From Xiphias gladius (Eukaryota > Chordata > Actinopteri > Istiophoriformes > Xiphiidae), in NCBI RefSeq assembly GCF_016859285.1, contig NC_053420.1:6927501-6991500 (forward strand): a stretch of 64,000 nt of DNA, written 5' to 3'. This document shows positions 1 to 64,000 of the stretch, one piece after another (within the stretch, counting starts at the first letter, position 1; each line of letters begins with the position of its first letter). The notes below the pieces were generated by a model. The model saw only the letters and a list, made by a program, of their open reading frames with translations. It was not told the origin of the DNA and searched no databases. Position numbers and translations under genes: made by a program.

Positions 1-11
1 GGTTTACTTAA

Positions 12-191
12 GTGCATGTAAATGTACTGTGTCCTGAGGTGCGTAAACGAGTGTCCCAGCCTCCATGTACCGTTGTGGTGACGAACCGGGCTCGTGACAA
101 GAGCAAACTGGACTTGGAGTTCAGACTCATCATTGACATCCTGCACAGGGGCTATTTCTTTGGTCCGTTCTCAACACCCCTGGTTAGATGA
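12..191 (+). CDS. Putative last coding exon of an unrecognised + strand gene (partial)
   Basis: An open frame runs from the in-frame stop at 9-11 to TGA at 189-191. It reads in part TNRARDKSKLDLEFRLIIDI, followed by a hydrophobic/aromatic stretch (LHRGYFFGPF). Possible 3' splice acceptors are the AG at 11-12 or the one near 36-37, so the true exon start is uncertain and upstream exons lie outside the window. About 820 bp downstream sits a tandem AATAAATAAA signal, which fits a terminal exon with a 3' UTR. I do not recognise the family. Chance ORF is the main alternative. Confidence 0.3.
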   Translation: MHVNVLCPEVRKRVSQPPCTVVVTNRARDKSKLDLEFRLIIDILHRGYFFGPFSTPLVR

Positions 192-1008
192 CCATTTCTG
201 ATTTAAGGAGTTGATGAAGACTGCCTGGACACACCACTGGTTTTCAAAGAGTGGACTCTGAAGGAGCCTAAAATGGGACACAGCTTCTTCCTCTCAGTAT
301 TTACTCTTCCTAAAGCTACACAGATTCAGCACAAAGTGGCCAACAATGACACACTGTTTAAATTCAGCTTCAGGCTGACATTAACCCTTACGGAAGCAGA
401 CGTGATAGCCAAAAATATTTGTCGGGCCTGTTATCTCAGGACCAAAACTTCATTTGCAAATACAGTTTTTCTGGTTCTCACAAGAACAGTTATCCTCAAA
501 TAACAGAGATAAATTCATTCATAGATTTCTTGTTACGTGAGGTCTAATTTTGCCCAGACAAACACATGTTTATCACTGTAATAATAATCAAATACGGGCA
601 AGCTTATTTCTGGAACCCCTATTGTTCTGGAGGCCTACAGGACAGAGTGCATGACAGAAGTGGCTTCAATTGAGAATTGTCCCAAAATAACAGCACAGTT
701 CCTCAGAGATCATGAGAAAACTATTTCTGATATGTCAGCCTAATAGTATAATTACATCAGGAATAAACTGTATCCTGTTTGTGTTACCTCACATAAACAG
801 GATAAAAGATTTAATATAGGCACCATGTGTTGAATCATAAGAAAATAGTTGTCAACTTGAGATAAAGGGACTAAAATTATTCATAACATTCAAGTCTTGT
901 GCTTCCTTTGACTAAAGCCGGCCAATCTCAACCCAACAGACCTGCAGTAGCCAGTAGGATGCCTTATACTTATAAACTGTATGATTCAGATCTCAGTTAC
1001 AGCTGGAG
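192..1008 (+). other. Probable 3' UTR of the left-edge gene
   Basis: AT-rich sequence without a convincing ORF between the putative stop at 191 and the polyadenylation signals at 1009-1018. The 76-codon open frame at 273-503 has no recognisable family features. Assignment as 3' UTR rests only on position. Confidence 0.3.
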
Positions 1009-1018
1009 AATAAATAAA
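1009..1018 (+). terminator. Tandem polyadenylation signals
   Basis: Overlapping AATAAA hexamers (AATAAATAAA), followed by a T/GT-rich stretch at about 1050-1070 that could act as the downstream element. Confidence 0.4.
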
Positions 1019-1034
1019 GATGTTTCACAAAATG

Positions 1035-1762
1035 TTCTGGTCCTGAACTGTTTTTTTTGTTTTGTTTTGTTTTAATAAAGGAAGTGTTCTGAACCTCCAT
1101 CCCCAACCCTACACCTACAGTCAGTATAAAATCTGTCTGTGGTGCAGAGGCCTGCAGTAACATTTATCACTATGATATTTAAATTAAAACCACAAAAATC
1201 ATTTTTGCGCTGGCTCTGACCAAACTCAGTTTTCACCAAACCCACTTTCTGGAATACACCACTGTTCAACAAGCACAACATACACTTGTAGACATGCAAT
1301 GTCTTAAACCTCTATGCCCACAGTCAACTCCTGATTCCATTTTCACCCACAGCCAGTATGTTTTACAAAGACATCCAGATCCAACTCTTATGAAAAGCTA
1401 AAAACAAACGCAAACTCTATGTAGACAATCTGCTGAGTGTTTGAAGGTCATTTATTTCTGTTTTAGAACCTAACTGCCATAAAGTAAATACAGTTTTAAT
1501 TCTCTTCTACTCCTTCCATCCCTCTCTTTGGTCGCATTTTGGGTTCCTAAAAATGGGGAAACACCCTCGAGACCAGCCAGCCTCTCCTCCCTCTAACAAC
1601 AGCACCTGCACAGCAATAGGCTGCTCGCATTTACGTTCATTCTGCTCTTAATTTCTTCCTTTTCTTGCACAGTAATGTAAAAGGAGGTGATAAATAGCAA
1701 CACAAAGAGTAGTATCAATAAAATCCTAAAGATACCCATCAAAGATTAATTGCTTCATTATT
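1035..1762. other. Short intergenic spacer between convergent genes
   Basis: No gene is visible here. Further TTTATT hexamers on this stretch (e.g. 1451-1456) could be alternative - strand polyadenylation signals for atrip. The - strand ORF at 1072-1299 has no recognisable features. Confidence 0.3.
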
Positions 1763-1768
1763 TTTATT
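1763..1768 (-). terminator. Candidate polyadenylation signal of atrip
   Basis: TTTATT on + (AATAAA on -), about 525 bp downstream of the atrip stop at 2293-2295. No gene intervenes. Other copies further left are possible. Confidence 0.3.
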
Positions 1769-2292
1769 TTGCAAAAATTGGTTAAAAAGTTAGGCGGAAA
1801 TGTTTTGTTAGACCAGTACAAAAAAAGTGTCGTCGAAATGGTATTCTATTCAAGGTATTCGTACAGGTACAGACATTAATAGTCTTGGAATGATACCCAA
1901 TCCTAGCAGCAAGTGTAACCTCACTAAAAGTTAAACAAATGTCCAAGAGAAGTAACAGCGGCCCCTGACTGTTAAAGAAGAGTACGGACAGGTAGGACAG
2001 GAGTTGGTGAAGAAATACAGAAGAAAAGACAGAATATACAGCAGGTGAACATGAACACTGACTGCAGCAGTTTTTCTCACCTTCGTGGTTTATTGTTAAA
2101 TCCATTAAATTAGACAGCAGACTAAATCCTGTGACCTCTCATCACTTCATTTAGGATCCTTCATTTCTCTCCAACATTCACTTTATCTCAGAAATGTTTG
2201 ACCGAAAACAGATTCTCCGTTCTGTCCTCGTCTCAGTCCGAAAGTCAGTAAACTGTCTCTCATGTCTGTTCACTGGTCTCTGATGGGATCAG

Positions 2293-15566
<13,274 letters not shown>

Positions 15567-15570
15567 GCTG

Positions 15571-16600
15571 TGAGGGAGGAAGAAAAGAAGGGCAGGCAGG
15601 TTAACCAGCTGACAGTTCTGTACTTTGACCTACAAACGACTGTTGGTTTGCATTGCTGTTGGTAAGAAGTAAGAAATCGGTCCTACTGGCCAAAAATTCT
15701 CAGACTCACGCAACTTTGGTCGTACTTTTCAGGCGAGATGTAAATGACTCCTATCCTGGTCAATTTTTAGGATAACATAGAATCTTCCCCTCCACCATTC
15801 AACACTAGCAAGCAGTGTTAAAACAAAGAGGGAGTGGACACACAACATCTATATTTTGTAATTGTATGATACGGTAAAAAAAACAAACAAACAAACAAAC
15901 AAAAAAACACACAACATTAACAAATAGATCATCCAGTTCATTACATTAAGCATGAATACAATCAAATACTCACAGGTAACATTTACCACAGCTATATACA
16001 TTACAAAAAGTTATTATATCTGCATGGATATGAAATACAAGAATCCTGGTGATTTTGAAAGACAATGAATAAGAAAAAATAGAAATGACTAATACAATTG
16101 ATTCTGAATATACAGACCTGTCAGTATAAACTTTTAAGTAAATGTTTAATTTTAAGGTCGACTCTCGATTTTAAGTTGTAATTGATTCATACTCAAACAT
16201 TTTTAGCATCTTTACAGACTAAAGACTCATTTAACATCTTCAACTCATTTAATAGAGCAACTTTTAACAACTCCTGAGTCCTAGTTTCTGCTAAGAACTG
16301 TTTGACTCATTAGTCACATTTTAGGACCATTTTTCAGACCGGTCCTGACACATTTTATACATACTGACTCCTAACTTTGTTCACCTAACGGGTGTAGTTG
16401 ATGGCTCATCAAGTGTCCAGTTTGATTTGTAGTTTATTAGCTACTAAGGGGGCTACAACACCGATGTGGTCCGGCTCTGTCCATGCCAGACTAAAACAAA
16501 CGAGCGTTCGTTGCTGGTTTAAGCAAACCTTCAAAACAAGCCAGTTAATAACGTCAATGTAGTTAACGGGTGCTAAGTTCCCCTGGGTCTCCTGTGTTAC
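15571..16600 (-). other. atrip 5' UTR intron
   Basis: Bounded by the CTCACAG acceptor one base before the start codon and the GTAACA donor at 16595-16600. It contains an (AAAC)n stretch at 15880-15905. No ORF of interest. Confidence 0.55.
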
Positions 16601-17060
16601 CTTGTGTCTCGGTGGCTGCTTCCGTGGCTCCTGATAGTTGTCAGCTAACAGGTAATAGCTAGATAACTAGCTGTGATTCCAGTGTGAAGTTAGCCTGCTA
16701 AGCTAACAGAGCGCACTCCGTCACAAAAGTATTTCAATGTCGGGGTAATAGTTCGTGAAAAACGTGTTCGAAGTGTCTGATATTAGCGCTCCTTCGCACG
16801 GAACCTCAGCACTAAACTGAAGGGTGAAATGAGTTGCTCAGTGATTAACCAGCCGAGCGGCGTGGAGTTAAAGCTGTCAGAGTCAAAAGTTGTGTTGTCG
16901 ATCGCTGCGCCGTCAGCCGACCTCAGTGCGGCTGATAAACTGACCAATCAGAGCGCTGCTATGACAATCCGACCAATCATCGTCGCCCATGCGTTGACCT
17001 GGTTGCTGTACAGGTCCCTATTCCAGACAAACTGTACTAAAAGCGCAAGAGAAAAAAAAG
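16601..17060 (-). promoter_or_regulatory. atrip non-coding first exon and CpG-rich promoter region
   Basis: The minus strand reads CACAAG|GTAACA at 16600/16601, giving a 5' UTR exon upstream of it. The stretch 16740-17060 is visibly richer in CG dinucleotides than its surroundings. CCAAT boxes lie at 16944-16948 and 16973-16977 (+ strand). No TATA box is seen, which fits a housekeeping promoter. The TSS is not defined. Confidence 0.5.
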
Positions 17061-19219
17061 GGGGGGAAAGACGAGGTTTTTAAAGGAATAGTTCCACATT
17101 TTGGGTAATACTGAGCACTGGATATGTTTACAGTGGCCCTAAGAGCTCAACGTCCTGCATTTTGTGTTTTCTGTATTTGGTTGTTTTCTCACTCTGCAGC
17201 GCCTTTTCTAAATGCTGAAGGTGTTTTCAAATTATTAAAAAGAGTAAAGGACTCTGAACACATTTGAACACACAATAGGGTATACACTGATAGGGTTACA
17301 GTGAAATACATTGTAAGTTACAATATAGGAGGCAAACAAACCTTATCACAAGAAGTCAAAGGAAGGCCTCTCTCAAAAGAAAGAGTCTTGCAATCGTCTT
17401 TCTAGTGTTTTTGAGACAAAGAACTTAGTTGGTTTTCTTTACTACAACTCAAACACATCATCGAATAAGATAGAAACAAATATAGTGTTCATGCGCTGTC
17501 CGCGCACTGGCCATAAATTGAACCTCAGTCAGGCATAATTTGGCTTATTTCCATTTATGGTACGGTGACAGGCTGCTCCATAGGTGGGCCCCCCAGGAAC
17601 CATAAAACATCTGTCTAAGGCCCCCGGAAGAGACCTTGAAACTTCTATAGGAGAATCACCATAAGTGAAGAAATGATAAACCAACTTTTCCTTCACAGGA
17701 TGTTTTATTGATTTGCTTTGCTATTGCCCATTTCCATGTGTTTTTTTAAAACTATATTGCATTGAGCTTGCAAGTGTCAACATATAGATGAGAAAATTAA
17801 TTTCATTCTTCTCTCTGTACGATAATTAAAAGGCTATGACCAGCAGCTGGTTAGATTATCAGGGGAAACACCTGTGGACAGAGCCAGGCCCGCTAACTAA
17901 ACTTGCCTTGCAGCATCCCTAAAGCCCTCTAATTAAAATATTCTATCTTTGCTAATTGTTATTATTACTGTTTATTCATTATATTATACCAAAAATGACT
18001 GTTTCTCGACCAGGTGAAAACTCTTTATCCATCTTATTCCTTCCTATCTTCATGAGTATTTGTGTAAATTATGGGAACAACTTCTGGGTATTCCATTCAC
18101 TGAACTGGCATCTGCGAGAATTAGATGAGAAGCCTGATCCCACTCTCATAGCTGCATGGTAGATGTCAAGCCAGATAACTTAGCTTCCGCCTACCAGCGT
18201 CCATAAAGCTCATTTATGAGCACGTTATATCTTTTTATTTTATCTGTATAACAACGATTTGTCCGAGTCCGATGAGTGTATCAACATCTTATCAGCTCCT
18301 CTCTTCTCTCATCTGGATTTTGGCAGCTGGACTGTCAGATGACACTGTTTTCCTCACATTTGAGTGAGGAAATCTGTAACACTTAACAATATGGCCTGTG
18401 ATTTACAGGGATTTACAGGTGTTTTGTTAATGATCGAAACTACAGTGTATATTTTATATTACACAGTAATGACAAAGTATGTAGGCTGTAATATAATCTT
18501 GGCTGTTCTCCCCTTTTTTCTCTTTAATTACACAATAAGATCAAGGTTGTTAACAATATTTTCCCCAAACTTCAGTTTTGTTTACCTAGTACTATAACCA
18601 GAGGGTGCCCAGTATTTACAAAAATTTATGGTATAATTTATGTCTCCTCTCATCTAAAATGCCCCTTGTTCCCCATAGTTTTGTTTTCTTCCACTGTGCC
18701 TACATTTAAGCACCATTAGGAACTGGTTTTATTTTATTGGTACCTGGTTCATACAACAAAACTACAACGTAAAATCAGGGGCTGCATTATAAAGTGTTAG
18801 CAGGAAATCAAACCAAAATAGTGAAAAAGTAAAAGTGGGAGGACAAAAATTTGAAAAAATTGAAAAGTGATGGGGACATGTCTCTGTGTCCCCCGTGGGA
18901 ATTACCATAGATGTAAGAAAAAAAATAAAATGAGTTAATTAAATTACGCCCCTTGTAACACCCGCCATGTGTTAATATGAATCTCTGCATGTACACTCTC
19001 CTCATATATAAGCTTCTTGTGGCTTCTCAGCAACAGCAAGAGTGCTTTCCATTTTTAGACACAGACAGGTCTGTGTGTCGCATCCGAGGCTCTACAGTGT
19101 GTGTGTGTGTGTGTAAGTCTGACACATGCTCACTTTCTCTCCACCCCCGTACTTCAGTACAGAAATGACAGAGCTCAGGCATCCAGATGCACCCGTCATC
19201 ATCATCATCATCATCATGA

Positions 19220-19305
<86 letters not shown>

Positions 19306-19433
19306 GAGCTTTACTATCATCTGCACTGCCACAATATCACTGGTATCACCAGTATTGTGCACGGTGGCAGGTCTCCTCTGCAAAGATTTGGCTCTTCACA
19401 TCTTAAGAAGATAATTCAGTGAATTAGCAAAGC

Positions 19434-19465
<32 letters not shown>

Positions 19466-19770
19466 TTTGGCAGGCAAACTGGTTACCATAACAACCAAAC
19501 AGTCAAAGCAGGGTCACTGACAGTGAATCAGATAAAATGAAGCCTACATACATGTGTACGTGTGTGTGTGACTGCAGAGCAGAGGCTGTAACTCTTACAC
19601 AGAGGAATGTTTTCTTATTCTGTAGATCTGAAACATCTCTCTCCTGTAGTTTCCTCTCAGGAGGCACTTTAGTGGGAGCCAGACTGCTGCCTAATCAGAG
19701 CGCGAGACGTGTTCACATTAAAGTGGGAAGGATGTCCCTTGTTCCCTCTGATGTTTGTGATACTCATAGA
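17061..19770. other. Intergenic DNA with microsatellites
   Basis: AT-rich, no convincing gene. Holds (GT)n at 19098-19115, (ATC)n at 19198-19217, (CA)n at 19221-19303 and (CA)n at 19437-19464. Open frames across these are repeat artefacts. Confidence 0.5.
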
Positions 19771-19810
19771 CAGACATTATCCCTTTTTCCTTTAAATCTG
19801 GGATACACCA

Positions 19811-19887
19811 CGTTCACACTCCCATTCTTGAAAGTTCGAACTTGGGTAGTTATACTCAAGAGTTCAGACTCCCAAGAATGGGAGAAC
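19811..19887. repeat. Nested inverted repeats
   Basis: Arms CTCCCATTCTTG (19819-19830) and CAAGAATGGGAG (19873-19884) are exact reverse complements, with GTTC and GAAC further out. Between them lies a perfect 12-bp palindrome AAGTTCGAACTT (19832-19843). Confidence 0.75.
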
Positions 19888-20034
19888 ACAATATGCTCAA
19901 TTGACCATTTGCTATGCACCCTTAAAGAGCGCCCACATTAAGCTGGTTAAATTTGTAAATCCATCTTTCTCTCTCTGTTTAACCCCCCTGTCCAGAGTAA
20001 AAAGGCAGTTAAGAGGACAAACTCTAATCGCCTC

Positions 20035-20560
20035 AAATTTTCTCTGTGATTGTTCATTTTAAACGGTAATATATCTGAATACATAAAATACATGCCATAA
20101 TTAACCTGGATTTATGCTGATTTTGTCAGATGACATTGCGATATTAAAATAAGGATTTTTTCAAAATGATGGCTTGTTAACATGCAGTGGTTATGAGCCA
20201 CGATTAAATCCCTATTTCATGCTCTCTCCATTTTCTGATAACAGCAACAGAAAAATACTGTATGTAAATGAGAACTATATTGTGAATTTGGCTACACTAA
20301 AGCACAGTATAGATGACAACAGAGAGCATGAGGACACTGAATGGAGCTGCAACGGGCTGTAACTCAGCGGAGTAATCGGATGTGTGTTTGGCCTAGTCGC
20401 TGTGTGAAGATGACAACTTTCTGTCATCGAAAACTTCTTCTGTAATTACACATTTTAAACATCAATATATGTTTTTAATGACACAGCACAGCTGTTGTCA
20501 TTAAACTGTATTTATGTTGATTTTGACAGATGACATCCCGACCATGAAATAATGATTTGG
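20035..20560. repeat. Pair of diverged direct repeats
   Basis: Segments at about 20040-20160 and 20430-20560 share order and words such as CATTTTAAAC, TTTATG(C/T)TGATTTTG and ACAGATGACAT. A partial third match (GTCAGATGACA) occurs near 18332. Identity of the family is unknown. Confidence 0.45.
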
Positions 20561-20880
20561 TCAGCTGGGCTGTCTGTCCCACCCCTTACCAGATGCTGGC
20601 TGGCAGATTTGCTGCGCCGGCTGACAGGAGGGAGAAGAAGAAGAAAAGATTTAGCCGTTTTTATTGTTTTCAGACATTTCAGTGTAGACCGAGTTCTCTA
20701 TAAAAAGCAACCTGGAGAAGCTAATGTGGACAGGAATCATTTTCTTCTGTTCTGGCACTGCACATATGCAGTTAGCCCCTTTCAGACATGAAATACATTA
20801 ACATTGTGGTCTTCGTCAATCTGTTAAAGTGATGGCTTTTTGTCATTCAGATATACTGTCGGCGACAATTACAGAAAGAG

Positions 20881-20896
20881 TTGCGCACGTGCGCAA
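20881..20896. promoter_or_regulatory. Perfect 16-bp palindrome around an E-box
   Basis: TTGCGCACGTGCGCAA is its own reverse complement and has CACGTG at its centre. GCGCA half sites resemble NRF1-type sequence. No gene start is visible beside it. Confidence 0.5.
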
Positions 20897-20899
20897 TAT

Positions 20900-21899
20900 T
20901 TGGCACTTGGTGTATGAGAGAGAGAGCAGCAGTGGGTTACAAATGTGACAGTATGATAAGCAGGAGATAGTGTTTTCTGTTCCCTCATAGGCTGCATCGA
21001 GCCCCAATTAATGACCCTTGTTGTGAAGGCAAGGGACACTCGCCCTTCTCACAGTGAATCCACTAACACATTTTAAAATCAATCTAATCATTTAATGTCA
21101 ATACAGAATGAATTCTGAAGCTTGTTTTATAATATCTGACAGCGCCCAACCACTGAACGACTGGGCGTTACACTGGGACTCTCGTTTTATTCCTAATAGC
21201 CTATATGGTGTATGTAAAGTTTTTTTTGCTGAATTTTAATCTATTTATATACTGTATATGTAAGTGGAAGGATGACGGAAAATATTTGCAGAGAGCTGAT
21301 CAGATTATTGCTGTGGTAAGTGCTGCAACCTTTACCTTATTCTGACGGCACTGAACTCAGACTTGTGTTGTGGTAACAGTGATTCGGAAATGTATTAATT
21401 TCTACAATTACAAAAACTGGACTTTGCAGCTACACTGACTTTTTTGCATCTGTGCATGGTATCCAGTGTAGGCCACATCAACCTAGGTATAGTTTCTATT
21501 TCCACACCAGGGGTTGGAAACAATGGATCTGGACTAAACTGCCAGTGTGAATGCACCTTGCTATTAGATCAGGTCTCCCTGGGTCTGTCTAGACCAGGTC
21601 TGTGTGTCCTCAGGTCCCTTCCAGATTGGGACTCTCTCTCTCTTTTTTTTGTTTTTTTATATTAATTTGTCCACATTGGCTTCGGGTAGACACTGGAGGA
21701 ACTACATCTCTGAGCATGCCTTGAGCAGCATCTGGTGGAAGTTCCTGGATGAATAGCTAGAAGATGGACTGTTGGATGGTGTGTTTTCTCTGTTACTGTG
21801 TGTATCACTGCAGTACAGGCTGCCTTCTGCACATGTTGAAGCTTCGCTGAGGAGTTTCAGTCAGAGAGGAAGACATCCAGAGGGAGACCACTGCATCTG
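20900..21899. other. Intergenic DNA upstream of the pdzd4-like gene
   Basis: No gene recognised. The + open frame at 21444-21665 has no family features. Confidence 0.4.
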
Positions 21900-22352
21900 A
21901 TTGGCTGATGACCCTTAAAAGGCCACCAATCAGACACCATCCTCACTCTGTGACTGTGTGTGTTTCCCTCTCTGTCAGCCTGCGCATATTTTTATGTTTG
22001 CAGCGCTGCATCCATGCATGAGTGAGTGCGTGCGTGCATGCGGTCGTGCGTGCGTGTGTATGTGTGTGCAGGATGCTAAAATCTGGAGCTGTGAAGGAGG
22101 GGGAGGTGCAAGAATAGAGATGCTGAAGAAATACATGAAAATAGGAAGAAAGAGGGATATTTAGAACAAAAAGGGAGGAGGACAGTGAGGACTGGACAGA
22201 TGTCGAGGAGAGAGTGATAGTGTAAGGCACACTGAGGAGAGATCGACGGAGAGAGTGAGGAGGAGGAGGAGGAAGAGACGATCTGCTGTAGGAAGCAGCA
22301 GTGTTGTTGATTTTCACAGGAACCAAGGCAGCTGTCCTCTGTTGCCATCACG
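21900..22352 (+). promoter_or_regulatory. Promoter and 5' UTR region of the pdzd4-like gene
   Basis: ATTGGCTG at 21900, a TTAAAAGG TATA-like word near 21916 and CCAATCAG near 21926 precede a GA-rich leader that runs to the start codon at 22353. The TSS is not defined. The exact boundaries are inferred. Confidence 0.35.
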
Positions 22353-22394
22353 ATGGGCTGCTGGCTCTCTGGACCATGGATGGGCGACCAAACG
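22353..22394 (+). CDS. pdzd4-like: pdzd4-like exon 1
   Basis: ATG in a good context (CACGATGG), MGCWLSGPWMGDQT, donor GTGAGC, phase 0. MGC could be lipid-modified (Gly2/Cys3). The exon is short and its link to exon 2 rests on phase and on the MGC start of PDZD4. Confidence 0.55.
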
Positions 22395-22496
22395 GTGAGC
22401 GACCAAAGACCTGTCTCAATGTTATAAATGTTGCTCTGTGTGCGTTTTATGACATCTCATTTGAAGATGGAAACAAGCTCTGTGAGGCCTGTTCAG

Positions 22497-22560
<64 letters not shown>

Positions 22561-25500
22561 ATGCAGATGCAAAATGGGATCATTTCATGATTTCTGCAAG
22601 GACTCTGCATTTGTGTGGATAATAAACCTAATTTGTGTGTGTCTAAATCTCTAACAGTTGAAATGGCAATTTTTTTTGTAAATATGTCGAATTTTCATGC
22701 TGTGTGCAAGAATGTCGTTCATATTTCCATCTTCCTCTGCTTAATGCTCACAGTTGTTCTGCTGCTGTCCTCTCTCTCCACACACAGGTGCCATTTTGTG
22801 CTTCTCAGCTCATGCTGTGTGTGTGCGTACGTGCGTGTGTGCGTGCGTGCGTGTCTGGTTGAATGTAGAGGAGGGTGACTCATGGTTGTGATGTGCTGGA
22901 GTTAATAAATACTGTCCATGCGTCTAATTCGATGGCTGCCGAGCTGCATGTGTGTGTGTGTAGGCGTGCATGACTGTGTGAAGCAGGATGAGGTTTATGT
23001 TGGCTTGTAGGTGTTAACCCTTCAGTGCAAACATGGACACCATGTCCACACTCATCATATTTGACTTAAATCGCAAAAACGTGAAGGTTTGTTTGTCATG
23101 CTGGAATAAATCCACCATCTGTCTGCAGGCAGAACTGTGTCTTGTGACCCAGTTGCATGAAGTCGACAAATTTGAGTTTTCAGTCTGTAGTATGTTCACA
23201 CTGTTGAAAAAAAAACAAAAAAAAAACCACATGATGAAGTGCAGTTAAAATGGCAGCGTAGATACTGAAATTTGATCGAGGTATCGCTGTTTTCCCACAA
23301 TGCATGGCTGGATTAAAGCCTTCCACTAGTTATTCAGTCCATCTCTCCCGGAAAGTTGCTGCAAGACACAGATTAATTAAAGAACAGTGCAGCAGAGGCA
23401 GAGATGTGTTGACATTTGGTCCCTGTGTAAGGGTCAAACACCTAAAATAATAAAATACCTTTCCCATAATGCAACTGGACGGCATCTTGTCATTAAACCC
23501 TCCCTGTCTGGTAAACTGTCACTTCTTTAACACTTCACAGCTCTAGTTCTTAATGCAGGCTTTCTGTTATACATTTGTAGATCCTCCAGCTCAAGCTGAC
23601 ATAACCCTGATGATATCACTATAACATCATCATGGTTATTTTTTTTTAGACTTGACAAAACTGATGTTTTCACAGGTTTAGGGGGACAAACCATGACCAG
23701 TAAATTGATCTACATGTGTAAAATAGACGGAGTGTCCCTTTAATCTGTTAGGAGGCCTGGGGACAAAAACGTGCTGTTTGGTTCCTATTTGATTAAACAC
23801 ACCTGTCTTTGGAAAATGCACTTTGTGAACACGATATATGCCAACAAATTTAAAGAGTAATTTAAAACAAAAAATTTAAAATCTCTCTTGAACTCACTCC
23901 CTTACTTCACTGATAATACAATTACGTACTCACCTAATTGTATATCAGTTGATCCTGGTTTTTGTAACAGTAATTCTTTGTCTATTTTCAGACAAAATCC
24001 AGTTTGTCCTTTAGACAAAAAAAAAAAAAAAAAACAAACATAAAAATCTCTGAAGTATAAGAAAATATCATGTTTACTCTGGTCCCCTTATCAAGACACA
24101 TAAAAACAGAAAGTGATGCGGAGGGTTCTGTTTTGTTCCTCCTGACCATGAATTGATTTTTTAAAAATCATATAAAATTCAAATATTGCCATAAATTAGT
24201 CCTTCTCATTCATTGGCCAGAGATTGACTGTACATATCCTATGCTGACCAATCCTAGCTGACAGTAATGCTAAGGATGCTAAAGGCTGCAGGATGCACAT
24301 TCAGCCGGCAGAGTGCTCTTGCACAGTTCATCGATAGAAAAATAATTGTTGAGCCTTTTTTAAATTGTTTGATATAAATGATTAACACCAAATGAATCAG
24401 TAGACTTGTCTTGACTTTTATTTTTTTCTTCAATTTTTTTTGTTTGAGATTGAAGCATTTTTTTCTCAAAAGAGGTTTTTTTCATTATAATCAGATGCTC
24501 TGACATAATCAGAAGATATTGTTTAGTAGATCTCCACTGATAAATATTTTTACATAAACATCGAGTTAATTGACTGTGTAGTGGTAAAGTGTCTCAGGTA
24601 GTTGTGCACAAAGATAATTCTTGACAACGCTGTATCTCTAAAGTGATTTTTAGCCTCTTTTAGCTCCTAGTTTTGGTTTTAGGACACATTTAGATAGAGT
24701 CCAGCTTGTGAAGACAGTGGAATATCTAACAGATAGAATGCCAGATATTTTTCTCAGGAGCTGGTGGTGACCAAACCAGAGCTACAGAGAGAGTCAATGT
24801 TGCACTTACATTTGGACACAAAAACAACTCCAGTGGGACGATCGTGTTGCTCTGTGTCTGCTTGACGCTGGAATTGGCTGGTGTTTGCTAACATCACATT
24901 GCTTCAATCGCTTGTGTGTGCTTGCCTCAGATGAGTGGGCGGAGTCTAGCGCACCTGAGCCAGCGGGATGCTCTGCGAATCCTGGCGGCCAGTCAGCGTC
25001 CAATCACCATGCAGATCAAAGGTCAAAGGGGGTGTGGAACCGAGGCAGACAGGGGAACCTGGGAACCCCTCCCCCTCAACCTGCAGCACCTCAACCTGCC
25101 CCTCCCGGTGATGGGGGCGGGCCTTAATGCCTCCAGCCCCTCCTACCAGGACAGGTAAACACACACATAGAAAGAAAATAGGATGAGATATCAACAGTCT
25201 AGAAATATTCAGATTTTTGTGCAGAGCTGTTAGCTGCTGTTTAACACCGCCCTACAATTAACAACATCAGCATACTGTAGTTATTGTTTAAAAAAATCAG
25301 TGCAAGTTTTCAAAAGTGCCATTTTCTGGTTCCTTCTCAGCCAACGGTGAACCCAAAATGTTCACAACTACAAAAGTACATCAGTTCCAAGCTGAACCAG
25401 GAATCAACACTTTGTAATTTCATGGACCTTAACAACTTATGTTGTCATCAAAAGTGATGCATTAGAACTCGGTAATGAAGTTAGTAACAATAAAGTTAAC

Positions 25501-28500
25501 GTGATCTCTAGGAATGATGGACAAAACTATTATTCAAAACTTTATTCAAACAGTAAAGAAGTAAACAGAGAGTTGGACAGGAAAGAAATTTTGGATGAAA
25601 ATGCAAGTTTAGTTTGGTTGAAACTATAAAACAGTAAGAAAAAGATGGAATTTAGGTCTGGGGTATTTCTGTTTCCCCACCTCTCACCTGCAGTTTCAAA
25701 CTGCTGAGAAGTTCACGTACCTCGTGTGATTGTGCACAGCATATGTGAAAAATAGAAAGAAAAAATAGAAAGAAGAGCTATACTCTGAATGTGGTTTCCT
25801 TGTTCACTAGAGATGAGGTGTTTGTTTCCTTATTTTACACTCAAAAAAAATTGTTCTTCCGTTTTCTGTTTTCCATTAGATAAAACAATTGAATAAACAA
25901 TATACAGTTTAAAATGAATCTGTATGTGGTCTCAAGTTTTGTGTTGTCATATGTAAAAATATGTCCTCCTGTGTAGTATAAACAGAACCATGTCCGTGTC
26001 TGTTTTGTAGATCATCGTCGTCTCTAGTTTTGGTCAGTAACAGGATTTTATAAGTCTCGAGTCTTGAAAATGTCTAAATTTTGTGTTCTTGTTGTCTCTC
26101 ACAGACATTATTACAGCCATCTGTCTCTGCCACAAGATCACTGTGATGGAGGACGGTACAGCTACCTGTCCAGCTCCCCACGGGACACTGTGGACATCAG
26201 TCACCAGGTGACACTAGGAAAAACTTTTCTGTTATGAGATATCACTCTGGCTGTCAATTGATCACAGTCCTTTATAAGACTCATATTTTCATGAAATGCA
26301 GCTCAGTAGCACTGTCACGTGGTTTGTTGGTTTGTTCTGGGGACCAACAGACCAGACACCAACATTACCCACGCTGCATTAATCAAACAGGGCTGACAAA
26401 GGAATCATGAAGGAAATTTTAAACTCTCCACCAATTACAAAGTAGAAAGTCTGGCTGCATTTTGTTTTCCAGATAAACCCAAACAGCTGTGATTGAACAC
26501 TTGCAGTGTATAAAACCTGGTAAAACTTCATCAAGGTTCTGCTGGAACAAAAAATGAAAACTGGGTGATTGTAGTATCCTTTTTACAGTGGGGAAAAAGT
26601 ATCAAAATGCCACTTCTTTAGTGGCTTTACGTATGATCAGACACAAAGCCATTCATTTTATTAAAATGTAGCTTAACACAGATTCTCTCTCTTTCTTTGT
26701 GTTGGGCCTTCTAAACCTCACAAGCAGGCACGTACAATATAAGGGAGCTTTCATACTGAAAGTTCAGTGAAAATTTGACTAAGGATTCCTCCAATTAGTA
26801 AATGAAAGTAAATGAACTCATAAACATACCGAAGCTTGGTGCTGTTTCTGATTTTGTTTCACGTCATGAATCCCTTAGGATCCCGAACTGACCGGTCGTC
26901 GACCTAAGGGACAGAACTGTCTGATGGGATGTTGCAATACCAACTTAGAAGAACCTAATGGCTGCCACAGTCAGGTATCCAAAACTGTGCCGTGTATCTT
27001 ACAGCTAGGTTTGCATATCCTCATTTGTCCATACCTGTGCCAACAAGATACAGTTTCACTACTGATATCAAGTAATACTTTTTTTCTATCCCTCTCTCAT
27101 TCTAAACAGAAATGACAGAAGCTGAGAGTGACAGTGGTTGCAATTGACTCTTAAGAAACAAATATCAGTAAAAATATAAATTGATATCAATTATCAAAAC
27201 AACTATTTATTATGTCATTTAAATGATCCTCATTCAAGGAAAGACTAGTTACCACTGCACACTTCTGTAACCCTGCAAATATTAATTTTGTAATTCAAGA
27301 GAGACAGAGGATTTGGATTTGTTTTCTACAGAAAACTAAGTCTGGTGATATGCTGTATTTTTTTTTTAAACTGTCAACAAATCCCATAGGCCAGCCCAAA
27401 GCAACTATCAATTGATCTTACTGACAAGTATTGTGGGTGTATCCAAAGTCTAATATATTTTATTCCTCTGTGCCATACAGCTTCATTGTTGTCAGAAAAC
27501 TATTAAAAACACATCAATGAATCACACTGTAGCACTGTTCCTTCATTGCCATGAACACGCCCACTGGGTGGTTTGGGGCTGAGTGCCACAGAGAGAGTAG
27601 GAAAGTCAGAAAGTATTGGAAGTTGGACTAACACATCGCTGGTTTTGGTCTTGTCATGGGATTTGGGGAAAGAAAAATACATAATATCGGCAGGCTTTTT
27701 CTTGAACTAATTAAGCCAAACTTCTCAAATACATCAGTTTAATGTTCTTCTGCAAACAGATATACAAGAGCTTTGGCTAAAGAAATTAAATCATAAAATT
27801 AACAAAATAAGTATTAAACAAGGGAATATCTCATCAAAGAAAAGTAAACAGACTAAGAATCTGACCAAGAATTCACTACCAAACTTCAGTATTTGAAAGT
27901 TTGTCATTGCTACAGACACATTCAGTCAGTGCTCAGAAGGTACTGAGGTCCCACATACAGAAAAAAATACGAAAATATGCAGTTATTTATAATGTTTTGA
28001 TGTGCAGATCTTTGTAAATGACCTCGGGACTGAGGATATCTGTTGTTGCAGACTGATGATGAGGACTTCATGCTGGAGAAGCCGCTGGGCTTCCTGCCCC
28101 TCCACCATGAGCTGGACAGTGGTCTGGGCTGGACTGACGGCTCCCTCCACCAGGGGGACCTCTCGGGGCTGGAGACCGAGGAGGGAGGCCTGGAGGACTG
28201 TCACTCACATGGGGCCCTTGCCCCAGGGGGTTGTGGGGGCTTCGGTGGTGGTGGCTCTCCTTCCTCAGAGTCCTTTATCTCCTCGGAGCTCAGCGACTCT
28301 GGCTTCTACAGTGTTAGCACCGGCGAGTTCAGGCACTTCCAGAGGCTGCTGGAGAAGCGAATGCGGCTGTACAACGCCAGGCTGCAACATCAGGGTGAAC
28401 CCTGTGAGAGGCGGGAGCGGCGTGACAGTTGCCCTAAGAGCCACCGCGAGCTGCTGGAGGCCATCCCTGAGGCGCTGACCATGCAGCCGCAGTGTCAGCG

Positions 28501-30855
28501 TCTGCAGCTCGGGATGGAGGAGGGTACTGGGTCAGTCATGGACCTCCCACCCCGCGGACTTTTCAGGTAGCACCGGATAGAATAACTTTCCCAGCAAAAT
28601 GACAAACTAGGTTTATTTAGAACATAAAGTTTTATAGCAACAGTATCTGGGGCTGGTTACAAAAAGTTCTGTCAAACTGGTGTACTGAAGTTAGGCTGGT
28701 CATAGTTTTGCTTTCAGACTTGCCTAATAAGAGTTTGTAGAAAATATCGCTCAATCAGTGGTTTAGTAGCAATGTTGAGGAGTTACAAATAAGACTACAG
28801 TAACCCTTTGGAAAATGTATAGATTATTTTCTGTATTTACTTCACTTACACTTTAATGTTCCCAAAGTAACAGCCTTGTAATTTTTTTTATGTTTTCTAA
28901 AAGGCAGGAGATAGTATTGAGCACAGTTTAGTCCCAGGTTAAACCAGTTTAGACCCTTCTAAAACCAGCCTAAACTAGCCTAATAATATTTAAATTTAAG
29001 CCATTCAAAAACCATTTTAGATCAGTATGTCCCAGATTTAAACCAGATTATCTCTGGTGTAGGTCATCCATGATTTAAACCCATTTTGAAGCAGTCAATC
29101 AGTGGTTCATAACTGTTTAAACCTAGTTTAAACAAGATTATTTATATCTCTTTAAACTAGTTTAAACCAAGGTAAAAACAGTTAACAAAAGTTTTTTGGA
29201 TTAATAGAGCCCTTCAAGTGTTTGCAGCTAAAAATTTTCTTTAACAAATTCGTCAAGAATTTCATAGCTTTGTGCAATAGATGAACTTAAATATCTGAAG
29301 TTAATTTATTGTGAAGTCTGTCTTTATGAAACCATCCCCTGACTTCTGAACATTCATGTCCTGACACATGTTTCAATGCTGTTTGTTTGTTGATGTCAAT
29401 CTTTGCATTTCCAGGGTTTCGTCAGTCCAGTTCCATAAGGCTGACCGACCCTGTCTGAACCGTCACAGCTCCAGTAGTGGGGCCCTCTTCAATCCTTCTC
29501 ATGCCCACGCTGCAGTCTCACGAATGACTGCCCCAGTCCTCTCCACCTGTAGCACGCCCTCCAGCCACAGGAGACCACTAGTACCAATGCAGCAGCCCCA
29601 CCAAGGCTCCAGCTCAGTGGGGATGCTGAGGAGAAGCCGAACGCTGCACCATCGCCCTCCTCCACAGGAGTACCGCCGCAGGGCCAGCCACCCAGCTTCC
29701 CCCTCCTACTGCGCAGCAACCCTGCACCACTGTGGAGGTGTCATGCCACGTAATGTCCTGCCGCCAGGTCTACCGGAGGAAGGTGAGCTAGTGGCCAGTG
29801 TGATGTCTTCCCACCCAGCAGCCATGGCCCTCTCACCCCAGCAACACCCCACCACTTTGGGGCATATGAGGCCTGCCAACACCCATGAGCGATGCTATGA
29901 CAACTCTAACGGCCAGATTGCTCACCATGACTGGTGGCACTCACAAGAAAGAACCTTGATGCCTGAGCCAATGCTGACAGAAAGGGACCGGGATATCGAG
30001 AGGGAACTGGAACAAAAACGGCAAATGCAAAAGGAGAAAGAGCTGGAGAGGGAGAGGGAGGCACAGATTCAGGAGGAAATGGACAGAGAGAGGCAGCAGG
30101 AGCTGGAGAGGAGCCGAGCTAGAGAGCAGCAGCACCTCCAGAATCTGGTCCACCCTCCTCAGGCTGGAGACGTAAATGACACCTGGCCGAAACCAGCCAG
30201 CCGACAGTCCCAGGGTGGCGGGGGAGGCAGAGGGCTCTACAGCACCCTGGAGGGCCATACAGGCCCTGGTGCTGCTGCTGGATGGGATGCAAAGAAAGGA
30301 CACATGAATGCAAATTCAAGCCCTAATCCCAGTTGTGGTCTGCAGCCAAAATTTAATCCAAGCTGCAAACCCAACACAACCTCACGGATCTCCAGAAACC
30401 AGCTCCTGAGAGACCGGGCATCTCAACTGGCAGATGAACGCAGCGGGATGAGCACTGATGAGGAGACCAGCACTGACATGCTGATGGGTCGGTATTGGAG
30501 TCGAACAGAAAGGAGGGAACACTTCCTGTTGGCTCGTGAGCAGAGGCAGCAGCTGATGCAGGCCAGAGGAGGGTCTATACGAGATGCTGTCAGCAGGGGA
30601 GGAGCCATCACAGCAGGAGGAGGATCCTCTTTTGGAGACGGAGGTGTGCTCGACAGCAGAGGAGTCGGAGCTTTTGCAGAAGGACGGTGCAACACAGTTC
30701 TGGAGCTGAGTCAGAAGAAGTTGAGCCGTCTGAGGAACAGGAAGCTGTTGGATGACTGGACGACAGTAGAGGAGCTGCTGACTCATGGGACCAGGTTGGA
30801 CAACCAGGAGGACATGCTGCATCCCAGCTCCCTGCTGACAGTCACCACTGTCTAA
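22353..30855 (+). CDS. pdzd4-like: PDZD4/PDZRN3-family gene without a recognisable PDZ domain, 6 exons
   Basis: Six exons join to 2421 nt with consistent phases (806 aa). The N-terminus starts MGC, as human PDZD4 does. Exon 2 (GRSLAHLSQRDALRILAASQ) parallels the PDZD4 block GKELSKLSQEQTLQALRSSK. Exon 5 carries ELDSGLGWTD, parallel to ELDSGVGRTDES. The C-terminus matches the family strongly: DERSGMSTDEETSTDMLMGR then YWS (about residue 667 on), NRKLLDDWTTVEELLTHGTR, and the final VTTV, a class I PDZ-ligand tail also ending PDZRN3 and PDZD4. An R/E-rich helix lies at about residues 515-575. What is missing is the PDZ core (GLxVCYRTDDE, GDRIIQINGV): none of the exons has it, and I could not find it in the introns. 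Family membership is solid. Whether it is a pdzd4 paralogue or a separate lineage is open. Likely a cytoplasmic or membrane-edge scaffold, by family only. Confidence 0.75.
22500..22559 (+). repeat. (GT)n microsatellite
   Basis: About 29 GT units in pdzd4-like intron 1. A shorter GTGCG array lies at 22820-22855. Confidence 0.95.
22560..24930 (+). other. pdzd4-like intron 1
   Basis: AT-rich. No further exon recognised, though a short exon between 1 and 2 cannot be excluded. Confidence 0.4.
24931..25154 (+). CDS. pdzd4-like: pdzd4-like exon 2
   Basis: CTTGCCTCAG acceptor, donor GTAAAC, phase 2 out. It encodes GRSLAHLSQRDALRILAASQ then RPITMQIKGQRG and a proline/leucine-rich end. This is the family's N-terminal block that resembles the last half of a PDZ-like fold (LQVNGKELSKLSQ... 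in PDZD4). Confidence 0.8.
25155..26104 (+). other. pdzd4-like intron 2
   Basis: No exon or repeat of note seen. Confidence 0.4.
26105..26207 (+). CDS. pdzd4-like: pdzd4-like exon 3
   Basis: CTCTCACAG acceptor, donor GTGACA. It completes an Arg codon and encodes HYYSHLSLPQDHCDGGRYSY then LSSSPRDTVDISHQ, phase 0 out. Confidence 0.65.
26208..26878 (+). other. pdzd4-like intron 3
   Basis: Non-coding. Searched for PDZ-core codons (CYRTDDE, RIIQINGV) and none found. Confidence 0.4.
26879..26974 (+). CDS. pdzd4-like: pdzd4-like exon 4, candidate cassette
   Basis: 96 bp, phase 0 at both ends, CCCTTAG acceptor and GTATCC donor. It encodes DPELTGRRPKGQNCLMGCCN then TNLEEPNGCHSQ. Because it is in phase it can be included or skipped. 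No family match recognised, so it is the least certain exon. Confidence 0.45.
26975..28051 (+). other. pdzd4-like intron 4
   Basis: AT-rich. This is where PDZ exons would fall in family order, and none were recognised. Confidence 0.4.
28052..28566 (+). CDS. pdzd4-like: pdzd4-like exon 5
   Basis: TTGTTGCAG acceptor, phase 2 out at TTTCAG|GTAGCA. It encodes TDDEDFMLEKPLGFLPLHHE and LDSGLGWTD, a Gly-rich loop, SESFISSELSDSGFYSVSTG, and FRHFQRLLEKRMRLYNARLQ. The last parallels the family segment ERFRELLELKCQ. Confidence 0.88.
28567..29414 (+). other. pdzd4-like intron 5
   Basis: The stretch 28930-29190 is enriched in degenerate copies of a TTTAAACCAG/CTAGTTTAAAC word, on both strands. Otherwise featureless. 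Confidence 0.5.
29415..30855 (+). CDS. pdzd4-like: pdzd4-like exon 6 (C-terminal half, stop)
   Basis: TTTCCAG acceptor. The exon is 1441 bp. It holds a Ser/Pro/His-rich region, the charged helix (ERELEQKRQMQKEKELERER), the family block ERSGMSTDEE...MGRYWSRTERREHF, then LELSQKKLSRLRNRKLLDDW and the terminal TVTTV before TAA at 30853-30855. Confidence 0.93.
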
Positions 30856-30939
30856 CTGCATGGACACCACATCTAACTGTAACTCTGTGTGTGAGTGTGT
30901 GTGAGGTTCAGATAAAAATACAACATTTTTGTAAATCCA

Positions 30940-31835
30940 CTTGTTCTGTCTTTTCCAGAGTGAGAAGAGAAGATGGCTATCAGTTTCATCTCCAGAACAT
31001 GTTTAGCCTCCCCAAGCACAAAGATTGGAAGCAGGGCATCTAGAGAGAGAAAAAAAAATTACCTTTCAACAACTCAAAAAGTGTCTGATTCAACCAAATG
31101 GCTGGGGGGAGGGGCTAAGCCGTTTGAAATGTAATTTACCTTGGGTTCTCTATTCTTTTAATTTCTCACAATTTAGGATTTGGCAACTACTTTGCGAGCT
31201 AACAATAAACAACATGTAAATCAGTTAGCTGTGGAGTTATTGGAAGGTAGATTTTTTTTCTTTTCAGATGGAGCTAACGTAGCAGGTCCCCCTTGCTCCC
31301 AGTCTTTGTGCTAAGACATGTTAAACATGTACTGGGCCCCGTTCTTCATAAACAGTTTAATTAATCCAGGATGCTATCCAGCTAAATAATCCTGTTGATT
31401 CTCATACAGCTAATTTGGTTATTTAATCACACTTGGACTTCAACTTTGTTAATCTCGGATTAAGTTATTTGATATAAATTATACTTTCTGCATCAGCATA
31501 GCCACAAGGGTCTTGGTAATGTAAATTTTGTCATTAAGTTAACCCAAGCTCAAATTGTACTTTATGCATTTGCAAAGCTGCATGGGTCTGAAAGGGTCTG
31601 AGTGACTTGTGGATGTAATACCGTATTTATGACCATGCAAACTGTACGTGCCTATGACACAGGATGGACTGTTTGCCATAAGACCTGCTGTCTGTGTCCT
31701 TTAGTGTTGTAGGGACTTCAGTCATCAACATACGAAACACAGGGTCCTCTTCAACTCTCTACTCAAAGCTCAAAGATAAAACTGATACTCAGCTTCTCAT
31801 AAGACTCTGTGGAAGACAGAGAACAAGAGAATTTA
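30940..31835. mobile_element. Non-autonomous element with inverted ends (diverged copy)
   Basis: The left end (TTCCAGAGTGAGAAGAGAAG, then ATGGCTATCAGTTTCATCTC) is mirrored at the right by AAACTGATACTCAGCTTCTC and ACTCTGTGGAAGACAGAGAA. It is the same terminal family as 34413-35220. No ORF. Confidence 0.45.
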
Positions 31836-34412
31836 CAGAGATGTGGACTGTTCCTTTAACGAATGTGCACGAGAGAGGGAATCTCACTGTCATCGCTGTA
31901 CATCACCTCAACCGATAGCTTTATGTGTGGGTGTCTCACCACTGTACAGCACTCCCGACAAAGTGTGTGTGTCAGTGCATGATGCTTGTAATGACAAACA
32001 ACTGAACAAGGTCAGATGAGTGTGTCTGCATCATGTGTTTCATGCAACATCCTATGCTACATTTATTTCATGGAATCTTTGACAAAATGACTAAAATTTG
32101 GGTTTGGACTCAATTCCTCAAACAAACCATGAGATTTGGGGGAGCAATACTGTTCTGCGTGATGTACCTGACTGTGCACTAACGATAGATCACATACTAC
32201 TACTTTTACATCAGGGCCACAGAACACATCAACTGTAGCAATGCAGACAATGACAGCTGAGATTTGATACCAAATCCTGAATGGTTTTTTTTTATAGAAA
32301 CTCTGTTTACAATTAAAATATCAGTCGGTGGGAGCTTTTGTAACTCAATGATAAAAAACAATCTGATTCGCTTGCTTGTGCAACACTAGTCAAACTGTGA
32401 TGATCACGAATGGGGAACAATGTGCCACAGAGGCTTGCAGAGGATTTCAATCGCAGCTTTAATCTGCCAAGTCATTTGCTGTAGTGTTTGGGGTGAAGTT
32501 TATGCTGCAGACACGTCTTATTTTTCAGACTCAACTTACATGAGTGAAAAACATGTTCTTGCCAATCTGTAAATCTGAGTTGGAGGTTTCAGGAATTTCT
32601 GTCAGATATATGTCCTACTTGGTGAAAACAACCAAGCATGATGGGAGCCGTGTTGCCATGGTAGGCGGCAGCAGGCAGACACATTTGTGAACATGCATGG
32701 CTATTCGCGATGATGACTGTACTTTTTAAATGTGCTGAAACCACACCAGGTTAAACAATACATCTAATACATATACTAAAGTAAATTTTATGGGTATGAC
32801 TACTATGAATTACACACTTCTTCGCCAGAAAAATATAAGTTAATAACAAAAATGGTCTTCAACCAATGTCATCTTCATAGTTTGATTATCCAGTCTGGGC
32901 AACTACATAATTTTTTTCAGCTACAACTTCCTCTTTTAAGCTACAGTAGGTGATCAGATAAGAGTAGATGGATAGCAGCCACTTGATTGGAGGTAGCTTG
33001 CCGAGGGCACTGTGCTGCAACTGCTGAACAACAACACTGCTGGTTGGCAGTTGCAGCTGTCTGAAAGCGGCGTAATGTGTGAATGTTTGACGGACATAAT
33101 AAAGAGAGGTTTTCCCCATTCTTACTGTTCTGTTGACATGGCGTGAATGCAGCATAAGCTCTTTGGCACTTCATGGCTCATGGCTCCCTGTTCCTTCTGG
33201 TGTCTTCACTGTTGAGAGGATGTTTACAGATCTACCTACCCAGGTAACAGCTTTTATGCATGTTTACTGAAATTGCAGCGATGTGCTGACTGTGTAGAGA
33301 TGATTTTAGAAACAAGAAGATACAGCTCAAGTCAACTTTATGTTAGGTTGTCCAGACTGCTGCAGCGTCTGTACAGTCAGGACAGATGGAGCTCAAGTCA
33401 GCGTTGTTGACATTCCACTACAAGCAGGTACAGTGTTGAGTAAATCTGAAATCTATTGATTCCAGGTCTGCAGTTCGGGAAAATGTGCAATAATACCTCA
33501 AACTAGTTTTAATATGACAATGACAGTGGTGTGCGCGCTACCTGTCAGGTTTCCATCGAGTGCAGTAACTGATTTTAAATCAAACAGATGCACAAAAGTG
33601 ACAAGTCACTACAAGTGCATCCTAGAATCTAAAATGGAAAGAGCAAAAGTTATGTAGATATTTACATTATTTCCCTACATTGTTTTCCATGAGAGGGACC
33701 TAAGAAAACAACTTTTTGCACATCATTTTTTATATATAAAGTTTTCCCTATCTTTCTGTACCAGGGACCGAGGCCAGTGGAACGACTGTAGATAGAACGA
33801 CAATGTGTGTTGATGTTTTCTTTATAAACTATCATAGTGATTTATGGAGGAAAAAAAAATCTGTTTATTGTAATTGTGTTGGACATATTTCAATATTTTT
33901 CTTGTGATGGTTACAAAACCAATGTGATCAGTTTTTATGATCTTTAAAATCTTTAAAATCTACTTAATTTACTTAGCAGCTGGTGAAACTTTGATTTACC
34001 ATTTTCAAAGAGTGGACACAAAATGTGAATATTATTGTCTCTTTAAATGGCTAAATTGAATTTTACTGTTGTTTTGTGTCATTATGACATGTACATATTG
34101 ATTTTGTCAAAAGGTGCAGATGAGGTTGGAGTTAGTAACAGGACACGCTATTGCCATCAGACACCTCCAGTGGTTTATCATGTGATTCTCTAGGTTTATA
34201 GATGTGTTATGGAGGCTGTATATACAGCACAGAGATTAACATTGTAGTATTAGTACGTTTTACACTCACAATATTGTCAAAATTCATGGAAAATGGTTCA
34301 GTTTCTTCTGAATGTTACATGTGGCATCCATGAATTATGAGTAGGATCACCGACACTCTAATTCTTAAAGGAGCACGATGACCTTGCAGATCGGTCTACT
34401 TGTTCTCTGTCT

Positions 34413-35220
34413 TCTCCAGAGTTGCATGTTTCAGATGGATATCAGTTTCATCTCTGAGTGTCCAGTAAAGAGATGGGTCTAGGACATGTTTCAGCCTTGC
34501 TTAACACAAATCCCGGAAGCCCAAGAAAAAACCCTCTGACAACTCCAAAGCTCTCTGATTTAAAAGATTAATATTATTTACTCAACAGGTGTAGAGACTG
34601 AAATGTAAAAGGGAGAAGCTGTGGTTTGATAGGATGTGTTTAGCCTAGTTGGCACAAAGACTGGAAAAAGGGGGAAACTGCTTCCGTATTTCCGTCAAAA
34701 ACTAAACAAAGCTACGTGCTAACTGCTCACAATGACAACATTAACATGGTGACTTATCAGGTGATGTTAACTACAGTCACCATCTTAGTTTTTCGTGTTA
34801 GCATGCTAACATACATGCAAATGTACTGCTGAAGCTGACGGTAATGTCATTAATTTTAGAGGTATTTTCTTGTTAAATTTTCTTACATGTTGTCATTTGT
34901 AATCCTGCCCACAAAACCAGACATATTTAAAATCACTGAACAAATCAATTTTGGGGTGTGATTCAGAAGTGAAACCAGACTGTAAGCAGTATCTCAAACA
35001 CCCTGTACTCTTCGTGGGGTTGCCAAGCCCAAGCAATGGGTTTGTTTAAATCAGACAGCTTCGGTGTTTCTGAAAGGTGGAGTATCCTCTCCTTCTTGAG
35101 CTAGGCTTGAAATTTCTCTGTGCTTCCAGTTTTGCTAAGCTAAGCACATACTGGACCCATCTCTGTACTGGACACACAGAGATGAAACTGATATCCATCT
35201 TCTCATCCGACTCTGGAGAA
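34413..35220. mobile_element. Non-autonomous element with ~75-bp inverted ends
   Basis: The left arm (34413-34493), with GATGGATATCAGTTTCATCT and AGTGTCCAGTAAAGAGATGG, is the near-exact reverse complement of the right arm (35145-35220), with CCATCTCTGTACTGGACACA and AGATGAAACTGATATCCATC. The interior includes the palindrome GTTAGCATGCTAAC near 34797. No transposase ORF. Confidence 0.6.
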
Positions 35221-35699
35221 GTGGGAGATCAATAAGATTTATAGAAATGTCAAACTGTTTTAAAATACTTTAAACGCTGAGACTCAGAGAGAAAAGGTGG
35301 TATTAAACCTCTACCGGTTTTGTTTCCACGTTTTCCCTCTCTCTCTCGGCAGTGACTCAAACAATCTGAATAATGGATGACGAAGAGCGAATTTTCTCTT
35401 CCCACCCGCCCCTCTTCACCCTCTTTGCTTACGTTACACAAGGACACAGAGAGCTGAAAATAGTGCTGCTGTCCTCATGTGAAGTGAAATTAAAAGCACA
35501 CTGGAGCGGAGACGCTTGCTGCTGGGGAACTCAACACTTGTTTCACTCCATCTGACAATCCCTCCATCCAGCCTGCAACACCACCTCCATCTGTCTGTGC
35601 AAGGGTACTTTTCACGACAGCAAGCTTTTTGGAATATGATGATGTACATGTGATTGTAATAAAGAGATTTTAATTAGCTATGACATAGTGGTTTTGTGT

Positions 35700-36469
35700 T
35701 TTCACTGAAGTGTTATCAACAAATTCTTGAAATGTGGGAAATGCTTAAGCTCAGACATGAGCAGTAAACTTTGGGTTGCTTTAGTCATCCATAACTGCTT
35801 TGAACAGGATCAATGTATTACTTTGATACTATTTTTTACGTACAACATATGAAGTCAACAGATGTTATAAGTGATGCAGATGTTATTCATTGGAAAAAAT
35901 GAACATATTTCTACCAGATATACTGTATGCAGCTTCTCTTCTACAGCTCAGAATCAAAGAAGAAAAAAAGAAAAAGGTTACTTATATTTATAATTCACCA
36001 TTTCATGCTAGAACAACAGAACCCTGTCTCTATGAGAGGAGCAAACTCCATCCGCAAATGAGGACTGTGAGATGCGGTTGAAATATCTGTAAAAGCTATT
36101 AGGTGTATCTTGTGTTAAGATTTATTAAATTTACATTGAATGGATGACACAGTAATAAAATTAATAATTTCATTGCTTACCTATATGTTCTTTGAAATCT
36201 AAAACTAGTTTAAATGGACTAAAGAAATTTGATGACCCGACATAATCTACATCAGTCTTTGATGTGGATTAATGTCTTTGAGTGGATCATTATTAACAAA
36301 TTCAATGGGCCTCTGACAATATTTAGATTTTTTTTTTTAAAAAGTTTAAAATCGGTACACTTATCAGCTCCAGGTCTTGTAGAAGGGATTAGTTTACTTC
36401 AAAAATTTTCTCTTTCCAAAAGGCCACACACTGAAGCAAATGTGTTGCTTATTGAAACACAAATGTATT
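35700..36469. other. Spacer before the her array
   Basis: AT-rich, no gene or conserved her module seen before about 36470. Confidence 0.4.
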
Positions 36470-36600
36470 GATCCTTCAGTAAAAGCAGTGAAAGGACAGA
36501 GTGTGGGAAACCAGAGAAAAATGACTCACAGGGCCCCCGTAGAACAAAAGATCAAGACCTCTCCCCTGGAGAGACAGGGGTTAAGAAGGAATGTGGTGGT
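36470..36600 (+). promoter_or_regulatory. her unit 1 upstream module I
   Basis: One TGTGGGAA site (36502-36509) in the conserved context AAAGGACAGAGTGTGGGAAA, the same as module I of every later unit. Modules II and III are absent from this unit. Function as a Notch/RBPJ site is inferred from the motif. Confidence 0.55.
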
Positions 36601-37039
36601 ATCAAAGTGAAAACCTGCTCATATCTTTCAGAATTAATATTACATAATAGTGGACACCAAGAGGTCCAGAAATATGAAATAAAACATCTTGTAGACTAAG
36701 CTATATTTTGGCTATATCTTCTTGTTTATAGCTGTGCGCAGTCTCAACAACAAAAGACATATATGTTAGTATCTAAATTTAAAAAAGAGACATGTCTGAG
36801 TGTATATTTCTGGTGAAATATGTTTTAATGCTTTTTGCCATGAGCAATATTTCATGATATACAACAATTTTGGATATTTTTCATCCCTTTAATGTTACAT
36901 CTTCCAGAATTTCAATAAGTACTGTAGCTTACACAGACATACTTTTATTTAGTTACATGTGGGTTATTCAGTAATTTCTACCTTACATGATATAGTAGTT
37001 GTGTCTTACACATTGACTGTACGTAGAGTCTAATGCAGG
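36601..37039. other. Spacer between module I and promoter of her unit 1
   Basis: AT-rich. Lacks the module II and III sequences found here in other units. Confidence 0.5.
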
Positions 37040-37321
37040 TGCGTGATGGGATGATGAGTATGTGCTCAGTCAAAGTCATTGATTCTGTCCTCCACCTGTT
37101 CCTATGAGATTTAACCATTGTCCACACAGCAATAACAGCATTCAGCATGCTACATCTTTTATTGTCTCACCAAGCTCCCTGATTGGCTGAGACTGTGAGA
37201 AACTCCAACTAGAGCAAGACCCACACATTCATATGGAGATGTGGGACTATAAATAGGAGGGATGAAGCCAGCAGAGATCAGATTCTCTCTACAGAGACCT
37301 CTACAGCACAGAGATCCAGAC
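37040..37321 (+). promoter_or_regulatory. her copy 1 promoter
   Basis: ATTGGCTG (inverted CCAAT) at 37182, RBPJ-like TGTGAGAAA at 37194-37202, ACCCACAC 16 nt later in opposite sense, and TATAAATA at 37248-37255, 74 bp before the ATG. It lacks the GGTCACCACTTTCCCAGATT segment found in the other six promoters. Confidence 0.75.
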
Positions 37322-37830
37322 ATGGCACCTACAATCACTGCAGCAATGACCAACTCTCAGGAGCATCTGACTCTGACCCACAAGGTAAATTGGAGATTCT
37401 AGGAGATTTAATCTTCATTCCTGAGAGGCTGACTTTGTTCATGCTAACTCTTTACTCCAGAACAAGTTTATTCATGACTTTGTTCTTCTTTCTGCAGCTC
37501 AGAAAACCTCTGGTGGAGAAGTTACGCAGAGAGCGAATCAACAGCAGCATTGAGCAGCTCAAGTCTCTCCTGGGTCCAGAGTTCCTCAAACAGCAGCCAG
37601 ACTCTAAGCTGGAGAAAGCAGACATCCTGGAGATGACAGTTTGCTTCCTGACACAGCTGCAGCAGCAGAATCAACAGCAGAGAAGACTGCTGAACCACGT
37701 CAACAAGCTGCAGTCTTCCTCTGATAAGAACCTGAGAGAGGCTGACTTCTCTCTCCTGAGCTCCACAGTCCAGACCAGCATCACCAAAGACAAGAGTCCA
37801 GTCAACAACGCCCTCTGGAGGCCGTGGTAG
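37322..37830 (+). CDS. her4-like: her copy 1: HES5/her4-like bHLH repressor, intact
   Basis: Two exons, 37322-37384 and 37498-37830, with a 113-bp intron (AAG|GTAAAT ... CTGCAG|CTC), 131 aa. The basic region (residues 22-34, LRKPLVEKLRRER) has the HES-family proline. The helix-loop-helix follows to about residue 77 (SKLEKADILEMTVCFL). Then a Q-rich stretch and a short tail end in WRPW (128-131), the Groucho/TLE recruitment motif. HES proteins normally carry an Orange domain between bHLH and WRPW, and none is recognisable. Family knowledge makes it a nuclear repressor and likely Notch target. The neighbouring CSL sites support this. The start codon is the one shared by all copies, 74 bp after TATA. 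her4 versus another HES5-type her name is not settled. Confidence 0.9.
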
Positions 37831-39180
37831 ACACCTGCAGACTGGAGTTTCTACCAGATAAACTGAGATGACCATGTTGGTCAAAGATCACTGGAACTGA
37901 ATTCTATGAAATCTAAGGACTTGTTCTTCTGTATGAACAGAAGGTTGTATTTTGTGTGTTTTTTCTCTTTGTGTAAGACGACGTTTCCTAAGGAAATGGC
38001 AGCAACAATATCTTTCCTGTAAAGAAAGAGATCATCTTGTCATGCGTGTTGCATGAATCAAACATGATTGCATGAGCAATTATTACACCTCACTGTACTT
38101 CATGTATTGGTCGTATATAATGCTATGGTAACATTTGTTATCTTTTGATTGGAATTGATCATTGTGATAAAGTCTGTAAATGTCCTTTTTTATGGACATA
38201 TTGTCTTTATGGACATTACGTCACTTTAATCTCTCTGATTACTCAAAACTGATCTGTTGTAAGATCAAAATGTTTATTCTTTTTTTTTTCCTAATAGTTT
38301 TGTTAAAATCACAATTTTTGGTGATAATTATTATGCTTCACTGTGCGTCATGTATTGGTAAAATATAATGCACTAGTGATATTTGTTACCTCTTGAATAG
38401 TATTGATCATTTTGATTAAACTGTTGTTCTTTCTATGGACATTTTGTCATAATAGACTTTGTGATTACTGAAAACTGATCTGTTATAAGATCAATATGTT
38501 TATCCTTTTACTGTAAAAGGTTTCATTTAATGTCACACTGTCACAGTTTTCCAGTGATAATACAATTTTTACTTTTTGAGAATCAAGTGAACTTAGTGGT
38601 TATTTAGAATAATGTGACCTGTAGTGGGGTCAGTTTTTTCTGTTTTTTCTTTTGTTCATTAACTGCAAACGTTTAATCCATTTGGTAAAAGCTCTCAAAG
38701 GACAGTGAGCACTGTGTCCTCAAATATCTGTCTTTCATAAAGACTGTTGTTCCCTTACTCTCTCTGAGTACAGTGTGTCTTGTAGAAATCTACAGGTTGT
38801 TGTTGTGATGTATCATCACCTCTAGTTGCAGCTTCCATTCTTGTTGTGGATCATTGTGCCTTGTTGAATAAACAAACACTGCCAGATGAAAATGGTGTGT
38901 TCTCATGTCATGTGTGTCATGGTGAAATTTTGATGTGGTTCAGTTGATATTTTTTTTAATGAAGAGAGAGATTATCAGTGTTACCTCACTCTGTTCATAT
39001 GGAATAAGTCAAGTCATCAAACCAAATGAAAAACTATACATTTCAAAGACATTTTTGTTTCACCATTAATTTGGTAGAATTGTCTGTTTCAGGTGTTTTA
39101 ATGTAAAGAATTTAAAATTAACCATTTCCCTCTTTAAAGAGGTCACAAATCGTATTTAATGTGATGTATAATAGGACACA
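37831..39180 (+). other. her copy 1 3' flank, type A
   Basis: Matches the flanks of copies 3, 5, 6 and 7. AATAAA at 38867-38872 could end a ~1 kb 3' UTR. It contains an internal direct repeat (about 38090-38275 and 38330-38510), each half with TGATC-type short stem-loops, and the palindrome GTGATGTATCATCAC near 38803. Confidence 0.6.
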
Positions 39181-40110
39181 CTTCTATTGTTCCTCCAGTG
39201 AAAGCAGTGAAAGGACAGAGTGTGGGAAGCCAGAGGAAACTCACTCACAGAGCCCTGTGGGACAATAGATCCAGACCTTTGCCCTGAAGAGGCACAGATC
39301 AAAAGGGACACTGGCTCCCAAATGGGAACTTCTTGATCTGTTTCTAATCACTGATAGAATTCTAACCTTTTTTTCTTATGATAGCAAATCACATTCACCA
39401 ATTCTACATTTGTTGCCAATTTCTCAAGCTGGGCCGTCGCAAAGTCATTAAATACATTTCTGTCAATTAAAAAAATAAACTGTAAAAAAGGATTATGTAG
39501 AATTTATACTGTGTGATATTTGGTTTGTTTAATTTCATTATAATTTGAGAAATTATGACACTTTTACTTTGAACATAAGACTTTGGAATAGAGAACACTG
39601 TTCAGTGATTGAGCCTCAAATGTCCTTTTGGATTTAAACAAAAACCTTCATTTTGTTTAATGCACAGAGTGTGGGAAAGCTCTGGAGGGCGAGTTTAGAC
39701 TGATTAGCAGCCTTGACTCCACCAGCAGCCGACTATTCTCCAAAGGGATTTGGCACACTTCAGGAAACAGCTGCCTCAGCCTCCCACCCTCGTATATAGA
39801 GCTGAAATTTTGATCCAGTTGGTGATACAATGGCACAATTATGATTGGACTGTCAAAATGTTTGAAAGTTGGCTAAATAATCTGCCAAATCAACTGAGCT
39901 GACCCCTTATGATAAATCTTTCATCATACTTTTAAACACTGCGCACTCTCAGAGCCAGCCAATGGTGCTCTTTCCCTCCAGATGGCTGGTGACGTCAGGT
40001 TCTGTTTCTACTACAACACACATCCAGTATCAGCCACAAAAGCTCCATTCAAAGTCCCTTTGTTGTTCACTGACCACAGCATTCACCGAGTCAGTGTGGG
40101 AAACTGAGAG
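39181..40110 (+). promoter_or_regulatory. her unit 2 upstream modules I-III
   Basis: TGTGGGAA at 39221-39228 (module I), 39670-39677 (II, followed by GATTTGGCACACTTCAGGAA) and 40095-40102 (III). Module III also has a perfect CRE TGACGTCA at 39990-39997 next to CAGATGGC. The three modules recur in the same order upstream of each later her copy. Confidence 0.65.
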
Positions 40111-40470
40111 CAACTTTCTACTCACACTGACGATGAGACACATGTCAGAGGACTGTGCCACAGCTGGCCAGCAGCATGACTGTTGTAATTATGTACCATT
40201 TAAATACATCACGGGCATTACAGCCTTTTTTAATGCCTGGCAGAACTTGCTTCCGAAATACAGCATCTTAAAAAGAACAAGAGTTAGGAAAAAGGTCACA
40301 TTTGGTGAAAAGAGAAATGGAATTGAAATATTAAGAAAAAAAGGAGGATACATGGCATGTATTGTACTTGCTAGATTTAAGTTGTGGCTCAAATGAAGCA
40401 TTAGAGTAAAAAACAAATTCCCAGTAATGATTTAATTTAGTATATGTATACAATTAATTGCTATTTCCCC

Positions 40471-40846
40471 CACGTGTGTGATGGGATGATGAGCGTGTGC
40501 TCAGTCAAGTCATTGATCCCAGCATCAGGCAGCAGATCTGCTCTCTACAGGGTCACCACTTTCCCAGATTCACACAGAGCTCTGTGAGTCCCCCCCCCCC
40601 AGTCATCCACCTGTTCCCCTGAGATCTAACTATTGTCCCTGAGGCAATGTAACACCATTCAGCATGATGCCGCTCCACACGCCTTATAGTCTCACCAGGC
40701 TCTCTCATTGGCTGAGACTGTGAGAAACTCCAACTAGAGCAAGACCCACACATTCATATGGAGATGTGGGACTATAAATAGGAGGGATGAAACCAGCAGA
40801 GATCAGATTCTCTCTACAGAGACCTCTACAGCACAGAGATCCAGAC
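40471..40846 (+). promoter_or_regulatory. her copy 2 promoter
   Basis: CACGTG near 40472, a conserved TGATGGGATGATGAGCGTGT segment, CATTGGCTG, TGTGAGAAA at 40719-40727, and TATAAATA at 40773-40780, 74 bp before the ATG. Confidence 0.75.
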
Positions 40847-41355
40847 ATGAAACCTACAATCACTGCAGCAAGGACCAACTCTCAGGAGCATCTGACTCTG
40901 ACCCACAAGGTAAATTGGAGATTCTAGGAGATTTAATCTTCATTCCTGAGAGGCTGACTTTGTTCATGCTAACACTTTACTCCAGAATAAGTTTATTCAT
41001 GACTTTGTTCTTCTTTCTGCAGCTCAGAAAACCTCTGGTGGAGAAGTTACGCAGAGAGCGAATCAACAGCAGCATTGAGCAGCTCAAGTCTCTCCTGGGT
41101 CCAGAGTTCCTCAAACAGCAGCCAGACTCTAAGCTGGAGAAAGCAGACATCCTGGAGATGACAGTTAGCTTCCTGACACAGCTGCAGCAGCAGAATCAAC
41201 AGCAGAGAAGACTGCTGAACCACGTCAACAAGCTGCAGTCTTCCTCTGATAAGAACCTGAGAGAGGCTGACTTCTCTCTCCTGAGCTCCACAGTCCAGAC
41301 CAGCATCACCAAAGACAAGAGTCCAGTCAACAGCGCCCTCTGGAGGCCGTGGTAG
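40847..41355 (+). CDS. her4-like: her copy 2: HES5/her4-like bHLH repressor, intact
   Basis: Exons 40847-40909 and 41023-41355, 131 aa. The N-terminus differs from copy 1 (MKPTITAART rather than MAPTITAAMT), and the second helix reads EMTVSFL rather than EMTVCFL. bHLH and WRPW are intact, with no Orange domain. The intron is almost identical to the other copies. The downstream flank switches to type B about 110 nt after the stop. Confidence 0.9.
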
Positions 41356-43149
41356 ACACCTGCAGACTGGAGTTTCTACCAGATAAACTGAGATGACCAT
41401 GTTGGTCAAAGATCACTGGAACTGAATTCTATGAAATTTAAGGACTTGTTCTTCTGTATGAACAGAAGGCCTTTTAATTACTTTATGTTTACTTCAAACT
41501 TTCTTATTGAGAAAAACATCATGTCCTGTGGAAATAGCGAAACAAAGTAACATTATCTTTCGTATTAAGAAAGAGCCTTTGTCATGCATGTTGCATGAAT
41601 CATATCAACATTAAGCAAATGAGAATTTATCTTGGCACAAAACTGTTCACCACTTGGTGGTGGTACTTGATGAAATGAAGTATACTACTTCTGGAGTGTC
41701 TGATCATTTTGATCAAAAACTTTGTTCTTTGTCTGGACATTTTCTCTCAGCTGACTTCATTTTAATGTCTTTGATTACTAAGTATTGGTCAGTTATCAGA
41801 TCAACATGTATATTTTTTAAATTCTTTTGTTGTTTTCATGAGAATGTATTGACTTTACTTGATATTAACCTGCATGGATCACTATGTGATTATCCTAAAT
41901 TGATCTGTTCTAAGATCAGTTCTTCTTCTTGGACTTTCTGATAAAGTGCAGATTATGCTCATTTTGAAACATGTTTTATGTAAATCTGAATGAATATGAA
42001 TCTCACACCGTTTGTCTTTTGTAAAGACGACTGTTCCTTGACTCATTTTGAGTGCAGTGTGTCTTGGTGATGTTACCAAGTTATAGTTGTGATGTATAGT
42101 CACAACTATCTTCCTCTAGTAGGAGCTTTCATAAAATGAATAACTGAGTTCAATTCAGTAACTAAATCAATGTAAACTAATGAATTTTGGTGTTCATGCG
42201 TCATTTCTTCTTATGCTTAGTTATGCTGTTATAATTAGGGATGGTTTTTTCCAGTGTCCCTTTTAGAATTTCTCTCACATAACTAACTGAGTGCTGCAGC
42301 ATCACTCTATAATACTGACAAACATCAGCATTCACACCTGGCAGAGGAGTGCTTTTCCATAAATACACATGCAGCCATAATTTTAGTTTCAAAGTGAGAA
42401 TAGTACATTTTCATTTGGATTGATGGCGAGATTTGATGAATTGACATCATCCATCCCACACAGTTTACATGCAGTGGGTCACTGTTAGTCACCAAACCAA
42501 GTGGAGAAATTTTCTTTGTCTCTACTCTTCACCGTCTTTTGTAAAGACGACTCTTCCTCTTCTGAGTACAGTTTGCAGATGTTACCAAGTTATTGTTGCG
42601 ATGTATCATCACACCTATCTGCCTCCAGTGGAAAATGTCATACTTTATCCCTGATTTGTTTGAAGAAAAACATAATCTAATCAGCAGCATTTTGTGCTCA
42701 CGTGTTTGTTCTTTAACTGGATAGCTACATTTCAGCGATGAAGGATAAATTCTACAATTGTTCTGTCATGCATTTTTTGCTCCCCCATTGATAGAGTGCT
42801 CTGTCATCGTAATCATGGTTCGAATAACAAATCAAATCTGCAACTTGATTCCCTCACTATTATGTGCACCTTAATATTTAGTTTAAATCAAAGCAGAGTA
42901 CATTTTCATGAGGACTGATGAAGAGATTTCATGAACTGACATCATCCATGTCCCTATTTTTAAGTGCAGGGGCTCATTGCAAGTATACAAACCAAGTGGG
43001 GACATATTCATTGTGTCTCTATTTATGGTGACAAATTTGGTGTGCCATAATCTTTAGGCAGTCGTCAGTTCAAGGTGTTGGAATGTGAAAACTTTTAAAG
43101 TGACATGTTTTCTCCTAAAGACAAGCCACACATTACAGCTAATGTGATG
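41356..43149 (+). other. her copy 2 3' flank, type B
   Basis: After CTGTATGAACAGAAGG the sequence leaves type A and follows CCTTTTAATTACTTTATG, shared only with copy 4. It contains related stem-loop words (TGATCATTTTGATCA near 41700, GATCTGTTCTAAGATC near 41900). No gene seen. Confidence 0.55.
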
Positions 43150-44340
43150 CACACTAAGACACACTTGGATTGTTCCTCCACTGAAAGGACAGACTGTGGG
43201 AAACCAGAGAAAACTCACTCACAGACCCCCAGTGGGACAATAGATCCAGACCTCCGCCCCAAAGAGACAGATGTTAAAAGTGAATTGAAGTACTAAAACT
43301 AAAATACGTCCATGTGTTTCAAATCAGTTTTGTAAATTGAGCACTGTTGAAACAATATCTAAAAGTTCATCATTAACAGTTGTGATGATGTTGCCAGTTG
43401 ATTTTTGTTTTAAAATATCCTTAAATGTCCTATCACAACATATCAGTTACATAACATGTTATATTGAACTATAACCCAAAATCTCAAATTCAAAATCCAT
43501 CTGATGTTTTCCAAAATTTCTGACCATAATCTCAGATAAAATTAGTCTTAATACTAGTGAGATGAAACAGAACATTTTTAAAATATGAATGTTATCCATA
43601 TTGATTCTGTGCACTTAAGAACCATTTTACTCTTCGCTCAGAGTATGTTTTTTACATTGTAAGTTTTCCAAGAATGTGAATGATTAATGTACAGGTCTGC
43701 TACGTTAATAACTTATTAAAAATGATTTGTTTCCAAATAAAATCTTGAGAAGCCTTTATCTTGGAAAACAAAAAAAGTACACTAAAATTAAACACAAGAA
43801 ATTGCTTCTGCATGTGCCGGCTAGAATACCTCTCTTAACACAGCACACACCAAACTTTAATTTAATGGACAAAGTGTGGGAAAGCTCTGAAGATGAGAGT
43901 CACAGTTCAAGTTGATTAGCATTCTTAATCACACAATCAGCTGCCTCTTGTCAAGGGGGATTTGGCACACTTCAGGAAACAGCTGTCTCAACCTCCGACC
44001 CTCATGTGAACATGTGAAATATTGATCCATTTGACGATACAAGAAATTCCTTTTGACTGGGTAGTTAAGTTTACTGCAAGTGTAACTTGAAAAAGTGGAA
44101 GCCCATTTAGTATGATCGCTGACATTTTACTTTTGTGATGAATTTTCATAATTCTGTTACAACATCAAAGTCAGCCAGTAAGGTTCTTTCCCTCCAGATG
44201 GTTGGTGACGTCAGGCTGTGTCTCAATTACAGCACGGGTCCAACATTTTTCACCACAGCTCCTTTTGTAGTGCACCGACTACTCAAAGACTGTGGGAATC
44301 TGAGAGCAAATTTCTACTCACACCAACTACCAACCTAAAG
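43150..44340 (+). promoter_or_regulatory. her unit 3 upstream modules I-III
   Basis: TGTGGGAA at 43195-43202, 43875-43882 and 44291-44298, in the module I, II and III contexts. Module III has TGACGTCA near 44207. Confidence 0.6.
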
Positions 44341-44689
44341 AAAGAGGACACTCCTGCTACATCTGGACACCAGGAAGACTTTGTCTAAATTTAATCATTA
44401 ATAACTATAAGAAAATAAAATGATATCTGCTGTTGTCTCCCAGTGCCTTGCAGCACTGCAAAAAGCTTTCATTTTAAAATAAAATGTAATACTTTGGTAA
44501 TTTGCATACACTGCAACACAGCACAGAGCAAAGTAATTATTATATGAAAGTAAATGTGGGATGTGAGACTTTCTAAATTTTAATACATTTTCTAATTACA
44601 ATTACATATAGTTACACATATTTTATAGACCACCAGGTGATTTTGCTGTAATAAACAGACTGTATGTAGATTCTTTGGTTTCACATGTG

Positions 44690-45059
44690 TGACTGAATGA
44701 TCACGTGTGCTCAGTCAAGTCATTGATCCCAGCATCAGGCAGCAGATCTGCTTTCTACAGGGTCACCACTTTCCCAGATTCACACAGAGCTCTGTGAGTC
44801 TCTCTCCACCCCCCCCAGTCCTCAACCTGTTCCCCTGAGATCTAACTATTGTCCCTTACTAATATGACCACTGAGCATGTGGCCGCTCAGAGGTCCTTTT
44901 ACTCTTGTTAGGCTCTCTGATTGTCTGAGACTGTGAGAAACTCCAACTAGACCAAGACCCACACATTCATATGGAGATGTGGGACTATAAATAGGAGGGA
45001 TGAAACCAGCAGAGATCAGATTCTCTCTACAGAGACCTCTACAGCACAGAGATCCAGAC
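44690..45059 (+). promoter_or_regulatory. her copy 3 promoter
   Basis: Conserved promoter block with TGTGAGAAA and TATAAATA at 44986-44993, 74 bp before the ATG. The CCAAT region is altered (GATTGTCTG). Confidence 0.75.
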
Positions 45060-45568
45060 ATGGCACCTACAATCACTGCAGCAATGACCAACTCTCAGGA
45101 GCATCTGACTCTGACCCACAAGGTAAATTGGAGATTCTAGGAGATTTAATCTTCATTCCTGAGAGGCTGACTTTGTTCATGCTAACTCTTTACTCCAGAA
45201 TAAGTTTATTCATGACTTTGTTCTTCTTTCTGCAGCTCAGAAAACCTCTGGTGGAGAAGTTACGCAGAGAGCGAATCAACAGCAGCATTGAGCAGCTCAA
45301 GTCTCTCCTGGGTCCAGAGTTCCTCAAACAGCAGCCAGACTCTAAGCTGGAGAAAGCAGACATCCTGGAGATGACAGTTTGCTTCCTGACACAGCTGCAG
45401 CAGCAGAATCAACAGCAGAGAAGACTGCTGAACCACGTCAACAAGCTGCAGTCTTCCTCTGATAAGAACCTGAGAGAGGCTGACTTCTCTCTCCTGAGCT
45501 CCACAGTCCAGACCAGCATCACCAAAGACAAGAGTCCACTCAACAGCGCCCTCTGGAGGCCGTGGTAG
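45060..45568 (+). CDS. her4-like: her copy 3: HES5/her4-like bHLH repressor, intact
   Basis: Exons 45060-45122 and 45236-45568, 131 aa, MAPTITAAMT start as in copy 1. bHLH intact, tail KDKSPLNSALWRPW, no Orange domain. Its downstream flank is type A. Confidence 0.9.
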
Positions 45569-47089
45569 ACACCTGCAGACTGGAGTTTCTACCAGATAAA
45601 CTGAGATGACCATGTTGGTCAAAGATCACTGGAACTGAATTCTATGAAATTTAAGGACTTGTTCTTCTGTATGAACAGAAGGTGGTATTTTGTGTTTTTT
45701 CTCTTTGTGTAAGACGACGTTTCCTATGGAAATGACAGCAACAATATCTTTCATGTAAAGAAAGAGAACATCTTGTCATGCGTGTTGCATGAATCAAACG
45801 TGATTGCATGAGCAATTATTACACCTCACTGTACTTCATGTATTGGTCGTATATAATGCTATGGTAACATTTGTTATCTTTTGATTGGTATTGATCATTG
45901 TGATAAAGTCTGTAAATGTCCTTTTTTATGGACATATTGTCATTATGGACATTACGTCACTTTAATTTCTCTTATTACTCAAAACTGATCTGTTTTAAGA
46001 TCCAAAAGTTTATAACTTTTTTCTAATAGTTTTGTTAAAATCACAATTTTTGGTGATACTTATTATGCTTCACTGTGCGTCATGTATTGGTAAAATATAA
46101 TGCACTAGTGATATTTGTTACCTCTTGAATAGTATTGATCATTTTGATCAAAATCTTAATTGTTCTTTTTATGGACATTTTGTCATAATAGACTTTGTGA
46201 TTAGTGAAAACTGATCTGTTATAAGATCAATATGTTTATTCTTTTACTGTAAAAGGTTTAATTCAATGTCACACTGTCACAGTTTTCCAGTGATAATACA
46301 ATTTTTACTTTTTGAGAATCAAGTGAACTTAGTGACTATTTAGAATAATGTGACCTGTTGTGGGGTCAGTTTTTTCTGTTTTTTCTTTTGTTCATTAACT
46401 GCAAACGTTTAATCCATTTGGTAAAAGCTCTCAAAGGACAGTGAGCACTGTGTCCTCAAATATCTGTCTTTCATAAAGACTGTTGTTCCCTTACTCTCTC
46501 TGAGTACAGTGTGTCTTGTAGAAATCTACAGGTTGTTGTTGTGATGTATCATCACCTCTAGTTGCAGCTTCCATACTTGTTGTGGCTCATTGTGCCTTGT
46601 TGAATAAACAAACACTGCCAGATGAAAATGGTGTTCTCATGTCATGTGTGTCATGGTGACCTTCTTTATCATGATGAAAGACAGACATCCTCCTTTTTTT
46701 TCATTGTCAATCCATTGATAGATGTCTACATCATTGTTCTACATTTGATTAAAAACTCAAAAATTCAGCAAACATAGTTACGGTTTATCCATAACACACC
46801 TGTTTTGTGTAAATCTAAGCACAGTAAATTTTTAATGTGGTTCAGTTGATTTTTTTTTTAATGAAGAGAGAGATTATCAGTGTTACCTCACTCTGTTCAT
46901 ATGGAATAAGTCAAGTCATCAAACCAAATGAAAAACTATACATTTCAAAGACATTTTTGTTTCACCATTATTTTGGTAGAATCTTCTGTTTCAGGTGTTT
47001 TAATGTAAAATATTTAAAGGTAAGCATTTCTTTTTTAAAGAGGTCACAAATCGTATTTAATGTGATGTATAATAGGACACACTTCTATT
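45569..47089 (+). other. her copy 3 3' flank, type A
   Basis: Close match to 37831-39180, including the internal direct repeat. AATAAA at 46603-46608. Confidence 0.55.
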
Positions 47090-48010
47090 GTTCCTCCAGT
47101 GAAAGCAGTGAAAGGACAGAGTGTGGGAAGCCAGAGGAAACTCACTCACAGAGCCCTGTGGGACAATAGATCCAGACCTTTGCCCTGAAGAGACACAGAT
47201 CAAAAGGGACACTGGCTCCCAAATGGGAACTTCTTGATCTGTTTCTAATCACTGATAGAATTCTAACCTTTTTTTCTTATGATAGCAAATCACATTCACC
47301 AATTCTACATTTGTTGCCAATTTCTCAAGCTGGGCCGTCGCAAAGTCATTAAATACATTTCTGTCAATTAAAAAAATAAACTGTAAAAAAGGATTATGTA
47401 GAATTTATACGGTGTGATATTTGGTTTGTTTAATTTCATTATAATTTGAGAAATTATGACAATTTTACTTTGAACATAAGACTTTGGAATAGAGAACACT
47501 GTTCAGTGATTGAGCCTCAAATGTCCTTTTGGATTTAAACAAAAACCTTCATTTTGTTTAATGCACAGTGTGGGAAAGCTCTGCAGAGATGAGTTTAGAC
47601 TGATTAGCAGCCTTGAATCCACCAGCAGCCGACTATTCTCCAAAGGGATTTGGCACACTTCAGGAAACAGCTGCCTCAGCCTCCCACCCTCGGTTATAGA
47701 GCTGAATTTTTGATCCAGTTGGTGATACAATGGCACAATTATGATTGGACTGTCAAAATGTTTGAAAGTTGACTAAATAATCTGCCAAATCAACTGAGCT
47801 GACCCCTTATGATAAATCTTTCATCATACTTTTAAACACTGCACACTCTCAGAGCCAGCCAATGGTGCTCTTTCCCTCCAGATGGCTGGTGACGTCAGGT
47901 TCTGTTTCTACTACAAAACACACATCCAGTATCAGCCACAAAAGCTCCATTCAAAGTCCCTTTGTTGTTCACTGACCACAGCATTCACCGAGTCAGTGTG
48001 GGAAACTGAG
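47090..48010 (+). promoter_or_regulatory. her unit 4 upstream modules I-III
   Basis: TGTGGGAA at 47122-47129, 47569-47576 and 47997-48004. The block is almost identical to that of unit 2, with TGACGTCA in module III. Confidence 0.6.
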
Positions 48011-48374
48011 AGCAACTTTCTACTCACACTGACGTTGAGACACATGTCAGAGGACTGTGCCACAGCTGGCCAGCAGCATGACTGTTGTAATTATGTACCA
48101 TTTAAATACATCACGGGCATTACAGCCTTTTTTAATGCCTGGCAGAACTTGCTTCCGAAATACAGCATCTTAAAAAGAACAAGAGTTTGGAAAAAGGTCA
48201 CATTTGGTGAAAAGAGAAATGGAATTGAAATATTAAGAAAAAAAGGAGGATACATGGCATGTATTGTACTTGCTAGATTTAAGTTGTGGCTCAAATGAAG
48301 CATTAGAGTAAAAAACAAATTCCCAGTAATGATTTAATTTAGTATATGTATACAATTAATTGCTATTTCCCCCA

Positions 48375-48757
48375 CGTGTGTGATGGGATGATGAGCGTGT
48401 GCTCAGTCAAAGTCATTGATCCCAGCATCAGGCAGCAGATCTGATTTCTACAGGGTCACCACTTTCCCAGATTCAAACAGAGCTCTGTGAGTGTCTCTCC
48501 ATCACCCCCCCAGTCCTCCACCTGTTCCCCTGAGATCTAACTATTGTCCCTGAGGCAATGTAACACCATTCAGCATGATGCCGCTCCACACGCCTTATTG
48601 TCTCACCAAGCTCTCTCATTGGCTGAGACTGTGAGAAACTCCAACTAGACCAAGACCCACACATTCATATGGAGATGTGGGACTATAAATAGGAGGGATG
48701 AAACCAGCAGAGATCAGATTCTCTCTACAGAGACCTCTACAGCACAGAGATCCAGAC
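48375..48757 (+). promoter_or_regulatory. her copy 4 promoter
   Basis: Same elements as copy 2. TATAAATA at 48684-48691, 74 bp before the ATG. Confidence 0.75.
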
Positions 48758-49305
48758 ATGACACCTACAATCACTGCAGCAATGACCAACTCTCAGGAGC
48801 ATCTGACTCTAACCCACAAGGTAAATTGGAGATTCTAGGAGATTTAATCTTCATTCCTGAGAGGCTGACTTTGTTCATGCTAACTCTTTACTCCAGAATA
48901 AGTTTATTCATGACTTTGTTCTTCTTTCTGCAGCTCAGAAAACCTCTGGTGGAGAAGTTACGCAGAGAGCGAATCAACAGCAGCATTGAGCAGCTCAAGT
49001 CTCTCCTGGGTCCAGAGTTCCTCAAACAGCAGCCAGACTCTAAGCTGGAGAAAGCAGACATCCTGGAGATGACAGTTTGCTTCCTGACACAGCTGCAGCA
49101 GCAGAATCAACAGCAGAGAAGACTGCTGAACCACGTCAACAAGCTGCAGTCTTCCTCTGATAAGAACCTGAGAGAGGCTGACTTCTCTCCTGAGCTCCAC
49201 AGTCCAGACCAGCATCACCAAAGACAAGAGTCCAGTCAACAGCGCCCTCTGGAGGCCGTGGTAGACACCTGCAGACTGGAGTTTCTACCAGATAAACTGA
49301 GATGA
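48758..49305 (+). pseudogene. her4-like: her copy 4: frameshifted, WRPW lost
   Basis: Exons 48758-48820 and from 48934. bHLH is intact, but two bases are missing from the CTCTCTC run after EADFS (near 49187). The frame then reads PELHSPDQHHQRQESSQQRP and ends at TGA 49303-49305, about 144 aa. The original WRPW codons and stop (49253-49264) are still present out of frame. It could make a bHLH protein that cannot use WRPW. A sequencing or assembly error in a short dinucleotide run is the alternative. Confidence 0.8.
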
Positions 49306-50579
49306 CCATGTTGGTCAAAGATCACTGGAACTGAATTCTATGAAATCTAAGGACTTGTTCTTCTGTATGAACAGAAGGCCTTTTAATTACTTTATGTTTA
49401 CTTCAAACTTTCTTATTGAGAAAAACATCATGTCCTGTGGAAATAGCGAAACAAAGTAACATTATCTTTCGTATTAAGAAAGAGCCTTTGTCATGCATGT
49501 TGCATGAATCATATCAACATTAAGCAAATGAGAATTTATCTTGGCACAAAACTGTTCACCACTTGGTGGTGGTACTTGATGAAATGAAGTATACTACTTC
49601 TGGAGTGTCTGATCATTTTGATCAAAAACTTTGTTCTTTGTCTGGACATTTTCTCTCAGCTGACTTCATTTTAAAGTCTTTGATTACTAAGTATTGATCA
49701 GTTATCAGATCAACATGTATTTTTATTTTTTTTTATACTTTTGTTGTTTTCATGAGAATGTATTGACTTTACTTGATATTAACCTGCATGGATCACTATG
49801 TGATTATCCTAAATTGATCTGTTCTAAGATCAGTTGTTCTACTTGGACTTTCTGATAAAGTGCAGATTATGCTCATTTTGAAACATGTTTTATGTAAATC
49901 TGAATGAATATGAATCTCACACCGTTTGTCTTTTGTAAAGACGACTGTTCCTTGACTCATTTTGAGTGCAGTGTGTCTTGGTGATGTTACCAAGTTATAG
50001 TTGTGATGTATAGTCACAACTATCTTCCTCTAGTAGGAGCTTTCATAAAATGTATAACTGAGTTCAATTCAATAAATAAATCAATGTAATCTAATAAATT
50101 TTGGTGTTCACACATTTTGTTCATATGCTTAGTTAAGATATTATGATGAAGGATCATCTTTTCAAGTGTTCTTTTTTGCATTTCTCGCACATAACTGACT
50201 GAGTGCTGCAGCATCACTCTATAATTCACTGACAAACATCAGCATTCACACCTGGCAGAAGAGTGCTTTTCCATAAATACACATGTAGCCTTATTCTAGC
50301 TTCAGTCTGAGAATAGCACATTTTTTTGTGGATTAATGAAGAGATCTGATGAACTGACATCATCCATCTCACTCAGTTTACATGCAGTGGGTCACTGTTA
50401 GTCACCAAACCAAGTGGAGAAATTTTCTTTGTCCCTCTGGTTAAGTTCTATGGATAAACTGACTGCTGAGTCATAGTTTTGGTGCAGTTCTCCGTTCCTG
50501 GTATTGGAATGTGAATAATTTTAACTATAATATGTTTTCTCTGAATGTGATGGGTAATGAGACATACTTCTATTGTTCC
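49306..50579 (+). other. her copy 4 3' flank, type B
   Basis: Near-identical to the copy 2 flank up to about 50290, then diverges. Confidence 0.55.
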
Positions 50580-51790
50580 TCCAGTGAAATCAGTGAAAGG
50601 ACAAACTGTGGGAATCCAGAGAAAATGCACTCTCAGAGCCCCATGGGACAATAGATTGGGACCTCTGTCCTGAAGAGGTTAAGAGGGAATATGGTGGGAT
50701 CAAAATGAAAACCTGCCTGCTTGTAAAGTTAGTATTCTACTGAGGTGATGACGACCGCATCAAAAGCTCTGAAAATATTGCAAATTGATCATGCAGAAAA
50801 AAAAAATAAAGCTACTGAATAACAGTTCATACAATTTTAATGTAACATAACATGATATATGAAACTTAAACATTGAAGTTTGTGACAAGTACAGTAATAT
50901 GAAAACTGATTCTTTACAGAATACTAATGAGTAAAAGCATGAAGATTGTTCCGTGTGAATTACAGGCAGAGCAGTGTGGTGACTATGAGAAGTTCAGACT
51001 CATTTGGCTTCTTTCTTCCTCAGTGTATGTTTTTATTTTGACACGTACTACATTTTTAAAGAACATGAAAAGCTAATCTATTGGCACTAATCATTTATAA
51101 CTAATGTTACATGTGACTGTCAATTACAATATTGAGTTTTATGGTTAATTTCAAAAAATAAAAGAGACACAATAAAATGAAATAAAAATATCGATTCCTG
51201 GTTTACCAAAAGCAATCCTGTTTTAACATGGCAGACAGTAAACAGTCTCTCAGTAGACGGAGTGTGGGAAAGCTGAGGACAACTGAATCAGACTTCAGTT
51301 TGATTAGCATCCTTAACCACACCAGCAGCCGACTATTGTCCAGAGGGATTTGGCACACTTCAGGAAACAGCTGTCTCCCCGCCCCACCCCCCCACCCCCC
51401 ACCTCCAAATATAAAGCTGTAATTTTGAACTAGTTAATGATACAAAGGTTCTATTTTAAATTTATTTTTTTCTCCAACAAGCTGAAAGTGTAGATGTCAA
51501 TTCAGTATATTTGCAGAGACCTGATGTATTTTTGATTATACTGTATTTTTAAGAAATATCAAACCTTGGAGGCAACCAATGAGGTTCTTTCCCTCCAGAT
51601 GGCTGGTGACGTCAGGCTGTGTCACTATTGCAGCACACGTCCAGCATCCGTCACAAAAGCTCATTTGAAAGCCCTTTTCTTGTGGACTGACAACATCATT
51701 CAAAGACTGAGTGTGGGAAACAGACCAACTTTCTACTCACACCAACTGACAGCCACATGACAGAGGACACATCTGCTACATCTGGACACA
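50580..51790 (+). promoter_or_regulatory. Gene-less unit: upstream modules I-III
   Basis: TGTGGGAA at 50607-50614, 51263-51270 and 51712-51719 in the usual contexts, with TGACGTCA near 51608. No promoter or her gene follows. See the junction near 51886. Confidence 0.6.
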
Positions 51791-52734
51791 AGAAAAAACC
51801 TATTCTCACTTTAAAAATAGACAGAAAAAGGCAGATTTTGCACTGAATTTTATATAGATTGTATATAAACTCAATAGTTTCATGTGCACCTCACTGTACT
51901 TCATGTATTGGTCCTATATAATGCCATGGTAACATTTGTTATCTTTTGATTGGTATTGATCATTGTGATAAAGTATGTAAATGTCCATTTTTATGGACAA
52001 ATTGTCTTTATGGACATTACGTCACTTTAATTTCTCTGATTACTCAAAACTGATCTGTTGTAAGATCAAAATGTTTATTCTTTTTTTTTTCCTAATAGTT
52101 TTGTTAAAATCACAATTTTTGGTGATACTTATTATGCTTCACTGTGCGTCATGTATTGGTAAAATATAATGCACTAGTGATATTTGTTACCTCTTGAATA
52201 GTATTGATCATTTTGATCAAAATCTTAATTGTTCTTTCTATGGACATTTTGTCATAATAGACTTTGTGATTACTGAAAACTGATCTGTTATAAGATCAAT
52301 ATGTTTATCCTTTTACTGTAAAAGGTTTCATTTAATGTCACACTGTCACAGTTTTCCAGTGATAATACAATTTTTACTTTTTGAGAATCAAGTGAACTTA
52401 GTGGTTATTTAGAATAATGTGACCTGTAGTGGGGTCCCCTTTTTCTGTTTTTTCTTTTGTTCATTAACTGCAAACGTTTAATCCATTTGGTAAAAGCTCT
52501 CAAAGGACAGTGAGCACTGTGTCCTCAAATATCTGTCTTTCATAAAGACTGTTGTTCCCCTACTCTCTCTGAGTACAGTGTGTCTTGTAGAAATCTACAG
52601 GTTGTTGTTGTAATGTATCATCACCTCTAGTTGCAGCTTCCATTCTTGGAAAGAATTTAAAATTAACCATTTCCCTCTTTAAAGAGGTCACACATCGTAT
52701 TTAATGTGATGTATAAAAGGACACACTTCTATTG
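51791..52734 (+). other. Type A 3' flank without its her gene
   Basis: From about 51886 the sequence matches the type A flank starting about 260 bp after a her stop codon (CACCTCACTGTACTTCATGT). About 95 bp of unrelated DNA separates it from module III. The promoter, both exons and the first part of the flank are missing. Confidence 0.65.
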
Positions 52735-53960
52735 TTCCTCCAGTGAAAGCAGTGAAAGGACAGAGTGTGGGAAGCCAGAGGTAACTCACTCACAGAACCC
52801 TGTGGGACAATAGATCCAGACCTTTGCCCTGAAGAGACACAGATCAAAAGGGACACTGGCTCCCAAATGGGAACTTCTTGATCTGTTTCAAATCATATAT
52901 CAAATTTTAACCCTTTTTTTCATCATGGTAAAATTCCCAGCAGTTTTACATTTATTGCCATTTCCTAAAGTTGACACTTGACACAATCATTGAAAAAAAA
53001 AATCTGTCAAAAATGTAAAGTGTAAAAGTAGATTGTTATTTATGATTAAAATTATACAATATTTGGTATGTTTAATTTCACCAACATTTCACTATTACAG
53101 CCTTATATTTTTCCATTGAAAACAAGACATTGTAAAAAAGAACATTTTTAAGTAATAAAATCAGGCAAGTCACTGTTTTACTGAAAGAATATGACTATAG
53201 CCAAGTATCACGTGTTGAACTCAGTGCATGTTGGTTACATTTACACTATAGGTTATAAAACAAAAACATTTGAATGTCATTGTTGATATCCCCAATGGAT
53301 TCCATTACTTCAGATTTTGACTGGGTATATTTTGGAATTCAGTCTTGATGAGCTTTTCACGGTAAAAAGAAAAATATGGACTCAACATGTTGAAAGAGAA
53401 GTCTCCAAAGGTCAATTTGGATTCAGGCAGAGCCTTCATTTTGTTTAATGCACAGAGTGTGGGAAAGCTCTGGAGGGCGAGTTTAGACTGATTAGCAGCC
53501 TTGACTCCACCAGCAGCCGACTATTCTCCAAAGGGATTTGGCACACTTCAGGAAACAGCTGCCTCAGCCTCCCACCCTCGTATATAGAGCTGAAATTTTG
53601 ATCCAGTTGGTGATACAATGGCACAATTATGATTGGACTGTCAAAATGTTTGAAAGTTGGCTAAATAATCTGCCAAATCAACTGAGCTGACCGCTTATGA
53701 TAAAGCTTTCAACATACTTTTAAACACTGCACACTCTCAGAGCCAGCCAATGGTGCTCTTTCCCTCCAGATGACTGGTGACGTCAGGTTCTGTTTCTACT
53801 ACAACACACATCCAGTATCAGCCACAAAAGCTCCATTCAAAGTCCCTTTGTTGTTCACTGACCACAGCATTCACCGAGTCAGTGTGGGAAACTGAGAGCA
53901 ACTTTCTACTCACACTGACGATGAGACACATGTCAGAGGACTGTGCCACAGCTGGCCAGC
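52735..53960 (+). promoter_or_regulatory. her unit 5 upstream modules I-III
   Basis: TGTGGGAA at 52766-52773, 53458-53465 and 53883-53890. Modules II and III are nearly identical to units 2 and 4. The 52900-53440 spacer is unique. Confidence 0.6.
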
Positions 53961-54257
53961 AGCATGACTGTTGTAATTATGTACCATTTAAATACATCAA
54001 GGGTATTAGAGCCTTTTTTAATGCCTGGCAGAACTTGCTTCCGAAATACAGCATCTTAAAAAGAACAAGAGTTTGGAAAAAGGTCACATTTGGTGAAAAG
54101 AGAAATGGAATTGAAATATTAAGAAAAAAAGGAGGATACATGGCATGTATTGTACTTGCTAGATTTAAGTTGTGGCTCAAATGAAGCATTAGAGTAAAAA
54201 ACAAATTCCCAGTAATGATTTAATTTAGTATATGTATACAATTAATTGCTATTTCCC

Positions 54258-54643
54258 CCACGTGTGTGATGGGATGATGAGCGTGTGCTCAGTCAAAGTC
54301 ATTGATCCCAGCATCAGGCAGCAGATCTGATTTCTACAGGGTCACCACTTTCCCAGATTCAAACAGAGCTCTGTGAGTGTCTCTCCATCACCCCCCCAGT
54401 CCTCCACCTGTTCCCCTGAGATCTAACTATTGTCCCTGAGGCAATATAACACCATTCAGCATGATGCTGTTCCACATGCCTTATTGTCTCACCAAGCTCT
54501 CTGATTGGCTGAAACTGTGAGAAACTCCAGCCAGACCAAGACCCACACATTCATATGGAGATGTGGGACTATAAATAGGAGGGATGAAGCCAACAGAGAT
54601 CAGATTCTCTCTACAGAGACCTCTACAGCACAGAGATCCAGAC
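54258..54643 (+). promoter_or_regulatory. her copy 5 promoter
   Basis: Same block. TATAAATA at 54570-54577, 74 bp before the ATG. Confidence 0.75.
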
Positions 54644-55152
54644 ATGACACCTACAATCACTGCAGCAATGACCAACTCTCAGGAGCATCTGACTCTGACC
54701 CACAAGGTAAATTGGAGATTCTAGAAGATTTAATCTTCATTCCTGAGAGGCTGACTTTGTTCATGCTAACACTTTACTCCAGAACAAGTTTATTCATGAC
54801 TTTGTTCTTCTTTCTGCAGCTCAGAAAACCTCTGGTGGAGAAGTTACGCAGAGAGCGAATCAACAGCAGCATTGAGATGCTCAAGTCTCTCCTGGGTCCA
54901 GAGTTCCTCAAACAGCAGCCAGACTCTAAGCTGGAGAAAGCAGACATCCTGGAGATGACAGTTTGCTTCCTGACACAGCTGCAGCAGCAGAATCAACAGC
55001 AGAGAAGACTGCTGAACCACGTCAACAAGCTGCAGTCTTCCTCTGATAAGAACCTGAGAGAGGCTGACTTCTCTCTTCTGAGCTCCACAGTCCAGACCAG
55101 CATCACCAAAGACAAGAGTCCACTCAACAGCGCCCTCTGGGGGCCGTGGTAG
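54644..55152 (+). CDS. her4-like: her copy 5: bHLH intact, WRPW changed to WGPW
   Basis: Exons 54644-54706 and 54820-55152, 131 aa, start MTPTITAAMT. Differences from the other copies are SSIEMLKS (Gln to Met in the first helix) and a C-terminal WGPW in place of WRPW (CTGGGGGCCGTGG). The Arg of WRPW is part of the Groucho/TLE-binding tetrapeptide, so co-repressor recruitment may be weakened. The frame is open, and the in-frame upstream stretch from 54505 is not used because the TATA and ATG spacing fixes the start. Confidence 0.88.
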
Positions 55153-56509
55153 ACACCTGCAGACTGGAGTTTCTACCAGATAAACTGAGATGACCATGTT
55201 GGTCAAAGATCACCGGAATTGAATTCTATGAAATCTAAGGACTTGTTCTTCTGTATGAACAGAAGGTGGAATTTTTGTTTTTTCTCTTTTTGTAAGACGA
55301 CGTTTCCTATGGAAATGACAACATTATCTTTCATGTAAAGAAAGAGATCATCTTGTCATGCGTGTTGCATGAATGAAACGTGATTGCAGGAGCAATTATC
55401 ACACCTCACTGTACTTCATGTATTGGTCATATATAATGCTATGGTAACATTCGTTATCTTTTGATTGGTATTGATCATTGTGATAAAGTCTGTAAATGTC
55501 CATTTTTATGGACATATTGTCTTTATGGACATTACGTCACTTTAATTTCTCTGATTACTCAAAATTGATCTGTTTTAAGATCCAAAAGTTTATAACTTTT
55601 TTCTAATAGTTTTGTTAAAATCACAATTTTTGGTGATACTTATTATGCTTCACTGTGACTCATGTATTGGTAAAATATAATGCATAGTGATATTTGTTAC
55701 CTCTTGAATAGTATTGATCATTTTGATCAAAATCTTAATTGTTCTTTCTATGGACATTTTGTCATAATAGACTTTGTGATTAGTGAAAACTGATCTGTTA
55801 TAAGATCAATATGTTTATTCTTTTACTGTAAAAGGTTTAATTCAATGTCACACTGTCACAGTTTTCCAGTGATAATACAATTTTTACTTTTTGAGAATCA
55901 AGTGAACTTAGTGACTATTTAGAATAATGTGACCTGTTGTGGGGTCAGTTTTTTCTGTTTTTTCTTTTGTTCATTAACTGCAAACGTTTAATCCATTTGG
56001 TAAAAGCTCTCAAAGGACAGTGAGCACTGTGTCCTCAAATATCTGTCTTTCATAAAGACTGTTGTTCCCTTACTCTCTCTGAGTACAGTGTGTCTTGTAG
56101 AAATCTACAGGTTGTTGTTGTGATGTATCATCACCTCTAGTTGCAGCTTCCATTCTTGTTGTGGATCATTGTGCCTTGTTGAATAAACAAACACTGCCAG
56201 ATGAAAATGGTGTGTTCTCATGTCATGTGTGTCATGGTGAAATTTTGATGTGGTTCAGTTGATATATTTTTTAAAGAAGAGAGAGATTATCAGTGTTACC
56301 TCACTCTGTTCATATGGAATAAGTCAGGTCATCAAAGCAAATGAAAAACTATACATTTCAAAGACACTTTTGTTTCACCATTATTTTGGTAGAATTGTCC
56401 GCTTTCAGCTGTTTTAATGTTAAATATTTAAAGGTAAGCATTTCTTTTTTAAAGAGGTCACACATCGTATTTAATGTGATGTATAATAGGACACACTTCT
56501 ATTGTTCCT
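55153..56509 (+). other. her copy 5 3' flank, type A
   Basis: Type A, with AATAAA at 56182-56187. Confidence 0.55.
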
Positions 56510-57840
56510 CCAGTGAAAGCAGTGAAAGGACAGAGTGTGGGAAGCCAGAGGAAACTCACTCACAGAGCCCTGTGGGACAATAGATCCGGACCTTTGCCCT
56601 GAAGAGGCAGAAATCAAAAGGGACTCCTGCTCTAAAAAGGGGAACTTGTTTCAAACCACTTGCTGTGTAAATGGACAGGGTAAAGTTGGACGTAGACTTG
56701 GTTTGGTTTGTTTGTCCAAAAATGTAGCTGTATATTGGCAGAAGTCCCAACAGAAAGAACAGAACCAGGCTTTCTAGGAGTGGAGGAGCTGGGCTGACTG
56801 GCTGCACCTGAGCAACATTAGCTGTTAGCCCTTAACTGTTGGGGGGATGGCTTCGCTGCTGCTTATGTCTGTCAAGCTTTAGACTCGACTGAATTTCTTC
56901 ATGTGTTGCACTTCTCTCATCCCTAATATTTCCCCATCTGCTGCCCTAACTAGACTCTCTAGCACTGGTGTAAACTTTAAGTCACAAAAAAAAGTTTCTG
57001 AGACCATTTAAATGTCACGTTTTCATGTCAGCGGGTGAAGTCAATTCTGTGTGAAGGTCTGTATCTAGTGTCCACTTCTCGTCACATTAATTATGACCTG
57101 AGTCGACAAAATTGGACAATCACAAGTAATGAACATGACATTTTAGCCTCTTACAATATCAATGAATTATTCACATGTCAACATTGTGAAGTAGTAATTC
57201 TTAATTTTCACATATTGTTCCAGTGACCACTTTTTCACTTTAACTATTTGTTGACTGGACACCACTGCCCACACAGTGCTTGTACACAGAACCCTCAAAA
57301 GACTCCATTTACAGTGAGGCACATGTCTATTTTTTGCTAATGGAGGGAGAGTGGGAAAGCTCTGGAGGGCAAAGCTGAGTGTGAACCACGTCCACTCCAC
57401 CAGCAGCAAAGTAATTTCCCAAAGGGATTTGGCACACTTCATGAAACAATTAGGCTACCCCCCCAGTAAACCTCCCACCCACATGCACAGAGCCTAAATT
57501 TAAATCCCACTGATGGTCAGTAATGAGACATGATTATGACTGAAAGTTTGAAATGTACGACAATAACTGGAAGCTGTGAATGTGAGATGCTAAGTCACTT
57601 TATTGATATTTTACGACAGATTTTTCACCATAATTTCAAATTTTACAAACTGTCAGTGCCAGCCAATGGGATCCTTTCCCTCCAGATGGCTGGTGATGTC
57701 AGACTCTGTTTCCATAACAACACACAGCCAGCATCTGTCACAGACGTCCCATTGTTGTCCATTGAGCGCAGCTCAGGGAGTCAGTGTGGGAAACGGAGCT
57801 CAGCTTGTTACTCACACTGACTACAAGGCACGTGTCTAGA
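56510..57840 (+). promoter_or_regulatory. her unit 6 upstream modules I-III
   Basis: TGTGGGAA at 56536-56543 (I) and 57785-57792 (III). Module II has AGTGGGAA at 57350-57357. The CRE is mutated to TGATGTCA. Long spacers within the unit are shared only with unit 7. Confidence 0.6.
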
Positions 57841-58154
57841 GACTCTGCTACATCTGGGCAGCAGCATGATGTTTGTCTTGACTTTATTTTAAATGCCATG
57901 AATGGGATTCACACTGTTTTCTGACATCTTATGGTGTCATCTTTTTTTTTTGCTAAATGGTGCATTTTTAAAAGCAAAATATGATTTAAAAAATCATGTA
58001 TAAAATGAAATATCAAATTAAATTATAAATTCAAAATAGAGGGATTTCACCTGCTAGAGTGCTGGAAAAAAGAAAGATAAGTTGTTCTTAGTGTACATCT
58101 TCATTTTAATCCTATGTGTAATCCATACATTACAACATTACACATATTTTCCCC

Positions 58155-58536
58155 CACATGCGTGATGGGATGATGAGCGTGTGCTCAGTCAAAGTCATTG
58201 ATCCCAGCATCAGGCAGCAGATCTGCTCTCTACAGGGTCACCACTTTCCCAGATTCACACAGAGCTCTGTGAGTGTCTCTCTATCACCCCCAGTCCTCCA
58301 CCTGTTCCCTGAGATCTAACTATTGTCCCTGAGGCAATGTAACACCATTCAGCATGATGCTGCTCCACACGCCTTATTGTCTCACCGAGCTCTCTGATTG
58401 GCTGAAACTGTGAGAAACTCCAACTAGAGCAAGACCCACACATTCATATGGAGATGTGGGACTATAAATAGGAGGGATGAAACCAGCAGAGATCAGATTC
58501 TCTCTACAGAGACCGCTACAGCACAGAGATCCAGAC
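58155..58536 (+). promoter_or_regulatory. her copy 6 promoter
   Basis: Same block. TATAAATA at 58463-58470, 74 bp before the ATG. Confidence 0.75.
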
Positions 58537-59045
58537 ATGGCACCTACAATCACTGCAGCAATGACCAACTCTCAGGAGCATCTGACTCTGACCCACAAGG
58601 TAAATTGGAGATTCTAGGAGATTTAATCTTCATTCCTGAGAGGCTGACTTTGTTCATGCTAACACTTTACTCCAGAACAAGTTTATTCATGACTTTGTTC
58701 TTCTTTCTGCAGCTCAGAAAACCTCTGGTGGAGAAGTTACGCAGAGAGCGAATCAACAGCAGCATTGAGCAGCTCAAGTCTCTCCTGGGTCCAGAGTTCC
58801 TCAAACAGCAGCCAGACTCTAAGCTGGAGAAAGCAGACATCCTGGAGATGACAGTTTGCTTCCTGACACAGCTGCAGCAGCAGAATCAACAGCAGAGAAG
58901 ACTGCTGAACCACGTCAACAAGCTGCAGTCTTCCTCTGATAAGAACCTGAGAGAGGCTGACTTCTCTCTCCTGAGCTCCACAGTCCAGACCAGCATCACC
59001 AAAGACAAGAGTCCACTCAACAGCGCCCTCTGGAGGCCGTGGTAG
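58537..59045 (+). CDS. her4-like: her copy 6: HES5/her4-like bHLH repressor, intact
   Basis: Exons 58537-58599 and 58713-59045, 131 aa, MAPTITAAMT start, WRPW end, no Orange domain. It is the intact partner of the broken copy 7 in a 4064-bp near-identical duplication. Confidence 0.9.
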
Positions 59046-60569
59046 ACACCTGCAGACTGGAGTTTCTACCAGATAAACTGAGATGACCATGTTGGTCAAA
59101 GATCACTGGAACTGAATTCTATGAAATCTAAGGACTTGTTCTTCTGTATGAACAGAAGGTGGTATTTTGTGTGTTTTTTCTCTTTTTGTAAGACGACGTT
59201 TCCTATGGAAATGACAGCAACAATATCTTTCCTGTAAAGAAAGAGATCATCTTGTCATGCGTGTTGCATGAATCAAACATGATTGCATGAGCAATTATTA
59301 CACCTCAGTGTACTTCATGTATTGGTCGTATATAATGCCATGGTAACATTTGTTATCTTTTGATTGGTATTGATCATTGTGATAAAGTCTGTAAATGTCC
59401 TTATTTATGGACATATTGTCTTTATGGACATTACGTCACTTTAATTTCTCTGATTACTCAAAATTGATCTGTTTTAAGATCCAAAAGTTTATAACTTTTT
59501 TCTAATAGTTTTGTTAAAATCACAATTTTTGGTGATACTTATTATGCTTCACTGTGCGTCATGTATTGGTAAAATATAATGCACTAGTGATATTTGTTAC
59601 CTCTTGAATAGTATTGATCATTTTGATTAAACTGTTGTTCTTTCTATGGACATTTTGTCATAATAGACTTTGTGATTACTGAAAACTGATCTGTTATAAG
59701 ATCAATATGTTTATCCTTTTACTGTAAAAGGTTTCATTTAATGTCACACTGTCACAGTTTTCCAGTGATAATACAATTTTTACATTTTGAGAATCAAGTG
59801 AACTTAGTGGTTATTTAGAATAATGTGACCTGTAGTGGGGTCAGTTTTTTCTGTTTTTTCTTTTGTTCATTAACTGCAAACGTTTAATCCATTTGGTAAA
59901 AGCTCTCAAAGGACAGTGAGCACTGTGTCCTCAAATATCTGTCTTTCATAAAGACTGTTGTTCCCTTACTCTCTCTGAGTACAGTGTGTCTTGTAGAAAT
60001 CTACAGGTTGTTGTTGTGATGTATCATCACCTCTAGTTGCAGCTTCCATTCTTGTTGTGGATCATTGTGCCTTGTTGAATAAACAAACACTGCCAGATGA
60101 AAATGGTGTTCTCACGTCATGTGTGTCATGGTGACCTTCTTTATCATGATGAAAGACAGACATCTTCCTTTTTTTTCATTGTCAATCCATTGATAGATGT
60201 CTACATCATTGTTCCTACCTTTGACTGACAAATCAAGATAAAATTAAGCACATAGTAACAGTCGATTCATGACATACCTGTTTTGTGTAAGTCTAAGCCC
60301 AGTAAATTGTAAAGTGGTTCAATTAAGATTTTTGATGAAGAGGGATTATTGATGTTATGTCACTTTGTTTAGTTGGAATAAGTCAAGTCATCAAACCAAA
60401 TGAAAAACTATACATTTCAAAGACACTTTTGTTTCACCATTATTTTGTAGAATCTTCTGTTTCAGCTGTTTTAATGTTAAATATTTAAAGGTAAGCATTT
60501 CTTTTTTAAAGAGGTCACACATCGTATTTAATGTGATGTATAATAGGACACACTTCTATTGTTCCTCCA
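59046..60569 (+). other. her copy 6 3' flank, type A
   Basis: Type A flank with AATAAA at 60078-60083, followed by a segment also found after copy 3 (TTCTTTATCATGATGAAAGA). Confidence 0.55.
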
Positions 60570-61900
60570 GTGAAAGCAGTGAAAGGACAGAGTGTGGGAA
60601 GCCAGAGGAAACTCACTCACAGAGCCCTGTGGGACAATAGATCTGGACCTTTGCCCTGAAGAGGCAGAGATCAAAAGGGACTCCTGCTCTAAAAAGGGGA
60701 ACTTGTTTCAAACCACTTGCTGTGTAAATGGACAGGGTAAAGTTTGACGTAGACTTGGTTTGGTATGTTTGTCCAAAAATGTAGCTGTATATTGGCAGAA
60801 GTCCCAACAGAAAGAACAGAACCAGGCTTTCTAGGAGTGGAGGAGCTGGGCTGACCGGCTGCACCTGAGCAACATTAGCTGTTAGCCCTTAACTGTTGGG
60901 GGGGATGGCTTCGCTGCTGCTTATGTCTGTCAAGCTTTAGACTCGACTGAATTTCTTCATGTGTTGCACTTCTCTCATCCCTAATATTTCCCCATCTGCT
61001 GCCCTAACTAGAGTCTCTATCACTGGTGTAAACTTTAAGTCACAAAAAAAAGTTTCTGAGACCATTTAAATGTCACGTTTTCGTGTCAGCGGGTGAAGTC
61101 AATTCTGTGTGAAGGTCTGTATCTTGTGTCCACTTCTCGTCACATTAATTATGACCTGAGTCGACAAAATTGGACAATCATAAGTAATGAACATGACATT
61201 TTAGCATCTTACAATAACAATGAATTATTCACAGGTCAACATTGTGAAGTAGTAATTCTTAATTTTCACATATTGTTCCAGTGACCACTTTTTCACTTTA
61301 ACTATTTGTTGACTGGACACCAATGCCCACACAGTGCTTGTACACAGAACCCTCAAAAGACTCCATTTACAGTGAGGCACATGTCTATTTTTTGCTAATG
61401 GAGGGAGAGTGGGAAAGCTCTGGAGGGCAAAGCTGAGTGTGAACCACGTCCACTCCACCAGCAGCAAAGTAATTTCCCAAAGGGATTTGGCACACTTCAT
61501 GAAACAATTAGGCTACCCCCCCAGTAAACCTCCCACCCACATGCACAGAGCCTAAATTTAAATCCCACTGATGGTCAGTAATGAGACATGATTATGACTG
61601 AAAGTTTGAAATGTACGACAATAACTGGAAGCTGTGAATGTGAGATGCTAAGTCACTTTATTGATATTTTACGACAGATTTTTCACCATAATTTCAAATA
61701 TTACAAACTGTCAGTGCCAGCCAATGGGATCCTTTCCCTCCAGATGGCTGGTGATGTCAGACTCTGTTTCCATAACAACACACAGCCAGCATCTGTCACA
61801 GACGTCCCATTGTTGTCCATTGAGCGCAGCTCAGGGAGTCAGTGTGGGAAACGGAGCTCAGCTTGTTACTCACACTGACTACAAGGCACGTGTCTAGAGA
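60570..61900 (+). promoter_or_regulatory. her unit 7 upstream modules I-III
   Basis: TGTGGGAA at 60593-60600 and 61843-61850, with AGTGGGAA at 61408-61415. Nearly identical to unit 6. Confidence 0.6.
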
Positions 61901-62216
61901 CTCTGCTACATCTGGGCAGCAGCATGATGTTTGTCTTGACTTTATTTTAAATGCCATGAATGGGATTCACACTGTTTTCTGACATCTTATGGTGTCATCT
62001 TTTTTTTTTTGCTAAATGGTGCATTTTTTAAGAGCAAAATATGATTTAAAAAATCATGTATAAAATGAAATATCAAATTAAATTATAAATTCAAAATAGA
62101 GGGATTTCACCTGCTAAAGTGCTGGAAAAAAAGAAAAATAAGTTGTTCTTAGTGTACATCTTCATTTTAATCCTATGTGTAATCCATACATTACAACATT
62201 ACACATATTTTCCCCC

Positions 62217-62600
62217 ACATGCGTGATGGGATGATGAGCGTGTGCTCAGTCAAAGTCATTGATCCCAGCATCAGGCAGCAGATCTGCTCTCTACAGGGTC
62301 ACCACTTTCCCAGATTCACACAGAGCTCTGTGAGTGTCTCTCTATCACCCCCCCAGTCCTCCACCTGTTCCCCTGAGATCTAACTATTGTCCCTGAGGCA
62401 ATGTAACACCATTCAGCATGATGCTGCTCCACACGCCTTATTGTCTCACCGAGCTCTCTGATTGGCTGAAACTGTGAGAAACTCCAACTAGAGCAAGACC
62501 CACACATTCATATGGAGATGTGGGACTATAAATAGGAGGGATGAAACCAGCAGAGATCAGATTCTCTCTACAGAGACCGCTACAGCACAGAGATCCAGAC
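62217..62600 (+). promoter_or_regulatory. her copy 7 promoter
   Basis: Same block. TATAAATA at 62527-62534, 74 bp before the ATG. Confidence 0.75.
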
Positions 62601-63109
62601 ATGGCACCTACAATCACTGCAGCAATGACCAACTCTCAGGAGCATCTGACTCTGACCCACAAGGTAAATTGGAGATTCTAGGAGATTTAATCTTCATTCC
62701 TGAGAGGCTGACTTTGTTCATGCTAACACTTTACTCCAGAACAAGTTTATTCATGACTTTGTTCTTCTTTCTGCAGCTCAGAAAACCTCTGGTGGAGAAG
62801 TTACGCAGAGAGCGAATCAACAGCAGCATTGAGCAGCTCAAGTCTCTCCTGGGTCCAGAGTTCCTCAAACAGCAGCCAGACTCTAAGCTGGAGAAAGCAG
62901 ACATCCTGGAGATGACAGTTTGCTTCCTGACACAGCTGCAGCAGCAGAATCAACAGCAGAGAAGACTGCTGAACCACGTCAACAAGCTGCAGTCTTCCTC
63001 TGATAAGAACCTGAGAGGCTGACTTCTCTCTCTCCTGAGCTCCACAGTCCAGACCAGCATCACCAAAGACAAGAGTCCACTCAACAGCGCCCTCTGGAGG
63101 CCGTGGTAG
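62601..63109 (+). pseudogene. her4-like: her copy 7: premature stop, WRPW lost
   Basis: Exons 62601-62663 and from 62777. Two bases are missing from the GAGAGAG run near 63015, giving LRG and TGA at 63020-63022 (102 aa). Two extra bases in the following TCTCTCTC run restore the original frame, so WRPW and TAG (63098-63109) remain, but beyond the stop. The bHLH is intact. Confidence 0.82.
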
Positions 63110-64000
63110 ACACCTGCAGACTGGAGTTTCTACCAGATAAACTGAGATGACCATGTTGGTCAAAGATCACTGGAACTGAATTCTATGAAATCTAAGGACT
63201 TGTTCTTCTGTATGAACAGAAGGTGGTATTTTGTGTGTTTTTTCTCTTTTTGTAAGACGACGTTTCCTATGGAAATGACAGCAACAATATCTTTCCTGTA
63301 AAGAAAGAGATCATCTTGTCATGCGTGTTGCATGAATCAAACATGATTGCATGAGCAATTATTACACCTCAGTGTACTTCATGTATTGGTCGTATATAAT
63401 GCCATGGTAACATTTGTTATCTTTTGATTGGTATTGATCATTGTGATAAAGTCTGTAAATGTCCTTATTTATGGACATATTGTCTTTATGGACATTACGT
63501 CACTTTAATTTCTCTTATTACTCAAAATTGATCTGTTTTAAGATCCAAAAGTTTATAACTTTTTTCTAATAGTTTTGTTAAAATCACAATTTTTGGTGAT
63601 ACTTATTATGCTTCACTGTGCGTCATGTATTGGTAAAATATAATGCACTAGTGATATTTGTTACCTCTTGAATAGTATTGATCATTTTGATCAAAATCTT
63701 AATTGTTCTTTCTATGGACATTTTGTCATAATAGACTTTGTGATTACTGAAAACTGATCTGTTATAAGATCAATATGTTTATCCTTTTACTGTAAAAGGT
63801 TTCATTTAATGTCACACTGTCACAGTTTTCCAGTGATAATACAATTTTTACATTTTGAGAATCAAGTGAACTTAGTGGTTATTTAGAATAATGTGACCTG
63901 TAGTGGGGTCAGTTTTTTCTGTTTTTTCTTTTGTTCATTAACTGCAAACGTTTAATCCATTTGGTAAAAGCTCTCAAAGGACAGTGAGCACTGTGTCCTC
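63110..64000 (+). other. her copy 7 3' flank, type A, cut by the window edge
   Basis: Type A flank still aligned with copies 1, 3, 5 and 6 at base 64000, so the array may continue to the right. Confidence 0.6.

Follow-up and report, generated by a model that had tools for sequence, protein, structure and literature searches.

What kind of gene cluster is it in which genes lie in tandem, nearly identical in their cores, while the enhancers around them differ from unit to unit? We examined this in a window of 64,000 bp of Xiphias gladius DNA that holds seven two-exon bHLH genes, all on the + strand. The seven start codons proposed by the sequence-only reading were all recovered, each opening a gene whose 63-bp exon 1 is separated from a single exon 2 by a GT-AG intron of 113 bp (7/7 copies; see table). 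Adjacent starts lie 3,525-5,886 bp apart, in line with the proposed 3.5-5.9 kb. A unit consists of modules I, II and III with RBPJ sites, then a TATA box and the gene. As a rule for every full unit this held only in general: unit 1 has the module I site, with modules II and III not found there, and the module II position of units 6 and 7 carries no RBPJ consensus, though their II-III block aligns. The proposed empty unit was borne out, its three modules being followed by a 3' flank with the gene absent, and the block containing copy 4 is evidently a recent duplicate of unit 2. An Rfam scan of the window at gathering scores found nothing, and the left-hand frames that we tried gave no usable Pfam name and, for three frames, only chance-level NCBIfam matches.

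Table. Features of the her4/HES5-type array within the window (positions count from the first base of the window)
Feature	Position	Strand	Details
Unit 1 module I	36407..36618	+	RBPJ 36502; left limit of array homology
Copy 1 proximal promoter	37194..37321	+	RBPJ TGTGAGAA at -128, N16, GACCCACA, TATA box near -75; layout also precedes other copies
Copy 1	37322..37830	+	Exons 37322-37384, 37498-37830; 131 aa, WRPW intact, without Orange
Class A 3' flank, part	38078..38925	+	Contains two diverged ~200-bp repeats, 38078-38283 and 38326-38509
Unit 2 modules I-III	39091..40225	+	RBPJ 39221, 39670, 40095; module III TGTGGGAA-N16-TACTCACA; limits drawn 130 bp beyond outermost RBPJ sites
Copy 2	40847..41355	+	Exons 40847-40909, 41023-41355; 131 aa, WRPW intact; then class B 3' flank
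Unit 3 modules I-III	43065..44420	+	RBPJ 43195, 43875, 44291; old class of its own; limits drawn as for unit 2
Copy 3	45060..45568	+	Exons 45060-45122, 45236-45568; 131 aa, WRPW intact
Unit 4 block	46824..50436	+	96.6% identical to 38922-42523; modules 47122, 47569, 47997; gene; class B flank
Copy 4	48758..49305	+	Exons 48758-48820, 48934-49305; 144 aa, WRPW lost
Empty unit	50544..52648	+	RBPJ 50607, 51263, 51712; class A 3' flank 51887-52648; without promoter and gene
Unit 5 modules I-III	52675..54010	+	RBPJ 52766, 53458, 53883; II-III belong to unit 2/4 class
Copy 5	54644..55152	+	Exons 54644-54706, 54820-55152; WGPW ending; one Q to M change in HLH
Unit 6 modules	56441..57915	+	RBPJ I 56536, III 57785; module II without consensus site
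Copy 6	58537..59045	+	Exons 58537-58599, 58713-59045; 131 aa, WRPW intact
Unit 7	60304..64000	+	98.2% identical to 56240-59932; RBPJ I 60593, III 61843
Copy 7	62601..63022	+	Exons 62601-62663, 62777-63022; 102 aa then stop

The array had been said to run to the window edge, and past position 64000 the source assembly indeed holds three further array copies, ten in total, followed by a pair of full-length relatives, one inverted; the single direction that had been claimed is thus true inside the window but not beyond it. The ten array copies and both full-length relatives lie on one contig, C21. When 48 candidates were scored, all 32 her4-like matches (E up to 0.001) fell on C21 or on a second contig, C18. 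The promoter block is also found at a C18 gene, and module I too recurs on C18. The fetched loci (C18, C21:0.4 Mb and neighbouring ones) contain nothing that matches modules II-III or either 3' flank; what they do match is module I, the promoter and short stretches that lie upstream of the full-length + strand copy. A pure (GA)n run of 1,432 bp lies near the array.

The array protein matches the Pfam HLH domain (E 6.6e-14) and ends in WRPW. The HLH match was obtained with the proteins of copy 1 and copies 3/6 and with exon 2 of copies 1, 2, 3, 5 and 6, the basic-region motif KP..EK.RR.RIN is present in 7/7 window copies, and the best relative of solved structure is HES-1 (2mh3, E 1.4e-10). Given their N-terminal and HLH motif and the cluster context, we take these genes to be of the her4/HES5 type. 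Their two exons are within the range of 2-3 that the available text of PMC3396596 gives for HES5 genes.

The Pfam Orange profile (PF07527) matched both full-length copies, at 26.3 and 26.2 bits against a cut-off of 25.3. It gave no match to the copy 3/6 protein scanned together with them (E up to 1), nor to exon 2 of window copies 1, 2, 3, 5 and 6 (absent from 5/5, E up to 0.1), although this profile is a weak detector that also misses a C18 gene whose motif persists by eye. Human HES3 is likewise listed without a significant Pfam Orange match in the portion of PMC3396596 at hand. Alignment of all 12 copies revealed a 90-bp in-frame deletion of the Orange core in 10/10 array copies and in 0/2 full-length relatives. 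Because the core is absent from every array copy and kept in both flanking genes, the array copies, judged by their sequence, are her4-like derivatives, yet strictly speaking no bHLH-Orange proteins. The earlier assignment to a HES/her-type Notch-target array stands; it had overlooked the loss of the Orange core, the very difference between these copies and their neighbours.

The seven window genes had also been described as near-identical. Their cores are, but only four (copies 1, 2, 3 and 6) encode the intact 131-aa WRPW protein. In copy 4, loss of 2 bp within a CT run yields 144 aa and no WRPW; copy 5 ends in WGPW instead of WRPW; and copy 7, which loses 2 bp and gains 2 bp close by, stops after 102 aa. 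Across the locus, frame and WRPW are intact in 7/10 array copies and in both flanking genes, copies 4, 5 and 7 being the three that are broken or altered.

Each of the two frame breaks involves 2 bp within a short CT/AG run, and some neighbours closely resemble each other (99.8% identity of modules II-III in unit pairs 6/7 and 8/10), as expected if copy number were inflated or if frame breaks and deletion were consensus errors. We consider such an assembly artefact very improbable: the closest whole-unit pair still differs by 1.8%, there is not one N in 114 kb, no her4-like match lies on contigs other than C21 and C18, and the (GA)n run suggests, by inference, a long-read assembly. In addition, the same 90-bp deletion in ten copies is unlikely as a read error. 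Nothing in the assembly sequence gave a strong sign of artefact.

We compared the copies segment by segment. The core from -129 to +353, comprising the RBPJ site, TATA box, exon 1, intron and HLH, is 97.5-100% identical among the ten array copies (the empty unit has no core) and 96.3-97.3% identical between the array and the two full-length genes. Modules II-III, in a comparison leaving out unit 1 and the inverted full-length copy, are only 59.5-71.6% alike between classes and 97.2-99.8% alike within them, the latter also being the range among units 6-10. With the full-length + copy included, modules are 45-72% alike across classes, whereas cores are 96-100% alike. The 3' flanks form two classes, A and B, that are 55.6-57.8% (about 57%) alike. 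In most pairs the homology of the core stops near -390, and between classes A and B identity falls at about +590; sliding identity was computed over 8 of the 21 pairs of window copies. Unit 5 is a chimera, with unit-2-class modules joined to a class A 3' flank. The cores are near-identical and the enhancers divergent between classes; therefore the units appear to be old and their cores homogenised, and the proposed unit-by-unit duplication of near-identical units holds for the cores but not for enhancers of different classes. Cores more alike than flanks and a chimeric unit are both features of concerted arrays, and together they indicate that gene conversion or unequal crossing-over has homogenised the cores.

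Recent serial duplication alone, with no conversion, is true locally: the blocks of units 6 and 7 are 98.2% identical, those of units 2 and 4 are 96.6% identical, and modules II-III of units 6-10 are just as close. As a full account we rejected it on the flank data, and it is improbable, since flanks diverge across classes far more than cores, homology stops at the limits given above, and unit 5 combines the modules of one class with the 3' flank of another. Strong purifying selection on the protein, with which an HLH region unchanged in most copies would agree, is hardly credible as the cause of identity. It was rejected because array copy pairs differ by only 0.004 at synonymous sites and 0.010 in the intron (45 pairs, 77 codons), no more than the nonsynonymous 0.0105. 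Among array copies changes are few and pN (0.0105) exceeds pS (0.0038); purifying selection between them is therefore not evident. Synonymous counts covered the codons before the indels, 101 in one analysis and 77 in another.

Between 36400 and 64000 the RBPJ consensus, YGTGRGAA, occurs 27 times forward and once in reverse, where 200 first-order Markov sequences averaged 2.2 forward and 2.7 reverse (maxima 6 and 7); positions 1-36399 contain 2 forward and 4 reverse sites. One of these forward sites, upstream at 35733, gave a poor alignment to module I and was left out of the units. An RBPJ site at -128 and a TATA box are found in 12/12 copies, ten array and two full-length. Head-to-head RBPJ pairs with N16, the second site degenerate, were spotted by eye and then scanned for without a shuffled control; they occur in the promoters of 10/11 + strand copies and in module III of nine units. 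The inverted copy's promoter has the N16 layout too, by eye, and in the empty unit the gap is 14 bp.

We consider it likely that the locus is a her4/HES5-type Notch-target cluster in which an Orange-less form occupies ten homogenised units co-activated by Notch. A gene form short of the Orange core would have come to fill ten tandem units, with two full-length relatives remaining beside them. The units would descend from several old lineages, still visible in how far enhancer modules and 3' flanks have diverged, and gene conversion and/or unequal crossing-over would keep the transcription-unit cores alike. Each copy would receive its own Notch input through the RBPJ site at -128 in a Hes5-like paired layout, the TATA box and the upstream RBPJ modules, so that intact copies would most likely be activated jointly and supply an Orange-less bHLH-WRPW repressor at high dose. 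The anatomy, the deletion, the mosaic divergence and the site conservation are direct observations; from them we infer expression, Notch response, repressor activity and conversion as the mechanism.

Damage or alteration in 3/10 array copies fits decay as much as function. It is quite conceivable, at somewhat under an even chance, that the array is in neutral birth and death: unequal crossing-over would grow and shrink it, the Orange-less copies being redundant and the full-length pair and other HES genes doing the work. The three damaged copies, the empty unit and pN above pS all point this way. The seven intact frames with WRPW and the promoter RBPJ site and TATA box in all twelve copies speak against it, though homogenisation alone could preserve frames and sites. 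Our confidence in neutral turnover overlaps with that in joint Notch activation, because the two share the anatomy and the homogenisation and differ only in function.

The Orange domain guides the partner choice of HES/her proteins. We speculate, with considerable doubt, that gene conversion spread the deletion allele through ten units with old, distinct enhancers, and that Notch then yields mostly Orange-less Her4, which would compete with or redirect the full-length proteins. The deletion may even join HLH helix 2 to what was once the end of the Orange region, as a lengthened helix resembling that of bHLH-zipper proteins; in an AlphaFold2 model built with five near-identical sequences (mean pLDDT 66, pTM 0.35), exon-2 residues 37-73 form a single helix. 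With near-identical, adjacent promoters driving forms of one Notch effector with and without Orange, the locus amounts to a natural experiment, and both the in vivo role of Orange and the homogenisation-driven spread of a domain loss therefore become testable. It also separates divergence of enhancers from homogenisation of the coding core. Literature searches for Orange-less HES genes or fish her4 expansion, and for her/E(spl) gene conversion, found no such report, which is no proof of absence.

The paired layout of promoter and module III resembles the Hes5 sequence-paired site, described in the available text of PMC7685452 as a canonical and a cryptic RBPJ site that face each other head-to-head across 16 bp, with no dimer-dependent action of the isolated Hes5 site. 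Here the putative pair recurs unit by unit beside further RBPJ modules. The cluster itself is most like zebrafish her4.1-4.5, Notch-dependent HES5-type genes that lie with her12 on chromosome 23 (PMC3396596, PMC10112928, as far as their available text goes) and are likewise near-identical in tandem, with alignable promoters and TATA boxes (PMC3396596); there are five copies there and ten plus two here. The nine sequences of the stickleback-specific HES5 cluster (PMC3396596) are also lineage-specific and make up a cluster of similar size; 'cluster' there means a cluster in a tree. Xenopus has expanded hes5.1 and hes5.3 clusters, hes5.3-5.9 forming one group, and the available text of PMC8320183 mentions no domain loss. 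Because tandem her4/HES5 clusters have been published, the state of this locus, called unusual in the sequence-only reading, is known in kind; what is new is the amplification of an Orange-less variant.

The seven start codons named in the sequence-only reading each belong to a two-exon bHLH gene on the + strand, with a 63-bp first exon, a GT-AG intron of 113 bp and one more exon; four of these seven copies end in WRPW. HLH was matched in copy 1 (Pfam, E 6.6e-14), and the closest solved chain was HES-1 (2mh3, E 1.4e-10). The same reading followed the array to the window edge; in the source assembly it goes on past 64000, where three more copies are followed by two full-length relatives. The whole array comprises ten copies, seven of them intact. 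A single direction had also been claimed, which holds inside the window and fails beyond it, where one relative is inverted.

Start codons of array copies and relatives, in window numbering continued past 64000
Gene	Start	Strand	Product
Copy 1	37322	+	131 aa, WRPW
Copy 2	40847	+	131 aa, WRPW
Copy 3	45060	+	131 aa, WRPW
Copy 4	48758	+	144 aa without WRPW (2-bp loss)
Copy 5	54644	+	C-terminus WGPW
Copy 6	58537	+	131 aa, WRPW
Copy 7	62601	+	stop at 102 aa (2-bp loss, 2-bp gain close by)
Copy 8	66659		WRPW intact
Copy 9	72311		WRPW intact
Copy 10	76363		WRPW intact
Relative	83674	-	161 aa
Relative	87234	+	161 aa

The joined 114 kb contains no N bases. Window 3621-5425 is a (GA)n array of ~1.8 kb, uninterrupted over 1,432 bp (3841-5272), which points to assembly from long reads. 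Open frames at 28034-30855 (+, ending VTTV) and 15183-15629 (-) had no Pfam match; we take them to resemble the C-terminal region of a protein of PDZD4/PDZRN type and the ATRIP N-terminus, respectively. A protein search of the 690.8-Mb assembly (1,298 contigs; 48 candidates, all scored) gave 32 matches, confined to C21, the window's contig (the window spans C21:6927501-6991500), and C18. More HES-like genes lie at 10.755-10.763 Mb of C18 and at C21:0.43 Mb, presumably her2/her15 and her12-like sets; the second group on C21 (C21:427722-436192) is, we assume, two her12/her15-like genes and one hes2-like gene. Gene content, together with the presence of two clusters, points to a teleost.

Among the seven window copies, 8 of 21 pairs were compared in sliding 60-bp windows, which were 95-100% identical from -129 to +590 relative to the start codon, except one at 85% that contains the copy 7 indels. 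Upstream of -129, copies 1 and 3 diverge first; beyond +590, copies with different 3' flanks (class A versus class B) drop first to 68% and further on to under 50%. The core (-129 to +353) is 97.5-100% identical among the ten array copies and 96.3-97.3% identical between them and the relatives. Near-identity with unit-by-unit enhancer duplication, as first read, is thus true of the cores but not of upstream modules II-III, whose classes (units 2/4/5; unit 3; the gene-less empty unit; units 6-10) are 97.2-99.8% identical within and 59.5-71.6% between. Those of the + strand relative are 45-49% identical to all classes. Class A flanks (copies 1, 3 and 5-10; 90.5-99.2%) and class B flanks (copies 2 and 4; 98.3%) share 55.6-57.8% identity, and the relatives' flanks differ from both. 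Class A flanks also hold two copies of a ~200-bp element, about 71-75% alike (window 38078-38509 and equivalents). Unit 5 is a chimera of unit-2-class modules and a class A flank. In the empty unit the modules run through 91-98 bp without a match into a class A flank, so this unit has neither promoter nor gene. Whole units were also copied recently (38922-42523 versus 46824-50436, 96.6%; 56240-59932 versus 60304-64000, 98.2%).

Over the 45 array pairs, synonymous difference is 0.004, nonsynonymous 0.0105 and intron 0.010. Protein constraint does not account for the alike introns, nor serial duplication for the unlike flanks. Judged from these sequence comparisons, gene conversion or unequal crossing-over within the core probably accounts for the alike cores, and the units are old while the cores are young.

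The array copies also lack the core of the Orange domain. Hairy_orange was matched in both relatives (26.3 and 26.2 bits, E about 1e-5, residues 88-120; cut-off 25.3 bits), with no match in the copy 3/6 protein, the copy 1 protein or exon 2 of copies 1, 2, 3, 5 and 6. This model is a weak detector for HES genes of this group: C18 gene A gave no match, although the motif is kept by eye, and C18 gene C (24.5 bits) and one C21:0.43 Mb gene (17.7 bits) score below the cut-off. When the twelve genes are aligned as nucleotides, the same 90 bp are absent in frame from all ten array copies and present in both relatives; by our own count the deletion takes out about 20 of the 33 residues that the model matches. 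The available text of PMC3396596 describes Orange as general among HES/HEY proteins and reports no significant match for human HES3. If Orange is general as published, its loss here is a derived state. An AlphaFold2 model (mean pLDDT 66, pTM 0.35, five near-identical sequences) has a long helix over exon-2 residues 37-73, which is only a hint.

In 36400-64000 there are 27 forward matches to the RBPJ consensus and 1 reverse match (expected means 2.2 and 2.7, from 200 Markov sequences), and over 36400-77900 the counts are 36 and 3; many sites are copies of one another, so the strand test overstates the bias. All twelve genes have a promoter site at -128 and a TATA box near -75, in agreement with the repeated TATA promoters first described. 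A pairing spotted by eye, then scanned for without a shuffled control, places a degenerate second site head-to-head at a gap of exactly 16 bp in 10 of 11 + strand promoters (copy 9 is the exception) and recurs in nine module III copies; the gap in the empty unit is 14 bp. In the 900 bp upstream of exon 2, a consensus site is present in four of five other HES-like genes examined, the exception being C18 gene A. The block from RBPJ site to TATA box in C18 gene C is almost identical to the array's, and module I with its site recurs in the C18 cluster, a second HES5-like cluster (L014:9288-9403, - strand; 76.7% over 116 bp, E 1e-17). Because the C18 genes have both elements in common with the array, promoter block and module I are older than it, and we infer an origin before the teleost genome duplication.

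Given these sites, Notch would be expected to switch on each intact copy through RBPJ, yielding a predicted repressor with DNA-binding and WRPW parts and no Orange. In the related Hey proteins, HLH and Orange jointly mediate homo- and heterodimerisation (PMC4466309, available part). By analogy, the Orange-less form may increase repressor dose or, alternatively, may act on the full-length form, by competing with it or redirecting it. A serious rival to these readings is that redundant copies are decaying neutrally.

The literature searched yielded no description of a her4 array that is both homogenised and Orange-less. The tandem array as such is of a known kind, since clusters are published for zebrafish, stickleback and frog. 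In the available parts of these sources, the zebrafish genes her4.1-4.5 and her12 lie on chromosome 23, with her2, her15.1 and her15.2 on chromosome 11 (PMC10112928), the promoters of five near-identical zebrafish genes can be aligned and contain TATA boxes, the stickleback HES5 cluster holds nine sequences (both PMC3396596), and frog hes5 clusters are expanded (PMC8320183). Excerpts of PMC7685452 describe paired sites at Hes5 with a 16-bp gap, one canonical and one cryptic, the isolated Hes5 site being found not to require dimerisation; the pairs found here at a 16-bp gap have this layout.
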